64,000 bases of DNA from Nocardia miyunensis NBRC 108239. GTDB taxonomy: Bacteria; Actinomycetota; Actinomycetes; Mycobacteriales; Mycobacteriaceae. The notes beneath the pieces were generated by a model. The model was not told where the DNA came from. It saw only the letters and a program-made list of their open reading frames with translations, and ran no database searches. Below are positions 1 through 64,000 of the stretch, piece after piece. Location of the stretch: contig NZ_BDBQ01000091.1 of assembly GCF_001613065.1 (NCBI RefSeq), positions 1-64,000 on the forward strand, in the 5' to 3' direction. The position numbers were made by a program, and so were the translations under genes. Each line of letters opens with the position of its first letter. Positions within the stretch are counted from its first letter, which is position 1.

Positions 1-706
1 CGCCGATCATGACCGGCGGGACCGCGTGCACTCCCGTACCGGCCATGGTGAATCCCTGATGCCAGTACGGGTAGGTGTTGAGGGCGATCGTCAACCCGAG
101 CAGGGCCACCTCGGCGGCGGCGACCATGCGCCGGTCGTCGGTGATCCCGTACTCGCTGACCTTGTTCGTTCCCACCATGATCACGACCAAGCACGCGGAG
201 ATCATCAGCTCGACCAGGTAGCTGAACCAGTACAGCGGATCGGCGACGCCGCCGGGGGCGATGTTGTGCTGCACGTTCGTGGCGCTCCAGAGCATGCCAG
301 CGATGACGACACCGCTGAGTGTGACCAGCGACCACAGGCGGTGCCGATACAGCGAGGCCAGCCGCGCGTGGGCAGAGGTCATCCGGCGCTGGGTCGCCAA
401 AGCTCTGCGGGCGGTCAGATAGTCGGCGGTGTCGGCCTTGTCGATCGCGCGCTGGGTGCGCAAGGCGAGGTCCTCGGCCTCGGCGGCGGCCCGGGCGCGT
501 TTCCATTCACGGTGCCGCTCGCTGGCCCGGATCCGCTCGGCAAGAGTGCGTGTCGCGGCGACCTCGCCGGGAGACCACGCGGCCGTGATCGCCGGATCAT
601 GCTGGTAGACAACCTGTTCGCGTGCCCAACGGCGCAGTCCGGCAAGGTCTGGGTGCTGGTCCTCCACGGGATCGAGCCGGGACCTTTTTCTGAGGAACTT
701 GATCAT
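1..706 (-). CDS. DUF2637-like membrane protein of a mobile element (partial)
   Basis: The reading frame runs off the left edge, so only the N-terminal 235 codons are present. The first ~130 residues are charged and probably helical (many R, E, A), followed by hydrophobic segments around LWSLVTLSGVVIAGMLWSA and YWFSYLVELMISACLVVIMV. The stretch AGMLWSATNVQHNIA resembles DUF2637 proteins, which are common on actinobacterial plasmids and integrative elements next to replication and transfer genes. I chose the ATG at 706 (MIKFLRKRSRLDP); no strong ribosome binding site is visible and an upstream TTG is possible. The wall hydrolase on the same strand at 1960-3312 supports a mobile-element context. 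Family assignment comes from recalled motif similarity only. Confidence 0.6.
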   Translation of the reverse strand, partial: MIKFLRKRSRLDPVEDQHPDLAGLRRWAREQVVYQHDPAITAAWSPGEVAATRTLAERIRASERHREWKRARAAAEAEDLALRTQRAIDKADTADYLTARRALATQRRMTSAHARLASLYRHRLWSLVTLSGVVIAGMLWSATNVQHNIAPGGVADPLYWFSYLVELMISACLVVIMVGTNKVSEYGITDDRRMVAAAEVALLGLTIALNTYPYWHQGFTMAGTGVHAVPPVMIG

Positions 707-1761
707 CGTGTGGTCTTTCTGCGTACCGGGTCGGCTTCCCAAGGGCCGAGTCGGCCACCTGTGGGCGTATTGGTGCCGGAGGGGATGGGCGATGGTCGGT
801 GTGCACGCCCGGAAGTGGGCAGTGAACAAGGCCGGCCTCGCCGAGGGCTGGATTCGATCCGGACCGGACAGCACTCCGGCCCCGAACCCGCCGCGGCGCG
901 GCGCGGCCACCGGGGCGCGTGTCGATCGCGACTGGGGGTTGCTGAACGAGTCCGGGACAGCGGACAGCTCGTTCGCGCGGACTGCAACGGAACGACAAGC
1001 TGTCGGATGTCGCCGGCGCAGTGCGCGGTGTCGGCGACCGCGAGGATCAGCCGAGCGGACCGTGGTCATACAACCATCACAGATTCGAAATACGCTGCGT
1101 GTCCAGGTATTTGGGACCACTGCTCGTGGGGCCACCGCGTGTGGTTGCGGGAACAGACACGGTTCGAGGGCGGAAGTCGATACGCCCTAACAGGTTGTCA
1201 ACAACAGGTTTCGGTGCAGGGTTTGTTTCTGAGCGTCTTTGAAGACTTCTGCGAGATCGCTGACCCGATGAGGCAGAAGGGAGTTCGGGACTCCATGTCG
1301 CCGGATGTCAACGGACATCGGGTTATCACGTGTCCGCTAGCACCGGATCATGCCACTGACCGGTGACAATCTTTCGCGGCGGGTTCATGCGATGGGCGAC
1401 CAATATACCCAAATTTGGTAGCTAGAGAGGTGTTGTCGGCGCGGTGGCGTCAAGCCGATGCGGCCGCCGCGCGGAGCTGCCACCGGATGCCGCCCCTGAC
1501 GTCGGGTACACGCAACAGCGACGATCATGTATGCCCGACAACCCGTTTCCAGAGTGCGGTAGATAGGGATCAATCCGACTTCGGGTAGCCGAACGCCGCT
1601 ATCGTCAGCGTCCCCCGGAAAACCGCTGTTGAGCGTCGGCCCCATCTTTATCGTGCCCCGCCAGGGGCACGAACCTGCGACCAACGACCGACACAGGCCC
1701 GATGGCGATAACTCGGTACCGACTCTGCCGTCGTGCCACTCCAGGGTGGAACAACTGGGCC
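707..1761. other. gene-poor stretch, no supported gene
   Basis: Long open frames exist on both strands, but their translations are rich in R, G, P and S, lack any recognisable motif and overlap each other. These are the marks of chance frames in GC-rich DNA. Around 1410-1430 there is a short AT-rich patch. I see no RNA gene, repeat or clear promoter. Together with the transposase remnant just to the right it looks like decayed sequence. Confidence 0.5.
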
Positions 1762-1941
1762 ACCAGTCGTCCCCGTCAGATACGCCCGCACCCACCGTCG
1801 CGGCTCCGCACGATAGAACACCCCCGCCACCCGCGCGAAGACCTCATCGAAACTCGCACGCCACGCCGAAACATCCTCTGCGGCAACATCACCCAGCACG
1901 AGCCGACAAGCTATCGCATGATCAACCCGACTGCAAAACAA
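1762..1941 (-). pseudogene. IS701-family transposase, N-terminal remnant
   Basis: The translated segment contains WRASFDEVFARVAG followed by FYRAEPRRWVRAYLTG. This matches the conserved start of IS701-type transposases (..FARVAGRFRRVEPRRRARAYL.GLL..). After this point the family's usual continuation (..ERKNGWQLAE..) is missing and the frame continues into unrelated sequence, so only about 60 codons survive. No terminal repeats could be identified. The remnant sits between two mobile-element-type genes. Assignment rests on the N-terminal motif alone. Confidence 0.55.
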
Positions 1942-1959
1942 CGAAATACAACTGCCGTG

Positions 1960-3312
1960 CTAGATTACGCGGCGGACGCGCATGCCGCTCATGATCGGGC
2001 TGATCCGGACCACGTCGCCGGTGGTGGGCGCCTGGATCATCCGGCCGTTACCGAGATAGATGGCGACGTGTCCGGGGCCATCCTGACCCCAGTTGCCGAA
2101 CAGCAGGTCACCGGGAGCAGCCGCCGAGAGCGGGATCTCGGTCCCGATATGCCATTGGGCTTGCGATGTTCGCGGCAACGTCATGGCGCCGCCGGTGGCC
2201 GCGTGCACGGCGAAAGAGGTGAGCCCGGAGCAGTCGAATCCTCCCATGGAGGGGCCAGCGCTGCTGCCGCCGCCCCACACGTAGGGAAGACCGAGATATC
2301 TCAATGCCTGCTCGATGATCCGGCGGCCGATATCTTCACCGAGCGGCAGATTCTGCGCAGCGGGCAGCAACTCGTCCTCTGCCGAAAGCAACCAGTCGTA
2401 CTGTCCTTCGGTGGCTCGGATGCGAGCGACGTAGGGCTTGGTTTGGTATTCGTAATCTGGACTGCCGGAAGGCATTCCGCCCGATCGCAGGACAGCTCCG
2501 GCGCCGGCGTTGTATGCCGCGATCGTGAGATCGAGAGTATCGCCGGTGACCAGCCCACTCAGCTTCCACTGCTGGATCTGCTGATAGGTATCGCAGAGCA
2601 GGTGACCGGAGGCGATCACCGAATCCCCGACGTCGAAGACGTCGGGGATGCCGGTGCCGTGGACATCTTTGCCGTAGACCGCCCACGTGGTGGGCATGAA
2701 CTGGCCGGGGCCGAGGGCTCCGGCGGGTGACACCGGGGCGGTGGGACCGTAACGGAATCCGTTCTCGGCGGCGTAGAGCGCGGCAAGCGTGGGTGCCTTG
2801 ATGCCGGGACAGAGGCGGCCGGCCTTCTCGAGCCACGGAACGAACGTGGCGACCTCCCCGCCGGCCGTCAACGGCGGCGCTATCGCCGCCGGACTCACAG
2901 GGACGAAGGCGAAATCTTCCAGACCGGCCGCATACTGGGTGTCGCCGGACGATGATGACCGATCGGCCTGAGCAGACCCCTGCTGCGACGGAACTCGAGT
3001 ATCACCGATGCCGGGCCGAGGTCCGGTCGGCGATGTCGCGGTATTCGCCTGTGGTATAACAACATTCGACGGAGCCAGCGACGCGATTCGATCGGAGGCG
3101 GCGGCGATACTCTGTCGTGCGGCCTGCTGGGCCGGTTCCGGCAGTTGTACCACCGCGTTGCCGAGCTGTACAGCGAGCGATTCAGCCGTATCACCGCCGG
3201 ATCGGACCGCAGCGTGTGCCCATGTCTTGGCATCGTGCCCAAGCCCGGAGTTGTCGACCACACTGGTGGTGGATGCCACGATCGTGGCGATCACGGAAAT
3301 CGGATCCGACAT
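1960..3312 (-). CDS. bifunctional lytic transglycosylase / NlpC-P60 endopeptidase
   Basis: This 450-residue protein is a predicted peptidoglycan hydrolase. Residues ~165-310 form an SLT-like transglycosylase domain with the likely catalytic Glu183 (AAENGF), the GALGPGQFMPTTW motif and AAYNAG at 265-270. Residues ~330-450 form an NlpC/P60 domain with Cys361 in FDCSGL and His415 in GPGHVAIYLG. The first ~140 residues are low complexity. There is no clear signal peptide, so export may use an element-encoded system. Two-domain hydrolases of this kind are typical of conjugative elements in Gram-positive bacteria, where they open the wall for the transfer apparatus. GAGAAGGG lies just upstream of the ATG at 3312. 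It belongs with the partial membrane protein at the left edge rather than with the catabolic genes. Confidence 0.85.
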   Translation of the reverse strand: MSDPISVIATIVASTTSVVDNSGLGHDAKTWAHAAVRSGGDTAESLAVQLGNAVVQLPEPAQQAARQSIAAASDRIASLAPSNVVIPQANTATSPTGPRPGIGDTRVPSQQGSAQADRSSSSGDTQYAAGLEDFAFVPVSPAAIAPPLTAGGEVATFVPWLEKAGRLCPGIKAPTLAALYAAENGFRYGPTAPVSPAGALGPGQFMPTTWAVYGKDVHGTGIPDVFDVGDSVIASGHLLCDTYQQIQQWKLSGLVTGDTLDLTIAAYNAGAGAVLRSGGMPSGSPDYEYQTKPYVARIRATEGQYDWLLSAEDELLPAAQNLPLGEDIGRRIIEQALRYLGLPYVWGGGSSAGPSMGGFDCSGLTSFAVHAATGGAMTLPRTSQAQWHIGTEIPLSAAAPGDLLFGNWGQDGPGHVAIYLGNGRMIQAPTTGDVVRISPIMSGMRVRRVI

Positions 3313-3443
3313 CGCGCTCTTACCCTTCTCTATTCGTTGCTTCGTTGCTCCGAAACGGCATTACGCTGCCGGAAGCGGTCTCCGGGGAAAACATCTTGCG
3401 GGACAGCGACTTTCGTCATCCGCGGAGGCGTCGATATCCCCCG

Positions 3444-3938
3444 TTAACCGGAGCTCGCCGGGGTCTGCTCGCCAAGGGGCGCCGCGAGGACCAGTGCCGC
3501 CCGCCGCGCCGTGCACACCAGCTGCCCGCGCTGGTTGTGGCCGCGATGCTCGAACGTCACGATGCCCTGTCCCGGACGAGACGCCGACCGGCGCGTGGCG
3601 GCGATCTCCGTCTCGGCGGTCAGGGTATCGCCTATGAAAACCGGTGCGGGAAAGCTGATCTCGGAGAATCCGAGATTTCCGACCGTGGTTCCCTCGGTGA
3701 GGTCGGCGACGCTCAAGCCAACGACGGTGGACATCGTGAACAAGCTGTTCACCAGCCGTTGACCGAACTCCTGCGTCTCGGCGAAGGCCGAATCGAGGTG
3801 CAGGCTCTGGGTGTTCATCGTCAATGTGGTGAACAGCAGGTTGTCCGCCTCGGTCACCGTCCGGCCGGGACGGTGCAGGTAGACGTCGCCGACGATCAAC
3901 TCGTCGAGATACTTTCCGCGTCTTTGATGAACGGTCAT
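3444..3938 (-). CDS. MaoC-family hydratase
   Basis: This 164-residue hot-dog-fold protein resembles MaoC-type dehydratases of the mesaconyl-CoA hydratase group, including the conserved LHLDSAFA segment (family knowledge). It is the last gene of the operon that begins with the P450 at 10318. Its ATG overlaps the stop of the CoA-transferase gene by 4 bp (ATGA), implying translational coupling. The predicted role is hydration of an enoyl-CoA intermediate, but the substrate cannot be read from sequence. It is a different subtype from the two MaoC genes at 5674-6542. Confidence 0.8.
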   Translation of the reverse strand: MTVHQRRGKYLDELIVGDVYLHRPGRTVTEADNLLFTTLTMNTQSLHLDSAFAETQEFGQRLVNSLFTMSTVVGLSVADLTEGTTVGNLGFSEISFPAPVFIGDTLTAETEIAATRRSASRPGQGIVTFEHRGHNQRGQLVCTARRAALVLAAPLGEQTPASSG

Positions 3939-5197
3939 CGTTGTGCCCCTGCATATTCGGTCAGCGCTGCGCGGTGCTGTGGATGTGAGATCGCGATGAG
4001 GGCCTCGGATCGCTCAATGGTCGTCAACCCCTCGAGTACGGCAACGCCGTATTCAGTGACGACCGCGTCGACCATCGACCGCGGCATCGTGACGGTGTCG
4101 CCTGCGCCTATCGCGCCCACGATCTTGGGATGAACGCCGTTCGCGGTCGCGGCGGGCAGTGCGATCACGCGCAATCCACCGAGCGACCGGCTCGCCGCAT
4201 CGACGAAATCGAGGCTGCCGCCGACCCCGGACACCTGCCGTCCGCGAATCATCTCGCTGTTGACTTGACCGGACAGATCGACCTCGATGGCGGTGTTGAT
4301 CGAGACGAAACGCTCGATGCGGCCCAGCAACGCCGCATCGTGGGCTCGCGAGGAGGGATACACGCTCACCGCGGGGTTGCCGTCCGCGAACCGCATCAGC
4401 CGTTCGGTACCCATCAGTTCGGGCGACATGATCGGTGACTCGTCCACCTCCGGGGCGATGATCCCGCGCTCGAACAGGTCGACCATCTCGTCGGTGGCCA
4501 TTCCCGCGAACCGCACGCGTCCCACATCCGCGGTGGCGAGGGAGCTCACGACGGCCTCGGGAATCGACCCGATGCCGATCTGCAGCGTCGGATCTCGCGG
4601 CAGGAGGCCGAGGATGTGCGCGGCGATTTGCTTGCTGATCGCGTCGGGTTTCGCCGACTCGTAACGCGGTGTCGGATCTTCGGTCTCGACGAGCGCGTCG
4701 AACACTGACCGGTGAACCGTGGTTCCGCCGTGCGTCCGGGGAAGATCCGGATCGACCTCGCCGATCCGCACACCGGCGAGCCGCAACGCGTCGAGCCCGT
4801 AGCCCGCCGAGGGGCCGAGCGAGCAGTAGCCGTGGCGATCCGGCGGGGTGACCCGGACGAGGGCCGCGCCGACACCGTGAGCGGCCAGCAGGCCCGTGAC
4901 GCGCGACGCGCGAATCGGCACATATCCCACGACACCGTCGGCGACGAGCTCGCGCACGGGCGCCATGACATGCCATGTCCGATAGCGCAGATCACCGCTG
5001 CGCACGACATCGAGAAAGGGATAGTCCCCCAGCAGCATTCCCGAGCCGAGCGTCCAACCACGTCCGGGGGCCTGCTTGTTGACCGCGCGCAGCAGTGTGG
5101 TCGGCGCACCGCATCCCGGCGCCGCGACGATATGCGCACCGTCGCCCACGAGAGCAAGAGCCGATGCCGCATCCGTGTGCTCGACGATCACGCTCAT
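3935..5197 (-). CDS. acetyl-CoA hydrolase / CoA-transferase family protein
   Basis: This 420-residue protein belongs to the family of 4-hydroxybutyrate CoA-transferases and acetyl-CoA hydrolases. GIGSIPEAV near residue 210 and AGMATDEMVDLF near 235 match the family's GxGxIPxAV and catalytic-Glu regions; Glu237 is the expected thioester-forming residue. The reaction would move CoA from one acyl group to another or hydrolyse it. The frame stays open upstream of 5197, but I use the ATG at 5197 (MSVIVEHTD) because it overlaps the preceding stop as ATGA and the extension is non-protein-like. It is probably made from the same transcript as the NTF2-like and MaoC genes around it. Confidence 0.85.
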   Translation of the reverse strand: MSVIVEHTDAASALALVGDGAHIVAAPGCGAPTTLLRAVNKQAPGRGWTLGSGMLLGDYPFLDVVRSGDLRYRTWHVMAPVRELVADGVVGYVPIRASRVTGLLAAHGVGAALVRVTPPDRHGYCSLGPSAGYGLDALRLAGVRIGEVDPDLPRTHGGTTVHRSVFDALVETEDPTPRYESAKPDAISKQIAAHILGLLPRDPTLQIGIGSIPEAVVSSLATADVGRVRFAGMATDEMVDLFERGIIAPEVDESPIMSPELMGTERLMRFADGNPAVSVYPSSRAHDAALLGRIERFVSINTAIEVDLSGQVNSEMIRGRQVSGVGGSLDFVDAASRSLGGLRVIALPAATANGVHPKIVGAIGAGDTVTMPRSMVDAVVTEYGVAVLEGLTTIERSEALIAISHPQHRAALTEYAGAQR

Positions 5198-5646
5198 TCT
5201 GTCTTGCCCGCCTGCGCAGCCGCCACCGACTCCGCCGAAAACGCGTCGTCGAAGGCTTCCATATCTGCCTGGAATTCGTCGACCTCGGTGACGCGGCCGT
5301 CGACAACCCGGTAGACCAGGCACTCTCGCAGCCGCACGGTCCGGTCGGCGACCTCGACTATGCCGTATTGGTAAGCGGCCGCGTAGTCATCGCTGGCCGT
5401 GATGTCGATGACCTCGAATTTCGCCGGACCTGTGAAGATTCGCTTCATCTTGCCGAACAGGGTGAGAATCGACCGTCGCCCCTCGTACACGCCCGACAGC
5501 GCGTTCGCACCTGGAACTCGCCACACGCATTCGTCGGCCAGGACCGCCTCGATCTCCGCCCGATTCTGCTCCGACAATGCCGCCATCAGGCGGCGAACAA
5601 CCAGGGCATTGGGATGTTCGACCACGTTGTCCTCCAGATCTCCCAT
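5194..5646 (-). CDS. NTF2-like (SnoaL/limonene-epoxide-hydrolase fold) protein
   Basis: This 150-residue single-domain protein has the NTF2-like layout: an N-terminal helix (NALVVRRLMAAL), a loop with DECVWRVPGANALSG, a YEGRRSI segment, then beta strands rich in R, V and E. The fold includes SnoaL-like cyclases, epoxide hydrolases and ketosteroid isomerases. No catalytic triad specific to one of these can be claimed, so the activity is open. It lies inside the P450-led operon, and a second NTF2-like gene sits next to the other P450 at 24722, suggesting that these small proteins act on or near oxygenated intermediates. Confidence 0.7.
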   Translation of the reverse strand: MGDLEDNVVEHPNALVVRRLMAALSEQNRAEIEAVLADECVWRVPGANALSGVYEGRRSILTLFGKMKRIFTGPAKFEVIDITASDDYAAAYQYGIVEVADRTVRLRECLVYRVVDGRVTEVDEFQADMEAFDDAFSAESVAAAQAGKTE

Positions 5647-5673
5647 GATTTCCGCCCGATTCGGCGGGAAGTG

Positions 5674-6099
5674 TCAGATGCGGGCGCTCGCGCTGCCCGC
5701 CAGTACGGCGACACCGTCCTGATTGGTCGTGACGACCTCTAGTTCGACGTATCGGCCGTCCGCGTCGTCGCGAACGGCGCGGACCGTGGCGACGGCCTCG
5801 AGGCTGTCGCCCGGCCAGACCGGGCTGACGAAGCGAACCCCGTAGTGCGCCAGCCGATCTCGTCCCAGCCAATCGGCAAGAAGCCGCTCGGTGGCTGCCA
5901 TCACCATCATTCCGTGCGCCATGACACCTCGGTAGCCGGCGCGCACCGCGTGTGGCTCGTCGGTGTGCAACGGGCTGTAATCACCTGCGGCGCCCGCGTA
6001 CTGCACAATCTGAGTGCGACTGATCTCGCGGCACACGACCCGGCGCCGGGAGCTGCCGACAGTGAACTCCCCGGGCCTGACCGATACGTCACTCGTCAC
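5674..6099 (-). CDS. MaoC-like (R)-specific enoyl-CoA hydratase, short subunit
   Basis: This 141-residue hot-dog protein carries the hydratase-2 motif GDYSPLHTDEPHA; Asp40 and His45 are the expected catalytic pair (family knowledge). It is followed by the typical GVMAHGM segment. The GTG start at 6099 overlaps the stop of the upstream FAS1-like hydratase gene (GTGA). Adjacent FAS1-like and MaoC-like half-size proteins are known to pair as heteromeric hydratases, for example ChsH1-ChsH2 in cholesterol side-chain degradation, so these two probably form one enzyme. A parallel pair occurs at 27380-28342. Confidence 0.85.
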   Translation of the reverse strand: MTSDVSVRPGEFTVGSSRRRVVCREISRTQIVQYAGAAGDYSPLHTDEPHAVRAGYRGVMAHGMMVMAATERLLADWLGRDRLAHYGVRFVSPVWPGDSLEAVATVRAVRDDADGRYVELEVVTTNQDGVAVLAGSASARI

Positions 6100-6542
6100 G
6101 ACGAAACCGGCTCATCCGAAACGGCGAACTCTGTATCCACCAAGACCATTCGTGAGCGCAGCACCAGCTCGTCCGAGCTGCTGCGGTACTCCTTCACGAT
6201 CTCCCGGAATACCAGCGCGCCTGCTCGCCGACTCTGTTTTCGCCAGCGTCGGCCGTCGGATTCGTGGACGGTGAGCAGATCGCCGACACGCACGGGTGCG
6301 AAATACTCGAAATGTTGCTCGGCGTGCAGCACGCTGCCGCCGCTCGTATTCGAATCAGACAGCGCGCCAGCCGGTTTCATCCCACGCATGTGCGTCGGAT
6401 CGAATTGAATCGAGGCTGCGACGAAGGTCGCGGGGACCACGGTCCCCTGCGCGGGGATCTCGGCTGCCAGATCGGCGTCGCCGACCGCGCGGGCGAAAGC
6501 CAGAACGTGCCCGGCTTCCACGGGGAACACGTGATCGGCCAT
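6096..6542 (-). CDS. MaoC dehydratase, FAS1-like N-terminal-domain subunit
   Basis: This 148-residue protein begins MADHVFPVEAGHVLAFARAV, the typical opening of the FAS1-like dehydratase half (..V....I..FA.A.GD). It continues with TVVPATFVAASIQF and an EQHFEYFAPVRVGDLL segment. It lacks the D..PxH catalytic motif, which is supplied by the neighbouring protein at 5674-6099. The start at 6542 lies one base after the stop of the DUF35 gene; the upstream extension is arginine- and proline-rich and rejected. Predicted partner subunit of a heteromeric enoyl-CoA hydratase that acts just before the thiolase-like/DUF35 pair. Confidence 0.8.
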   Translation of the reverse strand: MADHVFPVEAGHVLAFARAVGDADLAAEIPAQGTVVPATFVAASIQFDPTHMRGMKPAGALSDSNTSGGSVLHAEQHFEYFAPVRVGDLLTVHESDGRRWRKQSRRAGALVFREIVKEYRSSSDELVLRSRMVLVDTEFAVSDEPVSS

Positions 6543-6543
6543 C

Positions 6544-6966
6544 TCAGGCCTCCTGGGCGACCGGACGGAACCGGGGCAACGCTGCCCCGGCACCGGTGTC
6601 GGCGAAGATCACCTCGACCGGTTGGCCGATCGCCAGCTCGTCCGGATCGCACTCCACGATATTGGTGATCATCTTCGGACCTTCGTCGAGAGCGACCATG
6701 GCCAGCACATACGAGCCCGCGCTGGCATAGTCGAGGATCCCGCGAGTGGTGACCGTGTAGCTGTAGATGGTTCCGCGGCCCGACGCCTCGAAGTCGACGA
6801 GATCGGTGCTGTGGCAGTTCGCACACACGAAACGGGGGTAATAACCCGCGCGCCCACACCGCGAGCACCGCTGCAAGAGCAACGTGCCGTCGAGCGTCGC
6901 CGCCCAGAAGCTCGCCGTCTCCGGCTGGATATCGGGCGGCGGCGCCGGAAGTTCGGGCGATGTCAT
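6544..6966 (-). CDS. DUF35 zinc-ribbon/OB-fold acyl-CoA-binding protein
   Basis: This 140-residue protein has a rubredoxin-like zinc ribbon (CSRCG ... CANCH, CxxC-x11-CxxC) around residues 33-52, followed by an OB-fold (GTIYSYTVTTRG, YVLAMVALDEG). DUF35 proteins bind acyl-CoA and act as partners of thiolase-fold enzymes; in steroid catabolism a DUF35 domain activates the Ltp2 aldolase. The ATG at 6966 overlaps the stop of the thiolase-like gene (ATGA), so the two are translationally coupled and probably form a complex. The longer frame upstream is a shadow of the thiolase gene. Confidence 0.88.
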   Translation of the reverse strand: MTSPELPAPPPDIQPETASFWAATLDGTLLLQRCSRCGRAGYYPRFVCANCHSTDLVDFEASGRGTIYSYTVTTRGILDYASAGSYVLAMVALDEGPKMITNIVECDPDELAIGQPVEVIFADTGAGAALPRFRPVAQEA

Positions 6967-8129
6967 GCGTCCTCCCTGCCGAGAATCACTGTCGCGTTTC
7001 CCATACGGGTCGACAGCCAGCCGCCGGTGCCGTGCGCGAGGGCCAATGCACAGTCCTGCACCTGAACCGCCGGATGCGCTTCGCCGCGCAGCTGCCGGAC
7101 GGCCTCGATGATCTTGGTCATTCCACCCCGATTGGCAGGATGGTTGTTGCACAGCGAACCACCGTCGGTGTTGAACGGAAGCCGGCCGTGCGGCGACTGC
7201 AGAGCGCCGTCCAAGACAAACTTGCCGCCGTCGCCCTTCTTGCAGAATCCGAGGTCCTCCAGTGCCAGCAGGACGGTGATCGTGAACGAGTCGTAGAGAC
7301 CGACATAGTCGATGTCGGCCGGACGAACGCCCGCTTCGTCGTATGCGTCGGCGCCGGAGCGCACTCCCCCTGTGACCGTGATGTTCTGCCAGCCGGCGCG
7401 AGTGTGTTCCACGGCCTCGCCGTGCCCGAGGACCTTCACACACTGACGGTCGAGATCCTCTGCCACATCCGGCGCCACGACGACGAGCGCGCCCCCGCCA
7501 TCGGTGACCAGACAACAATCGAGCCGATGCAGCGGTGAACTGACCATGGGCGAGTTCACCACCTCGTCGACCGTGACTACCTTGCGCAGCATCGCGTTCT
7601 CGTTGTGCTGCGCATGGACGGACGCGGCCACCTTGATCTCGGCCAGCTGTTCGCTCGTGGTGCCGTACTCGTACATGTGGCGCTGAGCGGCCAGGGCGTA
7701 CAGCGCGCTCACGTTGGTGCCGAATATCGGTTCGAACGACTTCTCGGGTGGCTCACCCATCAGCTGACCGGGCGCACGCAACGAGGTGGTCCGCGGCCTG
7801 CCGCCCAGGGTTATCAACGCCACCCGGCACTTGCCCGCGGCAATCGCCGCGGCCGCATGACCGACGTGCGACATATAGACGGAGCCGCCCATGTCGGAGC
7901 TGTCCATGTGCCGCAGGCTCAGACCGAGATAGTCGGCCATCGCCAAGCCACCCAGCCCCGGCGCGTCGGCACCGCAGTAGTAGGCGTCTACGTCGCCCAG
8001 GCTCAATCCGGCGTCGGCCAGCGCGCCGATGGCCACCTCCGCGTGGATCTGTGGAATCGATGTGTCGGGCAGATTCCGGCCGGGATGCTCGTAGGCCCCG
8101 GCGATGTAGGCCCTTCCCTTGATCGACAT
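6963..8129 (-). CDS. Ltp2/SCP2-type thiolase-like protein lacking the nucleophilic Cys
   Basis: This 388-residue thiolase-fold protein starts at MSIKGRAYIAGAYEHPG. At the usual nucleophile site it reads DMGGSVYMSH (~80-88), with no Cys. The usual HDxF motif is YDSF (Tyr279), and the usual C-terminal Cys-Gly-Gly loop is AHGTGGWLS. These changes are the hallmark of Ltp2-like proteins, which cleave beta-hydroxyacyl-CoA esters by retro-aldol reaction instead of thiolysis (established for steroid side chains). Its partner DUF35 gene follows directly, and hydratase subunits that would make the beta-hydroxyacyl-CoA come next. The ATG overlaps the upstream SDR stop (TGATG), so the 59-residue N-terminal extension of the frame is rejected. 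Confidence 0.85.
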   Translation of the reverse strand: MSIKGRAYIAGAYEHPGRNLPDTSIPQIHAEVAIGALADAGLSLGDVDAYYCGADAPGLGGLAMADYLGLSLRHMDSSDMGGSVYMSHVGHAAAAIAAGKCRVALITLGGRPRTTSLRAPGQLMGEPPEKSFEPIFGTNVSALYALAAQRHMYEYGTTSEQLAEIKVAASVHAQHNENAMLRKVVTVDEVVNSPMVSSPLHRLDCCLVTDGGGALVVVAPDVAEDLDRQCVKVLGHGEAVEHTRAGWQNITVTGGVRSGADAYDEAGVRPADIDYVGLYDSFTITVLLALEDLGFCKKGDGGKFVLDGALQSPHGRLPFNTDGGSLCNNHPANRGGMTKIIEAVRQLRGEAHPAVQVQDCALALAHGTGGWLSTRMGNATVILGREDA

Positions 8130-9022
8130 CAGACGAACGGGTTCGGCGGGGCGGCGTCGGTCGAGGGGCGGAAGGCCGCCTCGACTTCCTTGGCCATCAG
8201 GCGCAGGTCCCAGGGGCCATCGGAACGAAGCGTCACCAGCGGCTGCGGATCGCTGTACAGCGACACCTCGTATCCACGCGCATGGATCACGTGGCCGTTG
8301 CACCACCCGGACTGTTCCGACGCCAGATATGCCGCGATCGGAGCGATGTTGTCGGGGGAGAGCTCGTCGGCCCCTTCGCTGTATGCGGAGGCATCCTTGA
8401 AGGTGGCGGTCATCCGCGTGGCCGCCGCCGGCGAGATCGCATTCGCCGTTACGCCATAGCGCTTCAGCGCTACCGCGCAGGAATAGGTCAGACCGACGAT
8501 GCCCATCTTGGCCGCGGAGTAGTTGGGCTGCCCGGGGGCTCCGTGCAGGCCCGCGCGTGAGGTGTAATTGATGATCCGGTTCTGCGCATTCGGATCACCG
8601 ACTTTGCGCCAATGCGCAGCCGCGGGCCGGATCGTGTTGAAGTGCCCCTTGAGGTGAACCCTGATGACGGCGTCCCACTCCTCCTCCGACATGTTGAAGA
8701 TCATGCGGTCACGGAGGATACCTGCGACATTGACGAGAATGTCGAGCTTGCCGAACCGCTCGATCGTCGATTCCACCAGATCACGAGCCGCCTCGTGATC
8801 GGAGATGTCGGCCCCATTGGTCACTGCCGTGCCACCCGCCGCCTCGATCTCGCGAACGAGTCCATCGGCGGGGCTACCCTCGGACTCCAGCCCACTCAGC
8901 GATGCGCCGATGTCATTGACGACAACCGTCGCGCCTTCTGCCGCAAACAACTTCGCGACCGAGCCGCCGATGCCGCGACCCGCTCCGGTCACGATCGCGA
9001 CCCGTCCGTCAAGGGTTCCCAT
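8129..9022 (-). CDS. short-chain dehydrogenase, (3R)-hydroxyacyl-CoA dehydrogenase-like
   Basis: This 297-residue SDR has the NAD-binding motif TGAGRGIGGSVA near residue 12, NVAGI in the central strand and the catalytic YSAAK (PNYSAAKMG), with a Ser-bearing YTSRAG strand before it. The N-terminal pattern (VVVNDIG.. SPADGLVREIEAAGG) resembles the dehydrogenase part of peroxisomal multifunctional enzyme type 2. A 3-hydroxyacyl-CoA or ring/side-chain alcohol is therefore a likely substrate. An AGAGGAA ribosome binding site precedes the ATG. It is second in the operon, between the P450 and the thiolase-like gene. Confidence 0.85.
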   Translation of the reverse strand: MGTLDGRVAIVTGAGRGIGGSVAKLFAAEGATVVVNDIGASLSGLESEGSPADGLVREIEAAGGTAVTNGADISDHEAARDLVESTIERFGKLDILVNVAGILRDRMIFNMSEEEWDAVIRVHLKGHFNTIRPAAAHWRKVGDPNAQNRIINYTSRAGLHGAPGQPNYSAAKMGIVGLTYSCAVALKRYGVTANAISPAAATRMTATFKDASAYSEGADELSPDNIAPIAAYLASEQSGWCNGHVIHARGYEVSLYSDPQPLVTLRSDGPWDLRLMAKEVEAAFRPSTDAAPPNPFV

Positions 9023-9073
9023 GTGCAGTTCCTCTTCTCTTGCGTGGGCTGGGTAGACGTCGTCCGGACGGCG

Positions 9074-10318
9074 TCAGCGGGCGATCCGGATCGGCAGGCT
9101 GATCGGGCCCCTGGCGAAGGACGGGCGGTACTGGACCGCGAATCCCGGCTCGAGTTCGAACACGCTCAACTCGCTGATGGCCCGGATCGCGGCCCGGATC
9201 TCGCGACGAGCCAGATGGTTGCCCAGGCAACGGTGGATGCCGGCACCGAATGCGACATGCGACGCGCCGTTCTGGCGTTCGAAATTGAGTGAGTCGGGAT
9301 CCGGGAACTTTTCGGGGTCGCGGTTGGCCGCGGCCCAGTTGAGCAGGATGCGATCGCCCGCTTTCATGGGGCAGCCCCGGACTTCGGTATCCGCGGTGAG
9401 AGTACGTCCCGCGGTCGGGACCGGACTCTCGAAGCGGAGGAACTCGTCGACGTACTTGTCGAGTGTTCTGCCGTCGATGCCGCGCAGGCTCTCTCGCAGC
9501 GTGTTGTCCGTGCCGAGAATCCGGGCAATGCTGGCAAGTCCACCCATCGTGGTTTCCATGCCCGCCATCACTGTCAGGTTGAGGGTCTCGACCCTCGCCC
9601 GCTCGTCGAGCTCCAGCCCATCCTCCGACTCACCTGTCCCCATGTGCGCGATCACGCCAGGGAGGTCGTCCTTGCGGCCTTCGGCACGACGCGACTCGAG
9701 CAGATTCGCGCAGAACATCAGCAGCCGCGGAGCGGCCTCCATCACCTGGTCGGGCTTGGTCAGCAGGGTGTCCAGAACTTCCAGCACCCAGCCGATTTCC
9801 GACGCCTTCTGATCCAGGAACGTCTCGAAGAAGACGATCGGCGGGAGTTGCGAGGTGAACTCCGCGACGAAATCGACCGGACTCGCATCCGCGCACCGCC
9901 CGATGAGCCCGTCCACGATCTCCTCGATACGAGGCTCCGCGGATTCCATCGCCTCGGGAGTGAAGAACGGGTTGAGTACCTTGCGAATGTCTCGGTGCAG
10001 CGGCGGGTCCGTCTCGAGCGGGACCATCCGCAATATGTCGAGATCGAATTGCACAGGAGACGCACCGTCAGCGCTGCTGTACAAACCCCAGTTCGCGGCG
10101 GCCCCCTGCACATCGGAGTGCTTGTTCAGCACCCAGAAGCCCTCGGCGTCCGCGCTCCAGGGCCGAGTGCTCCAACCGGCGGGGCATTTTTCGCGGAGTT
10201 CATTGACGCGGGGCCAGAAGTCGGCCGCCAACTCCGGGTCCAACGGACTGAAGTTCGCCGCCTCTGACGCCGCATCCGGGGTGTTGTCGCCCACTGCCGT
10301 GGGGGCGGGCTGGTTCAT
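9074..10318 (-). CDS. cytochrome P450
   Basis: This 414-residue soluble bacterial P450 has the I-helix motif AGMETT, the ExxR motif in DEFLRFESP and the heme loop FGAGIHRCLG. A CYP number cannot be assigned by eye. The I-helix has Glu where most P450s have Asp before TT. AGGAGC lies 6 bases before the ATG. It is the first gene of a nine-gene minus-strand operon and is divergent from a ferredoxin/ferredoxin-reductase pair that would supply its electrons. Two copies of the 19-bp element lie in the intergenic region. Predicted role: initial hydroxylation of the imported hydrophobic substrate. Confidence 0.92.
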   Translation of the reverse strand: MNQPAPTAVGDNTPDAASEAANFSPLDPELAADFWPRVNELREKCPAGWSTRPWSADAEGFWVLNKHSDVQGAAANWGLYSSADGASPVQFDLDILRMVPLETDPPLHRDIRKVLNPFFTPEAMESAEPRIEEIVDGLIGRCADASPVDFVAEFTSQLPPIVFFETFLDQKASEIGWVLEVLDTLLTKPDQVMEAAPRLLMFCANLLESRRAEGRKDDLPGVIAHMGTGESEDGLELDERARVETLNLTVMAGMETTMGGLASIARILGTDNTLRESLRGIDGRTLDKYVDEFLRFESPVPTAGRTLTADTEVRGCPMKAGDRILLNWAAANRDPEKFPDPDSLNFERQNGASHVAFGAGIHRCLGNHLARREIRAAIRAISELSVFELEPGFAVQYRPSFARGPISLPIRIAR

Positions 10319-10421
10319 GATGCAGCTCCTGTTTCATGTTTTGCCGATGTGTGACCGCGGTCCGCCGTACGTCTGCGGGTTCCGTACGCACGGAGAGCCA
10401 ATCCGGTGCCTCATTAGAGGA

Positions 10422-10440
10422 AAATTCTGTGCTGTTTTAG
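10422..10440 (-). promoter_or_regulatory. 19-bp operator-like element upstream of the P450 operon
   Basis: Minus strand reads CTAAAACAGCACAGAATTT, matching CTAAM-N6-CAGAWTTT at every fixed position. It lies 104 bp before the P450 start. The flanks are AT-rich compared with the coding DNA. Confidence 0.6.
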
Positions 10441-10577
10441 GTACAGTACTGTTTGTACGCGTGACCTGAACCACTGTCAAGAGCCCGGCCAGACCAACAA
10501 TATCGCCAGGTCCCATACGCATCGAGCGCCTCGAACCGCAGGCTATGAGAGGGATCCACAGACCGATCGTGTGCAAA

Positions 10578-10596
10578 TGATTCGGTTTTGATTTAG
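10578..10596 (-). promoter_or_regulatory. 19-bp operator-like element in the P450/ferredoxin intergenic region
   Basis: Minus strand reads CTAAATCAAAACCGAATCA: a perfect left block, a 6-bp spacer and an imperfect right block. It overlaps the symmetric TTTAGACTAAA (10592-10602) and outer arms CGGTTT/AAACCG. It is about 100 bp before the ferredoxin start. Confidence 0.5.
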
Positions 10597-10693
10597 ACTA
10601 AACCGACGGACCGCTCGACGCTACCAGCAGGTTGTTCGTCGCGTCGGAGGCGTGGTGTGCGCCGATGAATCGGTAACTGGAGGGAGATCAATA

Positions 10694-11017
10694 GTGGCTA
10701 AAGTGACCTACGTACGTCCCGACGGGGACGACGTGATCGTCGAGGTCCCCGACGGAACCACGGTAATGCAAGCAGCATTGGCGAACGACGTCAGCGAGAT
10801 CGTCGCCGAGTGCGGCGGCACGCTGGCCTGCGCCACCTGCCATGTCTATGTCGACGACAACGACATCCAGCGTCTCGATGCGCCCAGCGCGGACGAGGAC
10901 GAGATGCTCGGCTACACGGCTTCCCCACGGCTGCCCGGAAGCCGCCTCAGCTGCCAGCTCGTCCTCGGCCCAGAGCTCGACGGCCTCGTCGTGCGCGTCG
11001 TGCCGGAGCAGTACTGA
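10694..11017 (+). CDS. [2Fe-2S] ferredoxin (putidaredoxin/adrenodoxin type)
   Basis: This 107-residue ferredoxin has the cluster-binding cysteines in ECGGTLACATCHVYV (C-x5-C-x2-C) and a distal LSCQL. That is the vertebrate/bacterial P450-type [2Fe-2S] pattern. I start it at GTG 10694 (VAKVTYVRPDGDD) because AGGGAG lies 7 bases upstream; the frame stays open upstream but the extra residues do not resemble ferredoxins. The reductase gene follows with a TGATG overlap. Predicted electron carrier to one or both P450s here. Confidence 0.92.
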   Translation: MAKVTYVRPDGDDVIVEVPDGTTVMQAALANDVSEIVAECGGTLACATCHVYVDDNDIQRLDAPSADEDEMLGYTASPRLPGSRLSCQLVLGPELDGLVVRVVPEQY

Positions 11018-12270
11018 TGGCGCGGCCCACTGTCATCGTCGCCGGCGCCGGCCAGGCCGGCACCCAGACCGCGGCATCGCTCCGCGAGTTCGGTTTCGAC
11101 GGGAACATCGTGCTCGTCGGCGACGAACCTCATCTGCCGTATCAGCGCCCACCGCTGTCGAAGGGTCACATCACCGGGAAAGCCGCGCGGGACACGCTCT
11201 GGCTGCACCCCGCGACTTTCTACGACCACCACGAGATCGAGCGGCGTATCCCCGACCGAGTGTGCGCGATCGAGCGCACCGCCGGTCGAGTCGAACTTGT
11301 CTCAGGCACCACCCTGGACTACGACCATCTCGTGCTCGCGCTCGGTGCCCGCAACCGCACACTGCCTCTGGACGGCGCCGATCTGGACGGCGTGGTCGGC
11401 CTGCGGACGCTCGCCGAGGCCGACGATCTGCGCGAGCGGCTGGGCCGCGCCCACAACGTCGTCGTGATCGGCGGAGGATTCATCGGGCTGGAAGTCGCCG
11501 CGACGGCGGTCGCACTCGGGCTGCATACCGTCGTGATCGAGGTCGCCGACCGGTTGATGGGACGAGTGTTGTCGCCCCCGATGGCAAGCTTCCTTCTCGA
11601 TACGCACCGAGCGCGCGGCATGCAGATCGAACTCGGAGCCACCGTCGAGCGCATCGCTGGAACCAGCGGACGAGTCACGGCGGTGGCCACGGCCGACGGC
11701 CGGGAATTTCCTGCCGACGTGGTGCTGATCGGCGTCGGTGCCTTGCCGAATACCGAACTCGCCGAAGCGGCGGGACTACCGGTCGCGAACGGCATCGTGG
11801 TCGACCAGTATCTGCGGACCGCGGACCCCCGAATCTCCGCCGTCGGCGACTGCGCATCGTGCCCCAACTCCTTCGCCGGCGGCCGCAGCATCCGATTGGA
11901 ATCCGTCCATAATGCGACTGCGCAGCCGCGTGCTCTGGCGGCTCGGATCGTCGGGCGTCCCGAGCCCTATCGCAGTGTGCCCTGGTTCTGGAGCGACCAG
12001 TCCGACATGAAGCTCCAGATTGCCGGGCTCACCACCGCGACCAGCGAATTCGTCTTTCGCGGCGACCCCGAGTCAGGACGTTTTTCGATCTTCTGCTTCG
12101 ATGACGGACGACTTCAGAGCGTCGAGTCGCTCAATCGCCCGGGCGATCATATGGCGTCCCGGAAGCTGCTCGCAATCGGTGATTGCCTTTCTGCCGAACA
12201 GGCCGCCGACACAGAGCTCGATCTGCGTATGCACCTCTCGAGCCTCGCCACGGCGGCCACATCACACTGA
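11017..12270 (+). CDS. NAD(P)H:ferredoxin reductase (FAD-dependent, rhodocoxin/putidaredoxin-reductase type)
   Basis: This 417-residue flavoprotein has an N-terminal FAD motif (VAGAGQAGTQTAASLR), the family segment PYQRPPLSKG, a central NAD-binding motif (VVIGGGFIGLEVAA) and the C-terminal FAD motif RISAVGDCA. This arrangement is typical of reductases for P450 ferredoxins. Its ATG overlaps the ferredoxin stop (TGATG), indicating co-translation. The electron path would be NAD(P)H to FAD to the [2Fe-2S] ferredoxin to P450. The ~200-codon open extension upstream overlaps the ferredoxin in another frame and is rejected. Confidence 0.93.
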   Translation: MARPTVIVAGAGQAGTQTAASLREFGFDGNIVLVGDEPHLPYQRPPLSKGHITGKAARDTLWLHPATFYDHHEIERRIPDRVCAIERTAGRVELVSGTTLDYDHLVLALGARNRTLPLDGADLDGVVGLRTLAEADDLRERLGRAHNVVVIGGGFIGLEVAATAVALGLHTVVIEVADRLMGRVLSPPMASFLLDTHRARGMQIELGATVERIAGTSGRVTAVATADGREFPADVVLIGVGALPNTELAEAAGLPVANGIVVDQYLRTADPRISAVGDCASCPNSFAGGRSIRLESVHNATAQPRALAARIVGRPEPYRSVPWFWSDQSDMKLQIAGLTTATSEFVFRGDPESGRFSIFCFDDGRLQSVESLNRPGDHMASRKLLAIGDCLSAEQAADTELDLRMHLSSLATAATSH

Positions 12271-13098
12271 CAGCCCCGCTGCGCGGCTTGTCGAAGTCGA
12301 CCCCTGAACCGGCACCGGCAGGACCGGTGTCGCACAGGTGAATGAATCTCCTTGACCCGGGTCCCGGCGGTGCCGGCCACATGGCCGCAAGGATGCTCGC
12401 CGAAATCCGCGGAAGCGATGTCGGGGACGATTGCGGTACCTGTGGGGATGCTGAATTAGACCGCTTCGGCATGTGGTCGGCAAGGCCATAACGATGCCGC
12501 ACACCACAGCCGGGCCATCGGCGATCGCAGTCGCTCGGTGAAAGAACCGACATCCAATCCGGGAGAGTGGACGCACCGATTCTGCCGTGCTGGGCAGCCC
12601 GGTTCACCACGTCCTGGATGGAGCCGGGGTGCGGGTTCAGCGGGTGATGATGAACGAAAGCTATCGGCGGGACCGCCGACTGCCACGGCCTCGACGCCTT
12701 GCCTGATGCGGACGTTGATCTCTGCATACACCTGGGTGCGGCACGTGCTGGGTCTTGCGAAGAACTCGAAAACTCACAGCGGCTCCTGACCTGACGGCTT
12801 CACCGCCAGCAGCCGAGATACGAAGAGGATCTGCGACCCGGGTGGCCGGCCAGCCTGCGAACGCCGAACTCGTTCAACACACTGGGCCGGTTCCACACCG
12901 CAGGGACTGCTCGATCTCCGAGGAGCGTCAACGCAGACGCCGACTCCAGATGAGCAGTCCCGATCGCGATCAATTACCTTCTCCTCAACGAGTTGCGTCG
13001 CTATCCACTGCGTTGAGAAACGACACTCCCGGAGATATCGATTACACCGTTCATCTCCCTGAGCCCATGTGGCAATCACGAAATTGCCGTAGCGGGAG
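12271..13098. other. gene-free stretch between convergent genes
   Basis: Frames here have arginine/serine-rich, motif-free translations and I support none of them. A modest hairpin, CACCGG-CAGGA-CCGGTG near 12312-12330, lies downstream of the reductase and may help terminate it. Size and composition suggest a former gene eroded beyond recognition, but nothing identifies it. Confidence 0.45.
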
Positions 13099-14820
13099 TC
13101 AGCTCGCCCGGCGATCCGCACGGGCGACGACGTGACCCAGTTTCTCGAAGTCGAATGTGGTCTCGGTGATGCCGCGCTCACGGAGCTTGAACTTCTGCAC
13201 TCGACCGTTCACATTCGCCGGCAAGGCATCGAGGAACTCGACGTAGCGAGGAATCGCGTAGTACGGCACCGATTTACGGAAAAACTCGAACAACTCGGGC
13301 AGCTCGATCTTGCATTGCGGGGCCAGGACGAGACAGACCTTGATGTCGTCCTCACTCAGCTCGGATGGCACTGCGTGCACGGCTGCCTGCGCGATGGACG
13401 GATGGGCGATGATGGCCTGCTCGAGTTCCACCGAGGAGACGTTCTCGCCACGGCGCCGCAGGGAATCCTTCTTTCGGTCGGAGAACCAGAAGTAGCCTTC
13501 TTCGTCGACTCGCGCCTTGTCGCCGGTGTGATGCCACAGATTGCGGAATGTCTCCACGGTGCCCCGATCATTGTTCCAATAACCGGAGAACAGCCGGAAT
13601 GGCTCGTCGGGGCGAACGACGATTTCGCCGGACATACCGATGGGGACCTCGATGTCGTTATCGTCGACGATCTTCACCCGCAGGCCCGGAGTCATCTTGC
13701 CCATGCTCCCGGGCCGGCGCTCGCCCCGCGGGTCCCCCAGTAGCGCGGGCCAGCACTCGGACTGGCCGAACACCTCCGCGAACGGCTCGATCCCGAACCT
13801 CTCCGCGAACTGCTCGGTGAACTCCGCCGTCGACGGCATGAAGGTGATATGCCGCAGCTTGTGGGTGCGGTCCTCGTCCGACGGCGGCTGGGCAAGGATC
13901 GCCATGCCCATCGCGCCCATACCCAGGGCCGCGGTCGCGCCGGTCTCACGAATCCGCGCCATATACCGGCTGGCACTGAACGCCGGTTCCACGATCACGG
14001 ACCCGCGAACAGCCAACGCCGCTGCCACCAGCCATGTCTGACCGCTGAAGTGGAACAGCGGATTGGCGCCGAATATCACATCACCCTGCTCGTACCAGCC
14101 GTAGTCGACGAATACATTGATCAGGTTGCAGTAGTAGCCGTGTGTGATCGCGCAGCCCTTGGACGGGCCGGTCGTTCCCGAGGTGTAGATGATCGCGCAC
14201 GTATCAGCAGGTGTGATCTCCGGCGCGATGACCTGCGCCGAATTCGCCTCCAGCTCTGCGTAATCCAGCACGGAAGGCCGGGTGCCCGCGGCGGGGTCGT
14301 CTCCGACCAGAACGGGCTGGGGCTGCACGGGCAGACCCGCCGACACGGGGGAAAGCATGTCCAGCGCGGCGCTGTCGCCGATATAGATCTTCGGCGTCGT
14401 CTGAATCAGCTGGTGCCGCAGGAACTCGCCTCGCAGGTAGGTGTTGAGCGGCACCTGAATCGCGCCGGTCTTCGCTATCGCGTAGATCAGGACGATGTAT
14501 TCGATCCGATTGGAAAGGTTGACCGCAACGCGGTCTCCCTTCTCGACGCCAAGCGATTGCAGACCGGCGGCGACCCGATCCGAACGCCGATCGAGCTCGG
14601 CCAGCGTCACCCAGTCGCTCGCACATTGGACGAATTTCCGGTCCGGGTCGAGCGCCGCTTCTTCCCGCAGCCAATCACCGACAATTCGGTTCGATCGGTT
14701 CTTGCCTAGTTCCATGACGATCCCCTTTGTGGCATCCGTCTGCAGCAGATCAGGAGAAGACACGACAGGGTCGTTCTCACGATTGATTTGTTCGAGGCTG
14801 GTATTGATTGAAGATGTCAT
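13099..14820 (-). CDS. AMP-forming acyl-CoA synthetase
   Basis: The frame encodes up to 573 residues with the ANL-superfamily motifs: P-loop YTSGTTGPSKGC, the GQSE-type A5 motif (FGQSECWP), GYWN, the WHHTGDKARVDEEGYFWFSDRKKD hinge region (written here only to mark motif A7-A8) and a C-terminal lysine-bearing NGRVQKFKLRERG. It would activate a carboxylate with ATP and CoA. Two starts are possible: ATG 14820 (weak GGTAGG) or ATG 14715 (MELGKNRSNRIV), which has AAGGGG at good spacing and gives a more typical N-terminus. The GMC oxidoreductase gene lies 25 bp upstream on the same strand. Confidence 0.9.
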   Translation of the reverse strand: MTSSINTSLEQINRENDPVVSSPDLLQTDATKGIVMELGKNRSNRIVGDWLREEAALDPDRKFVQCASDWVTLAELDRRSDRVAAGLQSLGVEKGDRVAVNLSNRIEYIVLIYAIAKTGAIQVPLNTYLRGEFLRHQLIQTTPKIYIGDSAALDMLSPVSAGLPVQPQPVLVGDDPAAGTRPSVLDYAELEANSAQVIAPEITPADTCAIIYTSGTTGPSKGCAITHGYYCNLINVFVDYGWYEQGDVIFGANPLFHFSGQTWLVAAALAVRGSVIVEPAFSASRYMARIRETGATAALGMGAMGMAILAQPPSDEDRTHKLRHITFMPSTAEFTEQFAERFGIEPFAEVFGQSECWPALLGDPRGERRPGSMGKMTPGLRVKIVDDNDIEVPIGMSGEIVVRPDEPFRLFSGYWNNDRGTVETFRNLWHHTGDKARVDEEGYFWFSDRKKDSLRRRGENVSSVELEQAIIAHPSIAQAAVHAVPSELSEDDIKVCLVLAPQCKIELPELFEFFRKSVPYYAIPRYVEFLDALPANVNGRVQKFKLRERGITETTFDFEKLGHVVARADRRAS

Positions 14821-14845
14821 CGCTGACCTACCGTTAGTTCTGAGA

Positions 14846-16444
14846 TCAAGCGCCGAGTATCAGTTCCGCGGCGCGCTCACCGATCATCATGGATGGTGCA
14901 TTGGTATTTCCGGTGGTAATTTTCGGCATGATGCTGGCATCAGCGACGCGCAGGTTTCGAATGCCGTGTACTCGCAGTTCGGGATCCACCACCGCGAGAT
15001 CATCGACACCCATCTTGCATGTGCCGACCGGGTGATACGACGGGGTTACCGTCTGCCGGACGTAGCGTTCCCAGTCCGCATCGGTCCGGCAGTCTGCTTC
15101 GGGTTGCAGCTGCCCGTTGGTGATGGCGGTCATCGCTGGCTGGGACATGACGCGGTGCACTTCGCGGACCCCACGCAGGCAGTCCCGAACGTCGTCCTGG
15201 TTCGCGAGGAACTGGTACGAGATGCGGGGCGTGGAGTCAGGCGCGGAATCTTGGAGTGTGATCGTGCCGCGCGCACGCGGCCTGAGAAATGTCGATGCCG
15301 ACAGAAAGCCCTCTTCCTTGGCCGGCTGAACGTTGAACATACCGTTCTTGTCCACCGCGCGCGTGATCGCGAAGGGAACGAACTGCAGTTGCAAATCCGG
15401 TGAATCCAGACCGGGCTCGGTCCGTCCCATGCACTGAACCTGAACCATCGTCATCGCCAGCAGGCCGCTGCCGTTCCTGACATAGTCCGTGAGGGCTTTG
15501 ACAATGGTTCCGGCCCGCATCTTGTTGATGGTCGGGATCGTGGACCGCCACCGCTGCATGAGATAGGGGTGCTCGTGCAGATTCTCCCCGACGCCCGGCA
15601 GATGATGCACGACCTCCACGCCCACGCTGTCCAGTACCGCGCGCGGTCCGATGCCGGAAAGCTGAAGCAGCCGTGGTGATCCGATGGCGCCGGCGCTGAT
15701 CACCACCTCTTCCCGGACCCGCGCTTCGGACTCGCCGCCCTTGTGCCGATAACGAACACCGACAGCGGCGCCGCCCTCGGTGAGTACCCGATGCACGTAG
15801 CAATCGGTCCGCACGGTTATTTCGCCCTGGAGCACAACCCGGCGCAGGTATTCCCGCGATGCTTGCGAGCGCGTCCCGCGCCGGTGGTTGACCTGTGCGA
15901 AACCGACGCCGTCCTGAGTTGCGCCGTTGTAGTCGTGGTTACGCGCGTAGCCGGCCTCCAGGCACGCTTGCAGGTAGGCCGAGTTGGCCTCGCCGTGGTT
16001 GCTCTGAGTATTGACCGAAATGGGCCCGGAACCGCCGCGAAGGTCGCTCTCGCCGCCCTCCCACGACTCCATGCGCTTGAAGGACGGGAGCACGGACTCG
16101 TAGTCCCAGCCGGTACAGCCCTCTTTGGCCCAGCCATCGTAGTCCGCACGATTGCCGCGAACGAAGACGCAGGAGTTGATCGATCCGCCGCCGCCCATCA
16201 CCTTGCCCGCCATCCACGCTTCCGGGCGGCCGGTACGAGTGGGATCGGGCTCGGCCGGGTATTTCCAGTTCACCTTCTGGTACGCGACGGCGACAGCCGC
16301 TGGAATCCGCACGTCGATCCGTCGATCGCTCCCCCCCGCTTCCAGCAGCAGCACGTGCCCGCCCCCTTCCGCGAGCCGTGCGGCCACGATCGCGCCCGAC
16401 GAACCACCTCCGACAACTACAAAGTCGAATACCTCGTTATTCAC
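14846..16444 (-). CDS. GMC-family FAD oxidoreductase (choline-dehydrogenase-like)
   Basis: This 532-residue protein opens with the FAD motif VVVGGGSSGAIVAARLAEG. It has the GMC signature around GKVMGGGGSINSCVFVRG, and near the C-terminus the active-site HPVGTCKMG and NTNAPSMMIGERAAELI. GMC enzymes oxidise primary alcohols; the natural substrate here may be the alcohol made by a P450. It starts with GTG at 16444, preceded by GAAGGAAC. The promoter region upstream (16445-16547) holds two copies of the 19-bp element. Confidence 0.9.
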   Translation of the reverse strand: MNNEVFDFVVVGGGSSGAIVAARLAEGGGHVLLLEAGGSDRRIDVRIPAAVAVAYQKVNWKYPAEPDPTRTGRPEAWMAGKVMGGGGSINSCVFVRGNRADYDGWAKEGCTGWDYESVLPSFKRMESWEGGESDLRGGSGPISVNTQSNHGEANSAYLQACLEAGYARNHDYNGATQDGVGFAQVNHRRGTRSQASREYLRRVVLQGEITVRTDCYVHRVLTEGGAAVGVRYRHKGGESEARVREEVVISAGAIGSPRLLQLSGIGPRAVLDSVGVEVVHHLPGVGENLHEHPYLMQRWRSTIPTINKMRAGTIVKALTDYVRNGSGLLAMTMVQVQCMGRTEPGLDSPDLQLQFVPFAITRAVDKNGMFNVQPAKEEGFLSASTFLRPRARGTITLQDSAPDSTPRISYQFLANQDDVRDCLRGVREVHRVMSQPAMTAITNGQLQPEADCRTDADWERYVRQTVTPSYHPVGTCKMGVDDLAVVDPELRVHGIRNLRVADASIMPKITTGNTNAPSMMIGERAAELILGA

Positions 16445-16502
16445 GTACGTTCCTTCGCGCCCGATGGCAATGTGACCTGGCGCACACTACCAAAATTTGA
16501 GT

Positions 16503-16521
16503 AGATTCTGTGCAGAATCAG
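16503..16521 (-). promoter_or_regulatory. second, degenerate operator-like element before the GMC gene
   Basis: Minus strand reads CTGATTCTGCACAGAATCT. The right block CAGAATCT is good and the left block (CTGAT) weak, but the 6-bp spacing is kept. The same bases form the palindrome GATTCT-GTGC-AGAATC. Confidence 0.4.
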
Positions 16522-16524
16522 CAT

Positions 16525-16543
16525 CTAAATTGAGTCAGATTCT
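16525..16543 (+). promoter_or_regulatory. 19-bp operator-like element before the GMC/ligase operon
   Basis: Reads CTAAATTGAGTCAGATTCT, matching the left block and the CAGAT core with the fixed 6-bp spacer. It lies ~80 bp before the GMC start and immediately next to the degenerate copy at 16503-16521, giving a tandem arrangement. Confidence 0.6.
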
Positions 16544-16547
16544 TCGA

Positions 16548-17714
16548 TCAGTAGCTCTTCGGCAGACCGAGCACATGGTGTCCGATGTAGGCGAGCAACA
16601 GCTCCTGCGGCAGGGGTGCGATCTTCATCAGACGCGCCTCACGCCAGTAGCGCGCGACGTGGTATTCCTCGGCGTACCCGAACCCGCCATGCGTCTGCAT
16701 CGCGATGTCGGCCGCCTGGAAACCGGCCTCGGCACCCAGATACTTGGCCATATTCGCCTCGGCGCCGCACCGTAATTGGCGGTCCAGCATCCACCCCGCC
16801 CGATGGGTGATCAGTTCGGCCGCTTCGAGCTTCGCGTGCGCCTCCGCGAGCGGAAATGCGATGCCCTGATTCGACCCGATCGGCCGGCCGTAGACGACTC
16901 TTTCCTTCGCGTACGCGACAGCGCGCCGCAGCGCGGCCTTGCCCGTCCCGATAGCCTCCGAGGCGATCAGGATCCGTTCCGCATTGAGCCCGTCGAGCAG
17001 GTAATAGAACCCCTTGCCCTCTTCCCCGACCAGATCGCCGGCGGAGACGACAAGGTCGTCGTATACGGTCTCGCACGAAGCGACGGCATTCCGGCCCGCC
17101 TTGGCGATCGGGGTGATGGTGACTGCGGGGTCACGCAAATTCGCCATCAGCAGGCTCAATCCATCGGTGCGACGAGCGCATTCCTCGACGGGGGTAGTAC
17201 GGACCAGAAGAAGTACCCTATCCGCATCCTGCGCCTTCGAGGTCCAGACCTTTCGCCCGCGCACGATATACGAATCGCCGTCTCTGACCGCCCTCGTCTT
17301 GATCGCCAGGGTTTCGGTGCCCGCATCCGGCTCCGTCACTCCGAACGCCACGTGCAGTTCACCGGCGGCGACCTTCGGAAGATAACGCTGCTTGATCTCC
17401 TCGGATCCGTGCAGGACCAGGGGATGCATACCGAAGATCGACAGATGGATGGCACTGCAACCGTTCATCGCGGCACCGGATGCCGCCACCTCGTTCAGGA
17501 TGACCGACGCCTCGAGCAGGCCACGACCGCTACCGCCGTACTCCTCCGGTATCGCGATTCCGATCCAGCCACCGTCTGCGAGCGCCTTATAGAATTCCCA
17601 CGGAAATTCATGGCGAGAATCCAGCCCGGCCCAGTACTCGTCGTCGAACTTTGCGCAGACAGCACGCACACCGTCTCGAATCAGGTCGAGATCCGCATCA
17701 TTGGAGAAATCCAC
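16548..17714 (-). CDS. acyl-CoA dehydrogenase (FadE-like)
   Basis: This 388-residue FAD enzyme has the family segments HVAFGVTEPDAGTETLAIKT, VRGRKVWTSKAQDADR and MQTHGGFGYAEEYHVARYWREAR. The C-terminal site that carries YEGT-Glu in medium-chain enzymes reads MKIAPLPQEL, so the catalytic base must lie elsewhere, as in several FadE subgroups. GTG at 17714 is the likely start (GGAAGG upstream). It lies downstream of the aldehyde dehydrogenase with an 17-bp gap. It would introduce an alpha,beta double bond into an acyl-CoA. Confidence 0.88.
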   Translation of the reverse strand: MDFSNDADLDLIRDGVRAVCAKFDDEYWAGLDSRHEFPWEFYKALADGGWIGIAIPEEYGGSGRGLLEASVILNEVAASGAAMNGCSAIHLSIFGMHPLVLHGSEEIKQRYLPKVAAGELHVAFGVTEPDAGTETLAIKTRAVRDGDSYIVRGRKVWTSKAQDADRVLLLVRTTPVEECARRTDGLSLLMANLRDPAVTITPIAKAGRNAVASCETVYDDLVVSAGDLVGEEGKGFYYLLDGLNAERILIASEAIGTGKAALRRAVAYAKERVVYGRPIGSNQGIAFPLAEAHAKLEAAELITHRAGWMLDRQLRCGAEANMAKYLGAEAGFQAADIAMQTHGGFGYAEEYHVARYWREARLMKIAPLPQELLLAYIGHHVLGLPKSY

Positions 17715-17731
17715 CGGTAGCTACCTTCCGA

Positions 17732-19171
17732 TCACGCCGTCGCCGGAGCCTGCTGCACGGATTTCAATTCATAGAATTCCGCCAGACCATGGTGCCCCAG
17801 TTCCCGGCCGTTACCCGATTGCTTGTATCCCCCGAAAGGCGCGAGCATATTGAAGAATGAGCCGTTGATATCGACCGCGCCGGTGCGAAGCCGCCGGGCG
17901 ACCCGCATGGCATGGTCGCGGTCCTGCGACCACACGGCACCGGCCAGACCGTATTCGCTGGAATTCGCGATGTCGACGGCCTCGTCCTCGCTGTCGTACG
18001 GGAGGATCGCGAGCACGGGGCCGAAGATCTCCTCGCGGGCGATCCGCATGTCTCGTCGGACATCGGAAAACGCGGCGGGCCTGACGAAATAGCCCGAAGG
18101 CAGGCCCTCCGGCAGCTCGTCGGTCCCGCCGTAGATCAGGCGCGCGCCCTCCTCGATTCCGATCCGGACGTAGCGGTGCACGTTGTCACGCTGCGCGGCC
18201 GAGGCCAGCGGCCCCATACTCGTCTCCGGATCCAGCGGATCGCCCACCGTGTATTTACCAAGCCGCGCGCGAACGAGCTCCTCCACCTCGGCGAGACTGG
18301 CACGCGGGACCAGCATCCTGGTCAGCGCCGTGCAGGTCTGCCCGGTATTGGTGAAGCAGTTGGCCACCCCTACCTTGACGGCCCGCTCGAGATCGGCATC
18401 GTCGAGAATGACGTTGGCGGACTTGCCTCCGAGTTCCAGTGCCACCCGTTTCACGGTCCGCGCCGCGACCTCGCCGATCCGCCGACCCGCTCCCGTCGAA
18501 CCCGTGAAGGTCACCATGTCGATGTCCGGATGGGCGACCAGCTCCTCCCCCACCACCCGGCCGGTACCCGAGACCAAGTTGAACACGCCTGGCGGGAAAC
18601 CGATTTCGTCGATCATGTCGGCGACGACGAACGCGCTCAGCGGTGCGATCTCCGAGGGTTTCAGCACCACTGTGCACCCCGTCACCAACGCCGCACCGAC
18701 CTTGCCCAGGACCTGTTGAAGCGGATAGTTCCACGCGGTGATGGCGGCGACGACGCCGATCGGCTCACGCAATACCAGCGAATCGCCGATCTGTTCCTCG
18801 AGCACGAAGGTATCCATCAGATCGCCGTAACTCCGCAGCACCTGTCGCGGAAGTCCAACCTGGACCGCGGTGGAGATCCGCAGCGGGGTGCCGACCTCGG
18901 TCGAAATCAGCCGAGTGAGTTCCGCTGCTCGCTCGTCGAGCTTCTTCGCCAGCTGCGACAAGAGACCCAGCCTGACCTCGAGCGGCGTCTGAGACCATGC
19001 CGGGAACGCCGCTCGCGCGGCCGCAACCGCCTGGTGAACATCGTTTGCGGTGCCGTCAACGATTCGCCCGATCACCTCACCGGTAATGGCCGAGTGGACA
19101 TCGAGGAGGCCACCCTCCGAACGCCGCCAGCTTCCGTCTATGAAGATCTCTTCACGATCGTGATCGGTCAT
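17732..19171 (-). CDS. aldehyde dehydrogenase
   Basis: This 479-residue NAD(P)-dependent aldehyde dehydrogenase has GVVAAITAWNYPLQQVLGK in the cofactor region, FTGSTGAGRRIGE, the catalytic-Glu motif LELGGKSAN and the catalytic-Cys motif FTNTGQTCTALTR. The gene starts at ATG 19171, overlapping the SDR stop (ATGA). It would oxidise an aldehyde, possibly produced by the P450/GMC/SDR enzymes nearby, to the acid that the ligases then activate. A second aldehyde dehydrogenase of another subtype lies at 58224. Confidence 0.93.
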   Translation of the reverse strand: MTDHDREEIFIDGSWRRSEGGLLDVHSAITGEVIGRIVDGTANDVHQAVAAARAAFPAWSQTPLEVRLGLLSQLAKKLDERAAELTRLISTEVGTPLRISTAVQVGLPRQVLRSYGDLMDTFVLEEQIGDSLVLREPIGVVAAITAWNYPLQQVLGKVGAALVTGCTVVLKPSEIAPLSAFVVADMIDEIGFPPGVFNLVSGTGRVVGEELVAHPDIDMVTFTGSTGAGRRIGEVAARTVKRVALELGGKSANVILDDADLERAVKVGVANCFTNTGQTCTALTRMLVPRASLAEVEELVRARLGKYTVGDPLDPETSMGPLASAAQRDNVHRYVRIGIEEGARLIYGGTDELPEGLPSGYFVRPAAFSDVRRDMRIAREEIFGPVLAILPYDSEDEAVDIANSSEYGLAGAVWSQDRDHAMRVARRLRTGAVDINGSFFNMLAPFGGYKQSGNGRELGHHGLAEFYELKSVQQAPATA

Positions 19172-19974
19172 GATTTCAGCCCCGGGGTCTTGGCATGCAG
19201 TCGTCGCATTTTGGATATCCATTGGTCGTAGTCGGCGGCTTTGCCGCGGAAGTACTTCTCGACAGCAGGATGAGGCAGAATGAGGAATTCTTCCTTGCTC
19301 ATTCCGTCGATCACACAGTCAGCGGCCTGCTCCGGCTCGATCGCGCCGGCCACCGCGAACCATTCGCCTTGCGCGCCGCGCAGCATGGCCGTGCGAACGC
19401 CTTCGGCGACGATGCACGACACACGAATGCCACGGTCGCCGTAGTGGATCGACAACCACTCGGTGAGCCCGAGCACCGCGTGCTTGCTCGTGGCGTACGG
19501 CGCATTGCCGAGCGCCGTCAGCAGGCCCGCGGCGGAGGCGTTCTGGATCAGATAGCCCGATCCACGCTCGAGCATGTGCGGCAGGACAGCGCGCGCGGCA
19601 TATACCTGGGGCATGACATTGACGTCCCACACTCGCTGCCACGCCTCATTGGAGGCCCAGGGGTTTCCGCGCTCGTGCAGCGGGGTCACGCCGTCGTGGG
19701 GCTCGCCCCAGAGAACTCCGGCGTTGGAGACGAATACATCGATCCGGCCGAGTTGCCGCAGCGTTAGTTCCACCAACTCGGCGACGGCCCGCTCGTCGGA
19801 CACATCGGCGGCGATCGCCAGTCCACCGATCCCATCGGCGACTCGCTCGGCACCGGCCGCATCGATATCGGATACGACAACCGAGGCACCGGCGGCGGCG
19901 AACCGCCCGCACATGGCCTCTCCCATGCCTGCGGCGCCGCCGGTGACGACTATGACCTTGCCTGCTGGTTCCAT
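19168..19974 (-). CDS. short-chain dehydrogenase/reductase
   Basis: This 268-residue SDR has the cofactor motif TGGAAGMGEAMC, NAG in SNAGVLWGE, an ASAAG serine strand and the catalytic YATSK (APYATSKHAVLG). Asp in SDID after the second strand favours NAD over NADP (family rule). The ATG lies 3 bp after the amidohydrolase stop and the stop overlaps the aldehyde dehydrogenase start. It probably oxidises an alcohol in the same pathway. Confidence 0.88.
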   Translation of the reverse strand: MEPAGKVIVVTGGAAGMGEAMCGRFAAAGASVVVSDIDAAGAERVADGIGGLAIAADVSDERAVAELVELTLRQLGRIDVFVSNAGVLWGEPHDGVTPLHERGNPWASNEAWQRVWDVNVMPQVYAARAVLPHMLERGSGYLIQNASAAGLLTALGNAPYATSKHAVLGLTEWLSIHYGDRGIRVSCIVAEGVRTAMLRGAQGEWFAVAGAIEPEQAADCVIDGMSKEEFLILPHPAVEKYFRGKAADYDQWISKMRRLHAKTPGLKS

Positions 19975-19977
19975 CGG

Positions 19978-21156
19978 CTAGATCAGCTTCGTGAGTTTGG
20001 CCGCGTTGTCCCACATGACCTTGCGCTCGGCGACTGGATCTTTCAGCTCGGTGGCGACCTTTTCGTACTGCCGGGGTTCGGCGAGCCCTTCGGGGTGCGG
20101 GTAGTCGGAACCGAAGAGTACGTGGTCCGCGCCCATGTGGTGCACGACCTCCGTCAGATTGTCCTCCCAGAACGGTGCGACCCACACATGTTCTCTGAAC
20201 TGCTCGACCGGATCGGAGGCGAAATACCCCGGCCGCTGGAATCCGGCACGGTTGAGGCCGGAAACGAGCAGCGGCAGGAACTCCGCACCGTTCTCGACCG
20301 AGGCGATACGCAGACTCGGGAAACGCTCGAACAGCCGGTCGCATGTGACGGCGGCGAGGTAATTCGCAATTGCGCGCTCATGGCCCACAGCGATCTGCAA
20401 CGGCGAGGCGATATCGCCGATGATGTTTCCGTGATAATCGGTGTACTTGTCCAGCCCTGAACCGCCAACCTCTCCGACGTGTACGACAACCGTGGCGCCC
20501 GCCTCCTGGACACGAGCCCAAATCGGGTCGAATATCGGATCTCCCGGCGATCGCCAGCCGCCGTCGGTGTATACCGCCTGCGCACGCACGACGAAGATGC
20601 GAGCGTCGTGGGCCAGGCCGTGCTCGACCTCGGCGACCGCCGTCTCGATATCACCGAAGGCCAGATACGGCGAACCGAAGATCCGGTCGCGGTAGTTGTA
20701 TCCCCAATCCTCGAGCAACCAGCGATTGAACGCCTTGAACGCCTGACCGGCCGCCGGCGGATCGTATTGGAGCCGCTCCTCGAAACCCATCCCGAGCGAC
20801 GGGAGCAGCCAGATCGAGTTCAGCTCCTGCTCGTCCAGTTTGGCGAGCCGCGCGTCCCGGTCGCGGTAGTGGGCCGGAATCGGCTCGCGATCAGACAGAA
20901 TTTCCTGCAGATGCTTCTTCTCGGGATTGCCGCGGAAGTAGTCCGCCATGGCTCCCGGCTTCACGATCGGGTCGAAGGTCGGGTTGGTGACCGAGTAGTC
21001 CACCTTGTCGGCGATGATGTGCCGAGTTCGATTCCCGATCTTGGCGATCTGGACCGTGCGTGCGGCCCAATCCTTGGGGCAATGCCTGGTGAATGCGTCG
21101 ATCGGCTCGTAGTAGTGCTGGTCGACGTCCAGTGCCGGTAGTTCAGTGTTGCTCAT
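19978..21156 (-). CDS. amidohydrolase-2 family (ACMSD-like) protein
   Basis: This 392-residue TIM-barrel protein has DVDQHYYEP near the N-terminus, a VVVHVGEVGG strand and the C-terminal metal-site segment VLFGSDYPHPEG. These are typical of the amidohydrolase-2/ACMSD group of decarboxylases and hydrolases. Actinobacterial relatives often sit in steroid or terpenoid catabolic clusters with unknown substrates. I start at 21156 (MSNTELPALDVDQHY) because GGGAGC lies at good spacing; the longer frame adds 18 atypical residues. A promoter with a 19-bp element lies directly upstream. Confidence 0.85.
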   Translation of the reverse strand: MSNTELPALDVDQHYYEPIDAFTRHCPKDWAARTVQIAKIGNRTRHIIADKVDYSVTNPTFDPIVKPGAMADYFRGNPEKKHLQEILSDREPIPAHYRDRDARLAKLDEQELNSIWLLPSLGMGFEERLQYDPPAAGQAFKAFNRWLLEDWGYNYRDRIFGSPYLAFGDIETAVAEVEHGLAHDARIFVVRAQAVYTDGGWRSPGDPIFDPIWARVQEAGATVVVHVGEVGGSGLDKYTDYHGNIIGDIASPLQIAVGHERAIANYLAAVTCDRLFERFPSLRIASVENGAEFLPLLVSGLNRAGFQRPGYFASDPVEQFREHVWVAPFWEDNLTEVVHHMGADHVLFGSDYPHPEGLAEPRQYEKVATELKDPVAERKVMWDNAAKLTKLI

Positions 21157-21237
21157 GGATGCTCCCGATGTTGCGATGACCCCAAGCCGCCTCGTCCAGA
21201 CGGCGAGCACAGGCGCGGAAAGTGGTCCTGACGTATT

Positions 21238-21256
21238 CTAAATCTAACAAGAATTT
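21238..21256 (+). promoter_or_regulatory. 19-bp operator-like element before the amidohydrolase operon
   Basis: Reads CTAAATCTAACAAGAATTT: perfect left block, 6-bp spacer, right block AAGAATTT with one change. It is ~80 bp before the amidohydrolase start, in the only AT-rich gap between 19.2 and 23.4 kb. Confidence 0.55.
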
Positions 21257-21291
21257 GATAGTCTGACAAGCGCTGTTCCGTTGCGGTTACG

Positions 21292-23421
21292 CTAATTCGA
21301 GCGGATAAACAGGGCATCGATGATCGTCCCACCGTCCGCGCTGACGATCGCCGGATTCACCTCGATTTCCGTCAATCCCTGGGACCGCAGCAGCTCACCC
21401 ATTCCGTTGAGCGTGGCCAGGATCCACTCTTCGTCGAGCGGATCGCTCCCCCGGAACCCCGCGAACAGCTCCGCCATCGCCAGCCGTGCCAACGCCTTGC
21501 GCAGAGTCGGCAAGTCGCACGGCAGCGGCACCTGCTCGATATCGCGCAGCACCTCGACGGCCGCACCACCGACCCCGACACTGCCGAACACGCCGAGACT
21601 GTCCGCGTCACGGACGGTCAGCACCAACTCCACTCCGCCCCGGATCATCTTCTGCACCAACCAGCTCGCCGCAGTGCCGTCCGGGCGCGGCTGCGCCTGC
21701 GTCATTCGGGCGACCGCCGCGGTGACGGCCTCACGACCCGAGAGGTTCACTGCGACAAGGCCGAGTTCGGTCCGATGCGTGATGTCGTCATCGGCGGACT
21801 TGACCACGACGGGATAGCCGAGCGCATCAGCCGCATCAGCCGTCGGTTCGACGCCCACACTCACCGTCATCGGCGCGATGTTCAGACCGTGGTCGGCCAG
21901 CAGTTGCAGTGCGGGCGCACCCCCGACTGCGGCAGACGCGGTCGATGACGGCACAGGCGTCTCGTGGGACGGCGCCTGGATAACCCGTTCGGGACCGAGC
22001 AGCGCACGGACCACCCGACCCAAATCCGTCGGCCCCTCCGCTACCAGGACCCCTCCCGCGCGCAGCTCCTGGATATGTTCTTTGACGGCGGTCCCGCCGT
22101 ACCAGAGCACGACGAACGGCTTGCCCGTCCGGCTACCCACATCGAGGATGTCCTTGACGCTCTGGCCGTTCCATCCCCTGGCGCCCATGGGCAACGGAAC
22201 GCACAGGGCCTGCACCGCCGGGTCATCGGCCACTGCGGCCAGATAGCCGCCGAAATCGACGGGCATCGACCCCGGCCCGACGTCGAGGGGATTGGGGAAC
22301 GTGGCGAAGTTCGGCAGTACGGCCGCGAGTCGATCCGCCGTTTCCGAGCCGAGCTTCGGAAATTCGACGCCCGCGGCCGACAGCTGCTCGGTAGCCAGCA
22401 CCGCCATGCCACCCGAGTACGCGACCATGCCCCACTGACGCGGAAATTCCCGGCCGTAGTTCCGCATCGCGCCCAGAACCCAGAGATCGTCGGGATCATC
22501 GACAACGGTCACTCCGAGAGCGCGCAGCAGGCCGAACTCGAGCGCTCCCCGCCCGATGATCTTGCCGGTGTGGCTGGCCGCGGCTCGCTCGCCCGCGGCG
22601 GAGCGTCCACCGAGGTAGGTGATCAGCCGCTTCCCGGCGATGTCGAGTTCTTTGACCGCCGCAGCGAAGCGCCGTCCGTCGCGAATCGATTCCATGTACA
22701 GCGCGACGGTGTCCACCTCGGGAAGGCCGGCGAAGTACGAGATGAAGTCCGGGATATCCATATCGCGCTGGTTACCGGTGCTGACAATATGGGAGATACC
22801 CACCCCGGCGTTGCGGGCGCGTTCGACGATCGTGCTGCCGATCGCTCCGCTCTGCGCGATCACAGCGATCCGACCGGCGGGAATGGGTTCCCCCTCGGTC
22901 AGCACTGAGGTCATGCTCATCGCCAGGCCGGTGCGAACGTTCACCAGGCCGGTGCTGTTGGGACCGACGACGTTGATCCCGTTGTCCCTGGCAAAGCTCA
23001 GCAACGAGCGCTCCAGCTCGTGTCCGGCCTCGCCCATATCGGCGAACCCCGCGGTCAGGATCAGCACCTGGCGCGCACCGACAGCCGCGCAATCCTCGAG
23101 CACACCGAGAACCGCCGCCGCCGGCACGGCGATGACGACGACATCGGGCGCGGAGTCCATCGCGGCGAGCGACGGCAACGCGGGCCGTCCCTCCACCGTC
23201 GTGGCCGTCGGATGGATGACGGTGACAGTGCCCCCGTAGCCGTACACCCCGAGATGATCGAGAACGGCCCGGCCGCCGGCCTTGTATGCCTGAGCCGAGC
23301 TGGTGGATACGCCGACCACCGCAACCGACTGCGGCTCGAGGAAATACCTCACGACGTCCGCACGCAGCGGCGCGATGTCCTGGTCGGGGTGCGTGGGGAG
23401 CGTGGTCTGCTCAACCGTCAT
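21292..23421 (-). CDS. ADP-forming acyl-CoA synthetase (acetyl-CoA synthetase alpha-beta fusion)
   Basis: This 709-residue protein has three recognisable parts: an N-terminal CoA-binding domain (VAVVGVSTSSAQAYKAGG), central succinyl-CoA-ligase-like domains including the phosphohistidine region AASHTGKIIGRGALEFG, and a C-terminal ATP-grasp domain (ADHGLNIAPMTVSV ... GYPVVVKSADDDITHRTE). This is the ADP-forming acetyl/acyl-CoA synthetase layout with both subunits fused. It would make acyl-CoA from acid, ATP and CoA. The start at 23421 (MTVEQTTLPTHPD) has AGGAAGG upstream; the frame's 71-residue extension is low complexity and rejected. Confidence 0.88.
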   Translation of the reverse strand: MTVEQTTLPTHPDQDIAPLRADVVRYFLEPQSVAVVGVSTSSAQAYKAGGRAVLDHLGVYGYGGTVTVIHPTATTVEGRPALPSLAAMDSAPDVVVIAVPAAAVLGVLEDCAAVGARQVLILTAGFADMGEAGHELERSLLSFARDNGINVVGPNSTGLVNVRTGLAMSMTSVLTEGEPIPAGRIAVIAQSGAIGSTIVERARNAGVGISHIVSTGNQRDMDIPDFISYFAGLPEVDTVALYMESIRDGRRFAAAVKELDIAGKRLITYLGGRSAAGERAAASHTGKIIGRGALEFGLLRALGVTVVDDPDDLWVLGAMRNYGREFPRQWGMVAYSGGMAVLATEQLSAAGVEFPKLGSETADRLAAVLPNFATFPNPLDVGPGSMPVDFGGYLAAVADDPAVQALCVPLPMGARGWNGQSVKDILDVGSRTGKPFVVLWYGGTAVKEHIQELRAGGVLVAEGPTDLGRVVRALLGPERVIQAPSHETPVPSSTASAAVGGAPALQLLADHGLNIAPMTVSVGVEPTADAADALGYPVVVKSADDDITHRTELGLVAVNLSGREAVTAAVARMTQAQPRPDGTAASWLVQKMIRGGVELVLTVRDADSLGVFGSVGVGGAAVEVLRDIEQVPLPCDLPTLRKALARLAMAELFAGFRGSDPLDEEWILATLNGMGELLRSQGLTEIEVNPAIVSADGGTIIDALFIRSN

Positions 23422-23471
23422 GTAACTGTGCCTTCCTGTGCATGTATTGCCCGAGGTCGTGGAAACGCCCG

Positions 23472-24725
23472 TCAATCCCGCCAGGTGCGGAACGGGAGGA
23501 CCGACAGGCTCCTGGTCTGGCCGCCGTGTGCGGAGAGCTCGGCGTTCGGCGGAAGCGAGAAACGCGGGATGCGGCGGAATATCTCCTCGAACGCGATCGT
23601 CAACTCCAGGCGAGCGAGATGCGAACCGAGGCACCGATGACTGCCCGCACCGAAGACCATCGACTTGTCCACGTGCCGGTCGATGAGGATCTGATCCGCG
23701 TCGGGGTAGGCGTCCTCGTCGCGGTGAGCCGACGCCAACGGCAGCACCACCCGATCGCCCGGCTGCAGCTCCACACCATTGATGACCTTGCGCTCCATGA
23801 CGGTTCGGCTGGCGTGCACGATCGGCTCATATCGCAGCAGCTCCTCGATCGCGCCGGGGATGAGCGAGGGATCCGCGGCGAGCTGGTCCTGTAGGTCCGG
23901 CCGGCGCGCCAGGTGAAGGAAGCTGAAGCCGATGGCGGTCGTGACGGTGTCGAGGCCCGCGAGCACCAGAACGTACGCGAAGTTCAGGATCTCGCGGTAT
24001 TCCAGCTTCCGCTGACCGGGCATCTCGGCATTGATGAGCACCGAGATGATGTCATCGCCGGGCTTCTGCAAACGCTCGTCGAGCAAGGCGCGCAGGAAGT
24101 TGTGCAATGCCTTGCCCGCGCCGAGCCGGGCCGCCGTCTGCGCTTCGACGTCACCGTGCTCGGCGCCCTTGGTTGTCGTATGCAGAATCGTTCCGGCCCA
24201 GTCGCACAACTGGTCACGCTGCTCGACGCTGAAGTCGAGGCCTACCAGCCGGAGAAATACCGCGCTCGGATACGGCTGCGCGAACTCGGCCATGAAATCG
24301 AATTCGCGCTTGGCCAGCATTCCGTCGACCAGTTCTGTGGCGTACTCGCGCACCGACGCCGCGATGTGCTCGATCGCCTTCGGCCTGAACAGCGGGTCGA
24401 CGATCGTGCGGTAGCGGCGGTGATCGGGTGGATCGACCTCGAGCGGAATGAGGGGACGAGTGTGGCCGGGAGTCGCCGGGGTGTCCGCAGGCCAGGAAGA
24501 GAAGGTCGCGGCATCGTGCAGGACCGTGGAGACGTCGTCGAACTTCGACAGCACATAGAAGCCGCCGTAGTTGTCTGTGTGCGCCACCGGGCAGGTGGCG
24601 CGCAACGCCGCATACTCCCGGTGAGGATCCAGCGCGAAGTCCGGATCGTAATGGTCGTAGTCCCGGCCCAATGCTTGCATCGCTGTGCAACCGCGGGTGG
24701 CATTTCCGGTCTGCTGATCACTCAC
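23472..24725 (-). CDS. cytochrome P450
   Basis: This 417-residue P450 has I-helix AGLDTVTT, ExxR in EELLRYEP and heme loop FGAGSHRCLG. It differs clearly from the P450 at 9074. I start at GTG 24725 because it overlaps the stop of the NTF2-like gene (GTGA), implying translational coupling; an internal ATG 15 codons in (MQALGRDYDHYDP) is the alternative. The much longer open frame reaching 25280 passes through the NTF2-like gene in another frame and is rejected. The acyl-CoA synthetase follows 50 bp downstream. Confidence 0.92.
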   Translation of the reverse strand: MSDQQTGNATRGCTAMQALGRDYDHYDPDFALDPHREYAALRATCPVAHTDNYGGFYVLSKFDDVSTVLHDAATFSSWPADTPATPGHTRPLIPLEVDPPDHRRYRTIVDPLFRPKAIEHIAASVREYATELVDGMLAKREFDFMAEFAQPYPSAVFLRLVGLDFSVEQRDQLCDWAGTILHTTTKGAEHGDVEAQTAARLGAGKALHNFLRALLDERLQKPGDDIISVLINAEMPGQRKLEYREILNFAYVLVLAGLDTVTTAIGFSFLHLARRPDLQDQLAADPSLIPGAIEELLRYEPIVHASRTVMERKVINGVELQPGDRVVLPLASAHRDEDAYPDADQILIDRHVDKSMVFGAGSHRCLGSHLARLELTIAFEEIFRRIPRFSLPPNAELSAHGGQTRSLSVLPFRTWRD

Positions 24726-25183
24726 TGGAGTTCGCCTCGATCGTTGGAGGTATAAGAATTCGCCTGCCCTCTTTCGGCCGGCGATTCGTGCTCGCGGCAC
24801 AGTTCGCTCAGCGCGTGAGGGTCCTTGTAGTACACGTCGACGCGGATGATCTTGTCGCCGCGTAGGCGGTATATGTCGACGGCATCCACCGGCATACTCC
24901 GGCCTGTCGCGCGGGAGGTGAATGTGCCGTGGACCGCGACGGCGACACAGTCGTCGCCGTCGGCGATCTCCGGTGGTTCCAGCTCCACCGAGAAGTCCTG
25001 GCTGACCGCACGGAGCATCCGGCGAAATCCCTGCGGGCCGATGTAGTCGCCCCCGAAGGGCAGGCTGGGCGTCTCGGAGAACACGCTGGCGTCGTCGAGC
25101 AACTCCAGGCACGCGCCGATATCGCCCACTCGCAGGCCGTCGGTGAACCTTCGGACGATCTCGACCTTGTCCATCACCGGCAT
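24722..25183 (-). CDS. NTF2-like protein
   Basis: This 153-residue protein shows the NTF2/SnoaL pattern: VEIVRRFTDGLRVGDIGACLELL, a DDASVFSETPSLPFGGDYIG segment and a central strand region VAVAVHGTFTSRATGRSM followed by VDAVDIYRLRGDKI. The ATG at 25183 (MPVMDKVEIV) has AGGTGG at good spacing; a further upstream Met lies in promoter-like DNA. First gene of a minus-strand operon with P450 and acyl-CoA synthetase. Catalytic function unknown. Confidence 0.75.
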   Translation of the reverse strand: MPVMDKVEIVRRFTDGLRVGDIGACLELLDDASVFSETPSLPFGGDYIGPQGFRRMLRAVSQDFSVELEPPEIADGDDCVAVAVHGTFTSRATGRSMPVDAVDIYRLRGDKIIRVDVYYKDPHALSELCREHESPAERGQANSYTSNDRGELQ

Positions 25184-25315
25184 TGGCGACCACCTTTGAG
25201 ACTTGCGAAACCACCCACTCGATGTGGGGAAGCGCGAACCTGATGCATAATTTTCTACACAGATTTTGAACACTAGTCAATGGAACAGCCCACTAGATGT
25301 GTAGATCTTGCTGAG

Positions 25316-25334
25316 ATACTCTGCTTAAAGTTAG
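25316..25334 (-). promoter_or_regulatory. 19-bp operator-like element in the divergent 25.2-25.4 kb promoter
   Basis: Minus strand reads CTAACTTTAAGCAGAGTAT: left block CTAAC, 6-bp spacer, CAGA core. It lies between the divergent NTF2/P450 operon and the acyl-CoA dehydrogenase, 63 bp before the latter's start. A lone right half CAGATTTT sits nearby at 25260-25267 on the other side of the region. Confidence 0.5.
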
Positions 25335-25396
25335 ATATGACGAAGCGGTGCTCGACCGAGGCCGTCGGCCCGGCCGCGCTCCCAGAGAGGACAGTC

Positions 25397-26527
25397 GTGA
25401 CCTTCGCACCCACAGACGAGCAGCGGGAGCTGCAGCGGTTGGTTCGACGATTCTGCGAGGAGAAGTCGCCGATCACCGAGGTCCGCCGGCTGATGGAGTC
25501 CGACAGCGGCTTCGATACGGGCGTCTGGGACCAAATGGGCAAGGAGCTCGGCCTGCAGTCCCTGCACATCCCCGAGGCGTACGGCGGTATGGGCTTTACC
25601 GTGGTGGAGCTGGGCCTGGTTCTCGAGGAGATGGGCCGCGCGCTGTTGTGCGTGCCGTTTCTCTCGTCCGTGGTATTGGCCGCGAACGCGATCCTCGTCG
25701 CGGGCGACGAGGAGCAGCGACAGACATTGCTTCCGGGCATTGCCGCGGGTGAGGTCCGCGGTGCGCTCGCGTTCGCGGAGGGCACCGACACCTGGGCGCC
25801 CGAGGCCGTCGCGACCGAGGCCGTCGCCGACGGTGACCGGTACCGGCTCTCGGGTGCCAAGACGATGGTCGTCGACGGTCACACCGCGCACACCCTCGTC
25901 GCCTCCGCACGGGTGCCGGGCAGCGCCGGCCGCGAGGGCATCTCGCTGTTCATCGTGGACTGCGAGGATGCGCCCGGGATGACTCGGGCGGTAATGCCCA
26001 CCCTCGACCAGACCAGGAAACTCGCAACGGTGACATTCGACGAGACGCCTGCCCGGCTCCTCGGCGGCGAGGGCGCCGGCGGGCCCGCACTCGAGCGGAC
26101 CCTGCAACTGGCCGCGGTCGCCCTGGCATCCGAGCAGGTCGGTGGAGCCGCCCGGTGCTTGGACATGTCCGTCGAGTACGCCAAGGTGCGGCAGCAGTTC
26201 GGCCGTCCGATCGGCAGCTTTCAGGCGGTCAAGCACCGGTGCGCCGATATGCTGCTCGGCGTCGAATCGGCGCGATCCGCGTCCTATTACGCCATGTCCG
26301 CGGCCGCGGACGATATCGAGCTGCCGCTTGCCTCCGCGTTGGCCCGGGCTCATTGCTCCGAAGTGTTCTCCCGGGCGGCGAGCGACTGCATCCAGATCCA
26401 CGGCGGGATCGGATTCACCTGGGAACATGACGCGCACCTCTACCTGAAGCGAGCACGAGGCTCGGAGGCTCTTCTCGGCGGGATCGGACACCACCAGGAC
26501 CTGGTGGCCTCCGGCATCGGGTTGTGA
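25397..26527 (+). CDS. acyl-CoA dehydrogenase (FadE-like)
   Basis: This 376-residue protein has acyl-CoA dehydrogenase segments: HIPEAYGGMGFTVVELGLVL, FGRPIGSFQAVKHRCADM and CIQIHGGIGFTWEHDAHLYLKR. The HGGIGFTWEHD pattern is typical of the actinobacterial FadE proteins that act in steroid and isoprenoid catabolism, some of which work only as heterotetramers with a second FadE. The C-terminus lacks the YEGT motif. The GTG start at 25397 follows AGAGAGG with 6-base spacing; an ATG at 25337 lies in operator-containing DNA. It is the only plus-strand gene between 12.3 and 33 kb. Confidence 0.87.
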   Translation: MTFAPTDEQRELQRLVRRFCEEKSPITEVRRLMESDSGFDTGVWDQMGKELGLQSLHIPEAYGGMGFTVVELGLVLEEMGRALLCVPFLSSVVLAANAILVAGDEEQRQTLLPGIAAGEVRGALAFAEGTDTWAPEAVATEAVADGDRYRLSGAKTMVVDGHTAHTLVASARVPGSAGREGISLFIVDCEDAPGMTRAVMPTLDQTRKLATVTFDETPARLLGGEGAGGPALERTLQLAAVALASEQVGGAARCLDMSVEYAKVRQQFGRPIGSFQAVKHRCADMLLGVESARSASYYAMSAAADDIELPLASALARAHCSEVFSRAASDCIQIHGGIGFTWEHDAHLYLKRARGSEALLGGIGHHQDLVASGIGL

Positions 26528-26531
26528 AACC

Positions 26532-26571
26532 GACTCGTGCTCCCTCGACCCCGCTCGCGGGAGCACGAGTC
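26532..26571. terminator. bidirectional hairpin terminator between convergent genes
   Basis: Perfect 13-bp stem GACTCGTGCTCCC / GGGAGCACGAGTC with a 14-nt loop, placed exactly between the stop of the acyl-CoA dehydrogenase (+) and the stop of the SDR (-). No long T-run follows. Confidence 0.75.
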
Positions 26572-26579
26572 CGTCAGAC

Positions 26580-27347
26580 TCAGACGGAGTATCCGCCGTC
26601 CACGCGCAGGGTCTGTCCGGTGACATAGGACGCCTTCGGTCCCGCGAGAAATGCCACCGCATCGGCCAATTCGTCGGCCGAACCGAAGCGCCGTAACGGC
26701 GTCGCGCGTTTGGCCGCCTCCAGGGCACGTTCGTCGTACTCACCGCTGGCGATCAGGTCGTCCAGAAGTCCGGCCTCGATCACGCCGACGCCGACGCAGT
26801 TGGCCCGAATTCCGTTCTTGCCCTCCTCGGCGGCGATTGCCCGCACAACCTGCTCAACGGCACCTTTGGGGGCCGCCGACAGAAGATCGCGGGTGGCGTA
26901 GCGGAGCAGGGCGGTGGTGACCAGGCAAACGATCGTGCCCCGGCTCGCACGCAGAGGTTCGACTGCGGGTTGCAGCAGGTTGAAACAAGCTACGGCGTCA
27001 CGCCGCAGCTGTTCGGCAAACAGTTCGGGCTCGATCTGGGCTGTGTAACGCATCGGGATTTGCGGGCCTGCCGCATAGACCACTGAGTCGAGCCGCGGCA
27101 GACTCCGCACCAAGGCGCGGGTAGCGGTGGCATCGGTCAGATCGAGCTGATGCACCCATGCCTTGGCTCCCAGGTCACGGATCGCGTCGGCCGTCTTCTC
27201 CGCCGCCTCGGAGTTGCGGTGGTAGGTCAGCGCGATATCGAACCCATCCCGTGCCAGGGCACGGCAAATCGCCGATCCGATACCTCCGCTTCCACCGGCG
27301 ACGAGGACCGTGCGCTCACCGAGAGGGTTTGCGACATTCTCTTCCAT
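26580..27347 (-). CDS. SDR-fold protein lacking the catalytic Tyr
   Basis: This 255-residue Rossmann protein has the cofactor motif VAGGSGGIGSAICRALA, a YAAGPQ strand and the C-terminal VTGQTLRVDGGYSV typical of SDR enoyl/ketoacyl reductases. Where other SDRs read YxxxK it reads SAAPK, so the catalytic Tyr is Ser, while Lys is kept; the preceding Ser strand reads LVTT. It may be a reductase with an altered mechanism, as in atypical enoyl reductases, or a binding protein. ATG at 27347 with GAAGGAA upstream. Last gene of the operon that begins at 33066. Confidence 0.8.
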   Translation of the reverse strand: MEENVANPLGERTVLVAGGSGGIGSAICRALARDGFDIALTYHRNSEAAEKTADAIRDLGAKAWVHQLDLTDATATRALVRSLPRLDSVVYAAGPQIPMRYTAQIEPELFAEQLRRDAVACFNLLQPAVEPLRASRGTIVCLVTTALLRYATRDLLSAAPKGAVEQVVRAIAAEEGKNGIRANCVGVGVIEAGLLDDLIASGEYDERALEAAKRATPLRRFGSADELADAVAFLAGPKASYVTGQTLRVDGGYSV

Positions 27348-27379
27348 GTTGTTCCTTCGCCTCGCTGATCCGCCGGTAT

Positions 27380-27814
27380 TCAATGCCATTCGCGCGGACA
27401 TTCGCGCACGCGCGCGTAGCCGGACACCACCGGCTCGCCCTTCTGATTGACGGTCGACAACTCGAGATCAACCGAGGTTCGGCCGTCGACGACCGCGACC
27501 GCGGTCACCGTGGCCTTGGCGGTCAAGGTGTCCCCCGGCCATACTTGACGCTGAAAACGCACGCCGAAATCGGTGAATTCGCCGTCGACGATCCAATCGG
27601 TCACGAGCTTGGCGGTGAGCCCCATGGTCAGCTGACCATGCGCAATCACCGAGGGGTATCCGGCGACTTCCCTCGCGTAGACCTCATCGCTGTGCAACGG
27701 GTTGAAATCGCCGGACACACCCGCGTACATGACAATCTGCGTCCGTGAGAGATCCTGGACGACCGGCGCTTCGTGCCAGTCTCCGACGGCCAGTTCGGCA
27801 ATGTTGTTCGACAT
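27380..27814 (-). CDS. MaoC-like enoyl-CoA hydratase, catalytic subunit
   Basis: This 144-residue hot-dog protein has the hydratase-2 motif GDFNPLHSDEVYA with expected catalytic Asp and His, then AHGQLTMG. It overlaps the SDR region slightly upstream of that gene's start and follows the FAS1-like subunit by 10 bp, so the two probably form a heteromeric hydratase, parallel to the pair at 5674-6542. GAGG lies in front of the ATG. Confidence 0.85.
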   Translation of the reverse strand: MSNNIAELAVGDWHEAPVVQDLSRTQIVMYAGVSGDFNPLHSDEVYAREVAGYPSVIAHGQLTMGLTAKLVTDWIVDGEFTDFGVRFQRQVWPGDTLTAKATVTAVAVVDGRTSVDLELSTVNQKGEPVVSGYARVRECPREWH

Positions 27815-27823
27815 GTCGGTGCC

Positions 27824-28342
27824 TCAGTTCTCGACCGGATGCTCGGTGATGACCCGTACCCGGCGCGCGGTCACCGCGAGTTCACCACGCTGGTTGACGA
27901 AGCGGGTGATCTCCTCGGAGAATTTCAGCCTTCCGGCTCGCTTGCTGTCCTTCTCCCACGTCCTGCCCGCCGACCGTTCGCTCCGGAGAACATCACCCGG
28001 GCGCACCGGCAGGTGGTACTGGTAATGCTGTTCGGCCTGCATGCTCGTGCCCGCGCCGGATGAGGGTGGCGCCGTGCCCGGACCGGCGCCCGATCCGTGC
28101 CACCGCACGCCGGGCTGCGGGCGATAAGGCCAGTCGGGGTCGAATTGCGCCGCACCCGCCACGAAGGTCGGCGGGGCGGTGATGCCTCCGCGCCGACGCG
28201 TGAGTTCGTCACTGTCGTCGCGATAGATCGGGCTATCGTCACCGAGTGCCCGGGCGAACATCATAATGTGCCCTGACTCGACCGGGAAAAGAAAAGTGCT
28301 CCCGGTCGGCTCGTCCGGTTTCGAGTCGTCCACTTCCGCCAC
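27824..28342 (-). CDS. MaoC dehydratase, FAS1-like N-terminal-domain subunit
   Basis: This 172-residue protein has the FAS1-like opening FLFPVESGHIMMFARALGDD, the ITAPPTFVAGAAQFDP segment and MQAEQHYQYHLPVRPGDVLR. It has an extra glycine/proline-rich insertion in the middle. The GTG at 28342 uses the last G of the upstream TAG stop, giving a direct stop-start junction. It lacks the catalytic D..H motif supplied by its neighbour. Partner subunit in an enoyl-CoA hydratase. Confidence 0.8.
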   Translation of the reverse strand: MAEVDDSKPDEPTGSTFLFPVESGHIMMFARALGDDSPIYRDDSDELTRRRGGITAPPTFVAGAAQFDPDWPYRPQPGVRWHGSGAGPGTAPPSSGAGTSMQAEQHYQYHLPVRPGDVLRSERSAGRTWEKDSKRAGRLKFSEEITRFVNQRGELAVTARRVRVITEHPVEN

Positions 28343-29604
28343 TATGTGCGCCCACCTTCCTGAAACTTGGGCTCCCGAGGCAAGCCCAGCGAGTTCTCGC
28401 CGATGATGTTGCGCTGCACTTCGCTCGTGCCCGCGTAGATCGTCCCGGAATGGGCGGCCAGAAAAACGTCCTGCCATTGATCGACCGTGTAGCCCGGCCC
28501 CTGCGGCCGAACCATCGCACCGGGACCCGCGATATCCAGGGCGATCGCGCCCAGCCGGAGGTGGTACTCGCTCCACGCGAGTTTCCATGTCGACATTTGC
28601 GGCCCCGGATTTTTTCCCGCGGCCACTTCAGCCACCGTCCGCAGCCAACTGCTCCGCATGATCGTGACCTGTGTTTTCGCCCATGCGAGATCGCGTCGCA
28701 CCGCCGGATCCCGGTGCCGTCCGGTCCGGCGGGCGAAGGCGATCAACTGATCGAGTTCTCGTTCGCGCGCCTGCAGCAGCATGGTCGTCGCGCGTCCGGC
28801 GGCGGCCCGTTCGAAGCCCAGCGTGGACTGAACGACACGCCAGCCGTTTCCCAAGCCGCCGATCACGCCGGACAGCGGCGCGACCGTTCCGTCGAAGAAG
28901 ACCTCGGCGAACTCCTCGGCCCCGGTGATCTGACGGATCGGACGGGCTTGAATCCCGTTCGATCCCGGAGTGAACTCGGTGATCACATACGAGAGTCCGC
29001 GGTGTTTCGCCGCGGCCGGGTCGGTGCGGCACAACACGAAGATCATGTTCGCTGTGGCGAATCGGGACGTCCACACCTTCTGGCCGCTGATCGTCACGTG
29101 ATCGTCGTGCACGATCCCGCGCGTTTTCGCGGATGCGAGGTCCGATCCCGAACCCGGCTCCGAGAAGCCTTGGCAGTATCGATGCTCACCGGAGATGATT
29201 CGCGGCAGATAGTATGCCTTCTGCTCGTCGGTGCCGTGCAGGATGATCGACGGACCGACCATCGACTCGCCCTGCACCCGGTCGATCCGGGGCAGTCCGG
29301 CCCGAGAGAACTCCTCGTCCAGGATCGTCATCTGCGGCGCTTCCCAGCCGCGACCGCCATATTCTTCCGGCCAGGCCGGACAGACCAAACGGGCATCGCG
29401 ATTACGCCGCTCCCACTCGAGGAAGAGCGGATGCTCCTGCGCCCGAGCCAGCTCCTGCTCGCTCTGCAGGCTCGCGACCGACCCCGGCAGGTCCGCCCGA
29501 AGGCGCCAGTCGATCAGATCGGCCAGTCCCTCCGGAGCATTCTCGGCGATCCACGTTCGAAGTTCTCGTCGAAGTTCGTGCAGCGGCACGTCGAGGCTCG
29601 TCAT
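28342..29604 (-). CDS. acyl-CoA dehydrogenase (FadE-like, large subunit type)
   Basis: This 420-residue protein has CPAWPEEYGGRGWEAPQ, YCQGFSEPGSGSDLASAKT, ISGQKVWTSRFA and the C-terminal TIYAGTSEVQRNIIGE motif. This is the FadE subgroup common in steroid side-chain degradation, in which Ala replaces the Glu of YEGT. The ATG overlaps the HMG-CoA lyase stop by 4 bp. Together with the shorter FadE proteins here it could form a heterotetramer; that is an inference. Confidence 0.9.
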   Translation of the reverse strand: MTSLDVPLHELRRELRTWIAENAPEGLADLIDWRLRADLPGSVASLQSEQELARAQEHPLFLEWERRNRDARLVCPAWPEEYGGRGWEAPQMTILDEEFSRAGLPRIDRVQGESMVGPSIILHGTDEQKAYYLPRIISGEHRYCQGFSEPGSGSDLASAKTRGIVHDDHVTISGQKVWTSRFATANMIFVLCRTDPAAAKHRGLSYVITEFTPGSNGIQARPIRQITGAEEFAEVFFDGTVAPLSGVIGGLGNGWRVVQSTLGFERAAAGRATTMLLQARERELDQLIAFARRTGRHRDPAVRRDLAWAKTQVTIMRSSWLRTVAEVAAGKNPGPQMSTWKLAWSEYHLRLGAIALDIAGPGAMVRPQGPGYTVDQWQDVFLAAHSGTIYAGTSEVQRNIIGENSLGLPREPKFQEGGRT

Positions 29605-30581
29605 CGGTCAGCCGTCACGGATGTCGACTCGGAAATCGGCGCTTGTACCTCTGCGGCCAGGGCCTGCACCGTGCGCGAAACGCTCGGCCTGCCCAGGCGC
29701 TCGGCCATCCAGACGCTCGTTGCCACGAGGCGGTGCAGGTCGACGCCCGTCTCGATGCCCAGGCCGTGCAGCATCCACACGAGATCCTCGGTGGCGAGGT
29801 TACCGGCCGAGCTCTCCGCGAACGGACATCCGCCTAGACCCCCTGCCGAGCTGTCGATAGTCCGGACTCCGGCCCGGAGAGCCGCCAGCACATTGACAAG
29901 CGCCTGACCGTACGTGTCGTGAAAGTGCACCGCGATCGAGCCGATATCGATTCCGGCCTCGACGAGCGCTTCGATCAGGGCGGTCACATGGCCGGGAGTC
30001 CCCGCACCGATCGTGTCGCCCAGGGACAGCTGGGTGCAGCCGAGCCCCATCATGCGAACGGCGACGTCGACCACCGCGGCGATCGGCACCTCCCCCTCCC
30101 AGGGGTCTCCGCAGCACATCGACACATAGCCGCGCACGCTCGCGTCTGCCTCCCGCGCCTTAGCCACAACCGGCGCGAACATCTCCAGCGACTCGTCGAT
30201 CGAGCGCCCGAGGTTGCGTTGCGAGAACGTCTCGGTGGCACTGCCGAACACGGCGATATCGCGAACGCCCCGCCCGAGCGCGCGCGTCAGCCCGCTGACG
30301 GTGGGGACCAGGGCCGGGTAGCGCACATCGGCGTCCAGGTCGAGGCCATCGATGACCGCCTCGGCGTCGGCCAGTTGCGGAACCCGCACGGGGTGGACGA
30401 AACCGGCCGCCTCGATCGTTCGAAGACCCGCGGCGCCGAGCCGCTCGATAAACTCGATCTTGGCAGCGGTCGGGATCACCCCTTTTTCGTTCTGCAAGCC
30501 GTCTCGGGGGCCGACCTCGTAGATCGTCACCGACTCCGGCAGACCCGCTGCAGTGAACCGGCTCGGCGTCAGCATCACCAT
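29601..30581 (-). CDS. hydroxymethylglutaryl-CoA lyase-family protein
   Basis: This 326-residue DRE-TIM barrel protein has the N-terminal EVGPRDGLQNEKG motif, metal-binding HFHDTYGQALVN and the catalytic-Cys loop GGLGGCPFAESSAGN, all typical of HMG-CoA lyase. The reaction would split a 3-hydroxy-3-methylacyl-CoA such as HMG-CoA into acetyl-CoA and a keto acid. GGAGAG precedes the ATG. Its presence in a catabolic operon points to a methyl-branched, isoprenoid-like intermediate. It could act on a longer homologue rather than HMG-CoA itself. Confidence 0.9.
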   Translation of the reverse strand: MVMLTPSRFTAAGLPESVTIYEVGPRDGLQNEKGVIPTAAKIEFIERLGAAGLRTIEAAGFVHPVRVPQLADAEAVIDGLDLDADVRYPALVPTVSGLTRALGRGVRDIAVFGSATETFSQRNLGRSIDESLEMFAPVVAKAREADASVRGYVSMCCGDPWEGEVPIAAVVDVAVRMMGLGCTQLSLGDTIGAGTPGHVTALIEALVEAGIDIGSIAVHFHDTYGQALVNVLAALRAGVRTIDSSAGGLGGCPFAESSAGNLATEDLVWMLHGLGIETGVDLHRLVATSVWMAERLGRPSVSRTVQALAAEVQAPISESTSVTADR

Positions 30582-30641
30582 GTTCGTCTCTCCACTCTTC
30601 TCCCCGGGCGCCGCATACGCCGTCGCACCCGCTGGCGTCGG

Positions 30642-31790
30642 TCACACTCCGAGGGAACGGCCGATGATCTCTTTCATGATTTCGTTCGTCCCGCCATAGA
30701 TCCGCTGAACGCGGGCGTCGACAAACGCCCGCGAGATCGGGTATTCGGTCATGTAGCCATAGCCGCCGTGCAGTTGCAGACAACTGTCGACGACGCGGTT
30801 CTGCAAATCGCTGCACCACCATTTGGCGGCGGCGGCCTCCTCGGCGCTGAGCTCACCTGCGTTGTGCGCGAGCACGCATTGATCGACGAATGTCGTCGCG
30901 ATCAGAATCTCGGAGTGCATCTCGGCCAGGGCGAACCGGCTGTTCTGGAACGAGCCGATCGGCGCGCCGAAGGCTTTGCGTTCCTTGGCGTAGCCCAGTG
31001 TCATGACGAGCGCGGCCCGGGCGGCAGCGACGCTGATGGTGGCGATCGCCAGCCGTTCCTGCGGGAGGTTGCGAGTCAGGTGACCGAATCCGGCTCCCTC
31101 CGCACCCAGGAGGTTCGCGACCGGAACGCGGACGTTGTCGAAGAACAGCTCGGCCGTGTCCTGCGCGTGCATCCCGATCTTCTCGAGCCTGCGCCCGCGG
31201 GTGAAACCCTCGTGCGAGCGTTCCACGACAATGAGGCTCAGGCCGGACGTGCGCTTCGACGGATCCGTCTTGGCGACGACGATCACCAGGTCGGCGTTGA
31301 TCCCGTTGGTGATGAACGTCTTCGAGCCGTTGATTATGTAGCTGTCCCCATCGCGGATGGCGGTCGTGCGCACTGCGCCGAGATCCGAGCCCGTACCGGG
31401 CTCGGTCATGGCGATGGCGGTGATGAGCTCACCCGTCACAGCCTTGGGCAGCCAGCGCTGGTGCTGCTCGGCGCTGCCACAGTCGAGCAGGTATTGGACA
31501 CCGGTGTCGTTGTGCAGCGAGAGGCCGAGCCCCGAGGCGTTCACGCCGGCGGCCTGAACCTCCTCGTGGATGACATAGTTGTACCGGAAATCGGTGACAC
31601 CGCCACCTCCGTACGCCGCGGGCACCGCCATTCCGAGGAAACCGTGTGTGCCTGCCGCAGTGAAGAGCTCACGAGGCACGATGCCGGCCCGCTCCCAGTC
31701 CAGATGGTGCGGAACGACTTCCTTGTCCAGGAACCGGCGAAAGCTCTCCCGGAACATCTCGTGCTCGTCCTCGAACAGGGTGCGTTTCAT
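30642..31790 (-). CDS. acyl-CoA dehydrogenase (isovaleryl/long-chain-like)
   Basis: This 382-residue protein is a well-conserved acyl-CoA dehydrogenase: YGGGGVTDFRYNYV, ITAIAMTEPGTGSDLGAVRT, YIINGSKTFITNG, LQLHGGYGYMTEYPISRAF and the C-terminal RIYGGTNEIMKEIIGRSLGV. Gly in YGGT is usual for isovaleryl- and long-chain-type enzymes, which carry their catalytic Glu in another helix. It lies between the class III CoA-transferase and HMG-CoA lyase genes, the order expected for branched-chain acyl-CoA oxidation. Confidence 0.92.
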   Translation of the reverse strand: MKRTLFEDEHEMFRESFRRFLDKEVVPHHLDWERAGIVPRELFTAAGTHGFLGMAVPAAYGGGGVTDFRYNYVIHEEVQAAGVNASGLGLSLHNDTGVQYLLDCGSAEQHQRWLPKAVTGELITAIAMTEPGTGSDLGAVRTTAIRDGDSYIINGSKTFITNGINADLVIVVAKTDPSKRTSGLSLIVVERSHEGFTRGRRLEKIGMHAQDTAELFFDNVRVPVANLLGAEGAGFGHLTRNLPQERLAIATISVAAARAALVMTLGYAKERKAFGAPIGSFQNSRFALAEMHSEILIATTFVDQCVLAHNAGELSAEEAAAAKWWCSDLQNRVVDSCLQLHGGYGYMTEYPISRAFVDARVQRIYGGTNEIMKEIIGRSLGV

Positions 31791-31827
31791 CGGATCCCGA
31801 TCCCATTCCTGCGCGGCGCGGCTGGCA

Positions 31828-33066
31828 TCAGACGATCCCGCGCTCGTGCAGACCGTTGATGTCCTGTGCGCTGTAACCGAGCTGGTTCAAAATCTCGGCG
31901 GTATGTTCGCCGAGCGATGGCGCCGGACGCGCGATATCGAACGGTTGACCACTGACGGGCGCGGGCCATCCGGTGCTGGTATATGAGCCGGCCACCGGAT
32001 GCTCGGAGTGGTGCACGATCTCGCGCGCACCCAGATGGACATCGCCGAGCGTGCCGACCTTGGAGTTCGCCGGGCACAACGGGATGTCGTAGAGCCTTGC
32101 GATGTCCATCCACTCCGCGGATGTTCGCGACCGGAAAATCGGGATGAGCTCGTCCAGCAGATCGGCCTTTCCACCGTCCGCGAAGTCGACGGCGAAAGTC
32201 GTGTTCTTCACGTCGATCAGGTCCGGACGATCGACGGCCCGGCAGAAGTTGTCCCAGAACTTGTGCTCGATGGCCGCAAGCAGCACCACCTTCGCGTCCT
32301 TGGTCTGATAGTAGGTGTACTTGGGGCGCTTACGCGGATCCAGCCCGACCGGAGGCGGCGGATTGCGCCGGTCGGTGATTCGCTCGCCGTTCCAGGCGAG
32401 AACCGCGTCCAGGCACTGGTTTGCCAGTACCGCGTCCGCACCGGCGGCATCGATGTAGCTGCCCTCGCCGGTCTGGTGCCGATGACGCAACGCCGCCGCA
32501 GTCGTCAGCGCGGCATAGAGCGCGGTCGACAGGGGCCCGTCGATCGAACCGGAGAAGTATTGGCCCTCGGGGGCGATCACCTCGGTGACTACCCCCTCGT
32601 CCGAAACCTCCAAGGGAGACTGTCCGGCGACCGCACCCATCATGTAGCCGTGCACCGGGATCTGGCTGTAGTCGCCGCGGGCGCCGAATCCACTGGCCTG
32701 GCAGTAGATGATGTCGGGCTTTGCGGCTCGCTGCGCCTGGTATCCGATCCCGAGCTTCTCGCAGGCATCACCCGCGAAACCGTCGACGAAGACGTCCGCG
32801 GTCGCAAGCAGCTCGTAGAAGATCTTGCGACCCTCATCGCTGCGCAGGTCCAGTTCCACGCTGCGCTTGTTGCGATTGCACAACAGATGGAAGACGCTGT
32901 TCTGCGGCGTGATGCGGTCCCCGAGTTCGCGCAGATAGTCGCCCGTGCCCGGACGCTCGATCTTGATCACATCCGCGCCGAGGTCGCCGAGCAAGCGACT
33001 CGTCTGATCACCGGTCGGCAACATTGCACATTCGAGGACGCGAATGCCGGCCAAGAGCCTGATCAT
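31828..33066 (-). CDS. class III (CaiB/BaiF) CoA-transferase
   Basis: This 412-residue protein has the family start LAGIRVLECAMLPTGDQTSRLLGDLGADVIKIERPGTGD (only the opening is quoted to mark the fold), NRNKRSVELDL and GIPLCPANSKV-like C-terminal features. It would transfer CoA to a carboxylic acid without ATP use. GGAGGAGAAGG lies just before the ATG. It heads the seven-gene operon down to 26580 and is divergent from the tandem-TetR gene at 33390; the 19-bp element in between could control both directions. Confidence 0.9.
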   Translation of the reverse strand: MIRLLAGIRVLECAMLPTGDQTSRLLGDLGADVIKIERPGTGDYLRELGDRITPQNSVFHLLCNRNKRSVELDLRSDEGRKIFYELLATADVFVDGFAGDACEKLGIGYQAQRAAKPDIIYCQASGFGARGDYSQIPVHGYMMGAVAGQSPLEVSDEGVVTEVIAPEGQYFSGSIDGPLSTALYAALTTAAALRHRHQTGEGSYIDAAGADAVLANQCLDAVLAWNGERITDRRNPPPPVGLDPRKRPKYTYYQTKDAKVVLLAAIEHKFWDNFCRAVDRPDLIDVKNTTFAVDFADGGKADLLDELIPIFRSRTSAEWMDIARLYDIPLCPANSKVGTLGDVHLGAREIVHHSEHPVAGSYTSTGWPAPVSGQPFDIARPAPSLGEHTAEILNQLGYSAQDINGLHERGIV

Positions 33067-33119
33067 GTCCTTCTCCTCCAGAGCTCCTCAGACCGAGGAA
33101 AGATGAGACTGAATATATT

Positions 33120-33138
33120 CTAACCTAATTCAGATTAG
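33120..33138 (+). promoter_or_regulatory. 19-bp operator-like element, strong palindromic version
   Basis: Reads CTAACCTAATTCAGATTAG. The inner part CTAAT-TCAG-ATTAG is a perfect inverted repeat, and the outer CTAAC repeats the left arm directly. It lies 54 bp before the CoA-transferase start in the divergent region with the tandem-TetR gene. Nearly the same sequence occurs before the hydrolase at 42289. Confidence 0.7.
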
Positions 33139-33324
33139 AGTTAACAGTAGTAGGGAACGCCGACGCAGTCAAGCGGATGGGCGGCGCGTACGGCCCGCGC
33201 AGACCGCCGATTAGCGCCTGCCGGACACATCACAGCTGCCCACGACGTTCGCAAGCCCGCCGCGCCCGCAAACGTGAACCGCCGGTGCAGGGCGGCACCC
33301 GCAGCGGGCGAGTCGCTACGCCTG

Positions 33325-33343
33325 CCTCATCCGATATAGATTC
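33325..33343 (+). promoter_or_regulatory. probable autoregulatory variant of the 19-bp element
   Basis: Reads CTCATCCGATATAGATTCG: CTCAT, 6-bp spacer, TAGATTCG. It lies 65 bp before the GTG of the tandem-TetR gene. The second tandem-TetR gene has the same CTCAT-N6-TAGATTCG at 63 bp (54337-54355). TAGATT may also serve as a -10 box, so operator and promoter may coincide. Confidence 0.5.
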
Positions 33344-33389
33344 GATGTGTAAGTCGGGACTTGCGCGCCGAAACGGACTCGGAGGATTC

Positions 33390-34679
33390 GTGGGTAGAAA
33401 ACGAGGCATACCGGACAAAAAGGGAATGGCTACGCGGGCGCGGATCCTCGACTCCGCCGCCCGCACATTCCGCGCCAAGGGATACGCGGGAACTCGCCTC
33501 TCCGACGTGGCAAAGGCGGCGGGCACTCAGGCCGGCAGCCTGTACTACCACTTCCCGTCTCGCGAGGAACTCGTGGAGGAGGTGCTGCGCGTCGGCCAGG
33601 AACGCACGAGCGGATTCGTGCGGCGACGTGTCGCCGCGCTGCCGGAGGATGCTTCCGATCTCGACCGCCTCCGCGAAGCGACCGCGGCGCACCTGGACTC
33701 GGTGCTGGAGATCGGCGACTACACGGCGGCGACGATCAGGATCATCGGGCAGGTTCCCGAGGAGATCCGTAAGCGGCGCTTACACGAACAGCGTGAATAC
33801 GGCATGTTCTGGCGCGCGCTCGTCAACAACGCGCACGATTCCGGGGAGATCCGCGCCGAGCTCGACAGCTCGGCATTGCGCATGCTCCTGCTCGGATCGA
33901 TGAATTCGGTGCCCGACTGGTTCCGGCCCCGCCGTGACAGGCTGCCGGTGACCGAGCTCAGACGGCAATTCGAGGCGCTGTTTCTCGAGGGCCTCGCCAC
34001 CGATCACCCCGGTTCGCGCACGATCGATGGCGCACTCACCGCAGTGTCCACAGCGGCAGGCGCCGTGAGCCATCGCAACGACACCGGCGATCGGATGTCC
34101 GATGGCGCCATCCGGATCTTGGACGGTGCGGCCAAGGTGTTCCGTGAAAACGGCTATGCCGGAACGAGACTCGCCGACGTGGCCGCCGCGGCGGGCATCC
34201 AGACCGGCAGCATGTATTACTACTTCAACTCGCGCGAGCACTTGGTCGTCGAATTGTTGCTGGCCGCGTGGAGACGGACGGACGATCTTGCCCGGGAGAG
34301 CGTCGCCGCACTGCCCGCCGGCACCTCGGCCCTGGACCGGCTGTCCACCGTCATCACGGCTCATCTGCTGTCGGTGTTGCGCAGCAGCGTGTATACCTCC
34401 GCGCTGGTTCGGATCCTCGGTCAGGTACCGGAGGCTGTGCGCGAACAGACCGTCAATCAGCAGCGCGCCTATCTGGACTACTTGCGTGAGCTGCTCCAGG
34501 CCGCCATCACATCCGGTGAAGTCCGCGGTGATCTGGACAGCTCGGTGGTGACGATGCTGCTCACCGGCGCCGTGAACTGGGCTGTCGAATGGTACCGGCC
34601 GGACGGCAATCTGACCCCTGAGCAACTGAGTGCACAGTTGTCGGCACTTATTTTGGACGGTATGGCGGCCCCCGCGTAG
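33390..34679 (+). CDS. tandem TetR-family regulator (two full TetR units in one chain)
   Basis: This 429-residue protein contains two complete TetR repeats. The first has its HTH at about residues 14-60 (ARTFRAKGYAGTRLSDVAKA, GSLYYHFPSREELVEEVL) and its ligand-binding helices to ~210. The second starts near residue 236 (AIRILDGAAKVFRENGYAG, GSMYYYFNSREHLVVELL) and also has a full C-terminal domain. The recognition helices TQAGSLYYHF and IQTGSMYYYF are almost alike, so the protein looks like a covalent TetR dimer. I start at GTG 33390 (VGRKRGIPDKKGM) after GGAGG; the longer frame runs through its own promoter. A close paralogue lies at 54400. Predicted repressor of the surrounding operons, perhaps released by an acyl-CoA. 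Confidence 0.85.
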   Translation: MGRKRGIPDKKGMATRARILDSAARTFRAKGYAGTRLSDVAKAAGTQAGSLYYHFPSREELVEEVLRVGQERTSGFVRRRVAALPEDASDLDRLREATAAHLDSVLEIGDYTAATIRIIGQVPEEIRKRRLHEQREYGMFWRALVNNAHDSGEIRAELDSSALRMLLLGSMNSVPDWFRPRRDRLPVTELRRQFEALFLEGLATDHPGSRTIDGALTAVSTAAGAVSHRNDTGDRMSDGAIRILDGAAKVFRENGYAGTRLADVAAAAGIQTGSMYYYFNSREHLVVELLLAAWRRTDDLARESVAALPAGTSALDRLSTVITAHLLSVLRSSVYTSALVRILGQVPEAVREQTVNQQRAYLDYLRELLQAAITSGEVRGDLDSSVVTMLLTGAVNWAVEWYRPDGNLTPEQLSAQLSALILDGMAAPA

Positions 34680-34866
34680 GTTCGCGCGTCGTGATGAACC
34701 CCGTCGGCCCGCCTCCGTCATCCCAGCAGCTGTCAGCAGAGATCAACTGGCAGACAGGCGATTTCCCATCGCAGGGCAGCGGTGACCAGACCACGGACAC
34801 CGACACGCCCGAAGGGCGAAACCACGGAAGCCGACAACGTACCAATGCTCGGCAATACATTGATTC

Positions 34867-34885
34867 CTAACCTGAATTAGATTAG
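34867..34885 (-). promoter_or_regulatory. 19-bp operator-like element before the HMGCS-DUF35/thiolase operon
   Basis: Minus strand reads CTAATCTAATTCAGGTTAG, a strong match with 6-bp spacer. It is embedded in the wider symmetry TGATTC...GAATCA (34861-34890). It lies 40 bp before the GTG at 34925, a position where binding would block transcription. Confidence 0.65.
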
Positions 34886-34924
34886 AATCAATGTTATCTA
34901 CCCCGGCAATATAGGGAGCTGTGC

Positions 34925-36355
34925 GTGACCGGTTTGATCGCCTATGGGGCCCACATCCCGCACCACCGTCTGCGACTCAGCGAGATCGGGGCGGTTCTCG
35001 GCGAGCGGCGGCCCGCCGGAACGCGGGCTGTGGCCTCCTACGATGAGGATTCGACGTCGATGGCAGTGGAGGCCGGGCGCGTGGCTTTACGCGGTCTTCC
35101 GCACGCCGCCTGGCCCAGCCGGATCTACTTCGCGACCTCCAGTCCCGCGTACCTCGACAAGACCAATGCCGCGGTCATCCATGCCGCGCTGAGCCTGCCG
35201 CGAAGCACCCTCGCCGTCGATGTCGGCGGTGCGCCGCGCTCAGCGCTGGGCGCGCTGCTGGCCGCCGCGGATACGGCCGACGGCGCCCTCGCCGTACTCA
35301 GCGACGTCCGGACCGGTCGCCCCGGGAGCGCAGACGAAATGCAGGGCGGCGACGCCGCGGCGGCCCTCCTGTTCGGTCGCGGTTCTCCCGACGCACCCGT
35401 ACTCGCCGACCTGGTCACCTGCGCGTCAGTCACCGACGAGTTCCTCGACCGCTGGCGGACCCCGGGCGCCACGGCATCGCGAGTCTGGGAGGAGCGCTTC
35501 GGCGAGCATCTATACACGCCACTTGCCATAGAGTCGTTCACCGCGGCCCTCAAGCAAGCGAATATCACGGCCGACACCGTGGACCACTTGATCGTATGCG
35601 GTTTATCGCCCAGGGCGGTGCGGCAGTTCATCGCCGCGAGCGGAGTCGCACACAACACTGTGACTCCCGATCTGACCCAGATGATCGGCAATGCCGGAAC
35701 CGCGCAACCCGGCATCCTGCTCAGCGACGTACTCGACCGCGCCGTCGGCCGTCAGACCATCGCGCTGGTCCTGCTCGCCGACGGGGCGTCCACGCTGATC
35801 CTGCGCACAACCGACGCCCTGGGGGTGCGGCGGCCCACCGTTCCGACCGTGGCCCAGCAGGTAGCCGACGGCGACGACACGTTGAGCTATGCGACGTTCC
35901 TGTCCTGGCGCGGAATGCTGGTTCGCGAACCTCCCCGCCGCCCCGAGCCCGAGCCCCCGGCAGGGCCGCCGAGCCACCGATCGGAAAGCTGGAAGTACGG
36001 CTTCCACGGGTCACGCTGCGAACAATGCCGGACGGTCCACCTGCCGCCCGTCCGCGTCTGCTATCAATGTGGCGCCACCGACCAGATGCATGCCGAGCCG
36101 ATGGCCGACACGCCTGCGCGCGTAGCCACTTACACCGTCGACCGGCTCGCCTACACACCGAGCCCGCCGATGGTTGCGGTCGTCGTCGACTTCGACGGGG
36201 GCGGGCGCTTCCGCTGTGAGCTCACCGACGGCGGCGAGACGGTGTCGATCGGCGATCCAGTGGAGATGACCTTCCGCCGGCTGACGACAACCAACGGCGT
36301 CCACAACTATTTCTGGAAGGCCCGCCCGGCGCGCGGGCGGCTGGAGGAGAATTGA
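34925..36355 (+). CDS. HMG-CoA synthase-like / DUF35 fusion protein
   Basis: This 476-residue protein joins a thiolase-superfamily domain similar to HMG-CoA synthase/KAS III (residues ~1-330) with a C-terminal DUF35 domain. Its zinc ribbon reads CEQCRTVHLPPVRVCYQCG at about residue 363. In the first domain the usual nucleophile motif (NACYGGT) reads DVGGAPRSALG, so the catalytic Cys is absent. MIGNAGTAQPG resembles the conserved GN-TA motif. Archaeal HMG-CoA synthase, thiolase and DUF35 form a channelling complex; here two of the three are fused and the thiolase follows one base after the stop. GTG start at 34925 with AGGGAG upstream. It probably scaffolds or shuttles a CoA ester rather than forming HMG-CoA. 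Confidence 0.8.
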   Translation: MTGLIAYGAHIPHHRLRLSEIGAVLGERRPAGTRAVASYDEDSTSMAVEAGRVALRGLPHAAWPSRIYFATSSPAYLDKTNAAVIHAALSLPRSTLAVDVGGAPRSALGALLAAADTADGALAVLSDVRTGRPGSADEMQGGDAAAALLFGRGSPDAPVLADLVTCASVTDEFLDRWRTPGATASRVWEERFGEHLYTPLAIESFTAALKQANITADTVDHLIVCGLSPRAVRQFIAASGVAHNTVTPDLTQMIGNAGTAQPGILLSDVLDRAVGRQTIALVLLADGASTLILRTTDALGVRRPTVPTVAQQVADGDDTLSYATFLSWRGMLVREPPRRPEPEPPAGPPSHRSESWKYGFHGSRCEQCRTVHLPPVRVCYQCGATDQMHAEPMADTPARVATYTVDRLAYTPSPPMVAVVVDFDGGGRFRCELTDGGETVSIGDPVEMTFRRLTTTNGVHNYFWKARPARGRLEEN

Positions 36356-36356
36356 C

Positions 36357-37568
36357 ATGCCTGCACACGGCATCTGCGACCGGGTCGCCATTATCGGCAT
36401 GGGCTGCACCAACTTCGGAGAACACTGGGATCGCTCGGCCGACGACATGCTGATCGAAGCTGTCACCTCGACCACAGCCAGCGCTGGGGTCGCCCTGGCT
36501 GACGTCGACGCGTTCTGGCTGGGCACCTATATGTCCGGCGTATCCGGCCTCACCCTCAGCCGGCCGTTGCGTCTTCGCGACAAGCCGGTCAGCCGCGTCG
36601 AGAACATGTGCGCGACCGGCTCGGAGGCGCTGCGAAACGCTTGCTATGCCGTCGCGAGCGGCGCATACGACATGGCGATGGCGGTCGGTGTGGAAAAGCT
36701 CAAGGACTCGGGATTCTCGGGCCTGCTGAGACACTCGATCCCCTCCGACGGCACCGGCGGCACACTCGGAACCACCACTGCCCCCGCGAATTTCAGCCTC
36801 CTCGGTCCCGCCTACGCTGAGAAGTACGGCGTGGATTCGGGCGAACTCAAGGACGTCCTGACCCGTATCGCGTGGAAGAACCATCACAATGGCGCCCGCA
36901 ACTCCCGAGCGCAGTTTCGAAAAGAGGTCTCCACCGAGACCATCTCCCGCTCGCCGCTGGTGGCCGGCCAGCTCGGCGTGTTCGACTGCTCGGGGGTCTC
37001 GGACGGCGCCGCGGCCGCGATCGTGGTCCGGGCCGAGGACGCGCATTTGTACATCGACAAACCTCTCTATGTCAAGGCACTGTCCTTCGTATCCGGCGCC
37101 GCGGACGGCAACGTCGATCCCGCATACGACTTCACCTCGTTCCCGGAGGTCGTCAGCTCGGCGCGCAACGCCTATAAGGAAGCGGGCATCCGGGACCCCC
37201 GCGCCGAGATCGCCATGGCCGAAGTGCACGACTGTTTCACCGTCACCGAACTGGTCTTGATGGAGGATCTCGGATTCGCCGAGCGCGGCACCGCGTGGAA
37301 GGCCGTGCTCGACGGCGCATTCGATCTCGACGGGGACCTGCCGGTCAACCCCGACGGTGGTTTGAAGGCCTTCGGTCACCCGGTCGGCGCCAGCGGGCTC
37401 CGGATGCTGTTCGAATGCTGGCTCCAACTGCGCGGCGAGGCGCCGCAGGACCGGCGCATCGGCACGACGGCCGCGGGCAAGACGATCGGCCTCACCCACA
37501 ACCTGGGCGGTGGCCCGGGCGAATGTGTTTCCTTCGTGTCGCTGGTCGGCACCGAACCCAACTCCTGA
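36357..37568 (+). CDS. SCP2-type thiolase with intact active site
   Basis: This 403-residue thiolase carries the nucleophilic Cys in ENMCATGSEALRNA, His in EVHDCF, FGHPVGASGLRM and the C-terminal LTHNLGGGPGECVSF with the second Cys. All catalytic residues expected of an SCP2/FadA-like thiolase are therefore present, unlike its relative at 6963. It begins one base after the HMGCS-DUF35 stop (TGACATG), so it is probably the catalytic partner of that fusion protein. It would cleave a 3-ketoacyl-CoA, releasing acetyl- or propionyl-CoA. Confidence 0.9.
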   Translation: MPAHGICDRVAIIGMGCTNFGEHWDRSADDMLIEAVTSTTASAGVALADVDAFWLGTYMSGVSGLTLSRPLRLRDKPVSRVENMCATGSEALRNACYAVASGAYDMAMAVGVEKLKDSGFSGLLRHSIPSDGTGGTLGTTTAPANFSLLGPAYAEKYGVDSGELKDVLTRIAWKNHHNGARNSRAQFRKEVSTETISRSPLVAGQLGVFDCSGVSDGAAAAIVVRAEDAHLYIDKPLYVKALSFVSGAADGNVDPAYDFTSFPEVVSSARNAYKEAGIRDPRAEIAMAEVHDCFTVTELVLMEDLGFAERGTAWKAVLDGAFDLDGDLPVNPDGGLKAFGHPVGASGLRMLFECWLQLRGEAPQDRRIGTTAAGKTIGLTHNLGGGPGECVSFVSLVGTEPNS

Positions 37569-37603
37569 CCTCTCACACGGTCCCGCCCCACGGAGGCAAC
37601 CCA

Positions 37604-38749
37604 ATGCCTGATGCTGTTGTCATCGATGCAGTTCGAACACCGGTCGGACGCAGGAATGGCGGACTTGCACACGTCCACCCCGCCGATCTGAGCGCGGCGA
37701 CGCTGCGGGCGCTGACCGAGCGGACCGGCCTCGATCCGGCATTCGTCAGTGACGTCGTCTGGGGATGCGTGGGTCAGGTCGGCGAGCAGACCGGTGACAT
37801 CGCCCGCACCGCCCTGCTGTCCGCGGGCTGGCCCGAGCACGTCCCCGGAGTGACGATCGACCGCCAATGTGGTTCGTCCCAGCAGGCCATCCACTTCGCC
37901 GCTGCCGGCGTCATCGCCGGCCAATACGACTTCGCGGTGGCCGGCGGTGTCGAGTCCATGTCACGAATCACCATGGGACTCGCCTTCACCCTCGGCGGAG
38001 ACCCTTATGCCGGACAGGGCTGGCAGAGCCGGTACGGGCGCACCGCGCACCAGGGCGTCGGCGCCGAAACCGTCGCGCGCACCTGGGATCTGAGTCGCAC
38101 GCAGCTCGACGAGTACTCGTTGCGGTCACATGCGCGCGCGGCCGCGGCCCAGGATTCCGGGGCGTTCGATGTTCAGATCGTTGCGGTCGAGACCCCGGAC
38201 GGTGTCGTCGAACGCGACGAGGGCATCCGCCGCGGCGGGACTCTCGAGACCCTCGCCAAGCTCACGCCGGCATTCGTTGAGCACGGAGTGATCCACGCCG
38301 GCAACTCGTCTCAAATCTCCGACGGCGCCGCGGCGCTGCTCCTCACCACCAGTGACCTTGCCCGCAAGCACGGTCTGCGCCCCATGGCACGGATACACAC
38401 AGCGGTGGTCACCGGCTCCGACCCGATGATCATGTTGACCGGACCGATACCCGCCACCCAGAAGGCGCTCAAAATAAGTGGCCTCAGGCTCCGAGACATC
38501 GGCGCCTTCGAAATCAATGAAGCGTTCGCCCCGGTGCCGCTCGCCTGGGCCAGCGACCTGGCAGCCGATCACGCTGTGCTGAACCCGCTCGGCGGCGCCA
38601 TCGCGCTCGGTCATCCCGCGGGCGGTTCGGGTGCGCGACTGGCCACCACCTTGCTGCACCACATGCGGGACAACGGCATTCGCTACGGCCTGCAATCGAT
38701 GTGTGAGGGCGGCGGCCAGGCGAACGCGACGATCTTCGAACTACTTTGA
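37604..38749 (+). CDS. acetyl-CoA C-acetyltransferase (FadA-type thiolase)
   Basis: This 381-residue classical thiolase has the N-terminal DAVRTPVGRRNG, nucleophile motif DRQCGSSQQA, NEAFA, GGAIALGHPAGGSGAR and the C-terminal MCEGGGQANATIFE. ATG at 37604 follows CGGAGG with 7-base spacing. It probably handles a different chain length or step from the SCP2-type thiolase just upstream in the same operon. The frame's ~100-residue N-terminal extension overlaps the previous gene and is rejected. Confidence 0.93.
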   Translation: MPDAVVIDAVRTPVGRRNGGLAHVHPADLSAATLRALTERTGLDPAFVSDVVWGCVGQVGEQTGDIARTALLSAGWPEHVPGVTIDRQCGSSQQAIHFAAAGVIAGQYDFAVAGGVESMSRITMGLAFTLGGDPYAGQGWQSRYGRTAHQGVGAETVARTWDLSRTQLDEYSLRSHARAAAAQDSGAFDVQIVAVETPDGVVERDEGIRRGGTLETLAKLTPAFVEHGVIHAGNSSQISDGAAALLLTTSDLARKHGLRPMARIHTAVVTGSDPMIMLTGPIPATQKALKISGLRLRDIGAFEINEAFAPVPLAWASDLAADHAVLNPLGGAIALGHPAGGSGARLATTLLHHMRDNGIRYGLQSMCEGGGQANATIFELL

Positions 38750-38770
38750 CCAGGACATAGGAGAAACGCA

Positions 38771-39541
38771 GTGGATATCAGCGGTAAGGCCGCAATCGTC
38801 ACCGGCGGTGCGGGCGGTCTCGGCGAAGCAACAGTCCGGCGCCTCGTGGCGGACGGCGCCCGGGTGGTCATCGCCGACCTCGCACAGGAGAAGGGCGAGA
38901 AGCTCGCCGCCGATCTGGGAAACGCCGCGACCTTCGTCCGGACCGACGTGACCGATGACGCATCCGTCGCCGCCGCCATCGCCGCTGCGGCCGAGCTCGG
39001 TGAGCTCCGGGTGACCGTCAACGCGCACGGCGGACCCGTTGCTCAGCAACGCATCCTGAGCAGGGACGGCACTCCGATGCCACAGGAACTCTTCGACCGA
39101 ACCGTCGCGATCTACCTCTCCGGCACGTTCAACGTCCTGCGCCAGTCCGCCGCCGCGATGGCTGCTCTCGAGCCGCTCGAGTCCGGGGTGCGCGGCCTTG
39201 TCGTCGATACGGCCAGCATCGCGGCGTTCGAAGGTCAAGTGGGACAGTCCGACTACAGCGCGGCCAAAGGCGGCGTGGTCGGTCTGGGGCTGGTCGCGGC
39301 GCGCGACCTTTCCGCGGTGGGTGTCCGCGTCGTGACGATCGCCCCCGGAACGTTCTTCACGCCGGCATTCCAGCTCGACGAGGAGCAGGCCGAGCAGACG
39401 TGGGGCCGTGCGGTTCCCTTCCCTAAGCGGATGGGCCGACCCAGTGAGTACGCCGATCTTGTGTCCTTCCTGATCGGAAACGACTACATCAACGGCGAAA
39501 CCATCCGCATCGACGGCGCCCAGCGTTTCGGGCTCAAGTAG
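38771..39541 (+). CDS. SDR, 3-hydroxyacyl-CoA dehydrogenase (HSD10-like)
   Basis: This 256-residue SDR has TGGAGGLGEATVRRL, an unusual NAHGG in the NAG position, DTASIAAFEGQVGQSDYSAAKGGVVG around the active-site Tyr-Lys (only the motif YSAAK is essential) and GETIRIDGAQRFG at the C-terminus. The pattern resembles type 10 hydroxysteroid dehydrogenase, which oxidises 3-hydroxy-2-methylacyl-CoA. GTG start at 38771 follows AGGAGA. It fits as the dehydrogenase between the crotonase downstream and the thiolases upstream. Confidence 0.88.
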   Translation: MDISGKAAIVTGGAGGLGEATVRRLVADGARVVIADLAQEKGEKLAADLGNAATFVRTDVTDDASVAAAIAAAAELGELRVTVNAHGGPVAQQRILSRDGTPMPQELFDRTVAIYLSGTFNVLRQSAAAMAALEPLESGVRGLVVDTASIAAFEGQVGQSDYSAAKGGVVGLGLVAARDLSAVGVRVVTIAPGTFFTPAFQLDEEQAEQTWGRAVPFPKRMGRPSEYADLVSFLIGNDYINGETIRIDGAQRFGLK

Positions 39542-39579
39542 CCGAAGACATCCCGCGAACACCTGCGATTGGAATTACG

Positions 39580-40383
39580 TTGTCCAGCCTCACCTCCGAC
39601 TCGGTTACCGTGACCCGCGATCAGCACACTCTGGTGATCACGATCAACCGCCCCGCCGCGCGCAATGCCGTCGATGCAGCCGTTAATCAGGCGATCGGCG
39701 ATGCGATGGAAGTCGCGGACAACGATCCCAGCATTCGGGTTGTCGTTCTCACCGGAGCGGGCGACAAGGCATTTTGTGCCGGGGCAGACCTCAGGGCCAT
39801 CGCCCGCGGCGAGATCATCGTCCCTACCGAGGGACCACGGGCAGCATGGGGATTCGCCGGATACGTCTCACACTACATTTCCAAGCCCACCATCGCTGCG
39901 GTCAATGGCGCCGCGCTCGGCGGTGGTACCGAACTCGTGCTGGCCAGTGATATCGCGGTTATTTCCAGCGAGGCCGCGCTGGGGCTGCCGGAAGTACGGC
40001 GTGGCATGATCGCCGGCGCCGGCGGGCTGTTCCGCCTGCCTCGTCAGATCCCTCAGAAGCTCGCGCTCGAGCTGATCTGCACGGGCGAGCCCATTTCCGC
40101 GCAGCGCGCCCTCGAACTCGGTCTGGTGAACTACGTTGCCCCACCGGGCGAGGTGCTCGAACGTGCGCTCCAGCTTGCTCGAACGATCGGCGCCAACGCA
40201 CCGCTCGCTGTTCAAGCGAGTAAGCGGATCGCCAGGCATATCGTCGACGGCCTGTCCAATAGCGAATCCGCGGACTGGAAGCTGACCGAACTGGAGTACT
40301 CGGCGCTTCGGCATTCCGAGGATGCCCAGGAAGGACCTCGTGCCTTCGCTGAAAAGCGGATACCGCACTGGACCGGTCGCTGA
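39580..40383 (+). CDS. enoyl-CoA hydratase/isomerase (crotonase family)
   Basis: This 267-residue protein has INRPAARNAVD, the oxyanion loop CAGADLRAI, AALGGGTELVLASD with the first catalytic Glu and LPEVRRGMIAGAGG with the second. Both Glu positions of hydratases are therefore present. The only plausible start is TTG at 39580 with GGA upstream, which predicts modest translation. It would hydrate a 2-enoyl-CoA in the same operon as the SDR and thiolases. Confidence 0.88.
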   Translation: MSSLTSDSVTVTRDQHTLVITINRPAARNAVDAAVNQAIGDAMEVADNDPSIRVVVLTGAGDKAFCAGADLRAIARGEIIVPTEGPRAAWGFAGYVSHYISKPTIAAVNGAALGGGTELVLASDIAVISSEAALGLPEVRRGMIAGAGGLFRLPRQIPQKLALELICTGEPISAQRALELGLVNYVAPPGEVLERALQLARTIGANAPLAVQASKRIARHIVDGLSNSESADWKLTELEYSALRHSEDAQEGPRAFAEKRIPHWTGR

Positions 40384-40431
40384 TACTCCACCCGGTGGCT
40401 CATGCCGCGAATCATTCGCTCAGGAGGCGTC

Positions 40432-41184
40432 ATGCACAACACCTTTTCGCAACGGCTGTGTGCCTGGAGCGGTCCGCTTTTCGCGCTCTTGTTCTTCATC
40501 GGGTACGGCGTGGTCGCACGGTATATCCCGCCACCCGATCCGGCCAAGAGCGCTGCGGAGGTCGCAACATTCTACCGTGGCCATGCGAACGCCATTCGTC
40601 TCGGCATGGTCCTGAGCATGTTCGGCCTGGTCTTCTGGGTACCCTTCGTCGCCGCGATCTCAGTACAGCTCAGGCGCATCGAGGGCCGCCACTCACCACT
40701 CACCTACGCCCAGCTCGGACTCGGCGCCACACTTCCTGTTGCATTCATCCCCGCCCTCTACTATTTCGAGGTCGCAGCGTACCGCCCACAGCGCTCCGAC
40801 GAGTCGATCCAGATGCTGAATGACATGGGCTGGCTGCCGTTCACCGGAATCATCTACGCAATCTTCGTCCAGAACATCGTCATCGGCGTCGCGGTCCTAT
40901 CCGACCGCCGTACCGTTCCGATCTTCCCGCGCTGGTACGGCTTCTTCTGCCTCTGGTGCGGGTTGCTGTACTGCCCGGCCTGTCTCGATGTCTTCTTCAC
41001 CCACGGTCCGTTGGCCTGGAACGGCTTGTTCTCCTGGTGGCTATCACTGGTCGCGTTCTTCGTATGGCTCATCGGCACCACCGTGGTCACGCTGGGCGCG
41101 ATCTCCGCCCAGGCCACCACTCCCGGCGCGGAGAGCGCCCAGGCAGCCAGGCCCCGCACACGCCCGGGCCTGTTCATCGAATGA
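40432..41184 (+). CDS. integral membrane protein of unknown function
   Basis: This 250-residue protein has about six hydrophobic segments, for example SGPLFALLFFIGYGVVA near the start, MVLSMFGLVFWVPFVAAI, ATLPVAFIPALYYFEV, FVQNIVIGVAVL and a C-terminal SLVAFFVWLIGTTVVTLGA. The start ATG 40432 (MHNTFSQRL) has a perfect AGGAGG at 5-base spacing. Its stop overlaps the start of the oxidase-subunit-III-like gene (ATGA), so the two are probably co-translated and may form a membrane complex with the next gene too. I do not recognise a functional family. Confidence 0.7.
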   Translation: MHNTFSQRLCAWSGPLFALLFFIGYGVVARYIPPPDPAKSAAEVATFYRGHANAIRLGMVLSMFGLVFWVPFVAAISVQLRRIEGRHSPLTYAQLGLGATLPVAFIPALYYFEVAAYRPQRSDESIQMLNDMGWLPFTGIIYAIFVQNIVIGVAVLSDRRTVPIFPRWYGFFCLWCGLLYCPACLDVFFTHGPLAWNGLFSWWLSLVAFFVWLIGTTVVTLGAISAQATTPGAESAQAARPRTRPGLFIE

Positions 41185-41777
41185 GAGACACCGTCATCCC
41201 CGGCAGACGAGCCGGTCGGGAGCGCCGACTTCCGGCGGAGGCGGGCGTGTGGGTATTCATCGGTGGTGACCTGATCGTCTTCGGCTTCCTATTCGTTGTC
41301 TACCTCGGATACCGAGCGAAGGATCCGGACCTCTTCGCGCGCTCACAACGCGCGCTGAGTGTCGATGCAGGCGCGGTGAACACGCTTATCCTTCTCACCA
41401 GTTCCCTGCTGGTCGTACTCGCGATGCGAGCGGTCCGCGCGGCCGATCCGCCGGTGGCCTCGCGCCTGGTATTCGGCGCGATGACATGCGGCGTCGCATT
41501 CGCGACTGTGAAGGTGTTCGAGTACTATCACGCGATCGCGCACAATCACACTCCCCGCGAAAACGATTTCTTCCTGTTCTACTTTCTGGTGACGGGTCTG
41601 CACCTGTTTCATCTGGTGCTCGGCATGGGTGTACTGATCTTTCTGCGGTCACTCGCCGGGCGCGCACACCGGCTCAGCTCGCACGGAATATCGTTCGCCG
41701 AGGGATGCGCCTGTTTCTGGCATCTCGTGGACTTGCTCTGGATCGTCATCTTCCCGCTCGTCTACCTCGTCCGGTGA
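41181..41777 (+). CDS. cytochrome c oxidase subunit III-like (NorE-like) protein
   Basis: This 198-residue protein is a short heme-copper-oxidase subunit III homologue with five predicted membrane helices: WVFIGGDLIVFGFLFVVY, LILLTSSLLVVLAM, GVAFATVKVFEYYHAI, FYFLVTGLHLFHLVLGM and ACFWHLVDLLWIVIFPLVYL. The GLHLFHLVLGM and FWHLVDLLWI motifs are typical. Stand-alone members of this size are NorE-like. The start overlaps the previous stop (ATGA) and the stop overlaps the next start (GTGA). No subunit I or II is present in the window. Confidence 0.85.
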   Translation: MRDTVIPGRRAGRERRLPAEAGVWVFIGGDLIVFGFLFVVYLGYRAKDPDLFARSQRALSVDAGAVNTLILLTSSLLVVLAMRAVRAADPPVASRLVFGAMTCGVAFATVKVFEYYHAIAHNHTPRENDFFLFYFLVTGLHLFHLVLGMGVLIFLRSLAGRAHRLSSHGISFAEGCACFWHLVDLLWIVIFPLVYLVR

Positions 41778-42031
41778 AGGCGCTCAGAATCCCCGGGATC
41801 CGCATTTGGCTCCTGCTCGTCGCCGCGACCGCGCTCTCGTGGACACTCGGCGTCGAGGCGGGGGGCACGGTCACCTCGCTCGCGGTCATCGTCGTCGCGT
41901 TCGCGAAGGTGCGCCTCATCGGGCTGTACTTCATGGAGTTGCGCAATGCCCCTGCTTGCCTTCAGGCGGCGTTCGAGGCATACGTCATGCTCACCTGCGC
42001 GCTGATCGTCAGCGTCTACCTCGCCGCGTGA
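41774..42031 (+). CDS. prokaryotic cytochrome c oxidase subunit IV-like (NorF-like) protein
   Basis: This 85-residue protein has three hydrophobic segments (WLLLVAATALSWTLGVE, TVTSLAVIVVAFAKVRLIG, FEAYVMLTCALIVSVYLAA), and the KVRLIGLYFMELR segment is typical of COX4-pro/NorF-like proteins. It starts with GTG 41774, overlapping the subunit III stop (GTGA). The NorE-like/NorF-like pair usually accompanies a heme-copper oxidase or nitric oxide reductase; here it closes a beta-oxidation operon. Confidence 0.82.
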   Translation: MKALRIPGIRIWLLLVAATALSWTLGVEAGGTVTSLAVIVVAFAKVRLIGLYFMELRNAPACLQAAFEAYVMLTCALIVSVYLAA

Positions 42032-42187
42032 AGCTGCCAGCAGTCACGGTCCAAGTTCAAAATCTATGCCAAATTTCACAGGCATCAATGAGCTTCACTG
42101 AAAGAGCTCAACATAACAGCACGCCACTGACACGCATCGATGCAGGCCAGGGGCCTTGAGCGACAGATTACTACTTTGACTCTATAT

Positions 42188-42206
42188 CTAATCTGTATTA
42201 GGTTAG
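42188..42206 (-). promoter_or_regulatory. 19-bp operator-like element before the hydrolase gene
   Basis: Minus strand reads CTAACCTAATACAGATTAG, one base different from the copy at 33120. Inner inverted repeat CTAAT-ACAG-ATTAG. It lies 83 bp before the ATG at 42289 in an AT-rich gap (42032-42288) that holds no gene. Confidence 0.68.
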
Positions 42207-42288
42207 CTTGCGGTAGGCGCCAGGGAGCACTACCGTCTCCAAGCCATCCGATACGGCCGAGCCCTCAATACTGACAGGAGCCGAAGCA

Positions 42289-43125
42289 ATGACTCTCCGT
42301 TTCACCGGTGCCGATGGCGTTGAATTGGCCGCGGAGCTCACCGGCCGGTGGGATGACCCACTGGTTGTCCTTCTCCACGGCGGAGGTCAGACCCGATCCG
42401 CCTGGGGCGGTGTTGCCGCTACACTGACCGCCGCCGGATATCTCGTGCTGTCACTCGACCTGCGCGGCCACGGCGACAGCGATTGGGCTGCCGATGGCAA
42501 TTACTCCATAGATGCCTATGCCGAAGATATCCGCCGGGCCGTACAGTGCCTGACCCGGCCCGCGGCGCTCGTCGGCGCCTCGCTCGGAGGACTCGCCAGC
42601 ATCATTGCGGCCGGCGAGTCGCCAGCCGTCGAATGCACCGCGCTGGTCCTGGTCGACGTCGTACCCCGATCGGACGAAGCCGGTAAGGCGGCGATCATGT
42701 CCTTCATGCTGGCCGACCAAGACGGCTTCACCTCCGTCGAGCACGCCGCCGAGGCGGTCGCCGGATACCTTCCGCATCGTCCACGGCCCGCGGACACCAC
42801 CGGCTTGCGAAAGAATCTGAGACGCCGAGATAACGGCCGCTATTACTGGCACTGGGACCCGCGAATGCTCGGCGAGGAAACGAGCCCGCGAAACATCAGC
42901 GAAGAAAGACTCGAGCAGGCCCTCGGAAATGTGCGGGCGCCGATTTTGCTCATCCGCGGCGATCGCAGCGAAATCGTGCGTGCGGAGAATGTGGCCGCTT
43001 TCCGAGCGGTCGTCCCGACTGCCGAATACGTCGAGGTCGCCGGGGCCGCGCACATGGTCGCCGGCGACCGCAACGATATGTTCGGCGGTGCGTTGATCGA
43101 GTTCCTCGACCGCCATGTGCGGTAA
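42289..43125 (+). CDS. alpha/beta hydrolase
   Basis: This 278-residue protein has the oxyanion HGGGQTRSAWGG, the nucleophile elbow VGASLGGLAS and a late His in AGAAHMVAGDRND, i.e. a Ser-His-Asp triad fold of the epoxide-hydrolase/meta-cleavage-hydrolase type. The substrate is not predictable. AGGAGC lies before the ATG. It has its own promoter and operator-like element, so it is a single-gene unit within the regulon. It might hydrolyse an ester made by the Baeyer-Villiger enzyme at 55995; that is an inference. Confidence 0.85.
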   Translation: MTLRFTGADGVELAAELTGRWDDPLVVLLHGGGQTRSAWGGVAATLTAAGYLVLSLDLRGHGDSDWAADGNYSIDAYAEDIRRAVQCLTRPAALVGASLGGLASIIAAGESPAVECTALVLVDVVPRSDEAGKAAIMSFMLADQDGFTSVEHAAEAVAGYLPHRPRPADTTGLRKNLRRRDNGRYYWHWDPRMLGEETSPRNISEERLEQALGNVRAPILLIRGDRSEIVRAENVAAFRAVVPTAEYVEVAGAAHMVAGDRNDMFGGALIEFLDRHVR

Positions 43126-43267
43126 GCCGACGTCCCGCTGCCGACCATACCTCTAGGGTCTGTGTCGAACTTGTTTCACGGAAGCTATTCCTTCCGGAAG
43201 CGGCCGAATTTGCCGTCGATTTCGGGAACATACGCAGCGACGGCCGTAACATCGGGTGCGACGTGCT

Positions 43268-43927
43268 TTACCTCGGTGCCTTGCCTGGCGTCAGGGCCGA
43301 GTCGATGCCGCCGATGTCGGTGATGAGCCAGTTTTTGTGACTGTCGACGGTCAGTTTGTAGGTGGCCGTGGATTGGATGCCGTCAGGTGCCTGACTGTTC
43401 TTGGTAAGCACGTTGACGAAGCAGTCGACCGAGTACGCCCCGTTCGACTCCGAGGTGACCTGGGCGGCGACCGGTGCGGCCGTCGACACCCACTGCAGCG
43501 GCGTGATGATCTGCTCCATGGAGGTGCCCGCCTGGGACAGGCGGGTGGACAGCTCCGGGCTCGTGCCCATGGTCAACCGGCCGCGCCACGAGGCCAGGTC
43601 GTGAAAGTCCATCTGCGCGGCGCCGGTGGCATAGTCCAGGGCCACCTGCTCGGCATGGGCCTGGGCGGCCATGCCGGCGTGCAGGTGATCGAGATCGTTC
43701 GATGTGGAGTGCAGCTGCCAGCCGAGCACGCCCAGGGCGATGACGACCGCGGCGGCCACCGCCGCGGACACGATCGTCTTCAGTTTGATGGCGGCTTCAC
43801 CGACGCTCTGTCCCCTGCGGACGACCGCGCCAACGGCCGCGGATCCGCGCTTGTGCTGCGGCGAATCGGTGTCGGCCGGCGCGTCGGGGCCGGGCTTGTC
43901 TTCGAACAGTGCTGTTTTCTGGGTCAT
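43268..43927 (-). CDS. Mce-associated membrane protein
   Basis: This 219-residue protein has a charged cytoplasmic N-terminus, one membrane helix (~49-69, TIVSAAVAAAVVIALGVLGW) and an extracytoplasmic NTF2-like domain. ATGAAQMDFHDLASWRGRL and the C-terminal YKLTVDSHKNWLITDIGGI are typical of Mce-associated (Mas) proteins found at the ends of mce operons. They are thought to stabilise the Mce complex. It is the last gene of the mce operon, 62 bp after mceF. The region 43126-43267 between it and the convergent hydrolase contains only a weak CGGAAG/CTTCCG hairpin (43179-43196). Confidence 0.82.
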   Translation of the reverse strand: MTQKTALFEDKPGPDAPADTDSPQHKRGSAAVGAVVRRGQSVGEAAIKLKTIVSAAVAAAVVIALGVLGWQLHSTSNDLDHLHAGMAAQAHAEQVALDYATGAAQMDFHDLASWRGRLTMGTSPELSTRLSQAGTSMEQIITPLQWVSTAAPVAAQVTSESNGAYSVDCFVNVLTKNSQAPDGIQSTATYKLTVDSHKNWLITDIGGIDSALTPGKAPR

Positions 43928-43989
43928 TCTTCCTGCTCTTCCTACTAACGGGCGGGTCGACGGTCGTTCGCTGTCAGTCCGGTATCGAC

Positions 43990-44952
43990 CTACTTTCCCG
44001 GCACGCGGAGGTGGATGGTGAGGCTGTCACCGGAATCGGTTGCGGCAAGCGCATTGTCGAGCACCTGGCCCACGTTCACCGTCGACATCGCCGCGGCACC
44101 GGCCCGCACGCCCGGCAGCAGATCCACACCGAGCGTGTGCAGATCGGTAGCATTCTTGTCCAGGAAACCCTGGAGGTCGACGAGGAACGGGCCCGCACCA
44201 TCCCGGATGCCGACCGTGGTTGGGCCCCTCCCCTGGGCGAACCGGATCCCGTTCAGCAATTCGCCGAAAGTGGAACCGAATTGCGCGATGGTCGGCGTGG
44301 TGTTGGCCAGGTCTGCGGGCACCTTCCCGCTGCGCAACAGCAAAGGCTGCATGGCCTTGAACACCGTGGTGAGACTGTCCGCCTGGTTGGTGATCATGGT
44401 GGCCAGCAGTTCACCGGCATGATTCAGGTTGCCCAGGACCTGGGTGTCGTCGGGCAGGGAGACGTTCAACTCATGGAAGACGTCCCGAATCTTGTCCGGA
44501 TCGACCTGTTCGAGCATGCGGGTCAACCGCGCCGACAGCTCCTTGAAGGTGGTCGGCACCGTCACCTCCGCGGGGTTGACGGTGGCATGATTCGCCAGAT
44601 ACGGGCCCGATTCGGTGTCCGGGGTGACCGCGACGTAGGCCTCACCCAGCGCGGACAGGTTGTCCACCCGAAACTGGCTGTCGGACGGGATCCGATACCC
44701 GTCATCGTATTTCATCGCCACCGACGCCCCCTCGGCCGAAGAGGTGATGTCGGTGACGTGACCGATCTGGACACCACGCAGCAGCACCCGGGAACCGATG
44801 ACAAGGCCGTTGGTGTCCGGCACCGCCATACTGACGGTGCGCACGTGCTCCATGACCCCGGTCTCGAGACCGAGGTGATCCATGTAGACGAACGACGCCA
44901 CCGCCAGCGCCGCCATCCCGGCAACGGAAATACGTGTCTTAGTGAGGATCAT
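43990..44952 (-). CDS. mceF: Mce-family protein, F position
   Basis: This 320-residue protein has an N-terminal membrane anchor (ISVAGMAALAVASFVYM) and an MlaD/Mce domain at about 40-115 with GSRVLLRGVQIGHVTDI and LSALGEAYVAVTP, then the helical Mce C-terminal domain. Mce subunits form a hexameric tunnel across the periplasm for lipid transport. It is sixth in the mceA-F series; its start overlaps the mceE stop by 4 bp. Confidence 0.9.
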   Translation of the reverse strand: MILTKTRISVAGMAALAVASFVYMDHLGLETGVMEHVRTVSMAVPDTNGLVIGSRVLLRGVQIGHVTDITSSAEGASVAMKYDDGYRIPSDSQFRVDNLSALGEAYVAVTPDTESGPYLANHATVNPAEVTVPTTFKELSARLTRMLEQVDPDKIRDVFHELNVSLPDDTQVLGNLNHAGELLATMITNQADSLTTVFKAMQPLLLRSGKVPADLANTTPTIAQFGSTFGELLNGIRFAQGRGPTTVGIRDGAGPFLVDLQGFLDKNATDLHTLGVDLLPGVRAGAAAMSTVNVGQVLDNALAATDSGDSLTIHLRVPGK

Positions 44953-45956
44953 TTCACCGCTCCCAGCATGCGCAGCACATTCTCCACATCACCGATCACC
45001 TGATCGCCCTTTGCGGATTGCACCGACCGAATGTTCACCGACGGGTCCTTCACGAACGGCGCCACCGTGTTCTGCAGGAAGTTGGTCAGCTTGTCCGAGG
45101 AGGTGACGTCGTAGATGTCGCGGATCTGCCCGCCGGCATTGGCCAGCGAGTCCAGCATCGGGACCATCCAGAGCCCGCCCTTGAAGATGCTGCCGATTGC
45201 GGGCAGAATCTGCGCAATATACGAGACGATGTCCTTGGCCGCCAGATACCAGAAACGTACTCCGTGCTGGGAGAATATCTCGGCGAGGGTGGGGTTGTTG
45301 GCGTCGATCGCGGCGGCGGTGGCGTTGGCGCCGTTGAGCATCCGGTCGATCTGGCCGGTGTTCCGGGACAGGTCGTGGAAATCGGCGGCCACGACCGAGG
45401 CCATGTTCTGCACATCGGGCAGATTCGGCATCACCCGGTTGATCCGGGTCATCGCGTCCTCCACCTTCTGGATGCTGCCGCCGTTGACGAAGTAGGCCAG
45501 CACCGCCATGGTGTCCTCGAGCTGCGGCGGAGACGTGGTGCGGCTCACCGGAATAACGCCATCCGGCTGCAGCACAGTGGTCATGGGCGTGTTCGGGTCG
45601 TGATCCAGCTCGAGATAGGTGTCACCGAGCAGGGTGTCCTGGCGGATGATCGCGTGCGCGTCGACCGGCACCCGGGTGCCGGCCTTCATCTGCACGGCCA
45701 CCGACACATCCCGGCCCGGGGACACATCCACGCTGTGCACCACCCCCACGCGCAGGCCGTCCATCATGACGTCCGCACCCGCGGGCAGGTTCATCACGCT
45801 GGCGAACTGCACGGTCAGGTCGTACGACTTGCCGATCCCACCCGTCACCGACGGCAGATCGTTCGGGCCCAGCGAGCACGCGGTGCTGGTCACCACGACA
45901 CTGCAGCACAATGCGGCCGCGCCCATACCGGCCTTGAGCCTGGTCGAGAGTTTCAT
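44949..45956 (-). CDS. mceE: Mce-family lipoprotein, E position
   Basis: This 335-residue protein starts with a signal sequence (LKAGMGAAALCCSVVVTSTAC) ending in a lipobox-like STAC at Cys27. This is the lipoprotein form expected at the E position of mce operons (LprK-like). The MlaD domain follows (PAGADVMMDGLRVGVVHSV, DTLLGDTYLELDHD). Acylation would anchor it outside the membrane. ATGA overlaps link it to both neighbours. Confidence 0.9.
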   Translation of the reverse strand: MKLSTRLKAGMGAAALCCSVVVTSTACSLGPNDLPSVTGGIGKSYDLTVQFASVMNLPAGADVMMDGLRVGVVHSVDVSPGRDVSVAVQMKAGTRVPVDAHAIIRQDTLLGDTYLELDHDPNTPMTTVLQPDGVIPVSRTTSPPQLEDTMAVLAYFVNGGSIQKVEDAMTRINRVMPNLPDVQNMASVVAADFHDLSRNTGQIDRMLNGANATAAAIDANNPTLAEIFSQHGVRFWYLAAKDIVSYIAQILPAIGSIFKGGLWMVPMLDSLANAGGQIRDIYDVTSSDKLTNFLQNTVAPFVKDPSVNIRSVQSAKGDQVIGDVENVLRMLGAVK

Positions 45957-47056
45957 CTACTTCCCTTCGCAACAACCAGGTCCAGCAGCCGCAACGCGGA
46001 CACCTGGACATGCCCGCCCGCGTTGGTGCAACTGCCCGCGGTCATGTGGTTGAGCACATCGCACATCTGCCCCGCGTCGGGCGCATTCACCTGCACCGTC
46101 GGCGGCTGGTAGGCCACGGCCAGCCCGCCCGGGCTGTGCGACTGTTGCCGCAGCACCGAAGCCACCGACGGGATCGAATCCACCAGTCCCGCAAGATCCT
46201 TCGAATGACCCGCCGCCAGATGGATCGCATCGGACACCGGGCCATCCAGCGACGGCCACAGCAAGTCGCCGTAGTCGGACTGGATCATGTACAGCGTGGC
46301 GACCAGCCACCCGACAGAACCGACGGCGACTTTGTTCGCAGCCGCAATCAGATCGGTAGCGGCCGGCGCGATCGTGGGCGCCTGGTCGAGGATCGACTGA
46401 ATGGTCGCCCATTTCTTCAGCGCTTCGTCGCTCATGGGCGCCATGTTGTGGATGATCGAGCCGATGTCCGAGACGAACTGGTTCGGGCTCGACATCGCCT
46501 CCGAGGCATGCTGCATCATCTGGCTGGCCAGCTCGCCGTTGCCGTGCATGGCCTTGTCGAAACCGTCGACCGCCTGCTGGAAGCTCTTCTTGTTGTCGTT
46601 CGGGCTCATCGCATCGATGAAATCCGCCGCCGACCCGGCGATCTGGGAAATACTCTTCGGTGTGAACGTCCGCGAAGTCGGAACACACAGGCCCGCAGCC
46701 AGTTTCGGACCGGAAGTGTAGTTACCGACCAATTCCAGGCTGCGATCGGCCAGCAGCGACTTCGAGCGCGTCACCGCCTTCACATCCGCCGGATACGCCC
46801 GCCCGGCATCGAGACTGAAAGTGACCTTTACGTGATCGCCCTCCGGGTGCACACTCTCGACGTGCCCGACCTTGAAACCCATCTGAGTCACCGGATTCCC
46901 CGGATACAGACCCACCGTGTCGGACATGTCGGCACAAAAGCCCGATCCTCCGCCGGACCCGCCGCCGTCGGTGCTAGCCGCGTATCCCACCGCACCGGTG
47001 GCCGCGAGGCCCACCACCACGGCGGACACGAGCGCTACTTTGCGATTCTTCTTCAT
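45953..47056 (-). CDS. mceD: Mce-family protein, D position
   Basis: This 367-residue protein has a short basic N-terminus (MKKNRKVALVSAVVVGLAA), a glycine/serine-rich linker and an MlaD domain with PGNPVTQMGFKVGHVESV and SLLADRSLELVGNY, then a long helical part ending in a Cys-containing region (GQMCDVLNHMTAGSCT). The start at 47056 is one base after the mceC stop. The frame continues upstream, but the extra residues belong to another frame of mceC. Confidence 0.88.
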   Translation of the reverse strand: MKKNRKVALVSAVVVGLAATGAVGYAASTDGGGSGGGSGFCADMSDTVGLYPGNPVTQMGFKVGHVESVHPEGDHVKVTFSLDAGRAYPADVKAVTRSKSLLADRSLELVGNYTSGPKLAAGLCVPTSRTFTPKSISQIAGSAADFIDAMSPNDNKKSFQQAVDGFDKAMHGNGELASQMMQHASEAMSSPNQFVSDIGSIIHNMAPMSDEALKKWATIQSILDQAPTIAPAATDLIAAANKVAVGSVGWLVATLYMIQSDYGDLLWPSLDGPVSDAIHLAAGHSKDLAGLVDSIPSVASVLRQQSHSPGGLAVAYQPPTVQVNAPDAGQMCDVLNHMTAGSCTNAGGHVQVSALRLLDLVVAKGSR

Positions 47057-47057
47057 C

Positions 47058-48071
47058 TCAGCACGCCCGTCCGGGAAGCGGGACACAGATGTCCGCGGCC
47101 GATATCGTTCCCCCACCCAGGGTCGCCAGCCCGTCCGGTCCCAGCCACGCCGCCAGCCGGTCCCGCAGGTTCTCGAGCTGGTCCAGGGCCGGGCCCATCG
47201 AGGTCTGGAAGTCGGTGATCGAGGACCGCAGCTTCTCGATCATCGGCTTGATCTGGGGGTTGTGCTCGAGCAGGAAACGCATCACCGGCGTCACCCGATA
47301 CAACACGTCACCCAGCAGCCGGTAGGCCTCGTTGAATCCGACGTGGGTGTTGTCATAGGTGGTCAGGACCATCTCGGTTTTGCGCAGGAGTTCGAACACC
47401 CACTCGCGGCTGCTGTTGAACGACTGCAGATATTCCGAGGCCAGATCGGTGATCGTGCGGACCTGCTCGCGTTGCTGGTCCATCACGGTCGCGATGCTGT
47501 TCATGCCCTGGATGATCGAGGAGACTGAGGACGAATTGTGTTGCAGCGCTTGGGCTACCTGATCGATGTTGGCGTCGATCGTGCCGCCCTTGACGTTGTC
47601 CGTGGTGTGCGGCACGGCCTGCAGCACGTCGCCGATCGAGTACGGGACGCTGACGTGATCGACCGGAATCACCTTCTCGCCCAACGCTTCGGTGCCCGCC
47701 GGAACCACGGTCACCGCATAACCACCGACCGGGGTCAGCATCCTGACCTCGACCGTGGAATCCGTGCCAACGAACGTGCTGTCGGAGACCCGGGCCTCGA
47801 CCTGCACCGTGGCCGGCCGGATCGACACCCTCGATACCTTGCCGACATCGATACCGGCCACGCGCACGCTCTCCCCGACATTGATCGAGGAGGCGTCGGT
47901 GGTCTCGAACCGGATCGTCTTCTGGTTCATCGGACGCATATACAGCAGCCCCGCCGCCGCCAGGGCGATCACCGCGACCAGCACCACCACCGAGCCCAAC
48001 AGCATGTGGCTGTGCCGAATCCGGCCCAGCACGGCCTTCACGCCGGCGGCCGGTTGCCTTACTTGTTGCAT
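47058..48071 (-). CDS. mceC: Mce-family protein, C position
   Basis: This 337-residue protein has one N-terminal membrane helix (MLLGSVVVLVAVIALAAAGL), an MlaD domain (INVGESVRVAGIDVGKVSRV, LTPVGGYAVTVVP) and a helical C-terminal region. It ends with two Cys (DICVPLPGRAC) that may form a disulfide outside the cell. Its start lies inside the end of mceB (13-bp overlap), a tight coupling usual in mce operons. Confidence 0.9.
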   Translation of the reverse strand: MQQVRQPAAGVKAVLGRIRHSHMLLGSVVVLVAVIALAAAGLLYMRPMNQKTIRFETTDASSINVGESVRVAGIDVGKVSRVSIRPATVQVEARVSDSTFVGTDSTVEVRMLTPVGGYAVTVVPAGTEALGEKVIPVDHVSVPYSIGDVLQAVPHTTDNVKGGTIDANIDQVAQALQHNSSSVSSIIQGMNSIATVMDQQREQVRTITDLASEYLQSFNSSREWVFELLRKTEMVLTTYDNTHVGFNEAYRLLGDVLYRVTPVMRFLLEHNPQIKPMIEKLRSSITDFQTSMGPALDQLENLRDRLAAWLGPDGLATLGGGTISAADICVPLPGRAC

Positions 48072-49066
48072 GCCACGACCTCACTGCCGTTGAGCAGGAC
48101 CTTGACGTCCGTAGGAAGTTTCACCACGCCCTTGCTGCAGCCCAGGGTTTGCCCGGCCGCCATCGCCGGCAACTGCAAACCGGCGATGGTCACCGGCAGC
48201 AACCGCAACGCATTCGCTGCGGCGGGCAGTGAGGAGAACGTGTGCTGCAGCAACTGGTCGACATCGAACTCGCCATTCAAACCGAGCTCGACGATCAAAC
48301 GGTGCACCGGGGTCATGAACTCCGGTCCGAAAGTACTGGTCTCGTAGAACTTGTCCAGGATGGAATTCGCCTTGTCGATCGGGATCTCCGCCGCATGCAT
48401 GAAATCCATGACCTGCGGCGAACGACCGCCCATCGAGTCCGAGATGTGCGCGATATTCGAGGTCAGCGTCGAGATCACCTGCTGACGATCACGCGCCATA
48501 TCCGCCAGCTTCTGGACGCTGTCCATCATCGGCGCCAAACCTCCACCGTCGCCCTGCAACACGGTGATCGCGTTCTGGGTGAACGCGTTGATCTGATCGG
48601 TGCTCATCGTGGCCAGCACCGGCTGCAAACCGTTGAACAGCTGCGTGATATCGAACGACGGCCGCGTCTGCTGGGTCGTCAGATGATCGATCCGCTGACC
48701 GGGCTGGGCGGGAACCTGCAGATCCACATACCGGATACCGGTCAGGTTCTGGTACTTCACCGCCAGCACCGTATTGTCGGTCAGCTCGAACGGCTTCTCC
48801 AGCGTGAACCCCACTTTCGCGATACTGCGGCCGCCCTGACGGATCAGGTCGATCGAGGTCACCTTGCCGACCTGCACACCCTTACTGCGAATATCACCAT
48901 CGACGTGCAAACCCGACACATCGGTGAAATCCGCGACATAGTGCCGATCCGCGTGCTCGTCCGGGTTCTTGATCCCATTGACCACGATCACGGTCAGCAA
49001 GGCCGCCACCACGCCCGCACACGCCAGCTTCACCAGCGTCGCAACCAATGTGACCTTCGGGCTCAT
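48059..49066 (-). CDS. mceB: Mce-family protein, B position
   Basis: This 335-residue protein has an N-terminal membrane helix (LACAGVVAALLTVIVVNGI), an MlaD domain with GDIRSKGVQVGKVTSIDLI and YQNLTGIRYVDLQVPA, and the typical C-terminal helical domain ending with conserved Cys (TLGCSKGVVKLPTDVKVLL). Its ATG overlaps the mceA stop. One of six non-identical subunits of the predicted hexamer. Confidence 0.9.
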   Translation of the reverse strand: MSPKVTLVATLVKLACAGVVAALLTVIVVNGIKNPDEHADRHYVADFTDVSGLHVDGDIRSKGVQVGKVTSIDLIRQGGRSIAKVGFTLEKPFELTDNTVLAVKYQNLTGIRYVDLQVPAQPGQRIDHLTTQQTRPSFDITQLFNGLQPVLATMSTDQINAFTQNAITVLQGDGGGLAPMMDSVQKLADMARDRQQVISTLTSNIAHISDSMGGRSPQVMDFMHAAEIPIDKANSILDKFYETSTFGPEFMTPVHRLIVELGLNGEFDVDQLLQHTFSSLPAAANALRLLPVTIAGLQLPAMAAGQTLGCSKGVVKLPTDVKVLLNGSEVVACNK

Positions 49067-50157
49067 CGCTCGGCCCCCTGCCCCGGAACCTGCGGCAGAC
49101 CGGTCGCCGCCAGCGGTGCGGCCATGCCGGGCAGATCATCGAGCACCACCCGCATGTTCAACGTCTTCGAGCCCTCGGGCCCATTGCTGAACGCGCGGTT
49201 GTAGCGATCCACCAGCGTCGAGAGCTTGCCGGGCATCGCGCCACCGTCCATCATGTGCGGCAACGCATCCACCAAAGCCTGCACCAACTGAACATCCGGC
49301 GTGAGCTCGTGCTCATGCGAGGCCAGCAACTTGCCCGCCGACCCGAACAAGCCGGTCGCGGCCAGGCCCAGGCCCTTATCGATATCGGAGAACGCGGCCT
49401 CGTTCGCACCGAAGGAGCCGCCGGGCCCGGACTTGTTGTAATCGTCGTTGTATATGTTGTACAACATGTCGATCGCCTGCTGACTGAATGCCGGCAGCAC
49501 CTGCAGAATATCGTCGGCACGGCCGAACAATTCGCTCGGCATCGCCTGCTGGGCCTTGGCCACGCGGTCGGCGAACACGATGCCGGTCTGAATCATCGGA
49601 GTCAGGCCGTCGGTGTACTTGATGACCTTGTTCAGAGACTGGATCATCGAATCGGTCAGCGTGCCGTCGATCGCGATCGACCCCTTCTGCAGCATCGTCG
49701 ACATGGTGAAATCACCCGTCGGCATCCGATTCAGCACCTGACCCGAAGCCAGCTGCTTGCCACCGGTCTTGGTGACGAGGTTGACCGCGCTGATACCGAA
49801 GTAGTTCTCGGGACGGAAGTCGACGTCGAAGTCGTCGGTCAAACCATGCACCTGGCCCGGGTTCAGCAACAGGCTCATCCGCACGACCCCGTCGCCGTGA
49901 TTGGCCAGATCGGTGAGCTCGCCAACCTCGGCGCCGTGCAGGATCACCTTGGTGCCCTTACCGACACCGGGCGCGACGGACGGGACATCGACGCTCAGCG
50001 GCATTCCGCTGGGCTTTTCCACGTGGGGACGAACCCACACCATGCCCACCACCACCACGGCCACGATCGCGATCATGGCGACCGCGGCGATGGTGACGAC
50101 GCGGGTCTGCTGGGCGTCGGTACCGCGCAGGAAGTCCTGGTTTCTCGGTTTGCTCAT
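49063..50157 (-). CDS. mceA: Mce-family protein, A position
   Basis: This 364-residue protein has a cytoplasmic N-terminus, a membrane helix (~20-42, VTIAAVAMIAIVAVVVVGMV), an MlaD domain (GKGTKVILHGAEVGELTDL, ENYFGISAVNLV) and a helical domain rich in Met, Asp and Gln. First mce gene after the permeases, 4 bp after yrbEB. Sequence alone does not reveal the cargo; the operon context suggests a lipid or terpenoid substrate for the catabolic genes around it. Confidence 0.9.
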   Translation of the reverse strand: MSKPRNQDFLRGTDAQQTRVVTIAAVAMIAIVAVVVVGMVWVRPHVEKPSGMPLSVDVPSVAPGVGKGTKVILHGAEVGELTDLANHGDGVVRMSLLLNPGQVHGLTDDFDVDFRPENYFGISAVNLVTKTGGKQLASGQVLNRMPTGDFTMSTMLQKGSIAIDGTLTDSMIQSLNKVIKYTDGLTPMIQTGIVFADRVAKAQQAMPSELFGRADDILQVLPAFSQQAIDMLYNIYNDDYNKSGPGGSFGANEAAFSDIDKGLGLAATGLFGSAGKLLASHEHELTPDVQLVQALVDALPHMMDGGAMPGKLSTLVDRYNRAFSNGPEGSKTLNMRVVLDDLPGMAAPLAATGLPQVPGQGAER

Positions 50158-50161
50158 CGCC

Positions 50162-51043
50162 TTATCCTTTGAAGACCAACATGGGACTCAAACCCCAGAT
50201 GGCCACTGTCATTGCAAAGTTCAACACCACGATCGCCACCAGGCTGGCGCGGATCGCCCGCCCCGACGCCGCACCCACACCGGCCGGCCCGCCGCTGGCG
50301 AAGTATCCGTAGTAGCAATGGATCAGGGTCACGATCACGCAGAAGACCAGCACCTTGGCCAGCGATGCCCCCAGATCCGGCAGCGTCAGCATCTGCGTGA
50401 AGTAGTGGTCGTAGGTGCCCGCAGCCTGATTGTCGAAGACCTTCACGATGAACCCGCAAGTGAAGAAACTGACCACCAGTGCCATCAGATACCCGGGCAG
50501 CACGATCAACATCCCACCGATCACCCGGGTACCCACCACGAACGGAATCGCCTGCAAGCCCATCGATTCGGTCGCATCGATCTCCTCCGAGATCCGCATC
50601 GCACCGATCTCCGCGGTCATGCGGCATCCCGCCTGCGCGGCGAATCCGATACCGGTGATGATCGGCGCGATCACCCGGAGATTGCCGAACGACCCGACGA
50701 TTCCGGTCAACGCACCGAATCCCAGCAGATTGAACGCCATGAACGCCTCGATCGCCACCACCGCGCCGACCGCCACCCCCAGGAACAGCATCAGGCTCAC
50801 CACACCGCCGTCGACGATCAGCGACCCACTCCCCCAGGCCATCCCGTTCATCGTCTTCCACGTCGCGGACCGGTAATGCTTGACCGTCTTCGGCAACAGG
50901 ATCAGCGTCTTGCCGGTGAACACCCCGACCTGACCGATCTCACCGAGCATGTCGGAAAGCCGGCGCCCGGCCGACCGGACCGGCCGCATCAGCACCGAGG
51001 AGAACGGCGCCGGAACGTATTTCGAAGCAGGAGTGGTCATCAT
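50162..51043 (-). CDS. yrbEB: YrbE/MlaE-type permease, B position
   Basis: This 293-residue MlaE-family integral membrane protein has several helices (for example VVSLMLFLGVAVGAVVAIEA, VIGGMLIVLPGYLMALVVSF, VLVFCVIVTLIHCYYGYF). The cytoplasmic coupling motif ISEEIDATESMGLQAIPF contacts the ATPase. Start ATG 51043 overlaps the yrbEA stop (TGATG); a second ATG directly follows. With YrbEA it forms the permease core driven by MceG. Confidence 0.92.
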   Translation of the reverse strand: MMTTPASKYVPAPFSSVLMRPVRSAGRRLSDMLGEIGQVGVFTGKTLILLPKTVKHYRSATWKTMNGMAWGSGSLIVDGGVVSLMLFLGVAVGAVVAIEAFMAFNLLGFGALTGIVGSFGNLRVIAPIITGIGFAAQAGCRMTAEIGAMRISEEIDATESMGLQAIPFVVGTRVIGGMLIVLPGYLMALVVSFFTCGFIVKVFDNQAAGTYDHYFTQMLTLPDLGASLAKVLVFCVIVTLIHCYYGYFASGGPAGVGAASGRAIRASLVAIVVLNFAMTVAIWGLSPMLVFKG

Positions 51044-51933
51044 CACGCCAATCGGTCCGGGAAGAACATCGTCTGCAACTGGGTGATCAGCAGGTTCATC
51101 ACGAAGATGCAGAACACACTCAGCACCACCGACGCATTCACCGCATTCGCCACGCCCTTCGGGCCGCCCTTGGCCTCCAGGCCGCGCAGACTCGCGATCA
51201 ACACCACGATCACCGCGAACACCAACGCCTTCAACACCGAGAACGCCAAATCCGTGGTCGTGGCAAACGCGCCGAACGAAGCCCAGAAGCTTCCCGGCAC
51301 AACATGATTCACATTCGCCGAAATAATCAGGCCAGCGAACACACCGGCCGCCACGATGATGATGCACAGAATGGGTGCGATCGCGACCATCGCCAACAAG
51401 CGCGGCATCACCAACCGCTCCACCGGATCCACACCCATCACTCGCATGGCGTCGATCTCCTCACGGATCGAGCGCGCACCCAGGTCCGAGGCGATCGCCG
51501 ACGCGGCCGCACCACTCATCAGCAGGCCCGCGGCCATCGGCGCGCCCTGACCGACCACACCCAGACCCGACGCCGCGCCCGCCAGTGAGTTGGCGCCGAC
51601 CTGGTTCATGATGCCGCCGACCTCGACCGCGACCTCCGCACCGACCGGGATCGCCATCAACAGCGCCGGCAGTGAGGTCACCTTCAACAACGTCCACATC
51701 TGATCCACAACCTCGCCCATCGGCAGGCGCATGCGGACCAGATCCACGAACGTGTACCGCAACACCTCCACGGTGAGCTCGGCCGTGCGGCCGATTGTCG
51801 CCAGTGAGCGGGCCGGCCGCTCCTTCAGTTGCGTCCCCACCCGCGACAGGACCGAGGTCCCCCGCAACTGCGGTTCGGGCGCGGAGCCCGGCTGCTGCGG
51901 CTGCGTGAGCGGAGGCCGTACTGTGGTGGTCAT
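51043..51933 (-). CDS. yrbEA: YrbE/MlaE-type permease, A position
   Basis: This 296-residue MlaE-family permease has the coupling motif REEIDAMRVMGVDPVERLVMP and helices such as LLAMVAIAPILCIIIVAAGV and VLKALVFAVIVVLIASLRGL. I start at ATG 51933 (MTTTVRPPLTQPQQ) with GAAGGG upstream; the 48-residue extension in the frame looks like untranslated leader. A ~300-bp leader without a gene separates it from the small ORF and mceG. Confidence 0.92.
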   Translation of the reverse strand: MTTTVRPPLTQPQQPGSAPEPQLRGTSVLSRVGTQLKERPARSLATIGRTAELTVEVLRYTFVDLVRMRLPMGEVVDQMWTLLKVTSLPALLMAIPVGAEVAVEVGGIMNQVGANSLAGAASGLGVVGQGAPMAAGLLMSGAAASAIASDLGARSIREEIDAMRVMGVDPVERLVMPRLLAMVAIAPILCIIIVAAGVFAGLIISANVNHVVPGSFWASFGAFATTTDLAFSVLKALVFAVIVVLIASLRGLEAKGGPKGVANAVNASVVLSVFCIFVMNLLITQLQTMFFPDRLA

Positions 51934-52224
51934 CGGGCGCCGCCCTTCGCCGTATTGCAAGTGGCAACGTGCCACCGCGACGACGCCCGGGAGATGCCCG
52001 GGCGCGTCGTCCGGCAGAGCGGCGACTTCGATTTTGCAATCTCGTTTTCCATGATTACTCCTGCCATGCAAAGGCATTCGGTATCGGTTAATGCGCCGAC
52101 CGATACAGGCATACGGGTGCCGGATATGAGAGGACGCGTGTTATTCGATGGCTATCATCAATTCACCTGCTCACCCGAGAATCTCGAGACGAGGGTGGAA
52201 CAACTCGACGTGCCCGCGAAACGA
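51934..52224. other. gene-free leader upstream of yrbEA
   Basis: About 290 bp with no supported gene. The part from ~52050 to 52320 is distinctly AT-richer than the flanks, for example TTAAATAATCA near 52303. It probably carries the 5' leader of the yrbE-mce operon or a second promoter. No match to the 19-bp element was found here. Confidence 0.4.
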
Positions 52225-52425
52225 TTACGAACTTCGAACACAAAATCCAAGTTCAACACCACTTGTCGCGAAAGCTATCGGTCGAAAGTATTCAATTTGC
52301 GTTAAATAATCACCGGCCGCACGCAAGGGAGGCGCGGCGTACCGATCGAGCGCACCCTCCAGCACCGGCGTATCACCAGTGGTCGGCGGCGGATCGGCCG
52401 CTATCGGCTCGGTAATATCAGTCAT
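52225..52425 (-). CDS. short ORF, possible YrbE N-terminal remnant
   Basis: A 66-codon frame starts at ATG 52425 (MTDITEPIAADPPPTTGD), 10 bp after the mceG stop with GAGG upstream. Residues ~22-36 (LEGALDRYAAPPLRAAG) resemble the region just before the first helix of YrbE proteins. From there the codons turn AT-rich (TTA, ATT, GAA, TTT) and the frame ends without a membrane helix. It could be the 5' stub of a lost yrbE gene, a short leader peptide or simply a decayed remnant. I make no functional claim. Confidence 0.4.
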   Translation of the reverse strand: MTDITEPIAADPPPTTGDTPVLEGALDRYAAPPLRAAGDYLTQIEYFRPIAFATSGVELGFCVRSS

Positions 52426-52435
52426 GATCCGTACC

Positions 52436-53476
52436 TCAGATTCGAACTGCCTGCGGTGAGCCCGAAGGCTCGTCACCGGAGTGGGCCGGCTCGTCGAGCT
52501 CTGCAAGACTGTCGATGATCGCGGTCTGGGCACTGAGTGGCAGCGAACGCATCATTGCGCGGACCCGCTCTTGGCGACGGGCGACCGCCTGCCGAATGGG
52601 CATTCCAGGGGTTGGCCGCAGCTGCGGGATGATCCCCTCGACATGGTCGACGCCACCGTGGTGGTGGCCGGCGTCGACCATCGCTTGCTCGTGTATCATC
52701 TGGGCCTCGTCCTTTTCTTCGGACATCCCGATCGGCCCGATCATGGTGCCGTTGAGGAATTGCTTGACGACTGGTTCGTCACTGGTCAACAGCACTTCAC
52801 GCGGTCCGAACATGACAAGTTCCCGTCGAAACAGCATGCCGATGTTGTCGGGAACCGTTCGCGCCAGATTGATGTTGTGCGAGACGATGAGCACCGTAGC
52901 GTCGATCTGGGCATTGATATCGATCAGCAGTTGGCTGATGTAGGTCGTGCGGACCGGGTCAAGTCCGGAGTCCGGCTCATCGACCAGCAATATCTGCGGG
53001 TCCAGGACCAGCGCCCGCGCCAGGCCGGCCCGCTTGCGCATGCCACCCGAGATCTCGCCCGGAAGTTTGAGCTCGGCTCCGAGGAGACCGACGAGCTCGA
53101 GCTTCTCCATCACGACCCGGCGGATCTCGGACTCGGACTTCTTGGTGTGCTCACGCAGCGGGAACGCAGTGTTGTCGAACAGATTCATCGAACCGAACAG
53201 CGCACCGTCCTGGAACAACACACCGAAAAGCTTGCGGACCTCATAGAGCTCTGCACTCGTGCACCGCACGATGTCGGTCCCGCCGATGAGGATCGAGCCT
53301 CGCTCGGGAGTCAACAGACCTATCAGCGACTTCAAGAACACCGACTTGCCCGTGCCGGACGGGCCCAGCAGGACGCTCACCTCTCCCGGCGGCAATGTCA
53401 GCGTTACGTCCGCCCAAATAGTCTGCGAACCAAATGATTTGGTCAATCCTTCGACCACGATCTCGAGCCCTGCCAT
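52436..53476 (-). CDS. mceG: MceG-type ABC transporter ATPase
   Basis: This 346-residue ATPase has Walker A LLGPSGTGKS, signature ISGGMRKRAGLARAL, Walker B ILLVDEPDSGLDP and the switch His in VSHN. Beyond the ABC domain it has a ~100-residue C-terminal extension typical of MceG/Mkl proteins. It would power the YrbE-Mce importer. In mycobacteria the MceG gene is usually far from the mce operons, so its position directly before yrbEA is worth noting. I start at ATG 53476 (MAGLEIVVEGLT). A 19-bp element lies ~210 bp upstream. Confidence 0.93.
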   Translation of the reverse strand: MAGLEIVVEGLTKSFGSQTIWADVTLTLPPGEVSVLLGPSGTGKSVFLKSLIGLLTPERGSILIGGTDIVRCTSAELYEVRKLFGVLFQDGALFGSMNLFDNTAFPLREHTKKSESEIRRVVMEKLELVGLLGAELKLPGEISGGMRKRAGLARALVLDPQILLVDEPDSGLDPVRTTYISQLLIDINAQIDATVLIVSHNINLARTVPDNIGMLFRRELVMFGPREVLLTSDEPVVKQFLNGTMIGPIGMSEEKDEAQMIHEQAMVDAGHHHGGVDHVEGIIPQLRPTPGMPIRQAVARRQERVRAMMRSLPLSAQTAIIDSLAELDEPAHSGDEPSGSPQAVRI

Positions 53477-53682
53477 CGCCCTCACTACCTATGCGTTTCA
53501 GTACCATGCCACCCGTTGACGGCTCGTCGGCTCTGGCCGAAGACCCTCATAGGTGACTCCATATCGATCTAGAAGTGATGAGATTTTTCGATCCGGCGAT
53601 GCAGGGACCGCGGGTTCCGCAACACCTGCCGGGTGTGACGCATTCGGACTCCCATGCATTGTGTGCGCTGAGTCACAGGGAT

Positions 53683-53701
53683 CTAAACTAACACAGATTT
53701 T
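53683..53701 (+). promoter_or_regulatory. 19-bp operator-like element upstream of mceG
   Basis: Reads CTAAACTAACACAGATTTT, a full match to CTAAM-N6-CAGAWTTT. It lies 207 bp before mceG and 217 bp before the small ORF at 53918, and could act on either direction. The stretch 53477-53917 around it holds no supported gene. Confidence 0.62.
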
Positions 53702-53917
53702 ATGGCTCGGCTAGGGGTAGCCTTGTCGTCGTTGGGTCCTGCTGACCGCTGGACGCCGAGCCGGATTCGAGCACGAGACATGAGCTCGGCCAGCCCTGCG
53801 GCGCAGGACCCCACGAAACATCCACCCCTCTCGGAGCGCGCGACACAACTCCGAGGTAGGCGTAATAAGAGCAGTTCAATCCGCATTATTCCGCCGGCTC
53901 ACCCGAAGGAGAACACG

Positions 53918-54004
53918 ATGATCATCGACCTGGTCGACCCGATCCAGCACCTGGTCGCGGCGATCGCATGGCTGTTGATCCGAGGCCAGCTCCCACCGGC
54001 CTGA
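53918..54004 (+). CDS. small hydrophobic ORF (28 residues)
   Basis: This tiny frame starts with ATG 53918 and has AAGGAG at 7-base spacing, one of the best ribosome binding sites in the window. The peptide begins MIIDLVDPIQHLVAAIAWLL and ends RGQLPPA, i.e. an amphipathic or single membrane helix with a short polar tail. It lies in the divergent region between mceG and the second tandem-TetR gene. It resembles small membrane proteins that modulate transporters, but that is only an analogy. Confidence 0.5.
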   Translation: MIIDLVDPIQHLVAAIAWLLIRGQLPPA

Positions 54005-54020
54005 CACGTGCCGGGGCCTG

Positions 54021-54039
54021 AATTCAGTGTCGAATTTAG
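54021..54039 (-). promoter_or_regulatory. weak copy of the 19-bp element
   Basis: Minus strand reads CTAAATTCGACACTGAATT. The left block is perfect, the right block is shifted and weak. It overlaps the palindrome CTGAATTCAG (54017-54026). Position: between the small ORF and the second tandem-TetR gene. Confidence 0.3.
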
Positions 54040-54213
54040 ATATGAAAACTACATCTATCGACCAGCGTCCTACCCTACCCGGCCTGCGGTTTATCCGACC
54101 CACCCGCAGCATCGGCGCGGTGCAGGAGGCAACGCCCCCCGTAGCGATCGACGACCACGTGTGCCGACACGCGGTGCCTCGCGGCCGCCGGGCCCGGAAC
54201 TAGCAGCGGCCAG

Positions 54214-54245
54214 TCCCTGACGGCTGGAGACATGCCCCGTCAGGC
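54214..54245. terminator. hairpin upstream of the second tandem-TetR gene
   Basis: Perfect 8-bp stem CCTGACGG / CCGTCAGG with a ~13-nt loop. No T-run follows, so termination strength is uncertain. It would separate the small ORF transcript from the regulator gene. Confidence 0.4.
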
Positions 54246-54336
54246 CGTCTCGAATCTAATCCAACTTTTTCTGTCGATCGGCCGGCTGCCAGCGGACACA
54301 TGCTGATGCCAGCGCTATGACGGCCGGTATGCTGGT

Positions 54337-54355
54337 CTCATCCGGCGTAGATTCG
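54337..54355 (+). promoter_or_regulatory. probable autoregulatory variant before the second tandem-TetR gene
   Basis: Reads CTCATCCGGCGTAGATTCG, the same CTCAT-N6-TAGATTCG found before the paralogue at 33390 and at the same distance from the start. Here it is also part of the inverted repeat CGGCGT-N8-ACGCCG (54343-54362). Confidence 0.5.
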
Positions 54356-54399
54356 AACGCCGTCGAGAGCAACTGCGATAGACAGGATTCGAGGGATCT

Positions 54400-55692
54400 G
54401 TGGCCCAGAAGCGAGCCAGGACCGGCAAGAAGGGCGTCGCTACCCGCGCACGCATTCTCGACTCCGCCGCGCACGTGTTTCGCGCCAAGGGGTATGCGGG
54501 AACTCGCTTGTCCGACGTCGCCGCGGCCGCCGACACTCAGGCGGGCAGCCTTTACTACCACTTTCCATCGCGTGAGGAACTTGTGGAAGAGGTGCTGCGC
54601 GTAGGCCAGGAGCGCACTAGCGGCTTCGTCCGCCGCCGAGTGGCCGCCCTGCCCGAGGATGCGTCGGATCTCGACCGTCTGCGCGAGGCGATCGACGCAC
54701 ACCTCGCCTCTGTCTTGGAGATGGGCGACTACACGGCGGCAACCATCAGGATCCTTGGGCAAGTCCCGGAGGATATCCGCACACGGCGGCTGCACGAGCA
54801 GCGAGAATACGGGACCTTCTGGCGGACGCTGGTCAACAATGCGTACGGTTCCGGGAGCATCCGCGCCGACCTGGACAACTCGACATTACGCATGCTGATC
54901 CTCGGAGCGATGAACTCCTCGCCGGACTGGTTCAGACCCCGCCGGGACGGGTTGTCCACCGCCGAATTCAAGATCCAGTTCGAGTCACTGTTCATGGAAG
55001 GGTTGGCGACAAGCCACAGCAGTTCCCGTTCGCTCGATCGCGAGCTCGCTGCGGTGGCAGCAGCGGAGCAGACGGTAGCCGAACGCGCGCTCACCGGCGA
55101 CAAGATGCCGGAGGGCGCCCAGCGAATCTTGGACGCCGCGGCGAAGGAGTTCCGCGAGAATGGCTATGCCGGAACGAGGCTCGCCGATGTAGCCGCTACT
55201 GCGGGAATTCAGACCGGTAGCATGTACTACTACTTCAAGTCGCGCGAACATCTGGTCGTCGAACTCTTGCAGCTCGCATGGAAACGAACCGACGATCTCG
55301 CCCGCGAAAGCCTCAACTCGCTTCCGGCGAATGCCACCGCCCTGGATCGATTCTCCACCGCGCTGACCGCCCATTTGCTGTCGGTACTGCGAAACAGCCT
55401 GTTCACCTCTGCGCTGGTGCGGATCCTCGGCCAGATCCCTGAAGGGGTCCGAGAGCAGACCATAAATCAGCAGCGCGCCTACCTGAGTTATTGGCGAGAG
55501 TTGCTGCAGGACGCCATCACTTCCGGCGAAATCCGGGACGATCTGGATCTCTCCGCGGTCGTAATGGTGCTGACGGGCACCCTGAACTGGGCGGTCGAGT
55601 GGTACCACCCGGAGGGCAAGCTGACCCCGGAGGAATTGGCGGATCAGTTCACGATGCTGATCTTGGACGGAATGGTCAAGGCCAGCGGTTGA
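54400..55692 (+). CDS. tandem TetR-family regulator, paralogue of the one at 33390
   Basis: This 430-residue protein has the same two-unit layout: first HTH near residues 14-60 (HVFRAKGYAGTRLSDVAAAA, GSLYYHFPSREELVEEVLRV) and second near 238-285 (AQRILDAAAKEFRENGYAG, GSMYYYFKSREHLVVELLQL), each followed by a complete ligand-binding domain. Similarity to the 33390 protein runs over the full length, including the HTH helices and the FRPRRD linker end, so both probably see the same DNA. GTG start at 54400 after GAGGG, spaced exactly as in the paralogue. The two may respond to different ligands or form hetero-oligomers. Confidence 0.85.
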   Translation: MAQKRARTGKKGVATRARILDSAAHVFRAKGYAGTRLSDVAAAADTQAGSLYYHFPSREELVEEVLRVGQERTSGFVRRRVAALPEDASDLDRLREAIDAHLASVLEMGDYTAATIRILGQVPEDIRTRRLHEQREYGTFWRTLVNNAYGSGSIRADLDNSTLRMLILGAMNSSPDWFRPRRDGLSTAEFKIQFESLFMEGLATSHSSSRSLDRELAAVAAAEQTVAERALTGDKMPEGAQRILDAAAKEFRENGYAGTRLADVAATAGIQTGSMYYYFKSREHLVVELLQLAWKRTDDLARESLNSLPANATALDRFSTALTAHLLSVLRNSLFTSALVRILGQIPEGVREQTINQQRAYLSYWRELLQDAITSGEIRDDLDLSAVVMVLTGTLNWAVEWYHPEGKLTPEELADQFTMLILDGMVKASG

Positions 55693-55994
55693 CATTCGCT
55701 CCTTGCCGCCGATCGAGTATACCTCGACTTGCTGTCCATACTTGTCGGGTATAGAACGCAGTGCAGGATCTCGATACGAAGGTCAGAGAATGTCTCGTGC
55801 ATTGCTGGCCGTGGCCCCGGCGTGTCCGCGCACTGTTCATCGACGCCGCTGGCGGGCAACACCCACAGCGTCGACGCTCTTGTGCGAATAGAAGTCCAGT
55901 ACCGAGATCTACTTGTCGACCGTTCGGCGGCTCATGCTGCCGATGCACGGGTCCGCGCTGGCGCGAACCCGGACGTACAAGTGTGTCCGTTCGG
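55693..55994. other. gene-free gap between convergent genes
   Basis: About 300 bp between the stop of the tandem-TetR gene and the stop of the monooxygenase gene. Overlapping frames have no coding character. I see no strong hairpin. Confidence 0.45.
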
Positions 55995-57935
55995 TCACTC
56001 CGAGGGGGGCGCCACCGAGGCCGTAGCACGTTCGATGACGAAGTCCGCCGGATCCGGATCGTGGGTCATCAACCAATAGTCGACAACGCGGTAGGGCGAA
56101 TTCGTCACAACCCGTCCCTGGGAGTTGCGGTAATACGTCGACATTCCCGGATGAGACCACACCATGTGGGCGTGCGCGGCATCGACCTCACGCACCCAGC
56201 GGTCGTGCGGTTCGGGTCGGCATTCGACCGCCCCCAGACCCTCGCGAACCATGCGCTCTATGACTTCGATGATGTACCGACCCTGCGACTCGCCGATGAA
56301 GAAGTAAGAACCCCCGGCACCCGAATTCGTGTTCGGCCCATACATGAAGAAGAGGTTGGGGAAACCGGGCACCGTGATGCCCAGGTAGGCGGTGGCGTCG
56401 TCATCGCCCCATATGTCGCGCAGCGACTTGCCGCCACGACCGAATACCTCCATCGGCTGCAGGTAGCGAGACGTTTCGAAGCCGGTCGACAGCACCACGA
56501 CGTCCGCATCGACTTCCCTTCCGGCACTGCTGATCACGCCGGTCTCGGTGATACGGCTGACGCCGGCGGTAATCAGCTCGACGTGGTCCTTCTTGAGCGC
56601 GGCGAACCAGCCGTTGTCGAGCAGCATTCGCTTGCCGAACGGCGGGTACTTCGGAAGGCACTTCTCGATCAAATCCGGACGATCCGCGAGCTGTTCGGTC
56701 AGGTAGCGGGTGAAGTATCGGCGGTGGCCGTCGTTGACCGCGTTGAGCGCGCGGTCGGGATGTTCCCACTCGGGGTCGATCTGCAACGTCGCGTGGACTC
56801 GGTCATTGAAGACCCAGGCCAGGCGGAACCGGTACCACGCATGGTAATTGGGCACGTGCTCCATCAACCAGTGCACGTCCTCGGGCACCGGAGCGAAATA
56901 CTCCTCGCTTGGGCCGATCCATTGCGGCGAGCGCTGGAATACGGTCAGTTGCCCGACCTTGTCCGCGATCGCGGGAACCACCTGCATCGCGCTCGCCCCG
57001 GTGCCGACGACCACGACCTTCTTTCCAGTCAGGTCTAGACCGTCCGGCCACTCCGCGGTGTGAAATATCGGTCCCTGGAAGGTGTCGATGCCTGGAATGT
57101 CCGGCAATTTCGGCTTATTGAAGAGCCCGACCGCACTGATCACGGCGTTGGCGGAATACGCGCGCACTGTCCCGTCGTGATCGCGTGCGGTGACCGTCCA
57201 TCGCTGCGCGGTCTCGTCGTACGCCGCGGATTCCACCTCGGTGCCGAACACGATGTCGCGTCGCAGATCGAAGTGGTCCGCCGCATCCGCGAGATAGCCT
57301 GCCATCTCATCGCGCTTGCCGAAATGCGTCGACCAGTTCCGCTGGAAGAAGGAGAACGAATACAGGTAGCTCGGGGTATCCACCCCTGCACCCGGATAGG
57401 TATTGGTGAGCCACACACCGCCGACCTCCGGATTGCGCTCGAGGATCACGAATGGTACGTCGAGTTCACGTAGTCGTACCGCGGCGATCATTCCGGAGAT
57501 TCCCGCTCCGACGATCAAGACCGAGAAATCTCCCGCCTGCACAGGCCGGGGCTTGGGCGCGGGCACGAAGCCCATCTCTTCCCGCATCACCCGCTCGTAT
57601 TCGGCCGGAATTTCCTCGCCCATGCAGATGGTCAGCATCTCGCGGAGCAGCTCCGGGCTCGGGTTGGGCATCGCTGCCGGCACCCCCCGAGACCAGGCCA
57701 CCACCGCCGACACCGCGCAGGACCGAATCTCCTCGGCTATCTCTGGCGCGAACCCACCCGCATCGTTGGGCCCCAGCCCACGCGACCTGGCCGGGCGGTA
57801 GGGATCTTCGAGCCACCGCTCATCCCCGGTCAGCTGAAACAGCACCATCGTGAGCGACGGCAAGTTGGCCGCTTGTACCGCTTCCTTCAGACGCGCTTCG
57901 TCGATCGGGTACTCCGGATTGGTCATCGACGGCAC
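55995..57935 (-). CDS. flavin-containing / Baeyer-Villiger-type monooxygenase
   Basis: This ~646-residue protein has an ~130-residue N-terminal extension before the FAD motif VGAGISGMIAAVRL. It then has GGVWLTNTYPGAGVDTPSYL, the Baeyer-Villiger fingerprint FQGPIFHTAEWP and a second Rossmann motif VGTGASAMQVVPA. BVMOs insert oxygen next to a ketone using NADPH and O2. The extended N-terminus matches a subgroup that includes cycloalkanone and steroid monooxygenases. GTG 57935 has AGGAG at 5-base spacing; ATG 57926 (MTNPEYPID) is the alternative. Two 19-bp elements precede it. Confidence 0.88.
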   Translation of the reverse strand: MPSMTNPEYPIDEARLKEAVQAANLPSLTMVLFQLTGDERWLEDPYRPARSRGLGPNDAGGFAPEIAEEIRSCAVSAVVAWSRGVPAAMPNPSPELLREMLTICMGEEIPAEYERVMREEMGFVPAPKPRPVQAGDFSVLIVGAGISGMIAAVRLRELDVPFVILERNPEVGGVWLTNTYPGAGVDTPSYLYSFSFFQRNWSTHFGKRDEMAGYLADAADHFDLRRDIVFGTEVESAAYDETAQRWTVTARDHDGTVRAYSANAVISAVGLFNKPKLPDIPGIDTFQGPIFHTAEWPDGLDLTGKKVVVVGTGASAMQVVPAIADKVGQLTVFQRSPQWIGPSEEYFAPVPEDVHWLMEHVPNYHAWYRFRLAWVFNDRVHATLQIDPEWEHPDRALNAVNDGHRRYFTRYLTEQLADRPDLIEKCLPKYPPFGKRMLLDNGWFAALKKDHVELITAGVSRITETGVISSAGREVDADVVVLSTGFETSRYLQPMEVFGRGGKSLRDIWGDDDATAYLGITVPGFPNLFFMYGPNTNSGAGGSYFFIGESQGRYIIEVIERMVREGLGAVECRPEPHDRWVREVDAAHAHMVWSHPGMSTYYRNSQGRVVTNSPYRVVDYWLMTHDPDPADFVIERATASVAPPSE

Positions 57936-57973
57936 GTTCTCTCCTAGAGGTCGTATGAGCCGGAAACATTCGT

Positions 57974-57992
57974 CCATTCTAAATTATGTTAG
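57974..57992 (-). promoter_or_regulatory. 19-bp operator-like element before the monooxygenase
   Basis: Minus strand reads CTAACATAATTTAGAATGG: CTAAC, 6-bp spacer, TAGAAT. It lies 39 bp before the GTG start. Confidence 0.48.
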
Positions 57993-58089
57993 ATATTATT
58001 GTCGACAGGCGCTCGAATGGCAACACATACAGAGCTTTCTGATGCGTATCTAGCTGGTGTTATAGGTCACACGATGTTAATAACCGAAG

Positions 58090-58108
58090 CTAAGCAGACA
58101 TAGATTTT
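58090..58108 (+). promoter_or_regulatory. second 19-bp operator-like element before the monooxygenase
   Basis: Reads CTAAGCAGACATAGATTTT, with 6-bp spacer and TAGATTTT as right block, followed by a T-run. It lies ~155 bp before the monooxygenase start, in the 288-bp gene-free gap 57936-58223. Confidence 0.48.
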
Positions 58109-58223
58109 TTTTCTTGCTCACAACCGCATCCGCTGCAGTACCTCGGCCGCTGGGTGCCACTGCGGGACGTGGATAGCCGAACGCTCGGCACCGACATTCC
58201 GGAGCCGAGCGGTCTTGGGCCGA

Positions 58224-59795
58224 TCACCTCTTGGGCGTCCGCCCGAGGCGACGACGCCAATCGTGGGCACCGAGAAACCGGACCATCTTCGCCTGAAGCT
58301 CGCTCTTCTTCGGCACATACGGGTACCAGTGAGGTTCCGAGCTCAGATGAATCCGCTCCGTGACCACCGACTGCTGCCGGCAGAACTTGAGCATCCCGGG
58401 CGCGCCCCCGGAGCGACTTCCTACCCCGGACTCTTTCCAGCCGCTCATCGGTATCGTCAGTTGAAACGTGCTCATCATGACGTTGTTCACATTCACCGCG
58501 CCGGCCTCAATCTGGCGTGCGATGCGATCCGCGCGCGCGCGACTTCTGCTCCACACACTCGCGCTCAACCCGTAGCGGGAGTCGTTGGCGAGCCGCACAG
58601 CCTCTTGTTCGGAGTCGACCTTCATGATCGGCACGGTGGGGCCAAAGGTCTCGTCACGCATGCACAGCATCGAGTGATCGACGTCGACCAGGACCGTCGG
58701 TTCGAAGAATTGCCCGTCTTCGGCGCGCTTTCCGCCGGTGAGAACCCGGGCGCCTTTCGCGACCGCGTCGTTGACATGCTTCTCGACGATGTCCAGCTGC
58801 GCGGGGGTGCACATCGCTCCGATATCTGTGGTGAAACTTCCGTCCGGATCCATCCCCTGCCGCAGATTCTTGACCTTGTCGGTCACTTTCGCCACGAACT
58901 CGTCGTAGACCGGCGCCTCGACGTACACCCGCTCCACCGAGATACAGATCTGGCCCGAATTCCACATGCCGCCCCATGCGGCCGCGCTCGACGCACGATC
59001 GATGTCGGCATCGGACAGTACGACCATCGGGTCCTTGCCGCCAAGTTCGAGGCTGCATGGAATCAGCCGCTCGCCGGCGCGCGCCGCGATCTTGCGCCCG
59101 GTGCGCGTCGATCCGGTGAACATGATCATGTCGACCTCATCCACGACCGCGGCGCCCGCCTCGGGCCCGCCCGTGACGTTTGCCAGCACCGGCGGCGCAC
59201 CGATGTCCTCGAGCCATCCTCTGGATGCCTCGGCCCAGGTGAGCGGGGTGACCTCGGAGGGTTTGAACAATACCGCGGCACCGGCCATCAAGGCCGCGAC
59301 ACCGTCGAGCATCGGACCGCCGAGCGGGCCGTTCCACGGCGTGATCATGCCGACCAGCTGATGCGGCCGGGCGAATACTCGCAACTTCTTCGTCAGTCCG
59401 CTGGCCCCCCAACTCGGAACCTTGCGGTCGGCGAGAAACTCCGCGGCATGGCCGCTGTAGTAGTTGATCAGGTCGACCGCCATGGAGACCTCGAGCGCGG
59501 CATCGCCCCAGGACTTACCGGATTCCTCCTGCATGATCCCGACCAGGTTGGCCTCGTTGTCGAGGATCCAGTCGAGAAAGTTCCGCATGTGCTTCGCGCG
59601 ACCTTCGGGACCGAGCGCCTCCCATGCGGGCTGCGCGGCACGCAGCTGTTTCGCCGCGGCCTGTACTCCGGCCGCCCCAAGATCGGGAACCCGCCCGACG
59701 ATCCTGCCATCGGCGGGACAGCGAACCTCGATGACGCCGCCGCTTGCCTGGAGCACGCCACTGCCGTCGGCTTGCTCCGTGGTTCCTGCTGTCAT
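58224..59795 (-). CDS. aldehyde dehydrogenase (succinate-semialdehyde-dehydrogenase-like)
   Basis: This 523-residue enzyme has MITPWNGPLGGPMLDGVAAL, the catalytic-Glu motif LELGGKDPM and the catalytic-Cys motif WNSGQICISVERVYVEAP. ERVYV after the Cys is typical of succinate-semialdehyde/aliphatic aldehyde dehydrogenases. It carries an extra C-terminal ~45 residues (EPHWYPYVPKKSELQ...). I start at 59795 (MTAGTTEQADGS) with AGAGG upstream. The 19-bp element at 59897 lies ~100 bp upstream. Confidence 0.9.
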   Translation of the reverse strand: MTAGTTEQADGSGVLQASGGVIEVRCPADGRIVGRVPDLGAAGVQAAAKQLRAAQPAWEALGPEGRAKHMRNFLDWILDNEANLVGIMQEESGKSWGDAALEVSMAVDLINYYSGHAAEFLADRKVPSWGASGLTKKLRVFARPHQLVGMITPWNGPLGGPMLDGVAALMAGAAVLFKPSEVTPLTWAEASRGWLEDIGAPPVLANVTGGPEAGAAVVDEVDMIMFTGSTRTGRKIAARAGERLIPCSLELGGKDPMVVLSDADIDRASSAAAWGGMWNSGQICISVERVYVEAPVYDEFVAKVTDKVKNLRQGMDPDGSFTTDIGAMCTPAQLDIVEKHVNDAVAKGARVLTGGKRAEDGQFFEPTVLVDVDHSMLCMRDETFGPTVPIMKVDSEQEAVRLANDSRYGLSASVWSRSRARADRIARQIEAGAVNVNNVMMSTFQLTIPMSGWKESGVGSRSGGAPGMLKFCRQQSVVTERIHLSSEPHWYPYVPKKSELQAKMVRFLGAHDWRRRLGRTPKR

Positions 59796-59896
59796 TTTCC
59801 GAGTTCCTCTCTGAACGCGGGCAACTTGCCGAACGCGAGTACCGTCTCGGGCCGGGAATCGAGCCCCAACGGGCAATCTCAACTCTCAATGCCCTC

Positions 59897-59915
59897 AAAA
59901 TCTGAACTGATTTAG
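59897..59915 (-). promoter_or_regulatory. 19-bp operator-like element before the aldehyde dehydrogenase
   Basis: Minus strand reads CTAAATCAGTTCAGATTTT, a full match. It lies 102 bp before the ATG at 59795, within the gene-free gap 59796-60058. Confidence 0.65.
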
Positions 59916-60058
59916 ATGCTATCGCCTGCTCTGACCCCCGGCAACACCGTCCGCCGACAGCCACCCTCGAACGTCGGATCGACGAGCGGGCCGAAGGCCC
60001 GACCATGGGACACTCCGGCCCTGCAGCAGGGACGCGATGCGGCCCGCCGCAGGGTCGT

Positions 60059-60556
60059 CTACCGCCCCGGCAAGGGACGGCGCCAAAAGACCGCAAGCTG
60101 AACTGACGCCGCGGCCAACCCGAGACCTGCCGCAAGCGCGGCTCGCCTGACGCCAGATCCCCGCCCCTTACCCCGCACGAGCCCGTCGACGCTCCACCGT
60201 CCACTCCCCAGCGCACTGATCACGACGGATGCAGTCGCCAGGTTGAGCACATACTCATAGCCCTCCGAGGTGATGAAGAAGCCGTTGGCGGCGTGCACAG
60301 TTCGCGCCGCGACCGCCATCGTGGCCACGACCGCCGAAGCGGCCAGCGGCGTGCCCGCGCCGGCGATCATGGCGACGCCCGCTCCCACCTCTACCACCGC
60401 GCTCGCACGAGCCTGTGTCCGCGGCTGCGCGAAGCCGATCGATTCGAACCAGCCCGCGGTGCCCGCGAGGGACCTGCCGTGCTTCACGCCGTGGGCGATC
60501 ATCGTTGTCCCGACGACCGTACGCAGCATGACCCGCGCCAATTCGGTACCGTCCAT
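60059..60556 (-). CDS. DoxX-family membrane protein
   Basis: This 165-residue protein has four hydrophobic segments (MLRTVVGTTMIAHGVKHG, VVEVGAGVAMIAGAG, AASAVVATMAVAARTVHA, ALAAGLGLAAASVQLAVFW). The N-terminal MIAHGxxH pattern and the FFITSEGYEYVL segment are typical of DoxX-like proteins. Functions in this family range from quinone-linked oxidation to redox balance. It is divergent from the SRPBCC gene across a 297-bp region with one 19-bp element. Confidence 0.75.
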   Translation of the reverse strand: MDGTELARVMLRTVVGTTMIAHGVKHGRSLAGTAGWFESIGFAQPRTQARASAVVEVGAGVAMIAGAGTPLAASAVVATMAVAARTVHAANGFFITSEGYEYVLNLATASVVISALGSGRWSVDGLVRGKGRGSGVRRAALAAGLGLAAASVQLAVFWRRPLPGR

Positions 60557-60731
60557 TGTCGGCAGTCCTTCCTTTCATCCAACGCGAGGCAAGAACCGGG
60601 CCGCACGGTTGGCGCGCACGCTGCACGGATCGGCGAGTTCTCTACTCGGCACAAGTACACGGACGGCGGGAACATGCCCTGCGCCGCAACCACCATCTCG
60701 CGAAGTCCGGCTTCCAACGAACTTCTAGTAC

Positions 60732-60750
60732 CTAAACTGAACCAGAATTT
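60732..60750 (+). promoter_or_regulatory. 19-bp operator-like element in the DoxX/SRPBCC divergent region
   Basis: Reads CTAAACTGAACCAGAATTT, a full match. It lies 104 bp before the SRPBCC GTG and 176 bp before the DoxX ATG. Confidence 0.63.
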
Positions 60751-60853
60751 GATAGTATCCTTCGGGCTTGCCCCTGACAAGCAAGGCAACTGACGGCCTA
60801 TCTAAAACAGGGCGGGTCACCGCTGACCAGCCACAACCACGGAGGCTAGAGAC

Positions 60854-61285
60854 GTGAGCAACAGCATCGCCGAGTCGACCACCATCAAGGCTACCGCCGA
60901 AAAAGTCAAGTCAACGATCCTCGATGTCGAGGCATACCCCACCTGGCAGAAAGAGATGCTGAAGGTGGAAATCGTCGACAAGGATGCCCTGGGACGACCC
61001 GCGACAGTCAAGTTCGACATCTCCGCGATGGGCCAGAAGGCCAGCTATACGCTCGTTTACAGCTACCCCGACGAGACCACCATCAAGACGCACCTGACCG
61101 AGGGCGACACGATTGTCAGACAAGATCAGACCTACGGCATCACGACGGGTGCGGCCGGCGTCGAACTCAACTACCAACTGGACATGGCAGTCAAGTGGTC
61201 CGTGCCGGATTTCATGCTGAAGGCAATCATCAACAAGGGCATCAAGGGTACTTTGACGGGCATCAAGACACGCTCGGAGAGTTGA
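60854..61285 (+). CDS. SRPBCC (polyketide cyclase/CoQ-binding-like) lipid-binding protein
   Basis: This 143-residue protein shows the START-like fold pattern: ESTTIKATAEKVKSTILDVEAYPTWQ at the N-terminus (helix and first loop), alternating beta strands and a C-terminal amphipathic helix. It has no catalytic motif and probably binds a hydrophobic ligand. GTG start at 60854 follows ACGGAGG. It is the last intact gene of the cluster before mobile-element debris and has its own operator-like element. Confidence 0.78.
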   Translation: MSNSIAESTTIKATAEKVKSTILDVEAYPTWQKEMLKVEIVDKDALGRPATVKFDISAMGQKASYTLVYSYPDETTIKTHLTEGDTIVRQDQTYGITTGAAGVELNYQLDMAVKWSVPDFMLKAIINKGIKGTLTGIKTRSES

Positions 61286-61410
61286 TCGTCGGTCCGAATC
61301 GCAGATACCGGGACGTCGGCGACGATGACGTCAGGGCCAGTTCACGAAGCGTTAGTGACCCGTCGCCGACGACGTCGATGACGGCGAGGTTGGTGATGCG
61401 GTCGACCAGT

Positions 61411-61624
61411 GCCGACGCCGGATCCAGCAGATCATCCATGGCCACCGTGGCCGCAAGGACGCCCTGCTCTACCAGGCACGGCGGACCCTGCAAACCAGCG
61501 CCGACCTACGACCCGAACACATACGCGGCTCCACCCTCGGCTTCTGCAACCTCACCAACCACATCGCTATGTCCCTGCTCGAGACTGGCGGCTTCAGGCC
61601 GCGACTACACCACCCCGGTCTGTG
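61411..61624 (+). pseudogene. ISL3-like transposase fragment
   Basis: The frame reads RRRIQQIIHGHRGRKDALLY followed by QARRTLQTSADL, matching a conserved stretch of ISL3-family transposases (HGHRG+.D.LY..RRTL.T.ADL). It then continues with GFCNLTNHIAMSLLETGGF and stops at 61624. The stretch between the two is too short, so there is an internal deletion, and both ends are missing. Clearly not functional. Confidence 0.5.
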
Positions 61625-61781
61625 AAGAGCGGACGAGAACATCCTCGTTCAGGCGATCGGCGGTGCTGAGCAGACCGTCCCTGATGGCCGTGCGGATGAG
61701 GTCGTGCACACGGCGGGGAGAGGTCTGCGAGTCCGCGTGCGCGTTGTTCATGCGAAACAGTGCGGCCGCCTTGTCGGTCAT
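61605..61781 (-). pseudogene. GntR-family regulator, truncated N-terminus
   Basis: The 58-codon frame contains RRVHDLIRTAIRDGLLST and ADRLNEDVLVRSSQTG. This is the first part of a GntR winged-helix domain (..L+.AI..G.L..G.RL.E..L...). It breaks off where the opposite-strand ISL3-like fragment begins (~61620), which suggests that the insertion or a later deletion destroyed it. Confidence 0.5.
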
Positions 61782-62250
61782 CGCCGCGACACCGTTCGAT
61801 CGACGTCGGGGCCGAGCATTTCCGGATCCGCACTCATGTTCAGCTCCTACCGTGCGCAATGACCACTTCACCGCCACAAGGCCGACCCGCGGCCATATCT
61901 TACGGTGTCCTTGAAAGACTCGCCGATGACTGTTTCACCTGTGTTTCCATCCACACTGTCGAACCGAGGGCCGCCACCGCGTCGACATGCGCTACCCCGG
62001 TCGGCATCCCCACGTCGCTGGTCACCACCGCCCTCGGCGCGCTCCGCGAGTCAGCGCGAAGACGGCGGCCAGCGAACGCACCGGGAATATCGACGCCATT
62101 TCCCGTCGATGGACGGATGTTAAGGTGGCGCAATACCATCGGTATCGGATTGTAACTTTCACTGCCGATCGGAATTATGAAGTGCGTCACATTCGACCAT
62201 TTCTGGTCTATTCACGGCACTCGCCGAAACCTATTCGTCCTCGCTGCCCG
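61782..62250. other. gene-free junction region between mobile-element fragments
   Basis: No frame here has a recognisable motif. The stretch around 62110-62260 is AT-richer than average. It links the GntR remnant to the IS256 fragment and probably contains a recombination junction. Confidence 0.4.
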
Positions 62251-63028
62251 ACATGACCCTTACTCATACCGAATTCGATTCGTCGCCGCAGACGCGCTGG
62301 TGTTGAAGGTCAGCGAGAACGGCCGCGTGGTCAACGTCCACGCCCTGGTCGCGACCGGCGTCAACGCTGATGGCTACCGCGAGATCCTCGGTATCCAGGT
62401 CACCTCCGGTGAGGACGGTGCGGGCTGGCTGGCGTTCTTCCGTGACCTGGTCGCGCGCGGCTTGTCCGGGGTCAGCCTGGTCACCTCCGACGCCCACGCC
62501 GGGCTCGTCGCCGCGATCGGGGCGACGCTGCCCGGCGCGGCCCGGCAGCGCTGCCGAACCCATTACACGGTGAATCTGATGTCGATCACCCCGAAATCGT
62601 CGTGGCCGTGGGTCCGGACCCAGCTGGACTCGGTGTTCGACCAAGCCGACACCGAATCGGTTGCCGCCCAATATGATCGGATGCTCGACGCACTGACCGA
62701 GAAGCTGCCAAAGGTCGCCGCCCACCTCGACGCGGCCCGCGCGGACCTGTGTTCCTTCACCGCGTTCCCCAAACAGCTCTGGCGCCAGATCTGGTCCAAC
62801 AACCCCCAGGAACGGTTGAACAAGGAAATCCGCAGGCGCACAGACGTTGTCGGGATCTTCCCCGACCGGCAAGCCATCATACGCCTCGTCGGCGCGGTCC
62901 TGGCCGAACAACACGACGAATGGATCGAGGGCCGCCGCTACCTCGGCCTTGACGTGCTGGCACGCTCCCACGGCCTCACCGACCCCATCAACGAACAGGA
63001 GGACCCCACCCCCGCACTGACCGCCTGA
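62251..63028 (+). pseudogene. IS256-family (mutator-type) transposase, N-terminally truncated
   Basis: The frame open from 62177 becomes transposase-like at FVAADALVLKVSENGRVV (~62275). It contains the DDE residues in VAADAL, VTSDAHAGLVAAIG and NNPQERLNKEIRRRTD, plus YRTHY-type RCRTHYTVNL, and ends normally with LDVLARSHGL.... About 130-150 N-terminal residues (DNA-binding part) are missing, so it is not expected to be active. Close relatives are frequent in actinobacteria. It interrupts or replaces the upstream part of the recombinase remnant that follows. Confidence 0.8.
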
Positions 63029-63080
63029 CCCAACAGGATCACGCGGCAATCACCCCGATACACCACCCGTCTGGACTTGA

Positions 63081-63209
63081 CCGACCCTGGATCAGTACGG
63101 ACACCTCTTCGACAATGATCTTGCAGACATGGCCGACCGGATGGGGACCGCGATACGCCAGGCCGCAGGATGTGGGCAAAATGTGGGCACGGAGCGAGTC
63201 CAGGCATAA
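63081..63209 (+). pseudogene. tyrosine recombinase (integrase), C-terminal remnant
   Basis: The 42 codons before TAA 63207-63209 read LDQYGHLFDNDLADMADRMG and then TAIRQAAGCGQNVGTERVQA. The YGHLF....L..MA+R+ pattern is the catalytic-Tyr end of phage-type integrases. A TGA in the same frame directly upstream (63078) and the adjacent IS256 fragment show that the rest is gone. It ends ~40 bp before a tRNA-3'-end-like sequence, the normal position for an integrase next to its attachment site. Confidence 0.72.
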
Positions 63210-63247
63210 AAAGGGCCCCTCACCTGCAGTGCAGGCGAAGGCCTCAG

Positions 63248-63270
63248 TGGAGCTGCCAGGAAACGAGCCC
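63248..63270 (-). other. degenerate tRNA-3'-end-like sequence, copy 1
   Basis: Forward sequence TGGAGCTGCCAGGAAACGAG resembles the better copy at 63365-63386 (TGGAGCTGCCGGGAATCGAA) with several changes. It is preceded by ATAAAAAGGG and a short hairpin (CCTGCA/TGCAGG), the same order as at copy 2. Probably an old attachment-site copy. Confidence 0.4.
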
Positions 63271-63318
63271 GGACGTACAGATCCGCAGGTACAAGCATCG
63301 TTCGACTCGATCGGTCAT

Positions 63319-63358
63319 AAAAAAAGGAAACCCGCAGGTTGTTGACCTGCGGGTTTCC
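63319..63358 (-). terminator. rho-independent terminator reading leftward
   Basis: Perfect 14-bp stem GGAAACCCGCAGGT / ACCTGCGGGTTTCC with a 5-nt loop. On the minus strand it is followed by seven T residues (A-run 63319-63325). It follows the tRNA-like 3' end at 63365-63386, as expected for a tRNA gene terminator. Confidence 0.85.
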
Positions 63359-63364
63359 ATCAAG

Positions 63365-63386
63365 TGGAGCTGCCGGGAATCGAACC
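63365..63386 (-). tRNA. tRNA 3'-end fragment (attachment-site core), copy 2
   Basis: Minus strand reads GGTTCGATTCCCGGCAGCTC + CA, i.e. a T-arm (TTCGATT loop) and 3' acceptor strand. The rest of a tRNA (anticodon and D arms, 5' acceptor strand) is absent; instead a perfect hairpin follows. This is what remains at one end of an element integrated into a tRNA gene. Isoacceptor cannot be told. Confidence 0.55.
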
Positions 63387-63387
63387 G

Positions 63388-63416
63388 GTTTCGGCCCCTG
63401 GCCAGGGGGCCGAAAC
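63388..63416. repeat. perfect 11-bp inverted repeat next to the tRNA remnant
   Basis: GTTTCGGCCCC (63388-63398) and GGGGCCGAAAC (63406-63416) flank TGGCCAG. It replaces the place where the anticodon part of the tRNA should be. It may be a recombinase arm site or a junction artefact; no T-run. Confidence 0.5.
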
Positions 63417-63462
63417 GGAGTTCTACCTGCGAAAACACATCACTAGAGTTCACTCCGGATCA

Positions 63463-63594
63463 GCCGCTATCAGGCGCGATTGTGGTCAAAATGTGGTCAC
63501 GACCGAGGGGCTCGTTCATATCGATGCCGAGTGGTGGACGTCGCGGATGGCAGATGGACAACGGGGATGTCCCGGCCTGAAGCCCCGACCGTAG
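63463..63594 (+). pseudogene. second integrase C-terminal-like remnant
   Basis: The frame reads AAIRRDCGQNVVTTEGLVH, parallel to AIRQAAGCGQNVGTERVQA in the remnant at 63081-63209, and ends at TAG 63592-63594. The shared AIR...CGQNV suggests the tail of another tyrosine recombinase. The extension after it (~25 residues) is not family-typical. Evidence is short. Confidence 0.4.
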
Positions 63595-63738
63595 CCGTCT
63601 ACATGCCGATCCACCGGGCGAAGGTGGCAGCGCGGCGACACTGCCTCGCAGGCGCGGACGGCAAGTCCGGCGTCGAGGTCGCGCTGAAGAGGTCGTAGGA
63701 CCGATAACGTCACATGCATGTGCTGGGTCGTGGACATA

Positions 63739-63779
63739 CCCTCGGCGTGTCGCTGAGAGCGACACGCCGAGGGATTTTC
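63739..63779 (+). terminator. strong rho-independent terminator
   Basis: 16-bp perfect stem CCCTCGGCGTGTCGCT / AGCGACACGCCGAGGG with a 3-nt GAG loop, followed by ATTTTCT. It marks the end of a rightward transcript and, being symmetric, may also stop leftward transcription from beyond the window. Confidence 0.85.
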
Positions 63780-63781
63780 TA

Positions 63782-64000
63782 CAAGAATTCACAGCAGCAA
63801 CTCTTCGGCTGCCGGCGCCAGCGGCGACCGGGATGATGATTCGCGGGCAGCCTCGTCCCCCGACCACCTGGACGTAGACACCGCCTGCCGTCACCTCACT
63901 GCAGCTTGCAACGTCGATATCAACGGTGACCACCCCATCGATGTCTGCCTGCGCCACGACCTTGGGATCGGTGGGCACAAACCACAACACGACAGGTGGT
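63782..64000. other. right edge, no confident gene
   Basis: A minus-strand frame is open to the window edge (WFVPTDPKVVAQADIDGVV...) but would have to run through the strong terminator. A different minus-strand frame ends at a TGA near 63792 with LAPAAEELLL. Neither can be assigned without sequence beyond the edge. Confidence 0.3.

Follow-up and report, generated by a model that had tools for sequence, protein, structure and literature searches.

Within a 64,000-nt stretch of the 10.5-Mb genome of Nocardia miyunensis NBRC 108239 (NZ_BDBQ01000091.1, positions 1-64,000; hereafter the window), an imperfect palindrome recurs in front of almost all operons of a catabolic cluster. We consider it very probable (about 0.88) that this element is the operator of two tandem TetR regulators encoded in the same window, TFR1 and TFR2, which would be Mce3R-like but separate double-TetR repressors controlling one local acyl-CoA catabolic regulon. 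With 67 natural copies scoring at least 15.5 bits across six genomes, the element provides a defined candidate operator for a double-TetR protein, a class for which the first structure was reported in 2024 (PMC11667970). It makes testable the reading of DNA by two unlike heads in one chain and the origin of such a chain from a single TetR; further, it delimits a catabolic regulon that includes an mce importer of its own and should help in finding the substrate of that regulon.

Copies and shape of the element

A sequence-only reading had listed 13 copies of a 19-mer, CTAAM-N6-CAGAWTTT, and all 13 were found at the coordinates given. Two lie in the divergent gap between the P450 and ferredoxin genes (10422..10440 and 10578..10596, both on the minus strand), the second included in the phylogenetic footprinting. 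Others lie 5' of the genes for the GMC oxidoreductase (16525..16543, plus), the amidohydrolase (21238..21256, plus), HMGCS-DUF35 (34867..34885), the alpha/beta hydrolase (42188..42206, minus), and the aldehyde dehydrogenase (59897..59915, minus); in the divergent gaps SnoaL/FadE (25316..25334, minus) and DoxX/SRPBCC (60732..60750, plus); between the CoA-transferase gene and TFR1 (33120..33138, plus); and between TFR2 and mceG, a gene of the mce operon (53683..53701, plus), where the score is the highest of all. The BVMO gene is preceded by two, at 57974..57997 (registers at 57974 on the minus and 57979 on the plus strand) and 58090..58108 (plus). The copy at 34867 had been assigned to the minus strand but scores better on the plus strand. 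Six weaker operator-like copies were absent from the earlier list: 16491..16509 (plus) and the overlapping 16503..16521 (minus), both 5' of the GMC gene; two within 25235..25268 in the SnoaL/FadE gap (25235 on the plus and 25250 on the minus strand); 33326..33344 (plus), immediately 5' of TFR1; and 42059..42077 (minus), 5' of the alpha/beta hydrolase gene.

The set of sites stood, but the motif as written called for changes. The consensus is exact in four of the 13 copies (10422, 53683, 59897, and 60732), the other nine being close variants of the kind that had been allowed for, and an imperfect palindrome, WATCTAA-N6-WYAGAWT, describes the element better, frequently accompanied by a second register at a distance of 5-6 bp (as at 33120, 34867, and 42188); the changes concern the palindromic core, the left flank, and the second register. 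The left flank, with T at base 0 and A at base -1 in nine of 13 copies each, mirrors the AWT on the right. One side carries CTAA in 13/13 copies, whereas the other has C at base 12, and not the mirror-image T, in 10. In a scan with a symmetric model, the 98 sites (overlapping registers counted apart) divided into AG (49), AA (36), GG (4), and other (9). Palindromic copies exist too, and we regard the half-site asymmetry as suggestive only.

Under a matrix trained on orthologous sites, site 57974 has its better register at 57979 on the plus strand; the agreement of this matrix is partly circular because the orthologous sites were chosen with the window matrix. Two lines of evidence do not rest on that choice. 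First, in a dyad scan made without a matrix, CTAA-N6-TTAG ranked first in five of six genomes, M. pinniadriaticum (a tie) being one of the five, although the log p values are overstated because palindromic dyads were counted twice; the top dyad in those five genomes is of the TetR operator type, a short inverted repeat in the target promoters with half-sites about one turn apart. At the Streptomyces locus the sites are kept, yet CTAA-N6-TTAG was not among the top dyads. Second, at flank positions outside the matrix, sites from outside the window carry T at base 0 in 37/53 and T at base 22 in 31/53.

The element is enriched in non-coding DNA and nearly confined to one locus

The earlier claim had been made to depend on an excess over shuffled sequence. 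With the 13-site matrix, 23 window positions scored at least 14 bits, whereas 50 dinucleotide shuffles gave 0.34 such positions on average and never more than 1; at least 20 bits were reached by 13 positions in the window and by none in the shuffles. With leave-one-out matrices, no more than 18 positions outranked each listed site, out of all those on the plus and minus strands of the window and with the training sites left in. In our own gene map, all 19 non-overlapping sites of at least 12 bits are non-coding, though only 10.6% of the cluster is, as are 21 of the 24 sites of at least 10 bits. The raw reading frames of FadE_b and the BVMO overlap sites 25316 and 57974 with their 5' ends; their starts were set downstream in this map because alignments with relatives begin later (at residue 36-37 of FadE_b in three of four relatives and residue 13 in the fourth, and at residue 12-24 of the BVMO in 5/5 relatives).

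Across the genome, all five pattern matches with at most one mismatch fall inside the window, as do 10 of the 11 with at most two (34867 being counted on both strands) and 13 of the 42 with at most three, for which a control pattern gave 17. Two tandem TetR genes lie in the same window as 10 of those 11 matches, and the proposal of one single regulon, probably under a tandem-TetR protein, is supported. Among 98 Nocardia genomes, four had any match with at most one mismatch, and more than one match was seen only in the N. miyunensis genome and in G438 (five each); the match coordinates in G438 are those of the N. jiangxiensis genome. These counts bear on the improbable alternative that another, unlinked regulator binds the element, with the tandem TetR proteins serving other targets. 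It gains some room from the fact that we infer binding by TFR1 and TFR2, and from the sole match with at most two mismatches outside the window, at C34:142957, which adjoins a MarR-like ORF. However, the sites are nearly restricted to the TFR locus here, the highest-scoring ones fall at that locus in most relatives, among 96 other Nocardia genomes two contain a single match apiece at no more than one mismatch, and sites adjoin a single-TetR homologue in a proteobacterium too.

The sites are conserved at orthologous promoters

Conservation at orthologous promoters, the second point on which the sequence-only reading had rested its case, was likewise found. The sites recur at such promoters in five relatives, and 55-84% of columns are invariant within sites versus 7-13% outside them in a comparison with another genus of the family and three Mycobacterium genomes, the latter not being independent of one another. 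Over five genomes, 16 of 19 columns are invariant at both 21238 and 33120, 15 at 34867, and 11 at 25316. The copy at 16525 is kept among relatives in G238 only, which also has a site 5' of its SRPBCC gene. The P450/ferredoxin pair is spaced by 156 bp in four of six genomes (including G238, G402, and G404), by 158 bp in G403, and by 47 bp in Streptomyces. We do not claim the DNA looping that the recurrent 156-bp spacing might suggest, because other site pairs differ in spacing (57, 116, 129, and 206 bp).

Two tandem TetR regulators and a proposed mechanism

When 58 window ORFs were scanned against Pfam, the only regulators with a match were TFR1 (33390..34679, plus; start set from alignment to TFR2) and TFR2 (54400..55692, plus), each with two TetR_N and two TetR_C_24 stretches, the domain plan of a double TetR-family regulator. 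The two are 76% identical, and the genome holds no other close pair. Their M1 and M2 heads are 41% identical across TFR1 and TFR2 (in a second alignment), with recognition helices TQAGSLYYHF in M1 and IQTGSMYYYF in M2. The AlphaFold2 model of TFR2 (pLDDT 82.5, pTM 0.81) matched Mce3R (9b7y_A) over its full length (Z 30.1, rmsd 3.7, 368 aligned, TMq 0.69), and TFR2 is accordingly modeled as a single-chain M1-M2 pseudo-dimer of the Mce3R type.

We propose that each TFR chain is such a pseudo-dimer, in which two unlike HTH heads would each contact one half-site of ATCTAA-N6-TYAGAT. The centres of these half-sites are separated by 10 bp, roughly one helical turn, and M1 would probably recognise the invariant CTAA half and M2 the half that varies more. 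At sites with a second register 5-6 bp off, two chains could occupy the DNA on its opposite faces. From sites 40-198 bp away from the nearest start codon (own gene map), TFR1 and TFR2 would keep the catabolic operons, the mce importer, and TFR1 itself repressed. Their release by an intermediate of the pathway, in all likelihood an acyl-CoA thioester, would switch on the whole 58-kb cluster jointly. Autoregulation of TFR1 through site 33120 is predicted; that of TFR2 is weakly supported because its start lies 699 bp from the nearest strong site. Although AT-richness and the same distances to start codons would also suit a promoter element for an alternative sigma factor, we rejected this most improbable reading on orientation and symmetry, as the sites are of mixed orientation relative to the genes and at variable distances from them, the core is two-fold symmetric, and a single site is often common to both genes of a divergent gap.

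Single-TetR relatives and a possible origin

A single-TetR relative in Croceicoccus has the recognition helix TQAGSIYYHF, compared with TQAGSLYYHF in M1, and its locus holds six symmetric-model sites in 20.6 kb versus 0.3 in mononucleotide shuffles; genome-wide, the backwards control pattern occurs at 26 places and the palindrome itself at 5, and only the local concentration is of note. In the stretches covered for eight single-TetR relatives, perfect CTAA-N6-TTAG is present in four (L028, L029, L074, and L075) and a one-mismatch copy in two (L027 and L073), whereas the remaining two (L030 and L076) have neither. We tentatively suggest, at a little under even odds, a second, independent origin of the double-TetR repressor, in which a single TetR ancestor, its operator a symmetric CTAA-N6-TTAG as in Croceicoccus today, would have duplicated head to tail. 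The heads would then have diverged to read unlike half-sites while the operator lost its symmetry and doubled in parallel, and the regulon would have moved between Nocardia, Mycobacterium, and Streptomyces with its own operators.

Comparison with known systems

The closest known system is Mce3R, which, too, has two TetR units per chain, matches TFR2 in fold over the full length, and has mce and acyl-CoA genes in its regulon. Its operators are reported to be 25 bp long and asymmetric, two of them lying 5' of yrbE3A, with recognition sites about 32 Å apart (PMC11667970). The shared domain plan and fold, and the mce operon within the regulon, might suggest that TFR1 and TFR2 are Mce3R orthologues and that the element serves as the operator of Mce3R, a reading that we consider very unlikely. 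Mce3R is 18% identical to TFR2 in the fold alignment, and the Nocardia element is, in contrast, a degenerate palindrome with many more target promoters. We rejected identity with the Mce3R operator because no position in 12 Mce3R-like loci, each about 3.2 kb long (eight of them close orthologues, L060-L067), scored above 11.1 bits with the window matrix, a value below that of every listed site. The Mce3R halves also branch apart from M1 and M2 in a tree (94/85), which is moderate evidence because the Mce3R branches are long. Judged by branching and operator sequence, TFR1 and TFR2 thus do not appear to be Mce3R orthologues.

The operator of SGR6912 from Streptomyces griseus, ACTAACCACTTAGT, has similar CTAA/TTAG half-sites, but they are four bases apart rather than six; its authors suspect an extended site holding two dimers (PMC3511530). 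KstR and KstR2 likewise belong to the TetR family and repress catabolic clusters in actinobacteria, with palindromic motifs of 14 bp (PMC3068626). The M2 half has KstR2 among its matches both by sequence and by fold. The KstR2 motif, AnCAAGnnCTTGnT, has no match in the 64-kb window, and the KstR consensus as previously given, TnnAACnnGTTnnA, has two, at none of the 13 sites; a KstR/KstR2 regulon, with either motif at its promoters, was rejected. Beyond the work on Mce3R, we found nothing on the element in the literature searched, which covered few subscription papers.

QacR is a TetR protein that binds its operator as two dimers. DarR likewise forms a dimer of dimers on DNA (PDB 8svd), resembling the arrangement of two chains that the second register 5-6 bp off suggests. 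Both of these proteins are single-TetR homodimers, whereas at the Nocardia element we infer occupancy by two chains, each of which would carry two unlike heads.

Results

All 13 copies of the 19-bp element proposed by the sequence-only reading were found where it had placed them, and in leave-one-out scoring each had at most 18 higher-scoring positions across both strands of the window. When the window was scored with a matrix built from all 13 sites, 23 positions reached at least 14 bits compared with a mean of 0.34 in 50 dinucleotide shuffles, and 13 reached 20 bits compared with none, which bears out the proposed excess over shuffled sequence. Two positions reached 13 bits in 34 control loci lacking the cluster (169 kb). 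The proposed preference for intergenic DNA also held, as non-overlapping sites were non-coding in 19 of 19 cases at 12 bits and in 21 of 24 at 10 bits; non-coding DNA makes up 10.6% of the cluster on our own gene map. On this map, the 13 sites are distributed over 11 intergenic gaps, four of which hold six additional weaker copies.

The window covers positions 1-64000 of a contig that is 72,212 bases long, in a genome of 10.5 Mb, which we scanned with the pattern CTAAMYTRAWNCAGAWTWK. All five genome matches at ≤1 mismatch lie inside the window, as do 10 of 11 at ≤2 mismatches (34867 being counted on both strands) and 13 of 42 at ≤3 mismatches, where the count for the control pattern was 17. 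The sole outside match at ≤2 mismatches (contig C34:142957, i.e. L059:10957-10975; 20.6 bits) also occurs in N. jiangxiensis and is flanked by MarR-like and amidohydrolase-like ORFs, named by reading their translations without a search. Among 98 Nocardia genomes, four contain a match at ≤1 mismatch, and more than one is present only in N. miyunensis and in G438, where the match coordinates are identical to those in the N. jiangxiensis genome G401. Close homologues (E up to 1e-60) of the tandem TetR proteins, TFR1 (33390-34679) and TFR2 (54400-55692), were found in 2 of 401 family genomes, including N. miyunensis. Element and regulator are both rare and found together.

The sites stand, and the shape of the motif was revised: a dyad scan recast the 19-mer as an imperfect palindrome, W-A-T-CTAA-N6-W-Y-AG-A-W-T, centred between bases 7 and 8. 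In a matrix-free scan, CTAA-N6-TTAG was the rank 1 dyad in the window and in each of four relatives separately; it was not the top dyad in Streptomyces. The left half-site CTAA is present in 13/13 sites, and 10/13 carry C instead of T in the right half at the mirror of the left third base. A palindromic model, kept neutral at this mirror base, returned AG 49, AA 36, GG 4 and others 9 for 98 actinobacterial sites, and AA 5 and AT 1 for six Croceicoccus sites. These counts suggest, and do not prove, an asymmetric operator. With a matrix built from 10 sites, the three clearest double ones among the 13 being left out, we found 38 site pairs within 40 bp, offset by 5 bp in 19 and by 6 bp in 10.

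Five relatives carry the cluster, with proteins mostly 50-90% identical: G238 (from a different genus of the family), M. numidiamassiliense, M. pinniadriaticum, Mycobacterium sp. AZCC_0083 and Streptomyces sp. GQFP, the last in a rearranged form. As had been anticipated, the element recurs at orthologous promoters, preceding HMGCS, P450/ferredoxin and BVMO in all five relatives, and TFR, amidohydrolase and SnoaL/FadE in the four other than Streptomyces; the GMC site has a counterpart in G238 alone. When five promoter regions were each aligned across five genomes, the invariant columns within versus outside the sites were 21/38 versus 33/304, 16/19 versus 33/304, 15/19 versus 16/226, 16/19 versus 15/116 and 11/19 versus 29/232. 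In AZCC_0083, an HMG-CoA lyase lies opposite TFR in place of the CoA-transferase. Sites are also found in front of an mce operon in two Mycobacterium genomes (L043:6686-6859 and L056:8274-8577), and the genes of this operon are just 27-59% identical to those of the window; control therefore appears to have been kept though the importer differs, as if these genomes had recruited a different one.

Pfam scans of 58 window ORFs place the catabolic cluster at ~3.4 to 61.3 kb. It encodes MaoC hydratases, thiolases, SDRs, P450s, ferredoxin and its reductase, acyl-CoA synthetases, a GMC oxidoreductase, several acyl-CoA dehydrogenases (FadE), aldehyde dehydrogenases, an amidohydrolase, HMG-CoA lyase, CoA-transferase III, HMGCS-DUF35, an mce operon, BVMO and SRPBCC. 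No ring-cleaving dioxygenase was among the Pfam hits of these ORFs, and the only regulators among them were the two tandem TetR proteins. Because HMG-CoA-lyase and HMGCS-like enzymes are present, the substrate may be a methyl-branched, terpenoid-like chain. The cluster is bordered on its right by a partial Mutator-family transposase (62177-63028), in keeping with a mobile history. The KstR consensus matches the window twice (27693 and 43165, the latter in the stretch that separates the alpha/beta hydrolase from the mce operon) compared with 0.16 expected from mononucleotide shuffles, and does not match the G238, AZCC_0083, Streptomyces or Croceicoccus loci.

TFR1 and TFR2 are 76% identical, and the first TetR half (M1) of one is 41% identical to the second (M2) of the other; beyond this pair, the genome's best match (E 1.2e-18) covers one half. 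N. jiangxiensis has a protein 99% identical to TFR2, which places the source of the window near that species within Nocardia, and it encodes a further tandem TetR that shares 76% identity with TFR2. ARAGORN called a tRNA-Thr (CGT) within the TFR2 coding sequence (54595-54687), which is very likely a false call. Single-TetR relatives were found in Alphaproteobacteria and an unplaced MAG. That of Croceicoccus estronivorus, whose species name hints at estrogen use, has a recognition helix of the M1 type and a perfect CTAA-N6-TTAG immediately behind its gene. In that genome, TCTAAYNNNNRTTAGA at ≤1 mismatch occurs at five places, three within ~8 kb of the TetR gene; the control pattern (read backwards) occurs at 26 places genome-wide. 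Near-palindromic putative operators precede acyl-CoA genes at this locus (L028), which appears to be a single-TetR version of the tandem-TetR system. At L029, a perfect CTAA-N6-TTAG lies immediately before the TetR gene; L030 and L076 hold no copy at ≤1 mismatch.

Discussion

The simplest account is that the elements are operators for the tandem TetR proteins, the binding being predicted. The proteins would occupy the elements and repress, and would leave them in response to an acyl-CoA of the pathway. We infer this type of ligand by analogy, because fold matches of the TFR2 model (pLDDT 82.5, pTM 0.81, alignment of 7 sequences) include FadR and AibR, whose solved structures contain acyl-CoA ligands.

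Among the matches listed, the one full-length fold match was Mce3R, the known double-TetR repressor. In a tree whose Mce3R branches are long, TFR2 did not place as an Mce3R orthologue, and Mce3R-orthologue loci are without the element. The 10-bp spacing of half-site centres in the element agrees with the distance of 32 Å reported for the two recognition sites of Mce3R (PMC11667970).
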